Assembly: GCF_042242105.1 (NCBI RefSeq) | Contig: NC_092031.1 | Coordinates: 6,204,462 to 6,268,461 of the forward strand | Origin: Pempheris klunzingeri | Taxonomy: Eukaryota > Chordata > Actinopteri > Acropomatiformes > Pempheridae | DNA length: 64,000 bases | Direction: 5' to 3' | Shown here: piece after piece, positions 1 through 64,000 of the stretch | How positions within the stretch are numbered: the stretch's first letter is position 1 | How the letters are laid out: each line of letters begins with the position of its first letter | Notes under the pieces: model-generated | Database searches by the model: none | What the model was told of the DNA's origin: nothing | Seen by the model: only the letters and a program-made list of their open reading frames with translations | Program-made: the position numbers and the translations under genes

Positions 1-1625
1 TGCGGAAAAGAAACAGGGAACGGATGACGGACAAGTTTTATTGCTGTTTCTGTAATGTGTCTGCATACAATGCTCTTATCATTGCAGGATACACTCCAAC
101 AGAGACTTTAACTGTCTGTAAGCCTGAAAAAGGAGCAAAAATGTGGTAAAGTATGAGTTATTCTCACCCGTTTATCACAGGGGAGTCACTTTCTGGCCAT
201 TTTGTGAAAACTTCTCCAATGCTGTTTTTCTCGCTTGTGACCTCAGCAGTGATTTTGGCCTCATCAGCTCTTTTTCCTCAAGTGGCCATGAAGCGACTGA
301 TGTAACTGTGCTTACCTGGTCCCACATCCCCGCCCCCCCCCTCACAGCCCCCATTACTCCACATTAAACGTGAGACTCTCAGGTGTCACAGCAGGTGTTG
401 ATTGTCTTCACCTCTGACGGGAAGGTGCTAGTTAATCCTCTGAGGACTCTCCTCCATTCTGCCACAAGGAGGAGTCAGTGTAACGCAGCTCTGAGACCTG
501 TGGTGACAAGGCAGCTCTTCCCAAAATTACTCAGCCACTCGGGAATAAAGAGATTGAGGGGAAGACGGGAGGTTATAAGAGATATATGTATCTTAGATGA
601 TTTGAGTATTTAACATGGCTGTAAATACCCAATAATCAATTACTTATCAAATACTGGACAGGATCTTTCACTCACATCACAGTAAAGCTGGTCACGTAGC
701 CCATATTTGTCAGCCGTTATTGCTAGATGAGACCTGGCGTTTCTGTTTTTCTGCAGGTGTCAATGATTTACTTTTACTCACCAAGCCTCAGGGCTTATCA
801 AAGGTCACTCCCTGTCAGTCCCTCTCGAGCCTCCATTGTTTCTTCTTTCCTTTATAGCGGTGTGAAAGTGGAATTGAAGATTTGTCATATAGATATAATG
901 TAAAATGTTCTAAGCACCTCTAAACATGACTTCACAGGTTCAAAGTCTTACTAACAGGTGTGCGAGATCAGAACCTCCTGCAGACTCTTGATCATTTTAT
1001 TAATGAGTGTTTGGTCCAGGAACAGGTTAACACTTTACTGAGCTCTTCCATCCACATTTAAAGGAATAGTTGGACGTTTTGAGGTAAAAACAGGCTAATT
1101 TCCTGTCTTGCTGAGAACATCGATACCAAACTCTCATATCTGTCCATTAAATATGAAGCTATAGCCATCAGCTGGTTAGCTTAGCTTAGCATAAAGACTG
1201 GAAACAGCTAGCCAGGTTCAGTCCAATGGTAACAAAATCCGCCTCCCAGCACCTTTAAAGCTAAATTGTTGCTGGTGGTATTTTCTACCCATAAATGCAT
1301 GAGAGCTGTATTGAACTCTCCACCAGAAAATGAATAAACATATTTCCCAAAATGTTGAATTATTCATTAAATTTTTCTGTTGTATTATATGTACTTATTT
1401 GGTTCATCCATTTGAATAACTCAACTGGATGACACGTACCTCCGTAGTTTATCTTTTGACATTTGTAAAAGTACTTTTCTTGTTTAGAGGGGTTTATCTT
1501 TCTGAATTTCACTTGATGATTGTCGTTAAAAACTAAATTTGTACAGGCGATCAGCAGTGCGAATGATTTTTTGTTTTGTTTAATACAACTCTAAACTTTT
1601 ATTTCTTTCATATTTGTCTTCCCAG
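1..1625 (+). other. Intron of the mxra7-like gene (5' part outside window)
   Basis: No coding exon is recognisable here. The stretch ends in a pyrimidine-rich tract and the acceptor CCCAG directly before the terminal exon. A dispersed fish repeat lies at about 1058-1262. The short ORFs at 143-613 have no recognisable domain and no splice context. Confidence 0.6.
1058..1262 (+). repeat. Dispersed teleost repeat, copy 1
   Basis: Contains AAAGGAATAGTTGGACGTTT and, further on, GGTTAGCTTAGCTTAGCATA followed by AAGACTGGAAACAGC. I recognise this as a very common interspersed element of spiny-rayed fish genomes. Degenerate copies occur at about 6580-6800 and 10836-11200. Family name not assigned. 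Confidence 0.65.
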
Positions 1626-1740
1626 GGTGCAACGTGATCAGCTGGCCGCCATCTTCCAGCTGCTGAAAGACAACAAGGAGACGTTTGGGGAGGTGTCGGA
1701 GGGAGAGATGGAGGAGCAGCTCAGACTCTACTCCATCTGA
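1626..1740 (+). CDS. mxra7: Terminal coding exon, matrix-remodelling-associated protein 7-like (partial)
   Basis: The exon follows a CCCAG acceptor and reads, after one base completing a split codon, VQRDQLAAIFQLLKDNKETF, then GEVSEGEMEEQLRLYSI and a TGA stop (37 codons). This acidic, helix-prone C-terminus resembles the conserved tail of vertebrate MXRA7, a small membrane-anchored protein of poorly known role. The call is supported by neighbourhood: MXRA7 lies next to ST6GALNAC1/2 in mammals, and an ST6GALNAC1-like gene starts about 0.5 kb downstream here in the same orientation. Upstream exons are outside the window. The identification rests on recalled family similarity and synteny, so it is likely but not proven. 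Confidence 0.68.
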
Positions 1741-1839
1741 GACTCCTCTCTGACTCTTTGTTGGGCCGTCCGGCCTCTGACTGCACTCTTTAACCTGCGA
1801 GCTGCTACTGAAGGACTACTCCAGCACACCAATTATTTC

Positions 1840-1845
1840 AATAAA
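1840..1845 (+). terminator. Poly(A) signal AATAAA of the mxra7-like gene
   Basis: AATAAA lies 100 bases after the stop codon. A second AATAAA is at 1954-1959. Either gives a short 3' UTR ending before the next gene. Confidence 0.65.
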
Positions 1846-2050
1846 CTTCTTCACAGAATGCAACACGGCTGTAAATCCAACTCATCAACCACTGTTTCAT
1901 GTTTTAATAAGACATACTGTAACATGACGTACTCATTTTGCCACATCTATGATAATAAAGGGAAATATGTTCATTTATTAAAAAAAAAAACTTCCACTGC
2001 TTAACTTCCCCTCTGTTGTGTAATACACCACATCACATACCATTGTGAAA

Positions 2051-2136
2051 GTATGTGTGTGTGTGTGTGTGTGTGTGAGTGAGTGAGTGAGTGAGTGTGT
2101 GTGTGTGTGTGTGTGTGTGAGTGAGTGTGTGTGTGC
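2051..2136. repeat. (GT)n/(GAGT)n microsatellite
   Basis: Compound GT and GAGT repeats lie between the two protein genes. The cysteine-free, His/Thr-rich ORF on the other strand is an artefact of this repeat. Confidence 0.95.
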
Positions 2137-2275
2137 ACTTCCCGTTTTGTTGTGCATTTCTGTATCAGTAAACTGCGCAATAGCCCTACCCAATCATTCC
2201 TGGTGACAAGGTGTCAGGTACACTTCACATGGAGCTTTTCTGGCTGAAGGCAAACACTTCTTTCATTCCTCTGGG

Positions 2276-2376
2276 ATGGGGCTCCGAATCACCAGGACTT
2301 TTTCTTTCCTGCTTGTGCTCTCATCTGCCATTGTGCTTTTCATTTTATTATGGGGAAATTTGTCAGTAAACATCAG
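2276..2376 (+). CDS. st6galnac1: st6galnac1-like exon 1: cytoplasmic tail and signal anchor
   Basis: Starts [21 protein letters not shown] basic tail and about 18 hydrophobic residues fit a type II Golgi anchor. An upstream ATG at 2229 lies in another frame and meets a stop, so 2276 is preferred. The donor is CAG|GTACGC. Confidence 0.82.
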
Positions 2377-5300
2377 GTACGCTGTATTTTTTTATTCAGT
2401 CAAGATAAAGATGCAAACTTAACTGAAATGTTTTAATCTGTAATACTTCTGGTAAATCATAAGCTAATCCTGTTTTCTTCTTCAGATACAGTTTTGTTAT
2501 TTATGTCACTTTTTTGTATGCTACATCTAATGCTCTTTTGTCAAATGTCAGCAGGGCTGAGTTCTCACCAAAGACAATATTCAGAGGTGAAAACAGGTTC
2601 TCGGACAGTGAAATCCAGGTCTTGGATATAAACAGGAATGGGACTCTACCACCTGCTGTGTTCACCACAGCACAGCAAGCAAAAATTGCAGTTTCCATAC
2701 AACCAAACCCAGTGACAAAGCTAAAAACGAATCAATCCAGAGGCGTTACACGCAGCGGTGTAGGTGAGACTCCCATTACCGTCATCTACAGGAGATCCTT
2801 CAAGAAGCTTCCTCAGTGGGATTTTGAGGATGTTTATAACCAGGATGCCCCACCCAGACAGACAGTAAGCATGTTATGACAAGATAACAGAAAAAGTGCA
2901 TTTGTATGAACTTTGTGGGAGTGGGTAAACATAGCTGATGTCTGCACAGCCAGACGCTCAGTTAAGTGTCTTTGGTGTGAGCTGGAAGGATTTTCTGTTT
3001 GCTTTTCTCCTCAGTATTTTCACAAGATATTATCTGCCTTTATCTTAACTATCAGCTTAACTTAATTTGAGTAATTACTGGTATTTCTTCACTTGTTTGG
3101 CTTCTCTCCCCTGATGCACCTTCAGCGGCATGGAAACTACACTAAACCAATTGTTTTAGCCAGACAAACAAGGTGGAAATCACATTTTCTATGTTTTTTT
3201 TTTTTTCTGTTAGGATAGTTTGCTAACTAAATATTTTATCCCACATTCTCAGACATGTGCCCAGTCTCTGCGAAACTCTGAAGATGAGAGCTTCAAGAAG
3301 GCTTTCCTCCCCAACATACGCCTGTTTCTTCACAAAGACAGCATCAACATGAGCGAGTGGAACCGGCTCTCACATTTTAACAATCCTTTCGGTTTTATGG
3401 ATTACCAGTACGACAGTAGGTGTTTGTATGTGTCTGTGTCAGACAGGTGTGGAAAGACTGGATTTGCTAATCATTGTGTGTGGTTGCAAGTAGATAATCA
3501 GCATGTACTTAAAGTGGATAAGCCTGCTCATTATTTTTAATTATGCTTCTAATTGTTTTCCCATATACAATAGAGGAGGAGAGATATAGTCCAAAATATA
3601 TCAAAAAGCTGATTTAGTCAAATTAGAGTCAAAGTGCAGTGATCCACTTAAACTTGAAGTAATTGAATTTTAGGCTGTCTGAGTGAAAGGGAACAAGCTG
3701 TGTGCACAAAATTAACACATTATCACATCATGAAGTTGCTATGGCTAATAATAATAATAATAATTTTTTTAAATCTTTTAAAATAGCTACTAAAATAGTC
3801 TACTATAATAAGTAAGAGGCGAAGGGCGACGCTGATTATGGAAAGTCCAACAGATCAAGTGCACACGATTTGAAGTATATGGACAAGACTTTAATAACCA
3901 CATGCAAATATGCAAAGCCCAACAGATTAAATGCATGTGATTTGTTTCAATAGGTTGAGAACACGTGCACAGCACATTAACCCTTTGAACTCAAGTCTGT
4001 GCCTACATTGGTATTTTTGGTCATTTCTTTATCCTTATCTTCTTTATCTTTAAATGCCTCATATCCCCAAAATCTGTACAATCTCACCTAAAAGGGTAAA
4101 TAGGTCAATAAACCAGAAAAAATAATAAAAGTATTCAGATTGTGTATATATATAAAAAGCTTTTAAAATCTGTCTCTGCAGCTGCTAAATGCTCCGCTTT
4201 GTTCACCATCAAGTTGCTAACTGCGTCTGTCTGCCTTTTGCAGGTAGAGTACGATGGGTTTTAAGAGCTTTCCACACTATTAGAGCCATGAGAGTGAAGT
4301 TGCGGGTTGGATATCTAAACAGTCTCTCAAAAATCGACTTTAAAAAAAGCCCCTGCAAAGCTGAGGGGAGCTGCAGATTTAGGTTTTTTGAAGGATTTCA
4401 AAACCCCTTTCTAATTGTTTTCACACTGTCATTTAATTCATTATAACTGTAACTGCAGGCCTTTAATCACATGTATAAATATTCACCTTGAGAAGAAAAT
4501 TAAGATTATTTAGTACCACCACACTACAGCCAAAAATAACCTGCAGACCATAAGCATCTAGAAGCACCATAAGCAGCTAACGTTAGCATCAGTAATCCAA
4601 AAGTAGGGAAATTCAGTACTGCAGAAAATGTACATAACAGTACTTCAACCAACAGTTCGATCTTGGCGTTTTTAAATGTACATTTTCCGTTCACAGGGCC
4701 AAGCAATGTTTTGCCATCTGCTTCCATCGTGTTTACAAAGTTACAATGACTAGGTGTATGTTTAGTGATGTATAGGGTCAAGGGGCATCATGGAGAGTGA
4801 TTAATCTGCATTCATTTTTTATTTTTAGCACTATCCCAAGGGGGTTTTACTTGGCAGAAAATGTTCTTGTTGTAAACTGTTTGCATGTTGTGGTACATTA
4901 TGCATGTTTTCTTTTGCGTTTGGTTTGCAGGGGTGATGACTTCAGTGAAGTTGATTCCAAAGCCAAAGGAGCCGCTACTCTCTCCAGGCAGCGATGGGTG
5001 TGTGCGGTGTGCTGTGGTGGGCACTGGGGGGATCCTCAATGGCTCTAGAAAGGGGAAAGAGATCGATGCGCACGATTACGTCTTCCGGTAAGAAATAGGC
5101 TGAGAACAAACCTATCAACTGTGCTTGTTAGGCCTCACCTGGTGGAAAGGTTTTCAAACACTTAAACAAACATAATTAGACTTAGACTTCTTAATTAATT
5201 GCAGGGGTTTTATTTTTGTAGCGTTTTTATCTCTATATCTTCATAAAAAGATATAGGTTGCTTCACATCTGTCTGAAGTGATGCAATCAGGAGTGCTATT

Positions 5301-8300
5301 CATTCTTTCGCAAGACAAATATTTAACTATGGTGGAGATCCTATGTAGGCATGATTTGTGTGCACGGATGCATGAACTGGACGCACACAATTTTATCAGG
5401 GGCAGCTTAGCTTATAGGCCCCGTAGGACTTGGCTTGGGATCAGGAGGGTCTCTGATTCAAGTCTAGCTCAAATCAGTCAATGCAGACTGTGCAACAATA
5501 AGTTAAACAACAGGTGCCTATATAAGTAGAATATAATATAAAATAGAATAAAAAAAACCTATGCAGTATATACAAATATAACAAAGAGATTGCACTGTAG
5601 TAGAATGGATGAAGTGACATTAGACAGGTGCCAGATCAGCCCGTGGACTCCCCATGAGCAAGGCACTGAACCGCTAACTGCTCAGGTAGCCGCCTTCCTC
5701 TGACATCTCTCCAAAGGGCCTGTTTGTGCATTGGTGCATTTTAGATTTGTGTCTAACAACAGAGTGAAAGAACTGAACTTCAGGATTATTAAAGCAAGCT
5801 ATCTTCTTCTCATAAATCATATGATGGCATTTCCAATATAACCCTCCTGTGCACACAGTACCACCTGTCAGCACAGGGTTACTCATACAGCCGCTGTTAT
5901 CTTAAATTGTAATCAACACTGGAGAACAAATTTGTATTTCAAATTACTTGTTTTATCAGTCCATTTTCTCTGTTGTCCCATTGTTCTTGTTGCAGTTACT
6001 CCCTCAGCAAACGCTCAGTCAATTATAAATTTCAAGGTGTGTCAGTGTCAAGCTTGAGGATGTCAGCGCTGAGTTTGTTCAAAGTGGGCTAACAAGGAAG
6101 CAGCTTCAGGATGTTTAAATAATTTTCTGTTGTGACAGTCTGTAAAAACCAATTGCAATGTTGCATGGTTTGATAAATAGATTGATTACAACCTATTTGA
6201 TAGGATTGGTCCTTTTCAGCTGGGAACATCATAACAGAACAATATTTCTTTGTTTTTTCTTTCAAGCTCTGGAGATATGGGAAAACAGAACATTTTTAAA
6301 ATTTTGGATTTAGGTCAGGACTCACCACCCCGGGGTATTATTGTAATTTTAAATCATTGCCCTGTAAGTTTTTCTTTATGTTTGAGGTGATCTTTTTCCT
6401 ATTTGCACCGGGATATCCCTGTATGGTGTTTTATTTATTTTACCCTTTACCCACTTAAGTCATCCAGGCTTTATTATGAAATTTCGAAAAACAATTAGCT
6501 GTTGGAAATAGGATATCATTTTCTAGCCATAATTCCCAGTTCTGCTGGTTTACTGTGGAGTTAAAAACATACTATGGACTTAAATGAATAGTTAAACACT
6601 TTGATTATTATGCTTATTCAGTTTCTTGCCTGGAGTTTGCTGAGAAGATGCCACTTTCATTCCTGACTGTATGCTAAATATGATGCTACAGCCAGCTGCT
6701 GGTTAGCTTAGTTTACCATAAAGATCTGAAGCAGAAGGAAACAGCCAGTCTATCTCTCACACAAGGAGACTTCCAGGCACCCAGCAGAGAGTCCAAGAAA
6801 CTCTTGCATATAAATGCACTTTGCTTATTGTACGGATTAAACCTACAAGCTGATTTTTTCCCCCTCAAATTGATTGGGTGATAGGGTTCAATCAATGTTC
6901 AACCAACTTTGACCTGTTTATCTTGTTTAGCAGTTATTCTCGTCACCTCTCGCTGCTTCATTCGGACAAGCATTTAAACTGACATTCAATGATGGACAGA
7001 TTATACGTGCTACCCTGCCTAAACTGCCTCGCCACACCTTTTGAGTCATGACACAAAGAAGCCATCCGGTCCGTCAATGAAATGTAGCCTGTCCTGTCTG
7101 GCTGGTATGACGGTGACCGGAGATGGTTTACAAAGGAGACGGCGCACACTCCTCACTTCCTCCATCTGTGTCAGATTTTATTTCCCCAAGACTAAGAGAC
7201 TAGCTGCAGTCTACAGTATTCACTCCAATGAAAGAAGTGAGTCTGAGATTATGACTCAGGGAGGCAAACAGATTAGGGGTAAAAAAAAAATGGTGAAGAC
7301 AAGAAATGTACAACTACAGTTGCACTCAAAATTATTCAAATTAGGTGTTTTGGAAAAGTTACATGCTTTCATCTGTGTTCAATGAACTATTCAAACAAGA
7401 ACAATTGAAATAGCTCAACACAACTAAAATTACAGGTGGTTTCTCCAAATTCAACTGCAGTCTCAAAATAGACTCCTTCATTAGAGCACTCATTTGTAAG
7501 TCAGGTGGTTGAATAATTTTGAGACTGCAGTAGTTGAAATTGGAGAAACCACCTGTAATTTTAGTTGCTATTTCAATCGTTCTTGCCTGAGTTATTCATT
7601 GAACACAGCTGAAAGTTTGTACATTTTGCCAATATACCTAATCTGCAATGGGGGTTGAGTAATTTTGAGGGGAACTATAGGAGGGCCTGGGGGTATGCCG
7701 CATGCAAGGATGGGCTATTTTCTGGGGCTTAATAAAATCCATGATGGGCCAACCAGATTTAGCCCAAAAAACACACCTATCTATATTAAAGGGAAATTTA
7801 GCAGCATTTTATGTAGATTTTCAGTCAGTGTTAATGTCAAATGAAGTCAGTTCAACCAATAAATACCTCAGTGTGCTATATTGACCAGGGAAGCTGATTT
7901 CTTCTGCTACAAAAGCTGTTGTTCGCTGGCACCAGAGCTGTCACTTAAAACGTGGCAAAGTTTCCCTTTAAGCACTGAAGTTCATATGTCCATATTTAAC
8001 CCAACTGTGTAATATAAGTTATATAATATAAGTAATATGTTACCTGACCTCAGTATATAAACCTGTATGTTTGTGTCTTTTCCAACATTTTTTAACCATT
8101 TGACTTTCATGCAATAGCTACGTTTGTCAATAATCAGCTTATTTATTATACAATAAACTTGCTTTGGATCCTTTTGGATAATAGGTTAGTTTTTAAGCTA
8201 CTGAAAATTCAACGGTATGTTGATTTATAGCGTCCACTCTCACATTTGGCAGGATGAACGCTGCAGTCACTAAAGGTTACGAGGAAGATGTCGGAAACAG

Positions 8301-11300
8301 AACATCGGTGTATGTTCACACGGCCCATTCCATCAATTCGTCGCCATATATGTTCAGGAAGTACGGATACAGAGGTGCCCCTAATGATGAGGTACTTAAA
8401 CTCAACTGACATTAGTGCATTAGTATAACGGTTTATACCCCACACATTCATCTGTCATCCTCTACTTTTTGGCAGGGTATAAAATATGTGCTGATTCCAG
8501 AGGGGATGAGGGATTTCAATTGGCTCGAGGGTCTTCTCAAAGACGAAAGGGTCTCTGCTGGCCCATATCGAAACAAACGGTGAATATCAGCTCTCTGGAT
8601 ATTATTAGTAGATGTTAACATGCATTCACAAACACAAAAACACATATACAGTACATCTAGTGCTGGAACATTTTGGTTTGGGCCTGGAAATATGTCAGCA
8701 GGTCACCATATTTATGGAAACAGTCCATAGCCACATATCTTTATTTATTTTTAAAGGTATTTTATGTTTAAGTTTCTAAATCAATGTAACAAGAGCTGCA
8801 GGCATCAGTTATCACACTTTATGGAGGTTATAAGTCATGTTGAACATTCATAAGAAACAGTGTACACTCCTTTGTGGCGTGGCCAGAAGGTCAGAAGGCA
8901 ACATACTTCTGCCGTATAGAAGTAAAACTCAAACACTGGACATTTTGAAATGCTACAACCCACAGTGTCTTTTAATAAATTGGCTGTGCAACATTGTTCC
9001 CTGCTCACCTTCACCTTATATTTTATCAATGTAATTACTCTTATTATGTTACCTGTTGTGTCATATGGAGTCTGGAATGTAATCATTACAGCCTTTTTAG
9101 GTGTTAAGTTAAAGTTACATAGTTGATACATGTTAAAAAAAGCTATAACATATTGATTATTTAAGGTTGCTTTCAAATGATACATTTAAAAACTTAAATG
9201 AATTTGAAATTGTCCTTTATTTGTGTAGTTCAATATGATTTCTTTACTTTTTGACTGCCTTTGCATTATAGCAAAATGATTGCTTTATTTACATATTGTA
9301 AATATAGATAAATGTTAGCCATTTATAAAAGGAAGGAAAGAAAGAAAGCAACCAATATACTGTATAAAATAAAGTTTTGTTCTCTAAACTGTGTCTCTAA
9401 AAATGTCTAAAGTGGCTCTTCAGACTCAATAGGGTGGATCATTCACCGACTTTTTCAAGCTGCAGTTTGAATCCAAGTGTGCTGACAAGGCCGACATTCA
9501 TCTGTATATTAACAGCTGACAACAATAACCCCAGCAGATTAGCTCCTGTCACTCAATGCAACAATGACCACAATGCAACCGACAGAAACCATCATGTCAT
9601 TCTTCATCATCCCACTGACTTTTGTATTTTAACCCACCAGGCCAAGGACGTACTATGGCGGGCAGTTCAATGAGAGTCGCTTCTATGTTCTGCACCAGGA
9701 TTTCCTCCGATACGTGCGGAACAGGTCCACCTCTTTTCATTTTCCCACCACAACAGTTTTACTTTCTGTGTTTTACAATTATAGATTTTTTATTTGTATA
9801 GCACTTTTCATTTTGAAATGCAGCCAAAAGTGTTTCCTAAAACAGAGTTAGAAATGTTAAAAAATGAAAATAAATAGTAGCAGTAAGCAAAAACCCAAAC
9901 CCTACAAGTAAAAGAGTGATTTTTCATGTATGTTTATGCTCATTTCACACTGTTCACAGGTTCTTAAGGTCTCGTAATCTGAATACGAAACACTGGGCGA
10001 TAGTCAGACCAACCAACGGGGCATTCGCTCTCTTCCTGGCTCTGCAGACGTGTGATACTGTGAGTTAATGTCACTTAAACTTGTCCACATGACATCTATA
10101 GGGATCCACGCCTCTGTAAACATGAAGTATGCAGTATACAATCATTTATATAGACTTAAACTCTGAATTGATCATGAAGTTAGAAGAGAAGATTGATGCC
10201 AGTCTGATGTCTGTCTGTTATGGAGAACAGTGGTTTTATTAGCATATGTGGTTCATGTGGATTTATGTGATATTTGACAGTCACACGCTCAGTGGTGTGT
10301 TTCTTTGCTGGGGAAGCTCCAGATGGGGGTTGAGTATGAACACGGGAACTGGTCGTCCTGCCTGCGGTGAGAAAATAAATCCAAATCACTGTTCAGGGCG
10401 TCGTCTTTTGTGCTTCCCACCCTGTTTCATTAATCGGTACCAAGCTGGCTCAAACAGCCAGTCAAGTACTCAGCTCCTCCTGGTTGTCTCCACAGTCAGA
10501 GGCAAAATGTGTGTCTGGTCACCTGCTTAAGAGGCAAACAAGGCTGATAAGTGATGATTTGGGTGTATACGTCATCGGTTACTGATACGAATGTATATTT
10601 ATGTAAATAGTTTGTCGTGTGGTTGTGGTCCCACCTAAGTGGTTTTGTCCGCCTAATTACCTGCAGATGGAGGGTATGTAAGGCAGTTAGTTGCTTTTGG
10701 TTGTTGTTTTTGTGTTGGTGTGTCTCGTAGTGTCTGGATGGAAGACAATAAGGATCAGCAGTGTGTTGTATTTTTACCTCTGTTTCATGCCTCCCTGTGT
10801 GAAAACCTGAAACCAGCACCCCTCAATCTGACCCTATCCATTAAATATGTAGCTGTAGCGTAGCTTAGCAAAAATTCAGGAAACATTGGCATTGTAGCCT
10901 ACCGGCATCTCTAATGCTAACTATTTCAGGCTACATTTTGTTTAACCATCAAGAGTAAAATTAACAGATTGTGGTTGTACTGGGGATTTTGTGTGGGACT
11001 GTTTATTTACCGGATGCAGTGATTTATTAAATAGTCCAAAATAAAACTCCTTGTAAAATCACAAATTGATGTTTCAGGTGAATTTCAGGTGAGACATAAT
11101 GTGTTTATTAGTGAGTTTTGGAGATACTGGCAGACAGAGCTAGCTCTTTCCCCCTGTTTTATGCTGAGCTAAGCTAACTGTCTACTAGCTATAGCTGCAA
11201 ATTTTTTTGTCCAGAGTGGTATCGATCCAATCTTTTCTTTTCTTGGTGTGAATTATCCTCAATCTTCTCAGTCTTCCCTGTTCTTTGTTTTTCAGGTGGA

Positions 11301-11505
11301 TGCATATGGATTCATGACTGAGGACTACAAAAAATACTCTAACTACTATGTTCAGAGGTATGCTAAAACCCATGTCGTTTTCTACATCAACCATGACTAT
11401 AATCTGGAGAAAAATACATGGAAAAAGCTCCACGACAGCAAAGTACTTCAGCTTTATCAAGGAAAGGACACAGATACAGGGACAGAGAAGCAGAAGCAAC
11501 TCTGA
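2276..11505 (+). CDS. st6galnac1: Alpha-N-acetylgalactosaminide alpha-2,6-sialyltransferase (ST6GalNAc I/II type), nine exons
   Basis: Predicted type II Golgi enzyme that transfers sialic acid from CMP-Neu5Ac in alpha-2,6 linkage to GalNAc of mucin-type O-glycans. Exons: 2276-2376, 2486-2864, 3253-3415, 4931-5087, 8253-8391, 8476-8579, 9641-9724, 9960-10059, 11296-11505. All introns are GT-AG, phases agree at every junction and the sum is 1,437 bases (478 aa plus stop). A short cytoplasmic tail precedes a signal anchor at residues about 9-26, then a stem with NXS/T sequons. Sialylmotif L (starting [16 protein letters not shown], residues about 241-285) crosses exons 4-5; motif S ([17 protein letters not shown]) is about 391-412; motif VS is H442-x4-E447. 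The best resemblance is to ST6GALNAC1, with a much shorter stem than the mammalian protein. A paralogue such as ST6GALNAC2 is not excluded. Confidence 0.88.
2486..2864 (+). CDS. st6galnac1: st6galnac1-like exon 2: stem region
   Basis: Encodes the Ser/Thr/Asn-rich luminal stem, ending DAPPRQT before donor GTAAGC. The acceptor is uncertain: TTCAG at 2485, or tandem in-frame acceptors at 2551 and 2554. These would remove about 22 hydrophobic residues. Confidence 0.75.
3253..3415 (+). CDS. st6galnac1: st6galnac1-like exon 3: start of catalytic domain
   Basis: Reads [18 protein letters not shown] and later [14 protein letters not shown], matching the region that precedes motif L in ST6GalNAc I. 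It ends in phase 1 before GTAGGT. Confidence 0.85.
4931..5087 (+). CDS. st6galnac1: st6galnac1-like exon 4: sialylmotif L, first half
   Basis: Encodes [14 protein letters not shown], then [20 protein letters not shown] and EIDAHDYVF. The Cys of motif L and the NGS sequon are intact. The exon joins exon 3 in phase 1 and the next exon in phase 2. Confidence 0.93.
6580..6800 (+). repeat. Dispersed teleost repeat, copy 2 (in intron 4)
   Basis: A degenerate copy with GCTACAGCCAGCTGCTGG, TTAGCTTAG and CATAAAGATCTGAAG matches the element at 1058-1262. Confidence 0.55.
7312..7680. mobile_element. Palindromic Tc1/mariner-type MITE in intron 4
   Basis: A 0.37-kb near-perfect inverted repeat. It begins TACAGTTGCACTCAAAATTA and its far end is the reverse complement of TATAGTTCCCCTCAAAATTA, both preceded by the dinucleotide TA. 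Inner arms at 7434-7458 and 7535-7560 (GGTGGTTTCTCCAAATT and its complement) also pair. No transposase is encoded; TA flanks and terminal inverted repeats fit a Tc1/mariner MITE. Confidence 0.75.
8253..8391 (+). CDS. st6galnac1: st6galnac1-like exon 5: sialylmotif L, second half
   Basis: Reads [20 protein letters not shown] and [20 protein letters not shown]. It continues motif L (GYEEDVG-x-RTS) and carries an NRT sequon. Confidence 0.92.
8476..8579 (+). CDS. st6galnac1: st6galnac1-like exon 6
   Basis: Encodes [20 protein letters not shown] and [14 protein letters not shown], typical of the segment between motifs L and S in ST6GalNAc I. Acceptor GGCAG, donor GTGAAT. Confidence 0.88.
9641..9724 (+). 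CDS. st6galnac1: st6galnac1-like exon 7
   Basis: Encodes [20 protein letters not shown] and FLRYVRN. The xLHxDFLRY block is conserved in this family before motif S. Confidence 0.88.
9960..10059 (+). CDS. st6galnac1: st6galnac1-like exon 8: sialylmotif S
   Basis: Encodes [15 protein letters not shown] and [18 protein letters not shown], the small sialylmotif with its conserved Cys, which pairs with the Cys of motif L. Phase 0 at its end. Confidence 0.92.
10836..11200 (+). repeat. Dispersed teleost repeat, copy 3 (in intron 8)
   Basis: The left part has CCATTAAATATGTAGCTGTA with GCGTAGCTTAGC. The right part has GGCAGACAGAGCTAGC and TATGCTGAGCTAAGCTAAC, both ends of the same element with a diverged middle. 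Confidence 0.5.
11296..11505 (+). CDS. st6galnac1: st6galnac1-like exon 9: motif III, motif VS and stop
   Basis: Encodes [18 protein letters not shown] and [10 protein letters not shown], ending [19 protein letters not shown] and TGA. H442 and E447 form the VS motif. Where family members usually have HYY in motif III this protein has NYY. Confidence 0.9.
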   Translation: MDAYGFMTEDYKKYSNYYVQRYAKTHVVFYINHDYNLEKNTWKKLHDSKVLQLYQGKDTDTGTEKQKQL

Positions 11506-11727
11506 TACACTAAAAGCAGCAGTAATGGACTCAATAACCTTGGTCATAATGTGTTTGTTCTTTTTTTTAATCCTTCTCTTATTCGAATCGAACTGTGTGA
11601 GACAATGTGTGACTGACTGGTTAGACTGAGTGTACGATAAATGTAGGCCATGATCTGGTTTATGCCACTTTTTTCAGTGCTGGTCTGACATGGAAGTAGA
11701 AAATTCTCAAAAAGGCAAAAAGACATG

Positions 11728-11733
11728 ATTAAA
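11728..11733 (+). terminator. Candidate poly(A) signal ATTAAA of the st6galnac1-like gene
   Basis: ATTAAA lies about 220 bases after the stop codon. A canonical AATAAA is at 12928-12933 and would give a 1.4-kb 3' UTR. Confidence 0.4.
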
Positions 11734-13762
11734 GCATTTCATCTCTATTCAAGTTAGTGGAGGGCTAACTGGTAGTTAGCTGGTTCAGGAGGCTCGAGAC
11801 GCAAGTACACATGCTCTATGGGTCCAACAATGCGGGAGATCCTGGTACTTTTATGGCCTCATCGCCACTGAGCAACTTTCATTGGAATGAATGAACCATT
11901 CCAGTGAACCAGCCTCCAACGCTGTATCCAGCTCTCTTTATATATTCATGATTCATGCCCCTTCTAGTGGAGTCTGTATTTTGAGTTGTGAAAAAAGATT
12001 GTGGTAATATTTATTTATGTGAAATTGTGGGATAGTTTAATGCACTTGATGTACCTGCATGTAAGATACTATGTGCATCACTGTGTTCCACATTCTGGGA
12101 ATGATGCCAATGTGCTGTATGTATATGTATGAGATATTTTTTATTATTTTATTTTGTTATTTTTGTTTTAAAGTTTATGGGATACAAATATTTCCTCCTC
12201 TTTGTTGTTGTGTTCTTCACATGACACAACACAAAATGTACTTGTGTGGCACTGGTCAGTACAGTTGACACAAAGATATGCAGTTATTGCAAGTTACTAA
12301 TCAGGAAAAACAAGTTTCATGCCTTCACACATCACGGAGAAGGCTGCCAAGAAAGTGTCATTTTTCATTGACAGAGGTTATTTATATTCTAGTAGAACAA
12401 TGTGGTACATGTCATGTTCTTGTTCTTGTTAGAGCAGAACATTTGCGGTGCAGGCCTAATGTGTTTACTCACACCACAAACACTAAATAGAATTTAGGAA
12501 TGATAACTTTCAATTTTAGCAAAACATACCAGTAGTTGCAGTTAATTAACAACCATGTTTGCACCATTTTCTGCTACTTTACACTTTTTCTTCACTACAA
12601 CCCAGCAGGAAGTTACACTTTTTACTCCACTATTTGTTTGACATGTAGCAGCTATGCTGATTGTGATTTAACACGCAAAAAACATCAACTTTTAAATGAT
12701 GGCACATTGTTACAGATTAAACTATCCAACAGGATATAAAATAGAAAAAATATTATTCCTCCTAAACCAGTTAAATGCTGTTTATATTCCGTCCAATAAT
12801 AGTAATCTAGTCATATTTTTATAATAATGTAACACTGTTATAAAAAATGTGATATTTCCGATCATACTGAAGTACTTTGACGTGAGAAAATCAGAGGACG
12901 TTTTGTAATGGATTATCTTCATATTTAAATAAAGGCAGTGAATATTTCTTCCCTCATCTTGACATGCAGAGACTAAAGTTCACAGCACAGAAGAAGCCAC
13001 TGTTGGAAAATTACAAAACTCACACAGTGAAATGTGTCAAGATTCAACAGACACCAGGCTGCTGAAACCAGTTTTGCCAAGATTCATGCTGTAGATGCCT
13101 TTTGTCAGTGTTACTATAGACCTAGTCATGCATAACAGAGACAATAGAGGCTGTGAAGGCTTTAGTTTTTTTTTCATGATGTCTCTGTTTCCCTGCCGTC
13201 AAAGTCATGGTCAGCGCATGTTTGCGTGACGATTATGTCTGACAAAGTACACTGTGCTCAAGACCTCAGTCACCTGTGATAATATTAATTTGATGCACTC
13301 CAGTGAACAAAGTCTGATGGAATGAGGAAAACAGTACACATCATTGGGCTTGGATACTTCTAAAGAAATGATATTGTAGGCTACAAGCCAATGCACAGTT
13401 TCCCCAAATACAAATAATACTTTATGTTGATTAGCTGATTAATTGGAGCCAATTCTGAGATAATAGCTCAGGTCTCCAACCATATAAGACTGGGCTAATA
13501 ATTTGATATTTCTTCCAACTGTTTCAGATACAACAATATGTAAAGAAACTACAGTAAATACTTTGATTTGTCATAAAACGTCTTTTAAAAATGTGTGAAT
13601 GAAGAAATTCCAAAAGATATTGGGTTGATAGTTTGGTTCAAATAAAGAAAGTGAAATATTTTATTCCATTTGATGATTTGTTGTGGTTCAAGGTCACTGC
13701 CATGTCTCTGTATCTGCCCTCATGTTTCTGTGTGTTTCCTTCACCTTTTGTATCCCCTGTTG

Positions 13763-13764
<2 letters not shown>
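11734..13764. other. 3' UTR or intergenic DNA without recognisable genes
   Basis: AT-rich sequence with only short, low-complexity ORFs. I see no conserved coding block, tRNA or snRNA here. Confidence 0.6.

Positions 13765-13825
<61 letters not shown>
13765..13825. repeat. (GT)n microsatellite
   Basis: About 30 uninterrupted GT units. The Cys/Val-rich ORFs across it are artefacts of the repeat. Confidence 0.97.
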
Positions 13826-13827
<2 letters not shown>

Positions 13828-14582
13828 CGTCACCTCCCTTAAGCCAACACACCTGCCATTCATGCCGGATCCTGACCAGCCTGTCTGCTGACTCCTCTCC
13901 ATCTTTAAAACAAACTTTAAAACAAACTTCCTCCTGCTGCCTCCTATTCTTCGCTCTGTGTTTGGATCCTTTGAGCTGCGCTGTAACGTCCAGCTGATAA
14001 ATGTCAGTTTAGCTCCTGGTGCTGACAAACCACTTAATCTTTACCCGTCTCATTGTCACGCACCATCATAGATAACAGATAGAGATAGATAGAGAGCGGA
14101 GCCAACGAGCAAGGTGTGTTCGGACGGACAAAAAGCTGAAGAACATTTTATGACACAGTGGTGTCACTCGGGGACAGGACCAGACTCAGTAAATGGATTA
14201 GGAGGACAATGCTGAATTTTAATGGAAATATTTCAGTGCATTCAAACTTCAAACTGGAAACTCAACATAATTAACTCAGCTGGATGTGCAACAGTGTGAG
14301 ATGTACCTCAGAAAAGCAGTTTGTCAGGAGATCTCCTTAAAGTGAAAGAAGAAAACAGCGCCACCTGCTGATTTATTAGAGCTATGACTACAAACAATTT
14401 TGTCTACATTTATTCTGCTTCAGGTAAGATAAGACCTTTATTTGTCACATACACAGTTATACACAGTATAATGCGCAGTGAAATGTTCTGAGTGCCTGTT
14501 CCAGACTGAAACAATAATAAAATGAAAATAAAGTATAAAATAAACACACAAAGTGAAACAATAAGAGTAGAAACACAAAGAG

Positions 14583-14584
<2 letters not shown>

Positions 14585-14631
<47 letters not shown>
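14585..14631. repeat. (AT)n(AC)n microsatellite
   Basis: A compound AT then AC dinucleotide repeat. Confidence 0.97.
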
Positions 14632-14745
14632 TAAAGATAGAGATAAATAAATCAATTAATCAAAAAGTCTAAAACTGCAAAATATGTGGATGTATATACA
14701 AGCATGACAGAATATTGCAGGTTGTGAATAGATTGTCCATGAAGT

Positions 14746-15083
14746 CTATTGTTCCAGGTTCAGCAGGTGGTCGGCCTGAGGAAAGAAGCTCCTCCTCATC
14801 CTCTCTGTGTTAACGCCGACCTGACTGTGACTGGGGTGGGTGGGCTCCCTCGCAATCTTCCTGGCCTTGGACCTGCAGCGCACTTTGAGATCGGTACTGT
14901 CAGATATAAAGTGCATTATAAATAAAATGCATTATTATGATTATTAGCGCTGCTGGTAAATGTCCTGCAGGTTGGGGAAGGTGGTTCTGATGGTGCACTC
15001 AGCCGAGCGGACCACCCTCCTCAGGGCCAAGAAGTCCTGTTTGGTGCTGCTGCCCATCCAGGTGGTGATGCTCCCAGCCAGAG
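14746..15083 (-). mobile_element. LINE ORF2 C-terminal fragment (teleost non-LTR retrotransposon)
   Basis: The reverse strand encodes, from high to low coordinate, GSITTWMGSSTKQDFLALRR, VVRSAECTIRTTFPNLQDIY, then after an interruption CRSKARKIAREPTHPSH and ERMRRSFFPQADHLLNLEQ with a stop at 14746-14748. This is the tail found downstream of reverse transcriptase in many fish LINEs. It is split at about 14880-14948 by an unrelated insert and lacks the reverse transcriptase. The preceding 14415-14520 (CTTTATTTGTCACATACACA) may be its 3' UTR. Confidence 0.7.
14880..14948 (+). mobile_element. Short SINE/LINE 3'-tail-like insert
   Basis: GATCGGTACTGTCAGATATA and a following AAAGTGCATTATAAATAAAA resemble the shared 3' tail of fish SINEs and L2-type LINEs. 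It interrupts the LINE reading frame in the surrounding fragment. Confidence 0.45.
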
Positions 15084-15085
15084 GT

Positions 15086-16931
15086 CACACAGGAATGAGT
15101 AAAATCGTATGTTCATGGTGACAGTGATGGATAGAAATAAGAAACATGAGAGAATAAAACCAAGTTCAACTAAAAGAAAATGGGGAGGAAACAAAGATGT
15201 AAATATGCAGCATAGCTTGTAAAAAATTAACCAGCACATGCTCTCTGGTGATCTTTATACTAACTTATCTTTAATTCTTCTACCTCTTAGATACTTCTGT
15301 AACAACAAACAACAACAAAAATAAAATATCCACCAATCGTGCGTGGGCCTATCTGTACTCCTTTCCTTATTGCTGATGCCAACTCTCATTGTTTTGCTTA
15401 TTATTTTTATTTATTTCATCAAGAAAAGACATATTAGCCGATGTCAATATGATATAAGAGACCCAGAAACAGATGAGGCAGGGCTGATTTAATATAGCCT
15501 AATTTTATTTAACATGCATTTCTTTATTGATGTATGTGTGTCAATGTGGTTTAAGCTCTGAAAATTAGAAGAAATCAATTCAATTCAGTCGTTTTATCGT
15601 CATATGTACAGATGAAAACAAGTTTCACTGCACAATAAAATGAAAAATTAACATTGTATGTGATAATTATCTTTAATCAAGCATTAAATGGTGCTTACAG
15701 GGTTGTGAATAGTTCAACATTACCGGGCACCAATTTTTACCGAAAGTTATCAAAATAAAGTGTTGATAAATAAAAACATACAGTGACGTTGTGAAATTTA
15801 CGGAGTCCCGGAAAGGTCATAATTCCTGCTCAGGTCACTGAATTTGACGGGTGACAGAACAAGGTGTAACACCTAAGAGGCCCATAAATCAATCAAAATG
15901 TATGAACTCAACTTCAAAGCGCACATTTTAAATCGATCAGGTGAAAATGGCGTTTCAATCTCTCTGATTTTGCAATTTGTATTTTTTTATTTTTTTGCTA
16001 GTTTTGAGGTGAGCAAAAGGTCAAGCAGGGGTCAGAGGTGAGTCTAGCTAGCTAGCTACCGTCACTGTCGTCATCATGGCGGATTAACGCACAGGACATT
16101 TTTATCGTGGAGAAGAAAAAAACACCCAAAAATACAGAAACCTGGAGCTTCAGCTGCTGCTGTGCAAGTTCAAACTGGCTTTGTACCTTAAATGTAACTT
16201 CCCTGATGTCGCTTGAGAGTGACCTGCGCTTGAAAGTGGATTTTTATGATTTTACATTGAACTCAGCTACAGAGGAGAAGAGCTGGATATTAGCTTCTAA
16301 CAGGTAAATTAACCCCATTATTGGATTTATTGGATTTATCCGGACTGTTGCTGTGGCATATTGTTAGAAAAAATAACGCCACTGAGCTGTGTGCAACTGT
16401 TGCTGTTATATCTCTCATTTCTGCTTATTTACTTTTATTTACAACAGAAAACAAAGATTTAAAACAGCCAAATAAGTATTCCAAAAACTTAAAGAGCCTG
16501 CTGGACTGTTTTATTTTGGCCTGGTAGTGTTTATGTAGGTGTACACATGGTGAAATTCAAAATAAGATTTTAAGAAATGCCTATTTTGAGCTGGTCTAAA
16601 ACTTTGACATCCAGTATTTATGTCTATACTCTTATTGTTTCTAGTTTGATTTTACTCCGTGATAAAGTACTTATTCGGCGCTGTATAAGTTTTGTGTGGC
16701 GTGTTACCACATGGAGTCGTTGTTCTGCTTGAAAAGAGCAAGGTTTTTACCGTCGAATTTATTCATTCCTCATATTATTTAATACTAAAATAAAGTAAAA
16801 TATCACCGTCGGTGTGATTAAAGATGTGATGGGACATGCACAGTGCTGCACCTAAATTCAGATTAAACTCGTACATTTGTTTAACATTTTGTTTAAAAGG
16901 TAAAGGAAAACAAAGGAAATTAAGTTCTCCG
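15086..16931. other. Intergenic DNA, nothing firmly recognised
   Basis: A short dispersed-repeat-like stretch (TTCAGTCGTTTTATCGTCAT, about 15583-15650) is the only familiar element. The ORFs at 16107-16527 lack domains and splice context. Confidence 0.5.
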
Positions 16932-16950
16932 TTCCCAGCATGCTTTGCGT
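16932..16950 (+). promoter_or_regulatory. Distal sequence element (SPH/ZNF143 site) of U5 gene 1
   Basis: TTCCCAGCATGCTTTGCG matches the SPH (Staf/ZNF143) consensus TTCCCAGAATGCATTGCG closely. It lies about 200-215 bp upstream of the U5 start, the normal position of a vertebrate snRNA distal element. Confidence 0.85.
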
Positions 16951-16976
16951 CACCAACGTGAAAACAGCAATAAAGT

Positions 16977-16994
16977 TGTGATCAAAGTATCACA
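16977..16994 (+). promoter_or_regulatory. 18-bp palindrome kept in all complete array promoters
   Basis: TGTGATCAAAGTATCACA is an inverted repeat about 155-170 bp upstream of U5 gene 1. The same 18 bases recur upstream of the array copies. It contains ATCAAAG, a TCF/LEF-like core. Function unknown. Confidence 0.5.
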
Positions 16995-17080
16995 GTGAAA
17001 CAATGTAAAGTTCACACTTTTCAGCTCTGCTAACGAGTCCGCATCAGTCTGATCTCCGGTTTAATTAGTGGCGTCAACTA

Positions 17081-17102
17081 CACACCGGTGGTGAAGTACA
17101 TG
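17081..17102 (+). promoter_or_regulatory. Proximal sequence element (PSE) of U5 gene 1
   Basis: CACACCGGTGGTGAAGTACA at -66 to -46 fits the vertebrate PSE (YCACCNN...GAARRT-like) in position and composition. It is the best conserved upstream block across the array. SNAPc would bind here. Confidence 0.7.
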
Positions 17103-17146
17103 TCCCTGCTGAAGGGATCGGCCTCTGAGACATCCTGACAGTTAGA

Positions 17147-17263
17147 TTACTCTTGATTTTCTTCAGATCGTATAAATCTTTCGCCTTTTACTAAAGATTT
17201 CCGTGGAGAGGATCAACAAGAGTTGAACTCAATTTTTTGATGCCCTGCTATCAGCGGGGCTTC
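17147..17263 (+). ncRNA. rnu5: U5 spliceosomal snRNA, canonical gene 1
   Basis: U5 snRNA is the RNA core of U5 snRNP and holds the exon ends during both splicing steps. The sequence carries the invariant loop I (CGCCTTTTACTAAAG), the stem AAATCTTT/AAAGATTT, a lower stem CTCTTG/CAAGAG, an internal stem GATTTTCTTC/GGAGAGGATC, the Sm site AATTTTTTG and a 3' hairpin GCCCTGC-tatca-GCGGGGC. Length about 117 nt, as in vertebrate U5. It retains CTTCAGATCG and GTGGAGAGG, the usual vertebrate residues. A ZNF143-type distal element, a PSE and a 3' box are all in place, so this is a strong candidate for an active gene and for the relative of the array founder: its upstream 170 bp are homologous to the array promoters. 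Confidence 0.95.
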
Positions 17264-17270
17264 CTGATAT

Positions 17271-17284
17271 GTTAAAATAAAATA
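17271..17284 (+). terminator. 3' box of U5 gene 1
   Basis: GTTAAAATAAAATA starts 8 bases past the 3' hairpin and resembles the snRNA 3' box GTTTN(0-3)AAARNNAGA, which directs Integrator cleavage. Confidence 0.55.
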
Positions 17285-17494
17285 CACTTATCTAATTTAC
17301 CGGATTCTGTTAGGCAGATATTTCACTATGAACATATGGAGAACTCTGACTTGGCGTGTCCGACCTGGCGTCTAGTATGAAAATGTCAATATCTGTGTGT
17401 CTTTTACTTCTCGGCGTTAATACAGTTGTCTTTGCAGCACTAAAAAGATTCAGTGGCCCGTTTACCCCTCTATCCCTCATCCATCGCTACCTGG

Positions 17495-17495
17495 G

Positions 17496-17534
<39 letters not shown>

Positions 17535-17544
17535 GGGGGGGGGG
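17495..17544. repeat. (TG)n(AG)n(G)n microsatellite
   Basis: A compound simple repeat between the two canonical U5 genes. Confidence 0.95.
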
Positions 17545-17724
17545 AGTTTCCGAAAATGTAGTGTAATTTATCTAAAAGCAGGAATACTAACGCAGCTGCA
17601 AACGGCGTATTCGGCAGTAGAGTTGTGTTTTTCTGATAGAGCTGAGAACATTTCTTTAAATAAATGAAAATAATGGAGACGTCCGTGAAATTCAATCTCT
17701 AGATAAACCGGAAGTCTTAACGCT

Positions 17725-17742
17725 ATCCCATGATGCCGTGCG
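17725..17742 (+). promoter_or_regulatory. Distal sequence element (SPH/ZNF143-like) of U5 gene 2
   Basis: ATCCCATGATGCCGTGCG resembles the ZNF143 site (TTCCCAGAATGCCTTGCG) and lies about 210-225 bp upstream of U5 gene 2. Confidence 0.7.
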
Positions 17743-17886
17743 CCATAGCATGAACGGCTAACCAATGCTAAATAAACATGTTTTTCACATTAAAATCCCA
17801 CAGTAATTTTTTATGTGATTCTCTATTTCAACAGTTTGCCCCTCAGAGTTTGAGTAGTATTAGTAGTATGATTAGATTATCTGTGA

Positions 17887-17905
17887 ACCACCACTTAAAG
17901 TTGTG
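17887..17905 (+). promoter_or_regulatory. PSE of U5 gene 2
   Basis: ACCACCACTTAAAGTTGTG at about -62 to -44 matches the vertebrate PSE pattern ACCNTNACTTNAAAGT well. It is not homologous to the gene 1/array promoter. Confidence 0.75.
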
Positions 17906-17948
17906 TTGTCGCCAACCTGGTTGATCTCTGTCTGTCAATGATGTTAGT

Positions 17949-18063
17949 ACACTCTTGTTTCTCTTCAGATCGTATAAATCTTTCGCCTTTTACTAAAGAT
18001 TTCCGTGGAGAGGAACAACAAGAGTTTAGCTCAATTTTTTGATGCCCTGCTTCAGTGGGGCTT
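17949..18063 (+). ncRNA. rnu5: U5 spliceosomal snRNA, canonical gene 2
   Basis: This is the most canonical U5 copy in the window. It starts ACACTCTTGTTTCTCTTCAG and keeps ATCGTATAAATC, loop I CGCCTTTTACT, GTGGAGAGGAACAACAAGAG, the Sm site AATTTTTTG and the hairpin GCCCTGC-ttca-GTGGGGC. The inner stem GTTTCTCTTC/GGAGAGGAAC is the standard vertebrate form. Its promoter has both distal and proximal elements but shares no long homology with gene 1 or the array, so it is an independent gene. The 3' box is weak (GTATAATATAAAT). A LINE fragment begins about 70 bp downstream. Confidence 0.95.
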
Positions 18064-18130
18064 CCTACATATGTATAATATAAATATATATTTGGTAACT
18101 TCACCTCCAGTTTGTCAGACATGTAAAAGG

Positions 18131-18300
18131 AGCCCTGTCTATGTTACCCTTCAGAGAGAGGAGGTGGAGAGAATCTCCTTCAAGTACCTTAAGAAACAAT
18201 AAACTGAATTGGACTCTCATCACTGGAAGGAAAGGACAGAGCAGGCTGTTCTTCCTGAGACTCAGCTCATTCAGTGTGTGCAACAAACGGATAAATGCAT
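18131..18300 (+). mobile_element. LINE reverse-transcriptase C-terminal fragment
   Basis: Broken frames give EEVERISFKYL, then in another frame GRKGQSRLFFLRLSSFSVCN. This is the pattern of the segment after the YADD region in fish LINEs. It has frameshifts and stops and ends abruptly, so it is a dead fragment. Confidence 0.6.
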
Positions 18301-18305
18301 TGTAG

Positions 18306-18420
18306 CCAGAGATGGGATTTATGACTCTTTGAAGGGAGCCGGATCTTGAGGAGCCGTTCCTTTCAAAGAGCCGTTCAGAAGAGCCGTTCAAACGACTGAC
18401 TCGTTATATTTATTTATTAG
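18306..18420 (+). mobile_element. hAT-like element end
   Basis: CAGAGATGGGATTTATGACT is followed by repeated GAGCCGTTC blocks, a pattern I associate with hAT-type terminal regions in fish. Only one end is seen. Confidence 0.45.
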
Positions 18421-18925
18421 AAGTCAACCAGGGGTAACTCGTTTTTATCAAGGAAACAATCACTGGAAGCAGTTATAAAATAAGATTTGGTTCAGTATAA
18501 TTCAAACCTGTACATCTTGTACATGAATTATTCTGAAATATTGATTATAATTTCATTTGGCTTGTGTTTTCAGTGTAATCATTCCGTAAGATGGTGTCAT
18601 ACCAACATGCTTTGACAGTGAGATCACTATTTAGAATTTTCCCTTCACCTAAAAAACTTTGTGGCACAATAAAAACTACGCAGGCTACAGATAACTTCCA
18701 TGCAAAATAACTTTAGTGTGAAATTTTGATATGTGAAAATATGAAAAGAATAAATGATATATATATTTATATATAAATAAATTAAAATGAGGACATGATA
18801 AAAATGTGAATGCATAATTGTACTAAACTACCTGGTGTGTGTTTACCTGAACTACTTTACAAACAGGAACTCATCTCATTGACTCAAATCCACATCAGAA
18901 CAATGGAAACGATAACAAATGACTT
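18421..18925. other. AT-rich spacer before the U5 array
   Basis: No gene, promoter or recognised repeat is visible. It abuts the truncated U5 copy. Confidence 0.5.
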
Positions 18926-18960
18926 TCAATTTTTTGATGCCCTGTGTCACTGCAGGGCTG
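18926..18960 (+). pseudogene. Truncated U5 snRNA (3' end only)
   Basis: Only the Sm site AATTTTTTG and the class A hairpin remain, followed by class A 3' flank up to about 19009. The body of U5 is missing; this is the left edge of the array. Confidence 0.85.
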
Positions 18961-19037
18961 TCTGATGTGTTTAAAGTAACTTTCCAAGACAATACTGTCC
19001 TTCGCACAGTGATGACAGAGATGACCTTGAAAGTAGA

Positions 19038-19154
19038 TTACTCTTGATTCTTTTCAAATCGTATAAATCTTTCGCCTTTTACTAAAGCTTTCTGTGGAAA
19101 AGATCAACAAGAGTTGAACTCAATTTTTTGATGCCCTGTGTCACTGCAGGGCTT
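19038..19154 (+). ncRNA. rnu5: U5 snRNA array copy 1 (class A, diverged)
   Basis: Apical stem TATA, with changes AAAGCTTTCTGTGGAAAAGA beside loop I. The upstream 170 bp promoter is missing: class A 3' flank runs straight into the last 25 bp before the gene, so no PSE lies at -55. Probably silent. Confidence 0.8.
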
Positions 19155-19514
19155 TCTGATGTGTTTAAGGTAACTTTCCAAGACAATACTGTCCTTCGCA
19201 CAGTGGAAACGTGTGTAGTTCACTGCACGTCTTTGCGCACAGATCCGTTTGACTCATGCCGCTGCTGTGCAATCTTCCTCCTTTTGTTTATTCTTAATAA
19301 TAATTGCACACATTACTTCTCTGCTGCACTAAAACTTAACAAAAATTAATGTTGTGATCAAAGTATCACAGTGTAAAGTTCACACTTATCAGCTCTGCTA
19401 ACGAGTCTGCATCAGTCTGATGTCCAGTTTAATAAGTGGTGTTAACGGCACACCGGTTGTGAGGTACATGTCCCTGCTGAAGGGATCGGTCTCTGAGATT
19501 GCTTTGAAAGTAGA

Positions 19515-19631
19515 CTACTCTTGATTCTTTTCAAATTGCATAAATCTTTCGCCTTTTACTAAAGATTTCCGTGGAAAGGATCAACAAGAGTTGAACTCAA
19601 TTTTTTGATGCCCTGTGTCACTGCAGGGCTT
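19515..19631 (+). ncRNA. rnu5: U5 snRNA array copy 2 (class A)
   Basis: Promoter P1, 3' box Y. The start reads CTACTCTTG and the apical side AAATTGCATAAATC, both private changes typical of the array edge. Loop I and Sm site intact. Confidence 0.88.
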
Positions 19632-19991
19632 TCTGATGTGTATAAGGTAACTTTCCAAGACAATACTGTCCTCCTCACAGTGGAAACGTGTGTAGTTCAC
19701 TGCACGTCTTTGCGCACAGATCCGTTTGACACATGCCGCTGCTGTGCAATCTTCCTCCTTTTGTTTATTCTTAATAATAATTGCACACATTACTTCTCTG
19801 CTGCACTAAAACTTAACAAAAATTAATGTTGTGATCAAAGTATCACAGTGTAAAGTTCACACTTATCAGCTCTGCTAACGAGTCTGCATCAGTCTGATGT
19901 CCAGTTTAATAAGTGGCATCGAATTCACACCGGTGGTGAGGTACATGTCCCTGCTGAAGGGATCGGCCTCTGAGATTACTTTGAAAGTAGA

Positions 19992-20108
19992 TTACTCTTG
20001 ATTCTTTTCAAATCGTATAAATCTTTCGCCTTTTACTAAAGATTTCTGTGGAAAGGATCAACAAGAGTTGAACTCAATTTTTTGATGCCCTGCTTGAAGT
20101 GGGGCTTT
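19992..20108 (+). ncRNA. rnu5: U5 snRNA array copy 3 (class B)
   Basis: Promoter P2, apical stem TATA. GATTTCTGTGG replaces GATTTCCGTGG. Loop I and Sm site intact. Confidence 0.9.
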
Positions 20109-20504
20109 CTTGTTATGTATAACAAAAATATGTAGACTGTAGCTTATGTCCATATGGTGATTGTGGCATGGTAATGAGTTGATGATCTTTGGTGAGGTTG
20201 ATATTTGTTCTTCTTCACAAGGAGGCAACCATGCCCAGTTCGAAGTTTGTACCATTTCATACGTCAGTGCAACCTGAAATGTGGCATCGTTAGTTATAGA
20301 GTATCAATGATTTGGGTTAGGACAAGATTAAAGTTGTGATCAAAGTATCACAGTGAAACAGTGTAAAGTTCACACTTGTCAACTCTGCTAAAGAGTCCGC
20401 ATGACTTTGATCTCTGCTTCATTAAGTGGCATCGAATTCACACCGGTGGTCAGGTACATGTCCCTGCTGAAGGGATTGGCCTCTGAGATTACCTTGAAAG
20501 TAGA

Positions 20505-20621
20505 TTACTCTTGATTCTTTTCAAATCGTATAAATCTTTCGCCTTTTACTAAAGATTTCCGTGGAAAGGATCAACAAGAGTTGAACGCAATTTTTTGATG
20601 CCCTGTGTCACTGCAGGGCTT
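20505..20621 (+). ncRNA. rnu5: U5 snRNA array copy 4 (class A)
   Basis: Promoter P3 with GATTGGCC, apical stem TATA, GAACGCAATT before the Sm core, 3' box F. The same combination recurs at 26374 and 39531. Confidence 0.92.
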
Positions 20622-20981
20622 TCTGATGTGTTTAAGGTAACTTTCCAAGACAATACTGTCCTTCGCACAGTGGAAACGTGTGTAGTTCACTGCACGTCTT
20701 TGCGCACAGATCCGTTTGACTCATGCCGCTGCTGTGCAATCTTCCTCCTTTTGTTTATTCTTAATAATAATTGCACACATTACTTCTCTGCTGCACTAAA
20801 ACTTAACAAAAATTAATGTTGTGATCAAAGTATCACAGTGTAAAGTTCACACTTATCAGCTCTGCTAACGAGTCTGCATCAGTCTGATGTCCAGTTTAAT
20901 AAGTGGCATCGAATTCACACCGGTGGTGAGGTACATGTCCCTGCTGAAGGGATCGGCCTCTGAGATTACTTTGAAAGTAGA

Positions 20982-21098
20982 TTACTCTTGATTCTTTTCA
21001 AATCGTATAAATCTTTCGCCTTTTACTAAAGATTTCCGTGGAAAGGATCAACAAGAGTTGAACTCAATTTTTTGATGCCCTGCTTGAAGTGGGGCTTT
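20982..21098 (+). ncRNA. rnu5: U5 snRNA array copy 5 (class B)
   Basis: Promoter P2, apical stem TATA, consensus class B body. Confidence 0.92.
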
Positions 21099-21494
21099 CT
21101 TGTTATGTATAACAAAAATATGTAGACTGTAGCTTATGTCCATATGGTGATTGTGGCATGGTAATGAGTTGATGATCTTTGGTGAGGTTGATATTTGTTC
21201 TTCTTCACAAGGAGGCAACCATGCCCAGTTCGAAGTTTGTACCATTTCATACGTCAGTGCAACCTGAAATGTGGCATCGTTAGTTATAGAGTATCAATGA
21301 TTTGGGTTAGGACAAGATTAAAGTTGTGATCAAAGTATCACAGTGAAACAGTGTAAAGTTCACACTTGTCAACTCTGCTAAAGAGTCCGCATGACTTTGA
21401 TCTCTGCTTCATTAAGTGGCATCGAATTCACACCGGTGGTCAGGTACATGTCCCTGCTGAAGGGATCGGCCTCTGAGATTACCTTGAAAGTAGA

Positions 21495-21611
21495 TTACTC
21501 TTGATTCTTTTCAAATCGTACAAATCTTTCGCCTTTTACTAAAGATTTCCGTGGAAAGGATCAACAAGAGTTGAACTCAATTTTTTGATGCCCTGTGTCA
21601 CTGCAGGGCTT
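21495..21611 (+). ncRNA. rnu5: U5 snRNA array copy 6 (class A)
   Basis: Promoter P3, apical stem TACA, 3' box F. Confidence 0.92.
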
Positions 21612-21905
21612 TCTGATGTGTTTAAGGTAACTTTCCAAGACAATACTGTCCTTCGCACAGTGGAAACGTGTGTAGTTCACTGCACGTCTTTGCGCACAGA
21701 TCCGTTTGACTCATGCCGCTGCTGTGCAATCTTCCTCCTTTTGTTTATTCTTAATAATAATTGCACACATTACTTCTCTGCTGCACTAAAACTTAACAAA
21801 AATTAATGTTGTGATCAAAGTATCACAGTGTAAAGTTCACACTTATCAGCTCTGCTAACGAGTCTGCATCAGTCTGATGTCCAGTTTAATAAGTGGTGTT
21901 AACGG

Positions 21906-21927
21906 CACACCGGTTGTGAGGTACATG
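21906..21927 (+). promoter_or_regulatory. Representative array PSE (promoter P1)
   Basis: CACACCGGTTGTGAGGTACA sits at -66 to -46 of the next U5 copy, the same place as in canonical gene 1. The block is kept upstream of all array copies except the first, with GTTGTG, GTGGTGAGG or GTGGTCAGG variants. Confidence 0.6.
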
Positions 21928-21971
21928 TCCCTGCTGAAGGGATCGGTCTCTGAGATTGCTTTGAAAGTAGA

Positions 21972-22088
21972 TTACTCTTGATTCTTTTCAAATCGCATAA
22001 ATCTTTCGCCTTTTACTAAAGATTTCCGTGGAAAGGATCAACAAGAGTTGAACGCAATTTTTTGATGCCCTGTGTCACTGCAGGGCTT
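21972..22088 (+). ncRNA. rnu5: U5 snRNA array copy 7 (class A)
   Basis: Promoter P1, apical stem CATA, GAACGCAATT before the Sm core, 3' box F. Confidence 0.92.
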
Positions 22089-22096
22089 TCTGATGT

Positions 22097-22108
22097 GTTT
22101 AAGGTAAC
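22097..22108 (+). terminator. Representative class A 3' box
   Basis: GTTTAAGGTAAC begins about 9 bases after the class A hairpin and fits the start of the snRNA 3' box. Y-type units read GTATAAGGTAAC. Confidence 0.5.
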
Positions 22109-22448
22109 TTTCCAAGACAATACTGTCCTTCGCACAGTGGAAACGTGTGTAGTTCACTGCACGTCTTTGCGCACAGATCCGTTTGACTCATGCCGCTGCT
22201 GTGCAATCTTCCTCCTTTTGTTTATTCTTAATAATAATTGCACACATTACTTCTCTGCTGCACTAAAACTTAACAAAAATTAATGTTGTGATCAAAGTAT
22301 CACAGTGTAAAGTTCACACTTATCAGCTCTGCTAACGAGTCTGCATCAGTCTGATGTCCAGTTTAATAAGTGGCATCGAATTCACACCGGTGGTGAGGTA
22401 CATGTCCCTGCTGAAGGGATCGGCCTCTGAGATTACTTTGAAAGTAGA

Positions 22449-22565
22449 TTACTCTTGATTCTTTTCAAATCGTATAAATCTTTCGCCTTTTACTAAAGAT
22501 TTCCGTGGAAAGGATCAACAAGAGTTGAACTCAATTTTTTGATGCCCTGCTTGAAGTGGGGCTTT
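22449..22565 (+). ncRNA. rnu5: U5 snRNA array copy 8 (class B)
   Basis: Promoter P2, apical stem TATA, consensus class B body. Confidence 0.92.
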
Positions 22566-22574
22566 CTTGTTATG

Positions 22575-22593
22575 TATAACAAAAATATGTAGA
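22575..22593 (+). terminator. Representative class B 3' box
   Basis: TATAACAAAAATATGTAGA begins about 9 bases after the class B hairpin. Its AAAA...AGA end resembles the 3' box; the leading GTTT is missing. Confidence 0.4.
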
Positions 22594-22961
22594 CTGTAGC
22601 TTATGTCCATATGGTGATTGTGGCATGGTAATGAGTTGATGATCTTTGGTGAGGTTGATATTTGTTCTTCTTCACAAGGAGGCAACCATGCCCAGTTCGA
22701 AGTTTGTACCATTTCATACGTCAGTGCAACCTGAAATGTGGCATCGTTAGTTATAGAGTATCAATGATTTGGGTTAGGACAAGATTAAAGTTGTGATCAA
22801 AGTATCACAGTGAAACAGTGTAAAGTTCACACTTGTCAACTCTGCTAAAGAGTCCGCATGACTTTGATCTCTGCTTCATTAAGTGGCATCGAATTCACAC
22901 CGGTGGTCAGGTACATGTCCCTGCTGAAGGGATCGGCCTCTGAGATTACCTTGAAAGTAGA

Positions 22962-23079
22962 TTACTCTTGATTCTTTTTTAAATCGTCCAAATCTTTCGC
23001 CTTTTACTAAAGATTTCCGTGGAAAGGATCAACAAGAGTTGAACTCAATTTTTTGATGCCCTGTGTCACTGCAGGGCTT
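22962..23079 (+). ncRNA. rnu5: U5 snRNA array copy 9 (class A, 1-nt insertion)
   Basis: Promoter P3, apical stem TCCA, 3' box F. TTCTTTTTTAAATCG replaces TTCTTTTCAAATCG, adding one base and losing a stem C. The identical lesion recurs at 33185. Confidence 0.9.
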
Positions 23080-23439
23080 TCTGATGTGTTTAAGGTAACT
23101 TTCCAAGACAATACTGTCCTTCGCACAGTGGAAACGTGTGTAGTTCACTGCACGTCTTTGCGCACAGATCCGTTTGACTCATGCCGCTGCTGTGCAATCT
23201 TCCTCCTTTTGTTTATTCTTAATAATAATTGCACACATTACTTCTCTGCTGCACTAAAACTTAACAAAAATTAATGTTGTGATCAAAGTATCACAGTGTA
23301 AAGTTCACACTTATCAGCTCTGCTAACGAGTCTGCATCAGTCTGATGTCCAGTTTAATAAGTGGTGTTAACGGCACACCGGTTGTGAGGTACATGTCCCT
23401 GCTGAAGGGATCGGTCTCTGAGATTGCTTTGAAAGTAGA

Positions 23440-23556
23440 TTACTCTTGATTCTTTTCAAATCGCATAAATCTTTCGCCTTTTACTAAAGATTTCCGTGGA
23501 AAGGATCAACAAGAGTTAAACTCAATTTTTTGATGCCCTGTGTCACTGCAGGGCTT
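23440..23556 (+). ncRNA. rnu5: U5 snRNA array copy 10 (class A)
   Basis: Promoter P1, apical stem CATA, GAGTTAAACTC before the Sm site, 3' box Y. Confidence 0.92.
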
Positions 23557-23916
23557 TCTGATGTGTATAAGGTAACTTTCCAAGACAATACTGTCCTCCT
23601 CACAGTGGAAACGTGTGTAGTTCACTGCACGTCTTTGCGCACAGATCCGTTTGACTCATGCCGCTGCTGTGCAATCTTCCTCCTTTTGTTTATTCTTAAT
23701 AATAATTGCACATATTACTTCTCTGCTGCACTAAAACTTAACAAAAATTAATGTTGTGATCAAAGTATCACAGTGTAAAGTTCACACTTATCAGCTCTGC
23801 TAACGAGTCTGCATCAGTCTGATGTCCAGTTTAATAAGTGGTGTTAACGGCACACCGGTTGTGAGGTACATGTCCCTGCTGAAGGGATCGGTCTCTGAGA
23901 TTGCTTTGAAAGTAGA

Positions 23917-24033
23917 TTACTCTTGATTCTTTTCAAATCGCATAAATCTTTCGCCTTTTACTAAAGATTTCCGTGGAAAGGATCAACAAGAGTTGAACTC
24001 AATTTTTTGATGCCCTGTGTCACTGCAGGGCTT
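23917..24033 (+). ncRNA. rnu5: U5 snRNA array copy 11 (class A)
   Basis: Promoter P1, apical stem CATA, GAGTTGAACTC, 3' box F. Confidence 0.92.
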
Positions 24034-24393
24034 TCTGATGTGTTTAAGGTAACTTTCCAAGACAATACTGTCCTTCGCACAGTGGAAACGTGTGTAGTTC
24101 ACTGCACGTCTTTGCGCACAGATCCGTTTGACTCATGCCGCTGCTGTGCAATCTTCCTCCTTTTGTTTATTCTTAATAATAATTGCACACATTACTTCTC
24201 TGCTGCACTAAAACTTAACAAAAATTAATGTTGTGATCAAAGTATCACAGTGTAAAGTTCACACTTATCAGCTCTGCTAACGAGTCTGCATCAGTCTGAT
24301 GTCCAGTTTAATAAGTGGCATCGAATTCACACCGGTGGTGAGGTACATGTCCCTGCTGAAGGGATCGGCCTCTGAGATTACTTTGAAAGTAGA

Positions 24394-24510
24394 TTACTCT
24401 TGATTCTTTTCAAATCGTATAAATCTTTCGCCTTTTACTAAAGATTTCCGTGGAAAGGATCAACAAGAGTTGAACTCAATTTTTTGATGCCCTGCTTGAA
24501 GTGGGGCTTT
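24394..24510 (+). ncRNA. rnu5: U5 snRNA array copy 12 (class B)
   Basis: Promoter P2, apical stem TATA, consensus class B body. Confidence 0.92.
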
Positions 24511-24906
24511 CTTGTTATGTATAACAAAAATATGTAGACTGTAGCTTATGTCCATATGGTGATTGTGGCATGGTAATGAGTTGATGATCTTTGGTGAGGT
24601 TGATATTTGTTCTTCTTCACAAGGAGGCAACCATGCCCAGTTCGAAGTTTGTACCATTTCATACGTCAGTGCAACCTGAAATGTGGCATCGTTAGTTATA
24701 GAGTATCAATGATTTGGGTTAGGACAAGATTAAAGTTGTGATCAAAGTATCACAGTGAAACAGTGTAAAGTTCACACTTGTCAACTCTGCTAAAGAGTCC
24801 GCATGACTTTGATCTCTGCTTCATTAAGTGGCATCGAATTCACACCGGTGGTCAGGTACATGTCCCTGCTGAAGGGATCGGCCTCTGAGATTACCTTGAA
24901 AGTAGA

Positions 24907-25023
24907 TTACTCTTGATTCTTTTCAAATCGTCCAAATCTTTCGCCTTTTACTAAAGATTTCCGTGGAAAGGATCAACAAGAGTTGAACTCAATTTTTTGA
25001 TGCCCTGTGTCACTGCAGGGCTT
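24907..25023 (+). ncRNA. rnu5: U5 snRNA array copy 13 (class A)
   Basis: Promoter P3, apical stem TCCA, 3' box F. Confidence 0.92.
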
Positions 25024-25383
25024 TCTGATGTGTTTAAGGTAACTTTCCAAGACAATACTGTCCTTCGCACAGTGGAAACGTGTGTAGTTCACTGCACGTC
25101 TTTGCGCACAGATCCGTTTGACTCATGCCGCTGCTGTGCAATCTTCCTCCTTTTGTTTATTCTTAATAATAATTGCACACATTACTTCTCTGCTGCACTA
25201 AAACTTAACAAAAATTAATGTTGTGATCAAAGTATCACAGTGTAAAGTTCACACTTATCAGCTCTGCTAACGAGTCTGCATCAGTCTGATGTCCAGTTTA
25301 ATAAGTGGTGTTAACGGCACACCGGTTGTGAGGTACATGTCCCTGCTGAAGGGATCGGTCTCTGAGATTGCTTTGAAAGTAGA

Positions 25384-25500
25384 TTACTCTTGATTCTTTT
25401 CAAATCGCATAAATCTTTCGCCTTTTACTAAAGATTTCCGTGGAAAGGATCAACAAGAGTTAAACTCAATTTTTTGATGCCCTGTGTCACTGCAGGGCTT
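25384..25500 (+). ncRNA. rnu5: U5 snRNA array copy 14 (class A)
   Basis: Promoter P1, apical stem CATA, GAGTTAAACTC. The 3' box is a private Y form, GTATAAAGTAAC, shared only with 35607. Confidence 0.92.
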
Positions 25501-25860
25501 TCTGATGTGTATAAAGTAACTTTCCAAGACAATACTGTCCTCCTCACAGTGGAAACGTGTGTAGTTCACTGCACGTCTTTGCGCACAGATCCGTTTGACT
25601 CATGCCGCTGCTGTGCAATCTTCCTCCTTTTGTTTATTCTTAATAATAATTGCACATATTACTTCTCTGCTGCACTAAAACTTAACAAAAATTAATGTTG
25701 TGATCAAAGTATCACAGTGTAAAGTTCACACTTATCAGCTCTGCTAACGAGTCTGCATCAGTCTGATGTCCAGTTTAATAAGTGGCATCGAATTCACACC
25801 GGTGGTGAGGTACATGTTCCTGCTGAAGGGATCGGCCTCTGAGATTACTTTGAAAGTAGA

Positions 25861-25977
25861 TTACTCTTGATTCTTTTCAAATCGTATAAATCTTTCGCCT
25901 TTTACTAAAGATTTCCGTGGAAAGGATCAACAAGAGTTGAACTCAATTTTTTGATGCCCTGCTTGAAGTGGGGCTTT
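25861..25977 (+). ncRNA. rnu5: U5 snRNA array copy 15 (class B)
   Basis: Promoter P2 with ATGTTCCTG in place of ATGTCCCTG beside the PSE; apical stem TATA. Confidence 0.92.
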
Positions 25978-26373
25978 CTTGTTATGTATAACAAAAATAT
26001 GTAGACTGTAGCTTATGTCCATATGGTGATTGTGGCATGGTAATGAGTTGATGATCTTTGGTGAGGTTGATATTTGTTCTTCTTCACAAGGAGGCAACCA
26101 TGCCCAGTTCGAAGTTTGTACCATTTCATACGTCAGTGCAACCTGAAATGTGGCATCGTTAGTTATAGAGTATCAATGATTTGGGTTAGGACAAGATTAA
26201 AGTTGTGATCAAAGTATCACAGTGAAACAGTGTAAAGTTCACACTTGTCAACTCTGCTAAAGAGTCCGCATGACTTTGATCTCTGCTTCATTAAGTGGCA
26301 TCGAATTCACACCGGTGGTCAGGTACATGTCCCTGCTGAAGGGATTGGCCTCTGAGATTACCTTGAAAGTAGA

Positions 26374-26490
26374 TTACTCTTGATTCTTTTCAAATCGTAT
26401 AAATCTTTCGCCTTTTACTAAAGATTTCCGTGGAAAGGATCAACAAGAGTTGAACGCAATTTTTTGATGCCCTGTGTCACTGCAGGGCTT
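26374..26490 (+). ncRNA. rnu5: U5 snRNA array copy 16 (class A)
   Basis: Promoter P3 with GATTGGCC, apical stem TATA, GAACGCAATT, 3' box F; matches 20505. Confidence 0.92.
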
Positions 26491-26850
26491 TCTGATGTGT
26501 TTAAGGTAACTTTCCAAGACAATACTGTCCTTCGCACAGTGGAAACGTGTGTAGTTCACTGCACGTCTTTGCGCACAGATCCGTTTGACTCATGCCGCTG
26601 CTGTGCAATCTTCCTCCTTTTGTTTATTCTTAATAATAATTGCACACATTACTTCTCTGCTGCACTAAAACTTAACAAAAATTAATGTTGTGATCAAAGT
26701 ATCACAGTGTAAAGTTCACACTTATCAGCTCTGCTAACGAGTCTGCATCAGTCTGATGTCCAGTTTAATAAGTGGCATCGAATTCACACCGGTGGTGAGG
26801 TACATGTCCCTGCTGAAGGGATCGGCCTCTGAGATTACTTTGAAAGTAGA

Positions 26851-26967
26851 TTACTCTTGATTCTTTTCAAATCGTATAAATCTTTCGCCTTTTACTAAAG
26901 ATTTCCGTGGAAAGGATCAACAAGAGTTGAACTCAATTTTTTGATGCCCTGCTTGAAGTGGGGCTTT
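26851..26967 (+). ncRNA. rnu5: U5 snRNA array copy 17 (class B)
   Basis: Promoter P2, apical stem TATA, consensus class B body. Confidence 0.92.
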
Positions 26968-27363
26968 CTTGTTATGTATAACAAAAATATGTAGACTGTA
27001 GCTTATGTCCATATGGTGATTGTGGCATGGTAATGAGTTGATGATCTTTGGTGAGGTTGATATTTGTTCTTCTTCACAAGGAGGCAACCATGCCCAGTTC
27101 GAAGTTTGTACCATTTCATACGTCAGTGCAACCTGAAATGTGGCATCGTTAGTTATAGAGTATCAATGATTTGGGTTAGGACAAGATTAAAGTTGTGATC
27201 AAAGTATCACAGTGAAACAGTGTAAAGTTCACACTTGTCAACTCTGCTAAAGAGTCCGCATGACTTTGATCTCTGCTTCATTAAGTGGCATCGAATTCAC
27301 ACCGGTGGTCAGGTACATGTCCCTGCTGAAGGGATCGGCCTCTGAGATTACCTTGAAAGTAGA

Positions 27364-27480
27364 TTACTCTTGATTCTTTTCAAATCGTACAAATCTTTCG
27401 CCTTTTACTAAAGATTTCCGTGGAAAGGATCAACAAGAGTTGAACTCAATTTTTTGATGCCCTGTGTCACTGCAGGGCTT
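27364..27480 (+). ncRNA. rnu5: U5 snRNA array copy 18 (class A)
   Basis: Promoter P3, apical stem TACA, 3' box F. Confidence 0.92.
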
Positions 27481-27840
27481 TCTGATGTGTTTAAGGTAAC
27501 TTTCCAAGACAATACTGTCCTTCGCACAGTGGAAACGTGTGTAGTTCACTGCACGTCTTTGCGCACAGATCCGTTTGACTCATGCCGCTGCTGTGCAATC
27601 TTCCTCCTTTTGTTTATTCTTAATAATAATTGCACACATTACTTCTCTGCTGCACTAAAACTTAACAAAAATTAATGTTGTGATCAAAGTATCACAGTGT
27701 AAAGTTCACACTTATCAGCTCTGCTAACGAGTCTGCATCAGTCTGATGTCCAGTTTAATAAGTGGTGTTAACGGCACACCGGTTGTGAGGTACATGTCCC
27801 TGCTGAAGGGATCGGTCTCTGAGATTGCTTTGAAAGTAGA

Positions 27841-27957
27841 TTACTCTTGATTCTTTTCAAATCGCATAAATCTTTCGCCTTTTACTAAAGATTTCCGTGG
27901 AAAGGATCAACAAGAGTTGAACGCAATTTTTTGATGCCCTGTGTCACTGCAGGGCTT
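27841..27957 (+). ncRNA. rnu5: U5 snRNA array copy 19 (class A, short flank)
   Basis: Promoter P1, apical stem CATA, GAACGCAATT, 3' box F. Its 3' flank has an 11-bp deletion at about 28060 (CATGCAATC), so this unit is 466 bp long. Confidence 0.92.
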
Positions 27958-28306
27958 TCTGATGTGTTTAAGGTAACTTTCCAAGACAATACTGTCCTTC
28001 GCACAGTGGAAACGTGTGTAGTTCACTGCACGTCTTTGCGCACAGATCCGTTTGACTCATGCAATCTTCCTCCTTTTGTTTATTCTTAATAATAATTGCA
28101 CACATTACTTCTCTGCTGCACTAAAACTTAACAAAAATTAATGTTGTGATCAAAGTATCACAGTGTAAAGTTCACACTTATCAGCTCTGCTAACGAGTCT
28201 GCATCAGTCTGATGTCCAGTTTAATAAGTGGTGTTAACGGCACACCGGTTGTGAGGTACATGTCCCTGCTGAAGGGATCGGTCTCTGAGATTGCTTTGAA
28301 AGTAGA

Positions 28307-28423
28307 TTACTCTTGATTCTTTTCAAATCGCATAAATCTTTCGCCTTTTACTAAAGATTTCCGTGGAAAGGATCAACAAGAGTTAAACTCAATTTTTTGA
28401 TGCCCTGTGTCACTGCAGGGCTT
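28307..28423 (+). ncRNA. rnu5: U5 snRNA array copy 20 (class A)
   Basis: Promoter P1, apical stem CATA, GAGTTAAACTC, 3' box Y. The flank keeps GCACACATT, where most Y units have GCACATATT. Confidence 0.92.
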
Positions 28424-28783
28424 TCTGATGTGTATAAGGTAACTTTCCAAGACAATACTGTCCTCCTCACAGTGGAAACGTGTGTAGTTCACTGCACGTC
28501 TTTGCGCACAGATCCGTTTGACTCATGCCGCTGCTGTGCAATCTTCCTCCTTTTGTTTATTCTTAATAATAATTGCACACATTACTTCTCTGCTGCACTA
28601 AAACTTAACAAAAATTAATGTTGTGATCAAAGTATCACAGTGTAAAGTTCACACTTATCAGCTCTGCTAACGAGTCTGCATCAGTCTGATGTCCAGTTTA
28701 ATAAGTGGCATCGAATTCACACCGGTGGTGAGGTACATGTCCCTGCTGAAGGGATCGGCCTCTGAGATTACTTTGAAAGTAGA

Positions 28784-28900
28784 TTACTCTTGATTCTTTT
28801 CAAATCGTATAAATCTTTCGCCTTTTACTAAAGATTTCCGTGGAAAGGATCAACAAGAGTTGAACTCAATTTTTTGATGCCCTGCTTGAAGTGGGGCTTT
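28784..28900 (+). ncRNA. rnu5: U5 snRNA array copy 21 (class B)
   Basis: Promoter P2, apical stem TATA, consensus class B body. Confidence 0.92.
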
Positions 28901-29296
28901 CTTGTTATGTATAACAAAAATATGTAGACTGTAGCTTATGTCCATATGGTGATTGTGGCATGGTAATGAGTTGATGATCTTTGGTGAGGTTGATATTTGT
29001 TCTTCTTCACAAGGAGGCAACCATGCCCAGTTCGAAGTTTGTACCATTTCATACGTCAGTGCAACCTGAAATGTGGCATCGTTAGTTATAGAGTATCAAT
29101 GATTTGGGTTAGGACAAGATTAAAGTTGTGATCAAAGTATCACAGTGAAACAGTGTAAAGTTCACACTTGTCAACTCTGCTAAAGAGTCCGCATGACTTT
29201 GATCTCTGCTTCATTAAGTGGCATCGAATTCACACCGGTGGTCAGGTACATGTCCCTGCTGAAGGGATCGGCCTCTGAGATTACCTTGAAAGTAGA

Positions 29297-29413
29297 TTAC
29301 TCTTGATTCTTTTCAAATCGCATAAATCTTTCGCCTTTTACTAAAGATTTCCGTGGAAAGGATCAACAAGAGTTGAACGCAATTTTTTGATGCCCTGTGT
29401 CACTGCAGGGCTT
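29297..29413 (+). ncRNA. rnu5: U5 snRNA array copy 22 (class A)
   Basis: Promoter P3 combined with apical stem CATA and GAACGCAATT, a recombinant-looking mix; 3' box F. Confidence 0.92.
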
Positions 29414-29773
29414 TCTGATGTGTTTAAGGTAACTTTCCAAGACAATACTGTCCTTCGCACAGTGGAAACGTGTGTAGTTCACTGCACGTCTTTGCGCACA
29501 GATCCGTTTGACTCATGCCGCTGCTGTGCAATCTTCCTCCTTTTGTTTATTCTTAATAATAATTGCACACATTACTTCTCTGCTGCACTAAAACTTAACA
29601 AAAATTAATGTTGTGATCAAAGTATCACAGTGTAAAGTTCACACTTATCAGCTCTGCTAACGAGTCTGCATCAGTCTGATGTCCAGTTTAATAAGTGGTG
29701 TTAACGGCACACCGGTTGTGAGGTACATGTCCCTGCTGAAGGGATCGGTCTCTGAGATTGCTTTGAAAGTAGA

Positions 29774-29890
29774 TTACTCTTGATTCTTTTCAAATCGCAT
29801 AAATCTTTCGCCTTTTACTAAAGATTTCCGTGGAAAGGATCAACAAGAGTTAAACTCAATTTTTTGATGCCCTGTGTCACTGCAGGGCTT
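29774..29890 (+). ncRNA. rnu5: U5 snRNA array copy 23 (class A)
   Basis: Promoter P1, apical stem CATA, GAGTTAAACTC, 3' box Y. Confidence 0.92.
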
Positions 29891-30250
29891 TCTGATGTGT
29901 ATAAGGTAACTTTCCAAGACAATACTGTCCTCCTCACAGTGGAAACGTGTGTAGTTCACTGCACGTCTTTGCGCACAGATCCGTTTGACTCATGCCGCTG
30001 CTGTGCAATCTTCCTCCTTTTGTTTATTCTTAATAATAATTGCACATATTACTTCTCTGCTGCACTAAAACTTAACAAAAATTAATGTTGTGATCAAAGT
30101 ATCACAGTGTAAAGTTCACACTTATCAGCTCTGCTAACGAGTCTGCATCAGTCTGATGTCCAGTTTAATAAGTGGTGTTAACGGCACACCGGTTGTGAGG
30201 TACATGTCCCTGCTGAAGGGATCGGTCTCTGAGATTGCTTTGAAAGTAGA

Positions 30251-30367
30251 TTACTCTTGATTCTTTTCAAATCGCATAAATCTTTCGCCTTTTACTAAAG
30301 ATTTCCGTGGAAAGGATCAACAAGAGTTAAACTCAATTTTTTGATGCCCTGTGTCACTGCAGGGCTT
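30251..30367 (+). ncRNA. rnu5: U5 snRNA array copy 24 (class A)
   Basis: Promoter P1, apical stem CATA. GAGTTAAACTC here goes with 3' box F, a mix not seen in the other copies. Confidence 0.92.
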
Positions 30368-30727
30368 TCTGATGTGTTTAAGGTAACTTTCCAAGACAAT
30401 ACTGTCCTTCGCACAGTGGAAACGTGTGTAGTTCACTGCACGTCTTTGCGCACAGATCCGTTTGACTCATGCCGCTGCTGTGCAATCTTCCTCCTTTTGT
30501 TTATTCTTAATAATAATTGCACACATTACTTCTCTGCTGCACTAAAACTTAACAAAAATTAATGTTGTGATCAAAGTATCACAGTGTAAAGTTCACACTT
30601 ATCAGCTCTGCTAACGAGTCTGCATCAGTCTGATGTCCAGTTTAATAAGTGGCATCGAATTCACACCGGTGGTGAGGTACATGTCCCTGCTGAAGGGATC
30701 GGCCTCTGAGATTACTTTGAAAGTAGA

Positions 30728-30844
30728 TTACTCTTGATTCTTTTCAAATCGTATAAATCTTTCGCCTTTTACTAAAGATTTCCGTGGAAAGGATCAACAA
30801 GAGTTGAACTCAATTTTTTGATGCCCTGCTTGAAGTGGGGCTTT
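30728..30844 (+). ncRNA. rnu5: U5 snRNA array copy 25 (class B)
   Basis: Promoter P2, apical stem TATA, consensus class B body. Confidence 0.92.
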
Positions 30845-31240
30845 CTTGTTATGTATAACAAAAATATGTAGACTGTAGCTTATGTCCATATGGTGATTGT
30901 GGCATGGTAATGAGTTGATGATCTTTGGTGAGGTTGATATTTGTTCTTCTTCACAAGGAGGCAACCATGCCCAGTTCGAAGTTTGTACCATTTCATACGT
31001 CAGTGCAACCTGAAATGTGGCATCGTTAGTTATAGAGTATCAATGATTTGGGTTAGGACAAGATTAAAGTTGTGATCAAAGTATCACAGTGAAACAGTGT
31101 AAAGTTCACACTTGTCAACTCTGCTAAAGAGTCCGCATGACTTTGATCTCTGCTTCATTAAGTGGCATCGAATTCACACCGGTGGTCAGGTACATGTCCC
31201 TGCTGAAGGGATCGGCCTCTGAGATTACCTTGAAAGTAGA

Positions 31241-31357
31241 TTACTCTTGATTCTTTTCAAATCGCATAAATCTTTCGCCTTTTACTAAAGATTTCCGTGG
31301 AAAGGATCAACAAGAGTTGAACGCAATTTTTTGATGCCCTGTGTCACTGCAGGGCTT
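31241..31357 (+). ncRNA. rnu5: U5 snRNA array copy 26 (class A)
   Basis: Promoter P3 with apical stem CATA and GAACGCAATT, as at 29297; 3' box F. Confidence 0.92.
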
Positions 31358-31717
31358 TCTGATGTGTTTAAGGTAACTTTCCAAGACAATACTGTCCTTC
31401 GCACAGTGGAAACGTGTGTAGTTCACTGCACGTCTTTGCGCACAGATCCGTTTGACTCATGCCGCTGCTGTGCAATCTTCCTCCTTTTGTTTATTCTTAA
31501 TAATAATTGCACACATTACTTCTCTGCTGCACTAAAACTTAACAAAAATTAATGTTGTGATCAAAGTATCACAGTGTAAAGTTCACACTTATCAGCTCTG
31601 CTAACGAGTCTGCATCAGTCTGATGTCCAGTTTAATAAGTGGTGTTAACGGCACACCGGTTGTGAGGTACATGTCCCTGCTGAAGGGATCGGTCTCTGAG
31701 ATTGCTTTGAAAGTAGA

Positions 31718-31834
31718 TTACTCTTGATTCTTTTCAAATCGCATAAATCTTTCGCCTTTTACTAAAGATTTCCGTGGAAAGGATCAACAAGAGTTAAACT
31801 CAATTTTTTGATGCCCTGTGTCACTGCAGGGCTT
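31718..31834 (+). ncRNA. rnu5: U5 snRNA array copy 27 (class A)
   Basis: Promoter P1, apical stem CATA, GAGTTAAACTC, 3' box Y. Confidence 0.92.
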
Positions 31835-32194
31835 TCTGATGTGTATAAGGTAACTTTCCAAGACAATACTGTCCTCCTCACAGTGGAAACGTGTGTAGTT
31901 CACTGCACGTCTTTGCGCACAGATCCGTTTGACTCATGCCGCTGCTGTGCAATCTTCCTCCTTTTGTTTATTCTTAATAATAATTGCACATATTACTTCT
32001 CTGCTGCACTAAAACTTAACAAAAATTAATGTTGTGATCAAAGTATCACAGTGTAAAGTTCACACTTATCAGCTCTGCTAACGAGTCTGCATCAGTCTGA
32101 TGTCCAGTTTAATAAGTGGTGTTAACGGCACACCGGTTGTGAGGTACATGTCCCTGCTGAAGGGATCGGTCTCTGAGATTGCTTTGAAAGTAGA

Positions 32195-32311
32195 TTACTC
32201 TTGATTCTTTTCAAATCGCATAAATCTTTCGCCTTTTACTAAAGATTTCCGTGGAAAGGATCAACAAGAGTTGAACGCAATTTTTTGATGCCCTGTGTCA
32301 CTGCAGGGCTT
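32195..32311 (+). ncRNA. rnu5: U5 snRNA array copy 28 (class A)
   Basis: Promoter P1, apical stem CATA, GAACGCAATT, 3' box F. Confidence 0.92.
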
Positions 32312-32671
32312 TCTGATGTGTTTAAGGTAACTTTCCAAGACAATACTGTCCTTCGCACAGTGGAAACGTGTGTAGTTCACTGCACGTCTTTGCGCACAGA
32401 TCCGTTTGACTCATGCCGCTGCTGTGCAATCTTCCTCCTTTTGTTTATTCTTAATAATAATTGCACACATTACTTCTCTGCTGCACTAAAACTTAACAAA
32501 AATTAATGTTGTGATCAAAGTATCACAGTGTAAAGTTCACACTTATCAGCTCTGCTAACGAGTCTGCATCAGTCTGATGTCCAGTTTAATAAGTGGCATC
32601 GAATTCACACCGGTGGTGAGGTACATGTCCCTGCTGAAGGGATCGGCCTCTGAGATTACTTTGAAAGTAGA

Positions 32672-32788
32672 TTACTCTTGATTCTTTTCAAATCGTATAA
32701 ATCTTTCGCCTTTTACTAAAGATTTCCGTGGAAAGGATCAACAAGAGTTGAACTCAATTTTTTGATGCCCTGCTTGAAGTGGGGCTTT
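32672..32788 (+). ncRNA. rnu5: U5 snRNA array copy 29 (class B)
   Basis: Promoter P2, apical stem TATA, consensus class B body. Confidence 0.92.
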
Positions 32789-33184
32789 CTTGTTATGTAT
32801 AACAAAAATATGTAGACTGTAGCTTATGTCCATATGGTGATTGTGGCATGGTAATGAGTTGATGATCTTTGGTGAGGTTGATATTTGTTCTTCTTCACAA
32901 GGAGGCAACCATGCCCAGTTCGAAGTTTGTACCATTTCATACGTCAGTGCAACCTGAAATGTGGCATCGTTAGTTATAGAGTATCAATGATTTGGGTTAG
33001 GACAAGATTAAAGTTGTGATCAAAGTATCACAGTGAAACAGTGTAAAGTTCACACTTGTCAACTCTGCTAAAGAGTCCGCATGACTTTGATCTCTGCTTC
33101 ATTAAGTGGCATCGAATTCACACCGGTGGTCAGGTACATGTCCCTGCTGAAGGGATCGGCCTCTGAGATTACCTTGAAAGTAGA

Positions 33185-33302
33185 TTACTCTTGATTCTTT
33201 TTTAAATCGTCCAAATCTTTCGCCTTTTACTAAAGATTTCCGTGGAAAGGATCAACAAGAGTTGAACTCAATTTTTTGATGCCCTGTGTCACTGCAGGGC
33301 TT
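33185..33302 (+). ncRNA. rnu5: U5 snRNA array copy 30 (class A, 1-nt insertion)
   Basis: Promoter P3, apical stem TCCA, 3' box F. Same TTCTTTTTTAAATCG lesion as at 22962, exactly 10,223 bp away. Confidence 0.9.
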
Positions 33303-33662
33303 TCTGATGTGTTTAAGGTAACTTTCCAAGACAATACTGTCCTTCGCACAGTGGAAACGTGTGTAGTTCACTGCACGTCTTTGCGCACAGATCCGTTTGA
33401 CTCATGCCGCTGCTGTGCAATCTTCCTCCTTTTGTTTATTCTTAATAATAATTGCACACATTACTTCTCTGCTGCACTAAAACTTAACAAAAATTAATGT
33501 TGTGATCAAAGTATCACAGTGTAAAGTTCACACTTATCAGCTCTGCTAACGAGTCTGCATCAGTCTGATGTCCAGTTTAATAAGTGGTGTTAACGGCACA
33601 CCGGTTGTGAGGTACATGTCCCTGCTGAAGGGATCGGTCTCTGAGATTGCTTTGAAAGTAGA

Positions 33663-33779
33663 TTACTCTTGATTCTTTTCAAATCGCATAAATCTTTCGC
33701 CTTTTACTAAAGATTTCCGTGGAAAGGATCAACAAGAGTTAAACTCAATTTTTTGATGCCCTGTGTCACTGCAGGGCTT
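33663..33779 (+). ncRNA. rnu5: U5 snRNA array copy 31 (class A)
   Basis: Promoter P1, apical stem CATA, GAGTTAAACTC, 3' box Y. Confidence 0.92.
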
Positions 33780-34139
33780 TCTGATGTGTATAAGGTAACT
33801 TTCCAAGACAATACTGTCCTCCTCACAGTGGAAACGTGTGTAGTTCACTGCACGTCTTTGCGCACAGATCCGTTTGACTCATGCCGCTGCTGTGCAATCT
33901 TCCTCCTTTTGTTTATTCTTAATAATAATTGCACATATTACTTCTCTGCTGCACTAAAACTTAACAAAAATTAATGTTGTGATCAAAGTATCACAGTGTA
34001 AAGTTCACACTTATCAGCTCTGCTAACGAGTCTGCATCAGTCTGATGTCCAGTTTAATAAGTGGTGTTAACGGCACACCGGTTGTGAGGTACATGTCCCT
34101 GCTGAAGGGATCGGTCTCTGAGATTGCTTTGAAAGTAGA

Positions 34140-34256
34140 TTACTCTTGATTCTTTTCAAATCGCATAAATCTTTCGCCTTTTACTAAAGATTTCCGTGGA
34201 AAGGATCAACAAGAGTTGAACTCAATTTTTTGATGCCCTGTGTCACTGCAGGGCTT
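34140..34256 (+). ncRNA. rnu5: U5 snRNA array copy 32 (class A)
   Basis: Promoter P1, apical stem CATA, GAGTTGAACTC, 3' box F. Confidence 0.92.
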
Positions 34257-34616
34257 TCTGATGTGTTTAAGGTAACTTTCCAAGACAATACTGTCCTTCG
34301 CACAGTGGAAACGTGTGTAGTTCACTGCACGTCTTTGCGCACAGATCCGTTTGACTCATGCCGCTGCTGTGCAATCTTCCTCCTTTTGTTTATTCTTAAT
34401 AATAATTGCACACATTACTTCTCTGCTGCACTAAAACTTAACAAAAATTAATGTTGTGATCAAAGTATCACAGTGTAAAGTTCACACTTATCAGCTCTGC
34501 TAACGAGTCTGCATCAGTCTGATGTCCAGTTTAATAAGTGGCATCGAATTCACACCGGTGGTGAGGTACATGTCCCTGCTGAAGGGATCGGCCTCTGAGA
34601 TTACTTTGAAAGTAGA

Positions 34617-34733
34617 TTACTCTTGATTCTTTTCAAATCGTATAAATCTTTCGCCTTTTACTAAAGATTTCCGTGGAAAGGATCAACAAGAGTTGAACTC
34701 AATTTTTTGATGCCCTGCTTGAAGTGGGGCTTT
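34617..34733 (+). ncRNA. rnu5: U5 snRNA array copy 33 (class B)
   Basis: Promoter P2, apical stem TATA, consensus class B body. Confidence 0.92.
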
Positions 34734-35129
34734 CTTGTTATGTATAACAAAAATATGTAGACTGTAGCTTATGTCCATATGGTGATTGTGGCATGGTAAT
34801 GAGTTGATGATCTTTGGTGAGGTTGATATTTGTTCTTCTTCACAAGGAGGCAACCATGCCCAGTTCGAAGTTTGTACCATTTCATACGTCAGTGCAACCT
34901 GAAATGTGGCATCGTTAGTTATAGAGTATCAATGATTTGGGTTAGGACAAGATTAAAGTTGTGATCAAAGTATCACAGTGAAACAGTGTAAAGTTCACAC
35001 TTGTCAACTCTGCTAAAGAGTCCGCATGACTTTGATCTCTGCTTCATTAAGTGGCATCGAATTCACACCGGTGGTCAGGTACATGTCCCTGCTGAAGGGA
35101 TCGGCCTCTGAGATTACCTTGAAAGTAGA

Positions 35130-35246
35130 TTACTCTTGATTCTTTTCAAATCGTCCAAATCTTTCGCCTTTTACTAAAGATTTCCGTGGAAAGGATCAAC
35201 AAGAGTTGAACTCAATTTTTTGATGCCCTGTGTCACTGCAGGGCTT
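35130..35246 (+). ncRNA. rnu5: U5 snRNA array copy 34 (class A)
   Basis: Promoter P3, apical stem TCCA, 3' box F. Confidence 0.92.
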
Positions 35247-35606
35247 TCTGATGTGTTTAAGGTAACTTTCCAAGACAATACTGTCCTTCGCACAGTGGAA
35301 ACGTGTGTAGTTCACTGCACGTCTTTGCGCACAGATCCGTTTGACTCATGCCGCTGCTGTGCAATCTTCCTCCTTTTGTTTATTCTTAATAATAATTGCA
35401 CACATTACTTCTCTGCTGCACTAAAACTTAACAAAAATTAATGTTGTGATCAAAGTATCACAGTGTAAAGTTCACACTTATCAGCTCTGCTAACGAGTCT
35501 GCATCAGTCTGATGTCCAGTTTAATAAGTGGTGTTAACGGCACACCGGTTGTGAGGTACATGTCCCTGCTGAAGGGATCGGTCTCTGAGATTGCTTTGAA
35601 AGTAGA

Positions 35607-35723
35607 TTACTCTTGATTCTTTTCAAATCGCATAAATCTTTCGCCTTTTACTAAAGATTTCCGTGGAAAGGATCAACAAGAGTTAAACTCAATTTTTTGA
35701 TGCCCTGTGTCACTGCAGGGCTT
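35607..35723 (+). ncRNA. rnu5: U5 snRNA array copy 35 (class A)
   Basis: Promoter P1, apical stem CATA, GAGTTAAACTC, private 3' box GTATAAAGTAAC shared with 25384. Confidence 0.92.
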
Positions 35724-36083
35724 TCTGATGTGTATAAAGTAACTTTCCAAGACAATACTGTCCTCCTCACAGTGGAAACGTGTGTAGTTCACTGCACGTC
35801 TTTGCGCACAGATCCGTTTGACTCATGCCGCTGCTGTGCAATCTTCCTCCTTTTGTTTATTCTTAATAATAATTGCACATATTACTTCTCTGCTGCACTA
35901 AAACTTAACAAAAATTAATGTTGTGATCAAAGTATCACAGTGTAAAGTTCACACTTATCAGCTCTGCTAACGAGTCTGCATCAGTCTGATGTCCAGTTTA
36001 ATAAGTGGCATCGAATTCACACCGGTGGTGAGGTACATGTTCCTGCTGAAGGGATCGGCCTCTGAGATTACTTTGAAAGTAGA

Positions 36084-36200
36084 TTACTCTTGATTCTTTT
36101 CAAATCGTATAAATCTTTCGCCTTTTACTAAAGATTTCCGTGGAAAGGATCAACAAGAGTTGAACTCAATTTTTTGATGCCCTGCTTGAAGTGGGGCTTT
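36084..36200 (+). ncRNA. rnu5: U5 snRNA array copy 36 (class B)
   Basis: Promoter P2 with ATGTTCCTG, as at 25861; apical stem TATA. Confidence 0.92.
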
Positions 36201-36596
36201 CTTGTTATGTATAACAAAAATATGTAGACTGTAGCTTATGTCCATATGGTGATTGTGGCATGGTAATGAGTTGATGATCTTTGGTGAGGTTGATATTTGT
36301 TCTTCTTCACAAGGAGGCAACCATGCCCAGTTCGAAGTTTGTACCATTTCATACGTCAGTGCAACCTGAAATGTGGCATCGTTAGTTATAGAGTATCAAT
36401 GATTTGGGTTAGGACAAGATTAAAGTTGTGATCAAAGTATCACAGTGAAACAGTGTAAAGTTCACACTTGTCAACTCTGCTAAAGAGTCCGCATGACTTT
36501 GATCTCTGCTTCATTAAGTGGCATCGAATTCACACCGGTGGTCAGGTACATGTCCCTGCTGAAGGGATCGGCCTCTGAGATTACCTTGAAAGTAGA

Positions 36597-36713
36597 TTAC
36601 TCTTGATTCTTTTCAAATCGTCCAAATCTTTCGCCTTTTACTAAAGATTTCTGTGGAAAGGATCGACAAGAGTTGAACTCAATTTTTTGATGCCCTGTGT
36701 CACTGCAGGGCTT
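36597..36713 (+). ncRNA. rnu5: U5 snRNA array copy 37 (class A, two changes)
   Basis: Promoter P3, apical stem TCCA, 3' box F. GATTTCTGTGG and GGATCGACAAGAG (A to G) are private changes outside loop I. Confidence 0.9.
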
Positions 36714-37073
36714 TCTGATGTGTTTAAGGTAACTTTCCAAGACAATACTGTCCTTCGCACAGTGGAAACGTGTGTAGTTCACTGCACGTCTTTGCGCACA
36801 GATCCGTTTGACTCATGCCGCTGCTGTGCAATCTTCCTCCTTTTGTTTATTCTTAATAATAATTGCACACATTACTTCTCTGCTGCACTAAAACTTAACA
36901 AAAATTAATGTTGTGATCAAAGTATCACAGTGTAAAGTTCACACTTATCAGCTCTGCTAACGAGTCTGCATCAGTCTGATGTCCAGTTTAATAAGTGGTG
37001 TTAACGGCACACCGGTTGTGAGGTACATGTCCCTGCTGAAGGGATCGGTCTCTGAGATTGCTTTGAAAGTAGA

Positions 37074-37190
37074 TTACTCTTGATTCTTTTCAAATCGCAT
37101 AAATCTTTCGCCTTTTACTAAAGATTTCCGTGGAAAGGATCAACAAGAGTTAAACTCAATTTTTTGATGCCCTGTGTCACTGCAGGGCTT
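37074..37190 (+). ncRNA. rnu5: U5 snRNA array copy 38 (class A)
   Basis: Promoter P1, apical stem CATA, GAGTTAAACTC, 3' box Y, flank GCACACATT. Confidence 0.92.
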
Positions 37191-37550
37191 TCTGATGTGT
37201 ATAAGGTAACTTTCCAAGACAATACTGTCCTCCTCACAGTGGAAACGTGTGTAGTTCACTGCACGTCTTTGCGCACAGATCCGTTTGACTCATGCCGCTG
37301 CTGTGCAATCTTCCTCCTTTTGTTTATTCTTAATAATAATTGCACACATTACTTCTCTGCTGCACTAAAACTTAACAAAAATTAATGTTGTGATCAAAGT
37401 ATCACAGTGTAAAGTTCACACTTATCAGCTCTGCTAACGAGTCTGCATCAGTCTGATGTCCAGTTTAATAAGTGGCATCGAATTCACACCGGTGGTGAGG
37501 TACATGTCCCTGCTGAAGGGATCGGCCTCTGAGATTACTTTGAAAGTAGA

Positions 37551-37667
37551 TTACTCTTGATTCTTTTCAAATCGTATAAATCTTTCGCCTTTTACTAAAG
37601 ATTTCCGTGGAAAGGATCAACAAGAGTTGAACTCAATTTTTTGATGCCCTGCTTGAAGTGGGGCTTT
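37551..37667 (+). ncRNA. rnu5: U5 snRNA array copy 39 (class B)
   Basis: Promoter P2, apical stem TATA, consensus class B body. Confidence 0.92.
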
Positions 37668-38063
37668 CTTGTTATGTATAACAAAAATATGTAGACTGTA
37701 GCTTATGTCCATATGGTGATTGTGGCATGGTAATGAGTTGATGATCTTTGGTGAGGTTGATATTTGTTCTTCTTCACAAGGAGGCAACCATGCCCAGTTC
37801 GAAGTTTGTACCATTTCATACGTCAGTGCAACCTGAAATGTGGCATCGTTAGTTATAGAGTATCAATGATTTGGGTTAGGACAAGATTAAAGTTGTGATC
37901 AAAGTATCACAGTGAAACAGTGTAAAGTTCACACTTGTCAACTCTGCTAAAGAGTCCGCATGACTTTGATCTCTGCTTCATTAAGTGGCATCGAATTCAC
38001 ACCGGTGGTCAGGTACATGTCCCTGCTGAAGGGATCGGCCTCTGAGATTACCTTGAAAGTAGA

Positions 38064-38180
38064 TTACTCTTGATTCTTTTCAAATCGTCCAAATCTTTCG
38101 CCTTTTACTAAAGATTTCCGTGGAAAGGATCAACAAGAGTTGAACTCAATTTTTTGATGCCCTGTGTCACTGCAGGGCTT
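38064..38180 (+). ncRNA. rnu5: U5 snRNA array copy 40 (class A)
   Basis: Promoter P3, apical stem TCCA, 3' box F. Confidence 0.92.
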
Positions 38181-38540
38181 TCTGATGTGTTTAAGGTAAC
38201 TTTCCAAGACAATACTGTCCTTCGCACAGTGGAAACGTGTGTAGTTCACTGCACGTCTTTGCGCACAGATCCGTTTGACTCATGCCGCTGCTGTGCAATC
38301 TTCCTCCTTTTGTTTATTCTTAATAATAATTGCACACATTACTTCTCTGCTGCACTAAAACTTAACAAAAATTAATGTTGTGATCAAAGTATCACAGTGT
38401 AAAGTTCACACTTATCAGCTCTGCTAACGAGTCTGCATCAGTCTGATGTCCAGTTTAATAAGTGGTGTTAACGGCACACCGGTTGTGAGGTACATGTCCC
38501 TGCTGAAGGGATCGGTCTCTGAGATTGCTTTGAAAGTAGA

Positions 38541-38657
38541 TTACTCTTGATTCTTTTCAAATCGCATAAATCTTTCGCCTTTTACTAAAGATTTCCGTGG
38601 AAAGGATCAACAAGAGTTAAACTCAATTTTTTGATGCCCTGTGTCACTGCAGGGCTT
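38541..38657 (+). ncRNA. rnu5: U5 snRNA array copy 41 (class A)
   Basis: Promoter P1, apical stem CATA, GAGTTAAACTC, 3' box Y. Confidence 0.92.
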
Positions 38658-39017
38658 TCTGATGTGTATAAGGTAACTTTCCAAGACAATACTGTCCTCC
38701 TCACAGTGGAAACGTGTGTAGTTCACTGCACGTCTTTGCGCACAGATCCGTTTGACTCATGCCGCTGCTGTGCAATCTTCCTCCTTTTGTTTATTCTTAA
38801 TAATAATTGCACATATTACTTCTCTGCTGCACTAAAACTTAACAAAAATTAATGTTGTGATCAAAGTATCACAGTGTAAAGTTCACACTTATCAGCTCTG
38901 CTAACGAGTCTGCATCAGTCTGATGTCCAGTTTAATAAGTGGCATCGAATTCACACCGGTGGTGAGGTACATGTCCCTGCTGAAGGGATCGGCCTCTGAG
39001 ATTACTTTGAAAGTAGA

Positions 39018-39134
39018 TTACTCTTGATTCTTTTCAAATCGTATAAATCTTTCGCCTTTTACTAAAGATTTCCGTGGAAAGGATCAACAAGAGTTGAACT
39101 CAATTTTTTGATGCCCTGCTTGAAGTGGGGCTTT
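39018..39134 (+). ncRNA. rnu5: U5 snRNA array copy 42 (class B)
   Basis: Promoter P2, apical stem TATA, consensus class B body. Confidence 0.92.
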
Positions 39135-39530
39135 CTTGTTATGTATAACAAAAATATGTAGACTGTAGCTTATGTCCATATGGTGATTGTGGCATGGTAA
39201 TGAGTTGATGATCTTTGGTGAGGTTGATATTTGTTCTTCTTCACAAGGAGGCAACCATGCCCAGTTCGAAGTTTGTACCATTTCATACGTCAGTGCAACC
39301 TGAAATGTGGCATCGTTAGTTATAGAGTATCAATGATTTGGGTTAGGACAAGATTAAAGTTGTGATCAAAGTATCACAGTGAAACAGTGTAAAGTTCACA
39401 CTTGTCAACTCTGCTAAAGAGTCCGCATGACTTTGATCTCTGCTTCATTAAGTGGCATCGAATTCACACCGGTGGTCAGGTACATGTCCCTGCTGAAGGG
39501 ATTGGCCTCTGAGATTACCTTGAAAGTAGA

Positions 39531-39647
39531 TTACTCTTGATTCTTTTCAAATCGTATAAATCTTTCGCCTTTTACTAAAGATTTCCGTGGAAAGGATCAA
39601 CAAGAGTTGAACGCAATTTTTTGATGCCCTGTGTCACTGCAGGGCTT
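39531..39647 (+). ncRNA. rnu5: U5 snRNA array copy 43 (class A)
   Basis: Promoter P3 with GATTGGCC, apical stem TATA, GAACGCAATT, 3' box F; third copy of the 20505 haplotype. Confidence 0.92.
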
Positions 39648-40007
39648 TCTGATGTGTTTAAGGTAACTTTCCAAGACAATACTGTCCTTCGCACAGTGGA
39701 AACGTGTGTAGTTCACTGCACGTCTTTGCGCACAGATCCGTTTGACTCATGCCGCTGCTGTGCAATCTTCCTCCTTTTGTTTATTCTTAATAATAATTGC
39801 ACACATTACTTCTCTGCTGCACTAAAACTTAACAAAAATTAATGTTGTGATCAAAGTATCACAGTGTAAAGTTCACACTTATCAGCTCTGCTAACGAGTC
39901 TGCATCAGTCTGATGTCCAGTTTAATAAGTGGCATCGAATTCACACCGGTGGTGAGGTACATGTCCCTGCTGAAGGGATCGGCCTCTGAGATTACTTTGA
40001 AAGTAGA

Positions 40008-40124
40008 TTACTCTTGATTCTTTTCAAATCGTATAAATCTTTCGCCTTTTACTAAAGATTTCCGTGGAAAGGATCAACAAGAGTTGAACTCAATTTTTTG
40101 ATGCCCTGCTTGAAGTGGGGCTTT
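40008..40124 (+). ncRNA. rnu5: U5 snRNA array copy 44 (class B)
   Basis: Promoter P2, apical stem TATA, consensus class B body. Confidence 0.92.
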
Positions 40125-40520
40125 CTTGTTATGTATAACAAAAATATGTAGACTGTAGCTTATGTCCATATGGTGATTGTGGCATGGTAATGAGTTGATG
40201 ATCTTTGGTGAGGTTGATATTTGTTCTTCTTCACAAGGAGGCAACCATGCCCAGTTCGAAGTTTGTACCATTTCATACGTCAGTGCAACCTGAAATGTGG
40301 CATCGTTAGTTATAGAGTATCAATGATTTGGGTTAGGACAAGATTAAAGTTGTGATCAAAGTATCACAGTGAAACAGTGTAAAGTTCACACTTGTCAACT
40401 CTGCTAAAGAGTCCGCATGACTTTGATCTCTGCTTCATTAAGTGGCATCGAATTCACACCGGTGGTCAGGTACATGTCCCTGCTGAAGGGATCGGCCTCT
40501 GAGATTACCTTGAAAGTAGA

Positions 40521-40637
40521 TTACTCTTGATTCTTTTCAAATCGTACAAATCTTTCGCCTTTTACTAAAGATTTCCGTGGAAAGGATCAACAAGAGTTGA
40601 ACTCAATTTTTTGATGCCCTGTGTCACTGCAGGGCTT
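40521..40637 (+). ncRNA. rnu5: U5 snRNA array copy 45 (class A)
   Basis: Promoter P3, apical stem TACA, 3' box F. Confidence 0.92.
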
Positions 40638-40997
40638 TCTGATGTGTTTAAGGTAACTTTCCAAGACAATACTGTCCTTCGCACAGTGGAAACGTGTGTA
40701 GTTCACTGCACGTCTTTGCGCACAGATCCGTTTGACTCATGCCGCTGCTGTGCAATCTTCCTCCTTTTGTTTATTCTTAATAATAATTGCACACATTACT
40801 TCTCTGCTGCACTAAAACTTAACAAAAATTAATGTTGTGATCAAAGTATCACAGTGTAAAGTTCACACTTATCAGCTCTGCTAACGAGTCTGCATCAGTC
40901 TGATGTCCAGTTTAATAAGTGGTGTTAACGGCACACCGGTTGTGAGGTACATGTCCCTGCTGAAGGGATCGGTCTCTGAGATTGCTTTGAAAGTAGA

Positions 40998-41114
40998 TTA
41001 CTCTTGATTCTTTTCAAATCGCATAAATCTTTCGCCTTTTACTAAAGATTTCCGTGGAAAGGATCAACAAGAGTTGAACGCAATTTTTTGATGCCCTGTG
41101 TCACTGCAGGGCTT
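40998..41114 (+). ncRNA. rnu5: U5 snRNA array copy 46 (class A)
   Basis: Promoter P1, apical stem CATA, GAACGCAATT, 3' box F. Confidence 0.92.
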
Positions 41115-41474
41115 TCTGATGTGTTTAAGGTAACTTTCCAAGACAATACTGTCCTTCGCACAGTGGAAACGTGTGTAGTTCACTGCACGTCTTTGCGCAC
41201 AGATCCGTTTGACTCATGCCGCTGCTGTGCAATCTTCCTCCTTTTGTTTATTCTTAATAATAATTGCACACATTACTTCTCTGCTGCACTAAAACTTAAC
41301 AAAAATTAATGTTGTGATCAAAGTATCACAGTGTAAAGTTCACACTTATCAGCTCTGCTAACGAGTCTGCATCAGTCTGATGTCCAGTTTAATAAGTGGT
41401 GTTAACGGCACACCGGTTGTGAGGTACATGTCCCTGCTGAAGGGATCGGTCTCTGAGATTGCTTTGAAAGTAGA

Positions 41475-41591
41475 TTACTCTTGATTCTTTTCAAATCGCA
41501 TAAATCTTTCGCCTTTTACTAAAGATTTCCGTGGAAAGGATCAACAAGAGTTAAACTCAATTTTTTGATGCCCTGTGTCACTGCAGGGCTT
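41475..41591 (+). ncRNA. rnu5: U5 snRNA array copy 47 (class A)
   Basis: Promoter P1, apical stem CATA, GAGTTAAACTC, 3' box Y, flank GCACACATT. Confidence 0.92.
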
Positions 41592-41951
41592 TCTGATGTG
41601 TATAAGGTAACTTTCCAAGACAATACTGTCCTCCTCACAGTGGAAACGTGTGTAGTTCACTGCACGTCTTTGCGCACAGATCCGTTTGACTCATGCCGCT
41701 GCTGTGCAATCTTCCTCCTTTTGTTTATTCTTAATAATAATTGCACACATTACTTCTCTGCTGCACTAAAACTTAACAAAAATTAATGTTGTGATCAAAG
41801 TATCACAGTGTAAAGTTCACACTTATCAGCTCTGCTAACGAGTCTGCATCAGTCTGATGTCCAGTTTAATAAGTGGCATCGAATTCACACCGGTGGTGAG
41901 GTACATGTCCCTGCTGAAGGGATCGGCCTCTGAGATTACTTTGAAAGTAGA

Positions 41952-42068
41952 TTACTCTTGATTCTTTTCAAATCGTATAAATCTTTCGCCTTTTACTAAA
42001 GATTTCCGTGGAAAGGATCAACAAGAGTTGAACTCAATTTTTTGATGCCCTGCTTGAAGTGGGGCTTT
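41952..42068 (+). ncRNA. rnu5: U5 snRNA array copy 48 (class B)
   Basis: Promoter P2, apical stem TATA, consensus class B body. Confidence 0.92.
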
Positions 42069-42464
42069 CTTGTTATGTATAACAAAAATATGTAGACTGT
42101 AGCTTATGTCCATATGGTGATTGTGGCATGGTAATGAGTTGATGATCTTTGGTGAGGTTGATATTTGTTCTTCTTCACAAGGAGGCAACCATGCCCAGTT
42201 CGAAGTTTGTACCATTTCATACGTCAGTGCAACCTGAAATGTGGCATCGTTAGTTATAGAGTATCAATGATTTGGGTTAGGACAAGATTAAAGTTGTGAT
42301 CAAAGTATCACAGTGAAACAGTGTAAAGTTCACACTTGTCAACTCTGCTAAAGAGTCCGCATGACTTTGATCTCTGCTTCATTAAGTGGCATCGAATTCA
42401 CACCGGTGGTCAGGTACATGTCCCTGCTGAAGGGATCGGCCTCTGAGATTACCTTGAAAGTAGA

Positions 42465-42581
42465 TTACTCTTGATTCTTTTCAAATCGTACAAATCTTTC
42501 GCCTTTTACTAAAGATTTCCGTGGAAAGGATCAACAAGAGTTGAACTCAATTTTTTGATGCCCTGTGTCACTGCAGGGCTT
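42465..42581 (+). ncRNA. rnu5: U5 snRNA array copy 49 (class A)
   Basis: Promoter P3, apical stem TACA, 3' box F. It opens the longest run of class A units (six, to 44966). Confidence 0.92.
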
Positions 42582-42941
42582 TCTGATGTGTTTAAGGTAA
42601 CTTTCCAAGACAATACTGTCCTTCGCACAGTGGAAACGTGTGTAGTTCACTGCACGTCTTTGCGCACAGATCCGTTTGACTCATGCCGCTGCTGTGCAAT
42701 CTTCCTCCTTTTGTTTATTCTTAATAATAATTGCACACATTACTTCTCTGCTGCACTAAAACTTAACAAAAATTAATGTTGTGATCAAAGTATCACAGTG
42801 TAAAGTTCACACTTATCAGCTCTGCTAACGAGTCTGCATCAGTCTGATGTCCAGTTTAATAAGTGGTGTTAACGGCACACCGGTTGTGAGGTACATGTCC
42901 CTGCTGAAGGGATCGGTCTCTGAGATTGCTTTGAAAGTAGA

Positions 42942-43058
42942 TTACTCTTGATTCTTTTCAAATCGCATAAATCTTTCGCCTTTTACTAAAGATTTCCGTG
43001 GAAAGGATCAACAAGAGTTAAACTCAATTTTTTGATGCCCTGTGTCACTGCAGGGCTT
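42942..43058 (+). ncRNA. rnu5: U5 snRNA array copy 50 (class A)
   Basis: Promoter P1, apical stem CATA, GAGTTAAACTC, 3' box Y. Confidence 0.92.
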
Positions 43059-43418
43059 TCTGATGTGTATAAGGTAACTTTCCAAGACAATACTGTCCTC
43101 CTCACAGTGGAAACGTGTGTAGTTCACTGCACGTCTTTGCGCACAGATCCGTTTGACTCATGCCGCTGCTGTGCAATCTTCCTCCTTTTGTTTATTCTTA
43201 ATAATAATTGCACATATTACTTCTCTGCTGCACTAAAACTTAACAAAAATTAATGTTGTGATCAAAGTATCACAGTGTAAAGTTCACACTTATCAGCTCT
43301 GCTAACGAGTCTGCATCAGTCTGATGTCCAGTTTAATAAGTGGTGTTAACGGCACACCGGTTGTGAGGTACATGTCCCTGCTGAAGGGATCGGTCTCTGA
43401 GATTGCATTGAAAGTAGA

Positions 43419-43535
43419 TTACTCTTGATTCTTTTCAAATCGCATAAATCTTTCGCCTTTTACTAAAGATTTCCGTGGAAAGGATCAACAAGAGTTGAAC
43501 GCAATTTTTTGATGCCCTGTGTCACTGCAGGGCTT
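43419..43535 (+). ncRNA. rnu5: U5 snRNA array copy 51 (class A)
   Basis: Promoter P1 with a private GATTGCATTGAAAG just upstream, apical stem CATA, GAACGCAATT, 3' box F. Confidence 0.92.
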
Positions 43536-43895
43536 TCTGATGTGTTTAAGGTAACTTTCCAAGACAATACTGTCCTTCGCACAGTGGAAACGTGTGTAGT
43601 TCACTGCACGTCTTTGCGCACAGATCCGTTTGACTCATGCCGCTGCTGTGCAATCTTCCTCCTTTTGTTTATTCTTAATAATAATTGCACACATTACTTC
43701 TCTGCTGCACTAAAACTTAACAAAAATTAATGTTGTGATCAAAGTATCACAGTGTAAAGTTCACACTTATCAGCTCTGCTAACGAGTCTGCATCAGTCTG
43801 ATGTCCAGTTTAATAAGTGGTGTTAACGGCACACCGGTTGTGAGGTACATGTCCCTGCTGAAGGGATCGGTCTCTGAGATTGCTTTGAAAGTAGA

Positions 43896-44012
43896 TTACT
43901 CTTGATTCTTTTCAAATCGCATAAATCTTTCGCCTTTTACTAAAGATTTCCGTGGAAAGGATCAACAAGAGTTAAACTCAATTTTTTGATGCCCTGTGTC
44001 ACTGCAGGGCTT
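43896..44012 (+). ncRNA. rnu5: U5 snRNA array copy 52 (class A)
   Basis: Promoter P1, apical stem CATA, GAGTTAAACTC, 3' box Y. Confidence 0.92.
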
Positions 44013-44372
44013 TCTGATGTGTATAAGGTAACTTTCCAAGACAATACTGTCCTCCTCACAGTGGAAACGTGTGTAGTTCACTGCACGTCTTTGCGCACAG
44101 ATCCGTTTGACTCATGCCGCTGCTGTGCAATCTTCCTCCTTTTGTTTATTCTTAATAATAATTGCACATATTACTTCTCTGCTGCACTAAAACTTAACAA
44201 AAATTAATGTTGTGATCAAAGTATCACAGTGTAAAGTTCACACTTATCAGCTCTGCTAACGAGTCTGCATCAGTCTGATGTCCAGTTTAATAAGTGGTGT
44301 TAACGGCACACCGGTTGTGAGGTACATGTCCCTGCTGAAGGGATCGGTCTCTGAGATTGCTTTGAAAGTAGA

Positions 44373-44489
44373 TTACTCTTGATTCTTTTCAAATCGCATA
44401 AATCTTTCGCCTTTTACTAAAGATTTCCGTGGAAAGGATCAACAAGAGTTGAACTCAATTTTTTGATGCCCTGTGTCACTGCAGGGCTT
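44373..44489 (+). ncRNA. rnu5: U5 snRNA array copy 53 (class A)
   Basis: Promoter P1, apical stem CATA, GAGTTGAACTC, 3' box F. Confidence 0.92.
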
Positions 44490-44849
44490 TCTGATGTGTT
44501 TAAGGTAACTTTCCAAGACAATACTGTCCTTCGCACAGTGGAAACGTGTGTAGTTCACTGCACGTCTTTGCGCACAGATCCGTTTGACTCATGCCGCTGC
44601 TGTGCAATCTTCCTCCTTTTGTTTATTCTTAATAATAATTGCACACATTACTTCTCTGCTGCACTAAAACTTAACAAAAATTAATGTTGTGATCAAAGTA
44701 TCACAGTGTAAAGTTCACACTTATCAGCTCTGCTAACGAGTCTGCATCAGTCTGATGTCCAGTTTAATAAGTGGTGTTAACGGCACACCGGTTGTGAGGT
44801 ACATGTCCCTGCTGAAGGGATCGGTCTCTGAGATTGCTTTGAAAGTAGA

Positions 44850-44966
44850 TTACTCTTGATTCTTTTCAAATCGCATAAATCTTTCGCCTTTTACTAAAGA
44901 TTTCCGTGGAAAGGATCAACAAGAGTTGAACGCAATTTTTTGATGCCCTGTGTCACTGCAGGGCTT
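44850..44966 (+). ncRNA. rnu5: U5 snRNA array copy 54 (class A)
   Basis: Promoter P1, apical stem CATA, GAACGCAATT, 3' box F. Confidence 0.92.
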
Positions 44967-45326
44967 TCTGATGTGTTTAAGGTAACTTTCCAAGACAATA
45001 CTGTCCTTCGCACAGTGGAAACGTGTGTAGTTCACTGCACGTCTTTGCGCACAGATCCGTTTGACTCATGCCGCTGCTGTGCAATCTTCCTCCTTTTGTT
45101 TATTCTTAATAATAATTGCACACATTACTTCTCTGCTGCACTAAAACTTAACAAAAATTAATGTTGTGATCAAAGTATCACAGTGTAAAGTTCACACTTA
45201 TCAGCTCTGCTAACGAGTCTGCATCAGTCTGATGTCCAGTTTAATAAGTGGCATCGAATTCACACCGGTGGTGAGGTACATGTCCCTGCTGAAGGGATCG
45301 GCCTCTGAGATTACTTTGAAAGTAGA

Positions 45327-45443
45327 TTACTCTTGATTCTTTTCAAATCGTATAAATCTTTCGCCTTTTACTAAAGATTTCCGTGGAAAGGATCAACAAG
45401 AGTTGAACTCAATTTTTTGATGCCCTGCTTGAAGTGGGGCTTT
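45327..45443 (+). ncRNA. rnu5: U5 snRNA array copy 55 (class B)
   Basis: Promoter P2, apical stem TATA, consensus class B body. Confidence 0.92.
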
Positions 45444-45839
45444 CTTGTTATGTATAACAAAAATATGTAGACTGTAGCTTATGTCCATATGGTGATTGTG
45501 GCATGGTAATGAGTTGATGATCTTTGGTGAGGTTGATATTTGTTCTTCTTCACAAGGAGGCAACCATGCCCAGTTCGAAGTTTGTACCATTTCATACGTC
45601 AGTGCAACCTGAAATGTGGCATCGTTAGTTATAGAGTATCAATGATTTGGGTTAGGACAAGATTAAAGTTGTGATCAAAGTATCACAGTGAAACAGTGTA
45701 AAGTTCACACTTGTCAACTCTGCTAAAGAGTCCGCATGACTTTGATCTCTGCTTCATTAAGTGGCATCGAATTCACACCGGTGGTCAGGTACATGTCCCT
45801 GCTGAAGGGATCGGCCTCTGAGATTACCTTGAAAGTAGA

Positions 45840-45956
45840 TTACTCTTGATTCTTTTCAAATCGTACAAATCTTTCGCCTTTTACTAAAGATTTCCGTGGA
45901 AAGGATCAACAAGAGTTGAACTCAATTTTTTGATGCCCTGTGTCACTGCAGGGCTT
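45840..45956 (+). ncRNA. rnu5: U5 snRNA array copy 56 (class A)
   Basis: Promoter P3, apical stem TACA, 3' box F. Confidence 0.92.
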
Positions 45957-46316
45957 TCTGATGTGTTTAAGGTAACTTTCCAAGACAATACTGTCCTTCG
46001 CACAGTGGAAACGTGTGTAGTTCACTGCACGTCTTTGCGCACAGATCCGTTTGACTCATGCCGCTGCTGTGCAATCTTCCTCCTTTTGTTTATTCTTAAT
46101 AATAATTGCACACATTACTTCTCTGCTGCACTAAAACTTAACAAAAATTAATGTTGTGATCAAAGTATCACAGTGTAAAGTTCACACTTATCAGCTCTGC
46201 TAACGAGTCTGCATCAGTCTGATGTCCAGTTTAATAAGTGGTGTTAACGGCACACCGGTTGTGAGGTACATGTCCCTGCTGAAGGGATCGGTCTCTGAGA
46301 TTGCTTTGAAAGTAGA

Positions 46317-46433
46317 TTACTCTTGATTCTTTTCAAATCGCATAAATCTTTCGCCTTTTACTAAAGATTTCCGTGGAAAGGATCAACAAGAGTTAAACTC
46401 AATTTTTTGATGCCCTGTGTCACTGCAGGGCTT
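46317..46433 (+). ncRNA. rnu5: U5 snRNA array copy 57 (class A)
   Basis: Promoter P1, apical stem CATA, GAGTTAAACTC, 3' box Y. Confidence 0.92.
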
Positions 46434-46793
46434 TCTGATGTGTATAAGGTAACTTTCCAAGACAATACTGTCCTCCTCACAGTGGAAACGTGTGTAGTTC
46501 ACTGCACGTCTTTGCGCACAGATCCGTTTGACTCATGCCGCTGCTGTGCAATCTTCCTCCTTTTGTTTATTCTTAATAATAATTGCACATATTACTTCTC
46601 TGCTGCACTAAAACTTAACAAAAATTAATGTTGTGATCAAAGTATCACAGTGTAAAGTTCACACTTATCAGCTCTGCTAACGAGTCTGCATCAGTCTGAT
46701 GTCCAGTTTAATAAGTGGCATCGAATTCACACCGGTGGTGAGGTACATGTTCCTGCTGAAGGGATCGGCCTCTGAGATTACTTTGAAAGTAGA

Positions 46794-46910
46794 TTACTCT
46801 TGATTCTTTTCAAATCGTATAAATCTTTCGCCTTTTACTAAAGATTTCCGTGGAAAGGATCAACAAGAGTTGAACTCAATTTTTTGATGCCCTGCTTGAA
46901 GTGGGGCTTT
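46794..46910 (+). ncRNA. rnu5: U5 snRNA array copy 58 (class B)
   Basis: Promoter P2 with ATGTTCCTG, apical stem TATA. Confidence 0.92.
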
Positions 46911-47306
46911 CTTGTTATGTATAACAAAAATATGTAGACTGTAGCTTATGTCCATATGGTGATTGTGGCATGGTAATGAGTTGATGATCTTTGGTGAGGT
47001 TGATATTTGTTCTTCTTCACAAGGAGGCAACCATGCCCAGTTCGAAGTTTGTACCATTTCATACGTCAGTGCAACCTGAAATGTGGCATCGTTAGTTATA
47101 GAGTATCAATGATTTGGGTTAGGACAAGATTAAAGTTGTGATCAAAGTATCACAGTGAAACAGTGTAAAGTTCACACTTGTCAACTCTGCTAAAGAGTCC
47201 GCATGACTTTGATCTCTGCTTCATTAAGTGGCATCGAATTCACACCGGTGGTCAGGTACATGTCCCTGCTGAAGGGATTGGCCTCTGAGATTACCTTGAA
47301 AGTAGA

Positions 47307-47423
47307 TTACTCTTGATTCTATTCAAATCGTATAAATCTTTCGCCTTTTACTAAAGATTTCCGTGGAAAGGATCAACAAGAGTTGAACTCAATTTTTTGA
47401 TGCCCTGTGTCACTGCAGGGCTT
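47307..47423 (+). ncRNA. rnu5: U5 snRNA array copy 59 (class A, stem change)
   Basis: Promoter P3 with GATTGGCC, apical stem TATA, 3' box F. GATTCTATTCAAATCG (T to A) breaks one pair of the inner stem opposite GGAAAGG. Confidence 0.9.
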
Positions 47424-47783
47424 TCTGATGTGTTTAAGGTAACTTTCCAAGACAATACTGTCCTTCGCACAGTGGAAACGTGTGTAGTTCACTGCACGTC
47501 TTTGCGCACAGATCCGTTTGACTCATGCCGCTGCTGTGCAATCTTCCTCCTTTTGTTTATTCTTAATAATAATTGCACACATTACTTCTCTGCTGCACTA
47601 AAACTTAACAAAAATTAATGTTGTGATCAAAGTATCACAGTGTAAAGTTCACACTTATCAGCTCTGCTAACGAGTCTGCATCAGTCTGATGTCCAGTTTA
47701 ATAAGTGGTGTTAACGGCACACCGGTTGTGAGGTACATGTCCCTGCTGAAGGGATCGGTCTCTGAGATTGCTTTGAAAGTAGA

Positions 47784-47900
47784 TTACTCTTGATTCTTTT
47801 CAAATCGCATAAATCTTTCGCCTTTTACTAAAGATTTCCGTGGAAAGGATCAACAAGAGTTGAACTCAATTTTTTGATGCCCTGTGTCACTGCAGGGCTT
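47784..47900 (+). ncRNA. rnu5: U5 snRNA array copy 60 (class A)
   Basis: Promoter P1, apical stem CATA. GAGTTGAACTC here goes with 3' box Y. Confidence 0.92.
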
Positions 47901-48260
47901 TCTGATGTGTATAAGGTAACTTTCCAAGACAATACTGTCCTCCTCACAGTGGAAACGTGTGTAGTTCACTGCACGTCTTTGCGCACAGATCCGTTTGACT
48001 CATGCCGCTGCTGTGCAATCTTCCTCCTTTTGTTTATTCTTAATAATAATTGCACATATTACTTCTCTGCTGCACTAAAACTTAACAAAAATTAATGTTG
48101 TGATCAAAGTATCACAGTGTAAAGTTCACACTTATCAGCTCTGCTAACGAGTCTGCATCAGTCTGATGTCCAGTTTAATAAGTGGCATCGAATTCACACC
48201 GGTGGTGAGGTACATGTTCCTGCTGAAGGGATCGGCCTCTGAGATTACTTTGAAAGTAGA

Positions 48261-48377
48261 TTACTCTTGATTCTTTTCAAATCGTATAAATCTTTCGCCT
48301 TTTACTAAAGATTTCCGTGGAAAGGATCAACAAGAGTTGAACTCAATTTTTTGATGCCCTGTGTCACTGCAGGGCTT
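48261..48377 (+). ncRNA. rnu5: U5 snRNA array copy 61 (class A with class-B-type promoter)
   Basis: Promoter P2 with ATGTTCCTG, normally found before B units, here drives a class A gene. Apical stem TATA, 3' box F, flank GCACATATT. Confidence 0.92.
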
Positions 48378-48737
48378 TCTGATGTGTTTAAGGTAACTTT
48401 CCAAGACAATACTGTCCTTCGCACAGTGGAAACGTGTGTAGTTCACTGCACGTCTTTGCGCACAGATCCGTTTGACTCATGCCGCTGCTGTGCAATCTTC
48501 CTCCTTTTGTTTATTCTTAATAATAATTGCACATATTACTTCTCTGCTGCACTAAAACTTAACAAAAATTAATGTTGTGATCAAAGTATCACAGTGTAAA
48601 GTTCACACTTATCAGCTCTGCTAACGAGTCTGCATCAGTCTGATGTCCAGTTTAATAAGTGGTGTTAACGGCACACCGGTTGTGAGGTACATGTCCCTGC
48701 TGAAGGGATCGGTCTCTGAGATTGCTTTGAAAGTAGA

Positions 48738-48854
48738 TTACTCTTGATTCTTTTCAAATCGCATAAATCTTTCGCCTTTTACTAAAGATTTCCGTGGAAA
48801 GGATCAACAAGAGTTGAACTCAATTTTTTGATGCCCTGTGTCACTGCAGGGCTT
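48738..48854 (+). ncRNA. rnu5: U5 snRNA array copy 62 (class A)
   Basis: Promoter P1, apical stem CATA, GAGTTGAACTC, 3' box Y. Confidence 0.92.
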
Positions 48855-49214
48855 TCTGATGTGTATAAGGTAACTTTCCAAGACAATACTGTCCTCCTCA
48901 CAGTGGAAACGTGTGTAGTTCACTGCACGTCTTTGCGCACAGATCCGTTTGACTCATGCCGCTGCTGTGCAATCTTCCTCCTTTTGTTTATTCTTAATAA
49001 TAATTGCACATATTACTTCTCTGCTGCACTAAAACTTAACAAAAATTAATGTTGTGATCAAAGTATCACAGTGTAAAGTTCACACTTATCAGCTCTGCTA
49101 ACGAGTCTGCATCAGTCTGATGTCCAGTTTAATAAGTGGCATCGAATTCACACCGGTGGTGAGGTACATGTTCCTGCTGAAGGGATCGGCCTCTGAGATT
49201 ACTTTGAAAGTAGA

Positions 49215-49331
49215 TTACTCTTGATTCTTTTCAAATCGTATAAATCTTTCGCCTTTTACTAAAGATTTCCGTGGAAAGGATCAACAAGAGTTGAACTCAA
49301 TTTTTTGATGCCCTGTTTCACTGCAGGGCTT
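49215..49331 (+). ncRNA. rnu5: U5 snRNA array copy 63 (class A)
   Basis: Promoter P2 with ATGTTCCTG, apical stem TATA, 3' box F. The hairpin loop reads TTTCACTG in place of TGTCACTG. Confidence 0.92.
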
Positions 49332-49691
49332 TCTGATGTGTTTAAGGTAACTTTCCAAGACAATACTGTCCTTCGCACAGTGGAAACGTGTGTAGTTCAC
49401 TGCACGTCTTTGCGCACAGATCCGTTTGACTCATGCCGCTGCTGTGCAATCTTCCTCCTTTTGTTTATTCTTAATAATAATTGCACACATTACTTCTCTG
49501 CTGCACTAAAACTTAACAAAAATTAATGTTGTGATCAAAGTATCACAGTGTAAAGTTCACACTTATCAGCTCTGCTAACGAGTCTGCATCAGTCTGATGT
49601 CCAGTTTAATAAGTGGCATCGAATTCACACCGGTGGTGAGGTACATGTCCCTGCTGAAGGGATCGGTCTCTGAGATTGCTTTGAAAGTAGA

Positions 49692-49808
49692 TTACTCTTG
49701 ATTCTTTTCAAATCGCATAAATCTTTCGCCTTTTACTAAAGATTTCCGTGGAAAGGATCAACAAGAGTTGAACTCAATTTTTTGATGCCCTGCTTGAAGT
49801 GGGGCTTT
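49692..49808 (+). ncRNA. rnu5: U5 snRNA array copy 64 (class B)
   Basis: A hybrid promoter: P2 at the PSE, but P1-type GGTCTCTGAGATTGCTTTG and apical stem CATA. It is followed by another class B unit. Confidence 0.92.
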
Positions 49809-50204
49809 CTTGTTATGTATAACAAAAATATGTAGACTGTAGCTTATGTCCATATGGTGATTGTGGCATGGTAATGAGTTGATGATCTTTGGTGAGGTTG
49901 ATATTTGTTCTTCTTCACAAGGAGGCAACCATGCCCAGTTCGAAGTTTGTACCATTTCATACGTCAGTGCAACCTGAAATGTGGCATCGTTAGTTATAGA
50001 GTATCAATGATTTGGGTTAGGACAAGATTAAAGTTGTGATCAAAGTATCACAGTGAAACAGTGTAAAGTTCACACTTGTCAACTCTGCTAAAGAGTCCGC
50101 ATGACTTTGATCTCTGCTTCATTAAGTGGCATCGAATTTACACCGGTGGTCAGGTACATGTCCCTGCTGAAGGGATTGGCCTCTGAGATTACCTTGAAAG
50201 TAGA

Positions 50205-50321
50205 TTACTCTTGATTCTTTTCAAATCGTACAAATCTTTCGCCTTTTACTAAAGATTTCCGTGGAAAGGATCAACAAGAGTTGAACTCAATTTTTTGATG
50301 CCCTGCTTGAAGTGGGGCTTT
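50205..50321 (+). ncRNA. rnu5: U5 snRNA array copy 65 (class B after B)
   Basis: Promoter P3 with GAATTTACACC before the PSE and GATTGGCC; apical stem TACA. It is the only B unit that follows a B unit. Confidence 0.92.
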
Positions 50322-50717
50322 CTTGTTATGTATAACAAAAATATGTAGACTGTAGCTTATGTCCATATGGTGATTGTGGCATGGTAATGAGTTGATGATC
50401 TTTGGTGAGGTTGATATTTGTTCTTCTTCACAAGGAGGCAACCATGCCCAGTTCGAAGTTTGTACCATTTCATACGTCAGTGCAGCCTGAAATGTGGCAT
50501 CGTTAGTTATAGAGTATCAATGATTTGGGTTAGGACAAGATTAAAGTTGTGATCAAAGTATCACAGTGAAACAGTGTAAAGTTCACGCTTGTCAACTCTG
50601 CTAAAGAGTCCGCATGACTTTGATCTCTGCTTCATTAAGTGGCATCGAATTCACACCGGTGGTCAGGTACATGTCCCTGCTGAAGGGATTGGCCTCTGAG
50701 ATGACCTTGAAAGTAGA

Positions 50718-50834
50718 TTACTCTTGATTCTTTTCAAATCGTACAAATCTTTCGCCTTTTACTAAAGATTTCCGTGGAAAGGATCAACAAGAGTTGAACT
50801 CAATTTTTTGATGCCCTGTGTCACTGCAGGGCTT
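50718..50834 (+). ncRNA. rnu5: U5 snRNA array copy 66 (class A')
   Basis: Promoter P3, apical stem TACA. The 3' box region reads GTTTAAGGGAAAC, with one inserted base relative to other A units. Confidence 0.9.
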
Positions 50835-51195
50835 TCTGATGTGTTTAAGGGAAACTTTCCAAGACAATACTGTCCTTCGCACAGTGGACAGGTGTGTAGT
50901 TCACTGCACGTCTTTGCGCACAGATCCGTTTGACTCATGCCGCTGCTGTGCAATCTTCCTCCTTTTGTTTATTCTTAATAATAATTGCACACATTACTTC
51001 TCTGCTGCACTAAAACTTAACAAAAATTAATGTTGTGATCAAAGTATCACAGTGTAAAGTTCACACTTACCAGCTCTGCTAACGAGTCTGCATCAGTCTG
51101 ATGTCCAGTTTAATAAGTGGTGTCAACGGCACACCGGTGGTGAGGTACATGTCCCTGCTGAAGGGATCGGCCTCTGAGATTACTTTGAAAGTAGA

Positions 51196-51312
51196 TTACT
51201 CTTGATTCTTTTCAAATCGTATAACTCTTTCGCCTTTTACTAAAGATTTCCGTGGAAAGGATCAACAAGAGTTGAACTCAATTTTTTGATGCCCTGCTTG
51301 AAGTGGGGCTTT
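51196..51312 (+). ncRNA. rnu5: U5 snRNA array copy 67 (class B, apical stem change)
   Basis: Promoter P4. GTATAACTCTTTCGCC replaces GTATAAATCTTTCGCC, which breaks a pair of the stem that carries loop I. Confidence 0.85.
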
Positions 51313-51708
51313 CTTGTTATGTATAACAAAAATATGTAGACTGTAGCTTATGTCCATATGGTGATTGTGGCATGGTAATGAGTTGATGATCTTTGGTGAG
51401 GTTGATATTTGTTCTTCTTCACAAGGAGGCAACCATGCCCAGTTCGAAGTTTGTACCATTTCATACGTCAGTGCAACCTGAAACGTGGCATCGTTAGTTA
51501 TAGAGTATCAATGATTTGGGTTAGGACAAGATTAAAGTTGTGATCAAAGTATCACAGTGAAACAGTGTAAAGTTCACACTTGTCAACTCTGCTAAAGAGT
51601 CCGCATGACTTTGATCTCTGCTTCATTAAGTGGCATCGAATTCACACCGGTGGTCAGGTACATGTCCCTGCTGAAGGGATTGGCCTCTGAGATTACCTTG
51701 AAAGTAGA

Positions 51709-51825
51709 TTACTCTTGATTCTTTTCAAATCGTACAAATCTTTCGCCTTTTACTAAAGATTTCCGTGGAAAGGATCAACAAGAGTTGAACTCAATTTTTT
51801 GATGCCCTGTGTCACTGCAGGGCTT
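51709..51825 (+). ncRNA. rnu5: U5 snRNA array copy 68 (class A')
   Basis: Promoter P3 with GATTGGCC, apical stem TACA, 3' box GTTTAAGGGAAAC. Confidence 0.9.
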
Positions 51826-52186
51826 TCTGATGTGTTTAAGGGAAACTTTCCAAGACAATACTGTCCTTCGCACAGTGGACACGTGTGTAGTTCACTGCAC
51901 GTCTTTGCGCACAGATCTGTTTGACTCATGCCGCTGCTGTGCAATCTTCCTCCTTTTGTTTATTCTTAATAATAATTGCACACATTACTTCTCTGCTGCA
52001 CTAAAACTTAACAAAAATTAATGTTGTGATCAAAGTATCACAGTGTAAAGTTCACACTTACCAGCTCTGCTAACGAGTCTGCATCAGTCTGATGTCCAGT
52101 TTAATAAGTGGTGTCAACGGCACACCGGTGGTGAGGTACATGTCCCTGCTGAAGGGATCGGCCTCTGAGATTACTTTGAAAGTAGA

Positions 52187-52303
52187 TTACTCTTGATTCT
52201 TTTCAAATCGTATAAATCTTTCGCCTTTTACTAAAGATTTCCGTGGAAAGGATCAACAAGAGTTGAACTCAATTTTTTGATGCCCCGCTTGAAGTGGGGC
52301 TTT
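52187..52303 (+). ncRNA. rnu5: U5 snRNA array copy 69 (class B, strengthened hairpin)
   Basis: Promoter P4, apical stem TATA. The hairpin reads GCCCCGC/GTGGGGC, so a U-G pair has become C-G. Confidence 0.92.
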
Positions 52304-52699
52304 CTTGTTATGTATAACAAAAATATGTAGACTGTAGCTTATGTCCATATGGTGATTGTGGCATGGTAATGAGTTGATGATCTTTGGTGAGGTTGATATT
52401 TGTTCTTCTTCACAAGGAGGCAACCATGCCCAGTTCGAAGTTTGTACCATTTCATACGTCAGTGCAGCCTGAAATGTGGCATCGTTAGTTATAGAGTATC
52501 AATGATTTGGGTTAGGACAAGATTAAAGTTGTGATCAAAGTATCACAGTGAAACAGTGTAAAGTTCACACTTGTCAACTCTGCTAAAGAGTCCGCATGAC
52601 TTTGATCTCTGCTTCATTAAGTGGCATCGAATTCACACCGGTGGTCAGGTACATGTCCCTGCTGAAGGGATCGGCCTCTGAGATTACCTTGAAAGTAGA

Positions 52700-52816
52700 T
52701 TACTCTTGATTCTTTTCAAATCGTACAAATCTTTCGCCTTTTACTAAAGATTTCCGTGGAAAGGATCAACAAGAGTTGAACTCAATTTTTTGATGCCCTG
52801 TGTCACTGCAGGGCTT
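52700..52816 (+). ncRNA. rnu5: U5 snRNA array copy 70 (class A)
   Basis: Promoter P3, apical stem TACA, 3' box F. The flank has GTGGACACG and CTGCGCAAT, marks of the right-hand domain. Confidence 0.92.
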
Positions 52817-53176
52817 TCTGATGTGTTTAAGGTAACTTTCCAAGACAATACTGTCCTTCGCACAGTGGACACGTGTGTAGTTCACTGCACGTCTTTGCGC
52901 ACAGATCCGTTTGACACATGCCGCTGCTGCGCAATCTTCCTCCTTTTGTTTATTCTTAATAATAATTGCACACATTACTTCTCTGCTGCACTAAAACTTA
53001 ACATAAATTAATGTTGTGATCAAAGTATCACAGTGTAAAGTTCACACTTATCAGCTCTGCTAACGAGTCTGCATCAGTCTGATGTCCAGTTTAATAAGTG
53101 GTGTCAACGGCACACCGGTGGTGAGGTACATGTCCCTGCTGAAGGGATCGGCCTCTGAGATTACTTTGAAAGTAGA

Positions 53177-53293
53177 TTACTCTTGATTCTTTTCAAATCG
53201 TATAAATCTTTCGCCTTTTACTAAAGATTTCCGTGGAAAGGATCAACAAGAGTTGAACTCAATTTTTTGATGCCCTGCTTGAAGTGGGGCTTT
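53177..53293 (+). ncRNA. rnu5: U5 snRNA array copy 71 (class B)
   Basis: Promoter P4, apical stem TATA, consensus class B body. Confidence 0.92.
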
Positions 53294-53689
53294 CTTGTTA
53301 TGTATAACAAAAATATGTAGACTGTAGCTTATGTCCATATGGTGATTGTGGCATGGTAATGAGTTGATGATCTTTGGTGAGGTTGATATTTGTTCTTCTT
53401 CACAAGGAGGCAACCATGCCCAGTTCGAAGTTTGTACCATTTCATACGTCAGTGCAACCTGAAATGTGGCATCGTTAGTTATAGAGTATCAATGATTTGG
53501 GTTAGGACAAGATTAAAGTTGTGATCAAAGTATCACAGTGAAACAGTGTAAAGTTCACACTTGTCAACTCTGCTAAAGAGTCCGCATGACTTTGATCTCT
53601 GCTTCATTAAGTGGCATCGAATTCACACCGGTGGTCAGGTACATGTCCCTGCTGAAGGGATTGGCCTCTGAGATTACCTTGAAAGTAGA

Positions 53690-53806
53690 TTACTCTTGAT
53701 TCTTTTCAAATCGTACAAATCTTTCGCCTTTTACTAAAGATTTCCGTGGAAAGGATCAACAAGAGTTGAACTCAATTTTTTGATGCCCTGTGTCACTGCA
53801 GGGCTT
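53690..53806 (+). ncRNA. rnu5: U5 snRNA array copy 72 (class A)
   Basis: Promoter P3 with GATTGGCC, apical stem TACA, 3' box F, flank GTGGACACG. Confidence 0.92.
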
Positions 53807-54166
53807 TCTGATGTGTTTAAGGTAACTTTCCAAGACAATACTGTCCTTCGCACAGTGGACACGTGTGTAGTTCACTGCACGTCTTTGCGCACAGATCCGT
53901 TTGACACATGCCGCTGCTGCGCAATCTTCCTCCTTTTGTTTATTCTTAATAATAATTGCACACATTACTTCTCTGCTGCACTAAAACTTAACAAAAATTA
54001 ATGTTGTGATCAAAGTATCACAGTGTAAAGTTCACACTTACCAGCTCTGCTAACGAGTCTGCATCAGTCTGATGTCCAGTTTAATAAGTGGTGTCAACGG
54101 CACACCGGTGGTGAGGTACATGTCCCTGCTGAAGGGATCGGCCTCTGAGATTACTTTGAAAGTAGA

Positions 54167-54283
54167 TTACTCTTGATTCTTTTCAAATCGTATAAATCTT
54201 TCGCCTTTTACTAAAGATTTCCGTGGAAAGGATCAACAAGAGTTGAACTCAATTTTTTGATGCCCTGCTTGAAGTGGGGCTTT
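54167..54283 (+). ncRNA. rnu5: U5 snRNA array copy 73 (class B)
   Basis: Promoter P4, apical stem TATA, consensus class B body. Confidence 0.92.
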
Positions 54284-54679
54284 CTTGTTATGTATAACAA
54301 AAATATGTAGACTGTAGCTTATGTCCATATGGTGATTGTGGCATGGTAATGAGTTGATGATCTTTGGTGAGGTTGATATTTGTTCTTCTTCACAAGGAGG
54401 CAACCATGCCCAGTTCGAAGTTTGTACCATTTCATACGTCAGTGCAACCTGAAATGTGGCATCGTTAGTTATAGAGTATCAATGATTTGGGTTAGGACAA
54501 GATTAAAGTTGTGATCAAAGTATCACAGTGAAACAGTGTAAAGTTCACACTTGTCAACTCTGCTAAAGAGTCCGCATGACTTTGATCTCTGCTTCATTAA
54601 GTGGCATCGAATTCACACCGGTGGTCAGGTACATGTCCCTGCTGAAGGGATTGGCCTCTGAGATGACCTTGAAAGTAGA

Positions 54680-54796
54680 TTACTCTTGATTCTTTTCAAA
54701 TCGTACAAATCTTTCGCCTTTTACTAAAGATTTCCGTGGAAAGGATCAACAAGAGTTGAACTCAATTTTTTGATGCCGTGTGTCACTGCAGGGCTT
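54680..54796 (+). ncRNA. rnu5: U5 snRNA array copy 74 (class A', hairpin change)
   Basis: Promoter P3, apical stem TACA, 3' box GTTTAAGGGAAAC. The hairpin arm GCCGTG (C to G) no longer pairs fully with CAGGGC. Confidence 0.87.
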
Positions 54797-55157
54797 TCTG
54801 ATGTGTTTAAGGGAAACTTTCCAAGACAATACTGTCCTTCGCACAGTGGACATGTGTGTAGTTCACTGCACGTCTTTGCGCACAGATCCGTTTGACTCAT
54901 GCCGCTGCTGTGCAATCTTCCTCCTTTTGTTTATTCTTAATAATAATTGCACACATTACTTCTCTGCTGCACTAAAACTTAACAAAAATTAATGTTGTGA
55001 TCAAAGTATCACAGTGTAAAGTTCACACTTACCAGCTCTGCTAACGAGTCTGCATCAGTCTGATGTCCAGTTTAATAAGTGGCATCGAATTCACACCGGT
55101 GGTGAGGTACATGTCCCTGCTGAAGGGATCGGCCTCTGAGATTACTTTGAAAGTAGA

Positions 55158-55274
55158 TTACTCTTGATTCTTTTCAAATCGTATAAATCTTTCGCCTTTT
55201 ATTAAAGATTTCCGTGGAAAGGATCAACAAGAGTTGAACTCAATTTTTTGATGCCCTGCTTGAAGTGGGGCTTT
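55158..55274 (+). ncRNA. rnu5: U5 snRNA array copy 75 (class B, loop I mutated)
   Basis: Promoter P2, apical stem TATA. CGCCTTTTATTAAAG replaces CGCCTTTTACTAAAG, a change inside the invariant loop I that contacts exon ends. This is the only loop I change I found, so the copy is probably non-functional. Confidence 0.8.
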
Positions 55275-55670
55275 CTTGTTATGTATAACAAAAATATGTA
55301 GACTGTAGCTTATGTCCATATGGTGATTGTGGCATGGTAATGAGTTGATGATCTTTGGTGAGGTTGATATTTGTTCTTCTTCACAAGGAGGCAACCATGC
55401 CCAGTTCGAAGTTTGTACCATTTCATACGTCAGTGCAACCTGAAATGTGGCATCGTTAGTTATAGAGTATCAATGATTTGGGTTAGGACAAGATTAAAGT
55501 TGTGATCAAAGTATCACAGTGAAACAGTGTAAAGTTCACACTTGTCAACTCTGCTAAAGAGTCCGCATGACTTTGATCTCTGCTTCATTAAGTGGCATCG
55601 AATTCACACCGGTGGTCAGGTACATGTCCCTGCTGAAGGGATTGGCCTCTGAGATGACCTTGAAAGTAGA

Positions 55671-55787
55671 TTACTCTTGATTCTTTTCAAATCGTACAAA
55701 TCTTTCGCCTTTTACTAAAGATTTCCGTGGAAAGGATCAACAAGAGTTGAACTCAATTTTTTGATGCCCTGTGTCACTGCAGGGCTT
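55671..55787 (+). ncRNA. rnu5: U5 snRNA array copy 76 (class A')
   Basis: Promoter P3 with GATTGGCC, apical stem TACA, 3' box GTTTAAGGGAAAC. Confidence 0.9.
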
Positions 55788-56148
55788 TCTGATGTGTTTA
55801 AGGGAAACTTTCCAAGACAATACTGTCCTTCGCACAGTGGACACGTGTGTAGTTCACTGCACGTCTTTGCGCACAGATCCGTTTGACTCATGCCGCTGCT
55901 GTGCAATCTTCCTCCTTTTGTTTATTCTTAATAATAATTGCACACATTACTTCTCTGCTGCACTAAAACTTAACAAAAATTAATGTTGTGATCAAAGTAT
56001 CACAGTGTAAAGTTCACACTTACCAGCTCTGCTAACGAGTCTGCATCAGTCTGATGTCCAGTTTAATAAGTGGCATCGAATTCACACCGGTGGTGAGGTA
56101 CATGTCCCTGCTGAAGGGATCGGTCTCAGAGATTACCTTGAAAGTAGA

Positions 56149-56265
56149 TTACTCTTGATTCTTTTCAAATCGTACAAATCTTTCGCCTTTTACTAAAGAT
56201 TTCCGTGGAAAGGATCAACAAGAGTTGAACTAAATTTTTTGATGCCCTGTTTCACTGCAGGGCTT
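56149..56265 (+). ncRNA. rnu5: U5 snRNA array copy 77, last copy (class A)
   Basis: Promoter P2 with GGTCTCAGAGATTACC, apical stem TACA, TGAACTAAATTTTTTG around the Sm site, hairpin loop TTTCACTG, 3' box F. The flank stops at TTAA 56405-56408 where a mobile element begins. Confidence 0.88.
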
Positions 56266-56404
56266 TCTGATGTGTTTAAGGTAACTTTCCAAGACAATAC
56301 TGTCCTTCGCACAGTGGACACGTGCGTAGTTCACTGCACGTCTTTGCGCACAGATCCATTTGACACATGCCGCTGCTGTGCAATCTTCCTTCTTTTTTTT
56401 ATTC

Positions 56405-56800
56405 TTAACCCTTTGATGCACAACATATGCACACCCCTTCTAATACACAACATGGGTCCAAAGTGACCCACATTCATTTTCTATGTGATTTCATGCTGGG
56501 TGAGTGTCTCTTTGCTGTATCTTTTGAAATCAATTAATTTTATGATTGAATATTCCAAGTATTCTTTTAATATCTTGTTTTTGAGTAATACAGGTCATTA
56601 TTATCAATTTTCCTTTCTTATTTTATGAACAAAAATAAGTTTTTGTATTTTTACATCAAGTTTACGCACATGGTTCAAAAAGGACCCGTTTATCTAAGTA
56701 TGATTTTAAATCAAATGACTTCATACTATAACAATAATTTGCCTTAAATAATCACTTTAGCAGTGGTTTGGGCCAAGCAATCATGCATTTAACGTTTTAA
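56405..56800 (+). mobile_element. piggyBac-like element end (TTAA target, CCCTTTGATGCA terminus)
   Basis: The class A flank reads ATTCTTAATAATAATT in intact units. Here it changes to ATTCTTAACCCTTTGATGCA exactly at TTAA, the piggyBac target. The terminus CCCTTTGATGCACAAC is piggyBac-like. I see no second terminus and no resumed array flank to the right, so the far end is lost or diverged. Confidence 0.6.
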
Positions 56801-57001
56801 ACATGTTTATTTGTCATTTTGTCACACATACACATACCACTGATGGCTATTGAACTGAACTGTATCTGTAGTGTAACTATCGTGATGTGGTGAATGTGAC
56901 CAAACAGGTGTGCCTTAGGCTGGCCACAACAAAAGGCCACTCTGAAATGTGCAGTTTTGCTTTATGGGGGGGGGGGGGGTCTGGGGGGGTCAGAAAACCA
57001 G
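56801..57001 (-). mobile_element. 3' end region of a Tc1-like transposon
   Basis: On the reverse strand, sequence after the transposase stop runs through a G/C homopolymer (56966-56979 and beyond) to CTGCACATTTCAGAGTGGCC and AGCCTAAGGCACACCTG. I recognise these blocks as the 3' region of common fish Tc1-like elements. Confidence 0.55.
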
Positions 57002-57524
57002 TCAGTATGTGGTGTGACCACCATTTGCCTTACGCAGTGCAACACATTTCCTTTGCATAGAGTTGATCAGGTTGTTGATTGTGGCCTGTGGAATGTTGGT
57101 CCACTTCTCTTCAATGGCTGTGCCAAGTTGCTGGATATTGGCAGGAACTGGAACATGCTGTCATAAACGTGAATCCAGAGCATCCCAAACATGTTCAATA
57201 GGTGACATGTCCGGTGAGTATGCGGGCCATGCAAGAACTGGGATGTTTTCAGCCTCCAGGAATTGTGTACAGATCCTTGCAACATGGGGCCGTGCATTAT
57301 CGTGCTGCAGCACGAGGTGATGGTCGTGGATGAATGGTATAACAATGGGCCTCAGGATCTCGTCACGGTATCTCTGTGCATTCAAAATGCCATCAAGCAA
57401 ACCGCTCACCCACACGACGCCACACACGCTGTCTGCCATCTGCCCTGAACAGTGAAAACCGGGATTCATCCATGAGAGCACCTCTCCAACGTGCCAGACG
57501 CCATCGAATGTGAGCATTTCCCCC
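57002..57524 (-). pseudogene. Tc1-like (DDE) transposase, broken 3' part
   Basis: Reverse-strand frames give ALMDESRFSLFRADGRQR (first catalytic Asp), then after an internal deletion and frameshift LNAQRYRDEILRPI, LQHDNARPH (second Asp), LAWPAYSPDMSPIEHVWDAL (third acidic residue), an in-frame TGA, and finally QATINNLINSM and GGHTTY before the stop at 57002-57004. The first Asp block is in another frame from the rest, and roughly 30-40 residues between them are missing. Upstream of the first Asp block the frame runs into the 177-bp minisatellite, so the DNA-binding N-terminus is absent from this window. It is a dead copy. Confidence 0.85.
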
Positions 57525-60500
57525 CTCCTCCACTGTTTTGGCTGCCACTTGTTTTCAGGCCGACTTACCACATTAAAAGTGATCGGTAACTGTTTCCCAG
57601 CAGGTCTGGAGGTGGATGAGGCAAAAAAGAGGCAGTTTTGCGTCCGCTCCCAAAACGGCCATTTCCTTGACCCCGGGGTCAGCGTTTTTGGCCAATCCCC
57701 CCTCCTCCACTGTTTTGGCTGCCACTTGTTTTCTGGCCGACTTACCACATTAAAAGTGATCAGTAACTGTTTCCCAGCAGGTCTGGAGGTGGATGAGGCA
57801 AAAAAGAGGCAGTTTTGCGTCCGCTCCCAAAACGGCCATTTCCTTGACCCCGGGGTCAGCGTTTTTGGCCAATCCCCCCTCCTCCACTGTTTTGGCTGCC
57901 ACTTGTTTTCTGGCCGACTTACCACATTAAAAGTGATCAGTAACTGTTTCCCAGCAGGTCTGGAGGTGGATGAGGCAAAAAAGAGGCAGTTTTGCGTCCG
58001 CTCCCAAAACGGCCATTTCCTTGACCCCGGGGTCAGCGTTTTTGGCCAATCCCCCCTCCTCCACTGTTTTGGCTGCCACTTGTTTTCTGGCCAACTTACC
58101 ACATTAAAAGTGATCAGTAACTGTTTCCCAGCAGGTCTGGAGGTGGATGAGGCAAAAAAGAGGCAGTTTTGCGTCCGCTCCCAAAACGGCCATTTCCTTG
58201 ACCCCGGGGTCAGCGTTTTTGGCCAATCCCCCCTCCTCCACTGTTTTGGCTGCCACTTGTTTTCTGGCCGACTTACCACATTAAAAGTGATCAGTAACTG
58301 TTTCCCAGCAGGTCTGGAGGTGGATGAGGCAAAAAAGAGGCAGTTTTGCGTCCGCTCCCAAAACGGCCATTTCCTTGACCCCGGGGTCAGCGTTTTTGGC
58401 CAATCCCCCCTCCTCCACTGTTTTGGCTGCCACTTGTTTTCTGGCCGACTTACCACATTAAAAGTGATCAGTAACTGTTTCCCAGCAGGTCTGGAGGTGG
58501 ATGAGGCAAAAAAGAGGCAGTTTTGCGTCCGCTCCCAAAACGGCCATTTCCTTGACCCCGGGGTCAGCGTTTTTGGCCAATCCCCCCTCCTCCACTGTTT
58601 TGGCTGCCACTTGTTTTCTGGCCGACTTACCACATTAAAAGTGATCAGTAACTGTTTCCCAGCAGGTCTGGAGGTGGATGAGGCAAAAAAGAGGCAGTTT
58701 TGCGTCCGCTCCCAAAACGGCCATTTCCTTGACCCCGGGGTCAGCGTTTTTGGCCAATCCCCCCTCCTCCACTGTTTTGGCTGCCACTTGTTTTCTGGCC
58801 GACTTACCACATTAAAAGTGATCAGTAACTGTTTCCCAGCAAGTCTGGAGGTGGATGAGGCAAAAAAGAGGCAGTTTTGCGTCCGCTCCCAAAACGGCCA
58901 TTTCCTTGACCCCGGGGTCAGCGTTTTTGGCCAATCCCCCCTCCTCCACTGTTTTGGCTGCCACTTGTTTTCAGGCCGACTTACCACATTAAAAGTGATC
59001 AGTAACTGTTTCCCAGCAGGTCTGGAGGTGGATGAGGCGAAAAAGAGGCAGTTTTGCGTCCGCTCCCAAAACGGCCATTTCCTTGACCCCAGGGTCAGCG
59101 TTTTTGGCCAATCCCCCCTCCTCCACTGTTTTGGCTGCCACTTGTTTTCTGGCCGACTTACCACATTAAAAGTGATCAGTAACTGTTTCCCAGCAGGTCT
59201 GGAGGTGGATGAGGCAAAAAAGAGGCAGTTTTGCGTCCGCTCCCAAAACGGCCATTTCCTTGACCCCGGGGTCAGCGTTTTTGGCCAATCCCCCCTCCTC
59301 CACTGTTTTGGCTGCCACTTGTTTTCTGGCCGACTTACCACATTAAAAGTGATCAGTAACTGTTTCCCAGCAGGTCTGGAGGTGGATGAGGCGAAAAAGA
59401 GGCAGTTTTGCGTCCGCTCCCAAAACGGCCATTTCCTTGACCCCGGGGTCAGCGTTTTTGGCCAATCCCCCCTCCTCCACTGTTTTGGCTGCCACTTGTT
59501 TTCAGGCCGACTTACCACATTAAAAGTGATCAGTAACTGTTTCCCAGCAGGTCTGGAGGTGGATGAGGCAAAAAAGAGGCAGTTTTGCGTCCGCTCCCAA
59601 AACGGCCATTTCCTTGACCCCGGGGTCAGCGTTTTTGGCCAATCCCCCCTCCTCCACTGTTTTGGCTGCCACTTGTTTTCTGGCCAACTTACCACATTAA
59701 AAGTGATCAGTAACTGTTTCCCAGCAGGTCTGGAGGTGGATGAGGCAAAAAAGAGGCAGTTTTGCGTCCGCTCCCAAAACGGCCATTTCCTTGACCCCGG
59801 GGTCAGCGTTTTTGGCCAATCCCCCCTCCTCCACTGTTTTGGCTGCCACTTGTTTTCTGGCCGACTTACCACATTAAAAGTGATCAGTAACTGTTTCCCA
59901 GCAGGTCTGGAGGTGGATGAGGCAAAAAAGAGGCAGTTTTGCGTCCGCTCCCAAAACGGCCATTTCCTTGACCCCGGGGTCAGCGTTTTTGGCCAATCCC
60001 CCCTCCTCCACTGTTTTGGCTGCCACTTGTTTTCTGGCCGACTTACCACATTAAAAGTGATCAGTAACTGTTTCCCAGCAGGTCTGGAGGTGGATGAGGC
60101 AAAAAAGAGGCAGTTTTGCGTCCGCTCCCAAAACGGCCATTTCCTTGACCCCGGGGTCAGCGTTTTTGGCCAATCCCCCCTCCTCCACTGTTTTGGCTGC
60201 CACTTGTTTTCTGGCCGACTTACCACATTAAAAGTGATCAGTAACTGTTTCCCAGCAGGTCTGGAGGTGGATGAGGCAAAAAAGAGGCAGTTTTGCGTCC
60301 GCTCCCAAAACGGCCATTTCCTTGACCCCGGGGTCAGCGTTTTTGGCCAATCCCCCCTCCTCCACTGTTTTGGCTGCCACTTGTTTTCTGGCCAACTTAC
60401 CACATTAAAAGTGATCAGTAACTGTTTCCCAGCAGGTCTGGAGGTGGATGAGGCAAAAAAGAGGCAGTTTTGCGTCCGCTCCCAAAACGGCCATTTCCTT

Positions 60501-63500
60501 GACCCCGGGGTCAGCGTTTTTGGCCAATCCCCCCTCCTCCACTGTTTTGGCTGCCACTTGTTTTCTGGCCGACTTACCACATTAAAAGTGATCAGTAACT
60601 GTTTCCCAGCAGGTCTGGAGGTGGATGAGGCAAAAAAGAGGCAGTTTTGCGTCCGCTCCCAAAACGGCCATTTCCTTGACCCCGGGGTCAGCGTTTTTGG
60701 CCAATCCCCCCTCCTCCACTGTTTTGGCTGCCACTTGTTTTCTGGCCGACTTACCACATTAAAAGTGATCAGTAACTGTTTCCCAGCAGGTCTGGAGGTG
60801 GATGAGGCAAAAAAGAGGCAGTTTTGCGTCCGCTCCCAAAACGGCCATTTCCTTGACCCCGGGGTCAGCGTTTTTGGCCAATCCCCCCTCCTCCACTGTT
60901 TTGGCTGCCACTTGTTTTCTGGCCGACTTACCACATTAAAAGTGATCAGTAACTGTTTCCCAGCAGGTCTGGAGGTGGATGAGGCGAAAAAGAGGCAGTT
61001 TTGCGTCCGCTCTCCCAAAACGGCCATTTCCTTGACCCCGGGGTCAGCGTTTTTGGCCAATCCCCCCTCCTCCACTGTTTTGGCTGCCACTTGTTTTCTG
61101 GCCGACTTACCACATTAAAAGTGATCAGTAACTGTTTCCCAGCAGGTCTGGAGGTGGATGAGGCGAAAAAGAGGCAGTTTTGCGTCCGCTCCCAAAACGG
61201 CCATTTCCTTGACCCCGGGGTCAGCGTTTTTGGCCAATCCCCCCTCCTCCACTGTTTTGGCTGCCACTTGTTTTCAGGCCGACTTACCACATTAAAAGTG
61301 ATCAGTAACTGTTTCCCAGCAGGTCTGGAGGTGGATGAGGCGAAAAAGAGGCAGTTTTGCGTCCGCTCCCAAAACGGCCATTTCCTTGACCCCGGGGTCA
61401 GCGTTTTTGGCCAATCCCCCCTCCTCCACTGTTTTGGCTGCCACTTGTTTTCTGGCCGACTTACCACATTAAAAGTGATCAGTAACTGTTTCCCAGCAGG
61501 TCTGGAGGTGGATGAGGCAAAAAAGAGGCAGTTTTGCGTCCGCTCCCAAAACGGCCATTTCCTTGACCCCGGGGTCAGCGTTTTTGGCCAATCCCCCCTC
61601 CTCCACTGTTTTGGCTGCCACTTGTTTTCTGGCCGACTTACCACATTAAAAGTGATCAGTAACTGTTTCCCAGCAGGTCTGGAGGTGGATGAGGCAAAAA
61701 AGAGGCAGATTTGCGTCCGCTCCCAAAACGGCCATTTCCTTGACCCCGGGGTCAGCGTTTTTGGCCAATCCCCCCTCCTCCACTGTTTTGGCTGCCACTT
61801 GTTTTCTGGCCGACTTACCACATTAAAAGTGATCAGTAACTGTTTCCCAGCAGGTCTGGAGGTGGATGAGGCGAAAAAGAGGCAGTTTTGCGTCCGCTCC
61901 CAAAACGGCCATTTCCTTGACCCCGGGGTCAGCGTTTTTGGCCAATCCCCCCTCCTCCACTGTTTTGGCTGCCACTTGTGTTCTGGCCGACTTACCACAT
62001 TAAAAGTGATCAGTAACTGTTTCCCAGCAGGTCTGGAGGTGGATGAGGCGAAAAAGAGGCAGTTTTGCGTCCGCTCCCAAAACGGCCATTTCCTTGACCC
62101 CGGGGTCAGCGTTTTTGGCCAATCCCCCCTCCTCCACTGTTTTGGCTGCCACTTGTTTTCAGGCCGACTTACCACATTAAAAGTGATCGGTAACTGTTTC
62201 CCAGCAGGTCTGGAGGTGGATGAGGCAAAAAAGAGGCAGTTTTGCGTCCGCTCCCAAAACGGCCATTTCCTTGACCCCGGGGTCAGCGTTTTTGGCCAAT
62301 CCCCCCTCCTCCACTGTTTTTGGCTGCCACTTGTTTTCTGGCCAACTTACCACATTAAAAGTGATCAGTAACTGTTTCCCAGCAGGTCTGGAGGTGGATG
62401 AGGCAAAAAAGAGGCAGTTTTGCGTCCGCTCCCAAAACGGCCATTTCCTTGACCCCGGGGTCAGCGTTTTTGGCCAATCCCCCCCTCCTCCACTGTTTTG
62501 GCTGCCACTTGTTTTCTGGCCGACTTACCACATTAAAAGTGATCAGTAACTGTTTCCCAGCAGGTCTGGAGGTGGATGAGGCAAAAAAGAGGCAGTTTTG
62601 CGTCCGCTCCCAAAACGGCCATTTCCTTGACCCCGGGGTCAGCGTTTTTGGCCAATCCCCCCTCCTCCACTGTTTTGGCTGCCACTTGTTTTCTGGCCGA
62701 CTTACCACATTAAAAGTGATCAGTAACTGTTTCCCAGCAGGTCTGGAGGTGGATGAGGCAAAAAAGAGGCAGTTTTGCGTCCGCTCCCAAAACGGCCATT
62801 TCCTTGACCCCGGGGTCAGCGTTTTTGGCCAATCCCCCCTCCTCCACTGTTTTGGCTGCCACTTGTTTTCTGGCCGACTTACCACATTAAAAGTGATCAG
62901 TAACTGTTTCCCAGCAGGTCTGGAGGTGGATGAGGCGAAAAAGAGGCAGTTTTGCGTCCGCTCCCAAAACGGCCATTTCCTTGACCCCGGGGTCAGCGTT
63001 TTTGGCCAATCCCCCCTCCTCCACTGTTTTGGCTGCCACTTGTTTTCTGGCCGACTTACCACATTAAAAGTGATCAGTAACTGTTTCCCAGCAGGTCTGG
63101 AGGTGGATGAGGCGAAAAAGAGGCAGTTTTGCGTCCGCTCCCAAAACGGCCATTTCCTTGACCCCGGGGTCAGCGTTTTTGGCCAATCCCCCCTCCTCCA
63201 CTGTTTTGGCTGCCACTTGTTTTCTGGCCGACTTACCACATTAAAAGTGATCAGTAACTGTTTTCCCAGCAGGTCTGGAGGTGGATGAGCGAAAAAAGAG
63301 GCAGTTTTGCGTCCGCTCCCAAAAACGGCCATTTCCTTGACCCCGGGGTCAGCGTTTTTGGCCAATCCCCCCTCCTCCACTGTTTTGGCTGCCACTTGTT
63401 TTCTGGCCGACTTACCACATTAAAAGTGATCAGTAACTGTTTTCCCAGCAGGTCTGGAGGTGGATGAGGCGAAAAAGAGGCAGTTTTGCGTCCGCTCCCA

Positions 63501-63989
63501 AAACGGCCATTTCCTTGACCCCAGGGGTCAGCGTTTTTGGCCAATCCCCCCTCCTCCACTGTTTTGGCTGCCACTTGTTTTCTGGCCGACTTACCACATT
63601 AAAAAGTGATCAGTAACTGTCCTTACCCAGCAGGTCTGGAGGTGGATGAGGCGAAAAAGAGGCAGTTTTAGCGTCCGCTCCCAAACGGCTCATTTCCTTG
63701 ACCCCCGGGGTCAGCGTTTTTGGCCAATCCCCCCTCCTCACTGTTTTGGCTGCCACTTGTTTTCTGGCCGACTTACCACATTAAAAGTGATCAGTAACTG
63801 TTTCTCCAGCAGGTCTGGAGGTGGATGAGGCGAAAAAGAGGCAGTTTTGCGTCCGCTCCCAAAACGGCCATTTCCTTGACCCCGGGTCAGCGTTTTTGGC
63901 CAATCCCCCCTCACTCTCCACATCGTTTTGGCTGCCACTTGTTTTCTGGCCGACTTACCACATTAAAAGTGATCAGTAAACTGTTTCCA
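57519..63989. repeat. 177-bp minisatellite, about 36 copies
   Basis: The unit (GGTCAGCGTTTTTGGCCAAT ... TTTCCTTGACCCCGG) repeats every 177 bp, measured at 57681, 57858 and 58035. Copies differ by rare substitutions such as GGCCGAC/GGCCAAC, GAGGCAAAA/GAGGCGAAA and TTTTCTGG/TTTTCAGG. Because 177 equals 3 x 59, open frames persist on both strands. From about 63250 to the window end copies carry many small indels. Confidence 0.97.
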
Positions 63990-64000
63990 TAATCACGTGC

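What the first reader, a model, noticed from the sequence alone, without database searches (positions are those of the whole stretch)
18926..56408. A 37-kb tandem array of 77 U5 spliceosomal snRNA genes
Seen: 77 head-to-tail units, each with a ~117-nt U5 (loop I CGCCTTTTACT, Sm site AATTTTTTG, 3' hairpin), plus one truncated copy. Known: vertebrate genomes usually carry a handful of dispersed U5 genes; tandem snRNA arrays are best known for U1 and U2. A U5-only array of this size and uniformity is unusual and I know of no description of it. Inference: it may supply bulk U5 for oocytes or embryos, or be selfish amplification of a small RNA gene.
Basis: partly seen in the sequence, partly recalled or inferred. 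Interest (0 to 1): 0.92.

Follow-up and report, generated by a model that had tools for sequence, protein, structure and literature searches.

The report
Tandem array of 77 U5 genes
A 37-kb stretch of what looks like a fish genome holds 77 head-to-tail copies of the gene for U5, a small RNA of the splicing machinery; most copies look intact, but they lack an enhancer motif that two lone U5 genes next door carry, so they may be switched on by a different programme.

Summary
Unit spacing mixes 477 and 513 bp, with two interleaved 3'-end types, A (24) and B (53). Of 76 units 38 sequences are distinct; 19 of the 25 single-occurrence units lie at the two ends, as unequal exchange would leave them. 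Loop I is intact in 76 of 77 and the Sm site in 77 of 77. The array differs from its neighbours by a paired C-G to U-A change in a U5 stem. Shared variants mostly avoid stems, loop I and Sm site. New here: each solitary gene has a ZNF143/SPH-like motif 213-222 bp upstream; the array's homology to the 17147 gene stops short of it, and the array has none. Best reading: a concerted-evolving U5 array with PSE-like promoters but without the neighbours' enhancer motif, plausibly an oocyte/embryo supply. Expression is untested. Fish U5 in tandem with U2 is known; my capped searches listed no U5-only array.

The parts
18926..56408 (+). U5 tandem array: one truncated copy and 77 full U5 genes
17147..17261 (+). 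solitary U5 gene, closest relative of the array in the window
   Evidence: 98.0 bits; aligns with an array unit from -184 to +138
17949..18062 (+). second solitary U5 gene, with a U-A pair at 10-67 where the others have A-U
   Evidence: 96.7 bits
16932..16949 (+). ZNF143/SPH-like motif (1 mismatch) at -215 of the 17147 gene
17725..17742 (+). ZNF143/SPH-like motif (3 mismatches) at -224 of the 17949 gene
17081..17102 (+). putative PSE of the 17147 gene (-66 to -45)
   Evidence: position and conservation only
18926..19020 (+). truncated first unit, fused to about -18 of the next U5, so that this copy lacks the putative PSE (right border approximate)
19038..19153 (+). first full U5 copy, without the putative PSE; two broken stem pairs, lowest score
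   Evidence: 82.8 bits
20982..21494 (+). example of a type A unit (513 bp)
21495..21971 (+). example of a type B unit (477 bp)
20916..20937 (+). putative PSE of one array copy (example; pattern present for 75 of 77 copies)
22962..23078 (+). U5 copy with a 1-base insertion in stem 1, identical to the copy at 33185
   Evidence: 87.5 bits
55158..55272 (+). the one array copy with a changed loop I

Best explanation
A genuine U5-only tandem gene array. SHOWN: 77 U5 copies with about 180 bp of upstream sequence related to the solitary gene at 17147, including a conserved PSE-like block; the relatedness stops short of the ZNF143/SPH-like motif that both solitary genes carry, and no such motif is found in the array; two interleaved U5 types differ in 3' hairpin and 3' flank. 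INFERRED: a 17147-like ancestor was amplified without its enhancer, and the copies are kept alike by unequal exchange or conversion over multi-unit blocks. INFERRED: they are transcribed by RNA polymerase II from the PSE and most give assembly-competent U5; lacking the enhancer motif, the array answers to a different programme from its neighbours, with copy number replacing enhancer strength. The most likely use is bulk U5 for oocyte and early embryo, with the solitary genes serving somatic cells.
For: RNA identity: 77 copies at 82.8-100.9 bits; loop I 76 of 77, Sm site 77 of 77. Constraint on the RNA: pair 15-62 is C-G in both solitary genes and U-A in 6 of 6 array copies tabulated, and by column counts in 74 of 75; pair 10-67 is U-A in 17949 and A-U in the other seven copies tabulated; all stem-1 pairs hold in 72 of 75 array copies tested. 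Of six columns whose variant occurs in two or more of 75 copies, six lie outside stems, loop I and Sm site (31 of 97 columns; hypergeometric P 7e-4); 6 of 7 (P 0.004) when the two insertion copies are counted. The copy without a PSE-like block (19038) breaks two pairs, more than any other tested. Promoter: against one array unit (20982), the 17147 gene differs at 1 of 49 sites in -66 to -18 and at 27 of 135 in the rest of -184 to -1 (8 of the 27 are one 8-base gap; borders chosen after seeing the alignment). Enhancer: the core CCCANNATGC occurs twice in 64 kb on both strands, at -213 and -222 of the two solitary genes, and 0 times in the array; no 18-base site with up to 3 mismatches in the array. 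Human RNU5 genes had POU2F1 and ZNF143 peaks (PMC3499247, passages); [quoted passage not shown] Exchange: 25 of 76 units occur once, 19 of them at indices 0-2 and 56-75; identical units recur most at lags 4 (10 of 72) and 21 (9 of 55) among 18 lags tried. Developmental U5 isoform bias exists in fly and mouse (PMC4291461, passages).
Against: No expression data. Within the array the U5 region (pi 0.0187) is not less diverse than the distal spacers (0.0012 after A copies, 0.0198 after B copies), so uniformity alone shows homogenisation, not selection. Two copies (22962, 33185) share a stem-1 insertion, so a probably damaged form was duplicated. One copy has a loop I change (55158) and two besides 19038 a broken pair (47307, 51196). 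Copies are related, so the P values are only a guide. Absence of a motif match is not absence of an enhancer: the two spacer types are in effect two observations and few motifs were tried. The solitary genes show no octamer within 300 bp upstream apart from one 1-mismatch match at -285 of 17949, so they differ from the array by the ZNF143-like motif, not by the octamer. znf143 RNA is itself inherited maternally in zebrafish (PMC3282657, passages), so lack of its site does not by itself point to oocytes. Oocyte use rests on analogy.
Confidence: 0.55

Rival explanations
1. Mostly silent satellite: a U5 unit without an enhancer was amplified by recombination and is carried along, with few or no copies expressed; the solitary genes do the work.
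For: U5 part as diverse as the spacers; ZNF143-like motif missing; a probably damaged copy duplicated (22962, 33185); a 177-bp satellite lies next door.
Against: Loop I 76 of 77 and Sm 77 of 77; shared variants mostly avoid constrained positions; compensatory pair at 15-62; PSE-like block conserved for 75 of 77.
Confidence: 0.25
2. Plain dosage array used in all tissues: the main U5 supply of the organism, like tandem U1 or U2 loci, with no developmental speciality.
For: Copies look intact; U5 in tandem with U2 is common in fish and there too no octamer was found at the usual distance (PMC3464664, passages).
Against: The neighbours carry a ZNF143-like motif that the array lacks; human RNU5 genes bind ZNF143 and POU2F1 (PMC3499247, passages).
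Confidence: 0.15
3. Assembly artefact: far fewer units exist and the assembler expanded or duplicated them.
For: Exact repeats up to 4577 bp and a repeated block about 10.2 kb apart; no reads to look at.
Against: 38 distinct units among 76; single-occurrence units concentrated at both ends; both flanks are other sequence.
Confidence: 0.05

Closest known systems
Fish U2-U5 tandem snRNA arrays (Plectorhinchus mediterraneus, PMC3464664; Ancistrus, PMC10532334; passages read)
   Same: U5 genes repeated in tandem in fish, short spacers, PSE just upstream; in PMC3464664 concerted evolution and no octamer in the expected range
   Different: no U2 or other Rfam family found with these units; two 3'-end types interleaved
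Zebrafish chromosome 4 maternal snRNA and 5S genes (PMC11075544, passages read; the preprint it cites, 10.1101/858944, is not held)
   Same: many snRNA gene copies of a sequence type apart from the somatic one
   Different: the passages name U1 and U6 as the maternal spliceosomal genes there; expression of the present array is unknown
Human RNU1 and RNU2 multi-copy loci (recalled, no call)
   Same: repeated snRNA genes kept alike by concerted evolution, each with its own promoter
   Different: another snRNA; those genes carry a DSE (recalled), these show none of the motifs tried
U5 isoforms in Drosophila and mouse (PMC4291461, passages read)
   Same: several U5 sequence forms in one genome, with developmental bias of expression
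   Different: seven distinguishable fly U5 genes at several loci, no large array

Membership tests
U5 spliceosomal snRNA (RF00020) | covariance-model score above the curated cut-off over the full length | tested here: met
   77 of 77 array copies (79 of 79 hits in the window), 82.8-100.9 bits, cut-off 40
U5 spliceosomal snRNA (RF00020) | invariant loop I | tested here: met
   76 of 77 array copies; 55158 differs
U5 spliceosomal snRNA (RF00020) | Sm site and 3' hairpin | tested here: met
   Sm 77 of 77; 3' hairpin predicted in the five copies folded, three of them from the array
U5 spliceosomal snRNA (RF00020) | assembled into the U5 snRNP | not testable with these tools
   needs RNA or protein pull-down data
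Vertebrate pol II snRNA gene promoter | PSE at about -65 to -45 | tested here: inconclusive
   conserved block for 75 of 77 copies and in the 17147 gene; no PSE model scored, SNAPc binding not testable
Vertebrate pol II snRNA gene promoter | DSE with octamer and/or ZNF143 site about 200 bp upstream | tested here: not met
   no match in the array spacers by motif scan; a ZNF143-like motif in both solitary genes
Fish U2-U5 linked array | U2 gene in the repeat unit | tested here: not met
   no U2 at gathering score in the window nor at E up to 10 in three of the units
Concerted-evolving tandem gene array | homogenised interior, divergent edges | tested here: met
   19 of 25 single-occurrence units lie at indices 0-2 and 56-75 of 0-75
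Maternal-type snRNA array | expression restricted to oocyte and early embryo | not testable with these tools
   no expression data

The most novel reading that the evidence does not exclude
The array is a dedicated germline/maternal U5 locus that escaped the standard enhancer: the amplified unit was cut off just short of the ZNF143 site, so 77 enhancer-less genes with two distinct 3' ends make an egg- and embryo-specific U5 pool, while the two enhancer-bearing neighbours make somatic U5.
Probability: 0.3. Interest if true: 0.72.

Novelty: new variant of a known kind. Interest (0 to 1): 0.5.

Why it matters
Developmental bias of U5 isoforms is reported in flies and, less strongly, in mice (PMC4291461, passages). 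A locus where an array type and two solitary genes sit side by side, told apart by a base-pair difference and by presence or absence of an enhancer-like motif, would let one ask from ordinary total-RNA data whether eggs and adult tissues use different U5, and whether copy number can stand in for an enhancer. It is also a clear case of a tandem gene array with two interleaved types.

Tried and rejected
U2, U1, 5S or other RNA genes hidden in the spacers: rejected at the sensitivity used (whole window at gathering scores, three units at E up to 10, where besides three U5 only three weak SmY matches overlapping U5 and two HSR-omega matches at E 9 appeared). Low within-array diversity as proof of purifying selection: rejected, since distal spacers are as uniform or more so. 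Origin of the distal spacers from elsewhere in the window: blastn found nothing beyond the two solitary genes. Relatives in viral contigs and genome contigs by an exact 29-base U5 core: 0 matches in each, unsurprising for collections of viruses and prokaryotes. Other enhancer motifs in one A and one B spacer (Sp1, CACCC, full CRE, Ets, CCAAT, YY1, recalled strings): none; one CRE half-site in the A spacer.

Literature: ten searches were answered; eight looked for tandem or maternal U5. None of the titles and abstracts listed describes a U5-only vertebrate array, but four listings were cut (20 of 24, 20 of 487, 15 of 171 and 15 of 17,643 papers), only open-licence papers are held, and I read passages of seven papers, none whole.
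Full report
Observation. cmscan against Rfam 15 gives 79 matches in the window at gathering score, all U5 (RF00020), all on the + strand, all covering the full model, 82.8 to 100.9 bits against a cut-off of 40. TRF reports the same array as 19018-56408, period 477. A truncated U5 end starts at 18926.

Anatomy. The 76 start-to-start distances are 477 (45), 513 (24), 478 (6) and 466 (1). The 513-bp units carry one 3' hairpin and spacer (type A, 24 copies), the others another (type B, 53 copies). Of 76 complete units 38 are distinct sequences; the longest exact repeat inside the array is 4577 bp. Twenty-five units occur once, 19 of them at indices 0-2 and 56-75 of 0-75; no two neighbouring units are identical (0 of 75); identical units recur most at lags of 4 (10 of 72) and 21 (9 of 55) among the 18 lags tried. 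That is what unequal exchange over multi-unit blocks would leave, and it argues against a trivial assembly artefact, though a wrong copy number cannot be excluded without reads.

The RNA. Loop I is intact in 76 of 77 array copies and the Sm site in 77 of 77. Placing the Rfam structure on eight tabulated copies shows pair 15-62 as C-G in both solitary genes and U-A in the six array copies, and pair 10-67 as U-A in 17949 and A-U in the other seven. In 75 array copies (the two with an insertion, 22962 and 33185, set aside) column 15 is T in 74 and column 62 does not vary; three copies have a broken stem-1 pair: 19038 (two pairs), 47307 and 51196 (one each). Six columns carry a variant in two or more of these copies; all six lie outside stems, loop I and Sm site, which make up 66 of the 97 columns (P 7e-4). 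Leaving out only 19038 and the two insertion copies, 10 of all 13 variable columns lie there (P 5e-4). Counting the insertion copies, which share an inserted base and a C to T change at paired column 18, gives 6 of 7 shared columns (P 0.004). Copies are related, so these P values are a guide only. Against selection: the U5 part (pi 0.0187) is not less diverse than the distal spacers (0.0012 after A, 0.0198 after B copies), although -110 to -1 is more diverse (0.0956).

The promoter. The local alignment of the 17147 gene with array unit 20982 runs from -184 to +138. In it, -66 to -18 differs at 1 of 49 sites, -184 to -67 at 21 of 118 (8 of them one gap), -17 to -1 at 6 of 17 and the RNA at 4 of 97; the borders were chosen after seeing the alignment. 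Within the array, variants shared by two or more of 76 copies are also rarer in -66 to -18 (5 of 49) than in the rest of -110 to -1 (20 of 61; P 0.006). I take CACACCGGTGGTGAGGTACATG at -66 as the putative PSE, by position and conservation only; its pattern is present for 75 of 77 copies, the misses being 19038 and 50205. Copy 19038, whose upstream part is replaced by the truncated unit, has the lowest score and the most broken pairs in the array; that is one case.

The missing enhancer motif. The ZNF143/SPH consensus (recalled) matches with one mismatch at 16932, which is -215 of the 17147 gene, and with three at 17725, which is -224 of the 17949 gene. The whole-window scan with up to two mismatches gave 2 matches where shuffles gave 2.58 on average, and the core CCCANNATGC occurs exactly twice on both strands, at -213 and -222 of the two solitary genes, where about two would be expected by chance in 64 kb (my estimate). 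So it is the position, not the number, that speaks. Ten other sites with two or three mismatches lie outside the array; the array has none. Octamers with up to one mismatch occur in the array only inside two U5 copies (19534, 47321); the solitary genes have none within 300 bp upstream except one 1-mismatch match at -285 of 17949. The alignment with the 17147 gene ends about 13 bases short of its motif. [quoted passage not shown] So the array seems to have been founded by a unit that kept the PSE-like block and lost the enhancer motif. That this changes its use is inference.

Comparison. In fish, U5 in tandem is known: U2-U5 linkage is called the common situation in the fishes so far studied, and no octamer was found in the expected range there either (PMC3464664, passages); Ancistrus shows U2-U5 linkage (PMC10532334, passages), and a coral paper cites U1, U2 and U5 linked with 5S in fish (PMC8167085, passage). 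Here no U2 is seen. Zebrafish chromosome 4 carries maternal U1 and U6 genes (PMC11075544, passages), and U5 isoforms switch in fly and, less strongly, mouse development (PMC4291461, passages). Eight searches listed no U5-only vertebrate array; four of these listings were cut and the library holds open-licence papers only.

Verdict. A real, probably working, U5-only tandem array; a new variant of tandem snRNA arrays. Its use in eggs and embryos is plausible, not shown. Genome-wide counts and the organism's name could not be had because the genome search did not complete (nine attempts).

Noticed in passing
4876-11505: Reading frames of a GT29 sialyltransferase on the + strand (4876-5091, 8224-8409, 11173-11505); the last matches alpha-N-acetylgalactosaminide alpha-2,6-sialyltransferase 2 among solved structures.
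   Followed up: partly
57519-63988: A second tandem array directly downstream: 177-bp satellite, 36.4 copies, 98% matches, ending 12 bases before the window's end.
   Followed up: no
56880-57550: Minus-strand reading frames resembling a Tc1-like transposase (by eye; the family search of this stretch failed and was not repeated) beside the 177-bp satellite, as if the satellite lay inside or next to the element.
   Followed up: no
16976 and, in the array, from 19352 on: TTGTGATCAAAGTATCACAG, an imperfect inverted repeat with a TCF/LEF-like GATCAAAG (recalled motif), occurs 77 times in the window, at about -170 of the 17147 gene and in array spacers (only the first five positions were printed).
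   Followed up: no
22962 and 33185: Two U5 copies with the same 1-base insertion in stem 1 lie 10,223 bp apart in a repeated block, so a probably damaged copy was carried along.
   Followed up: partly
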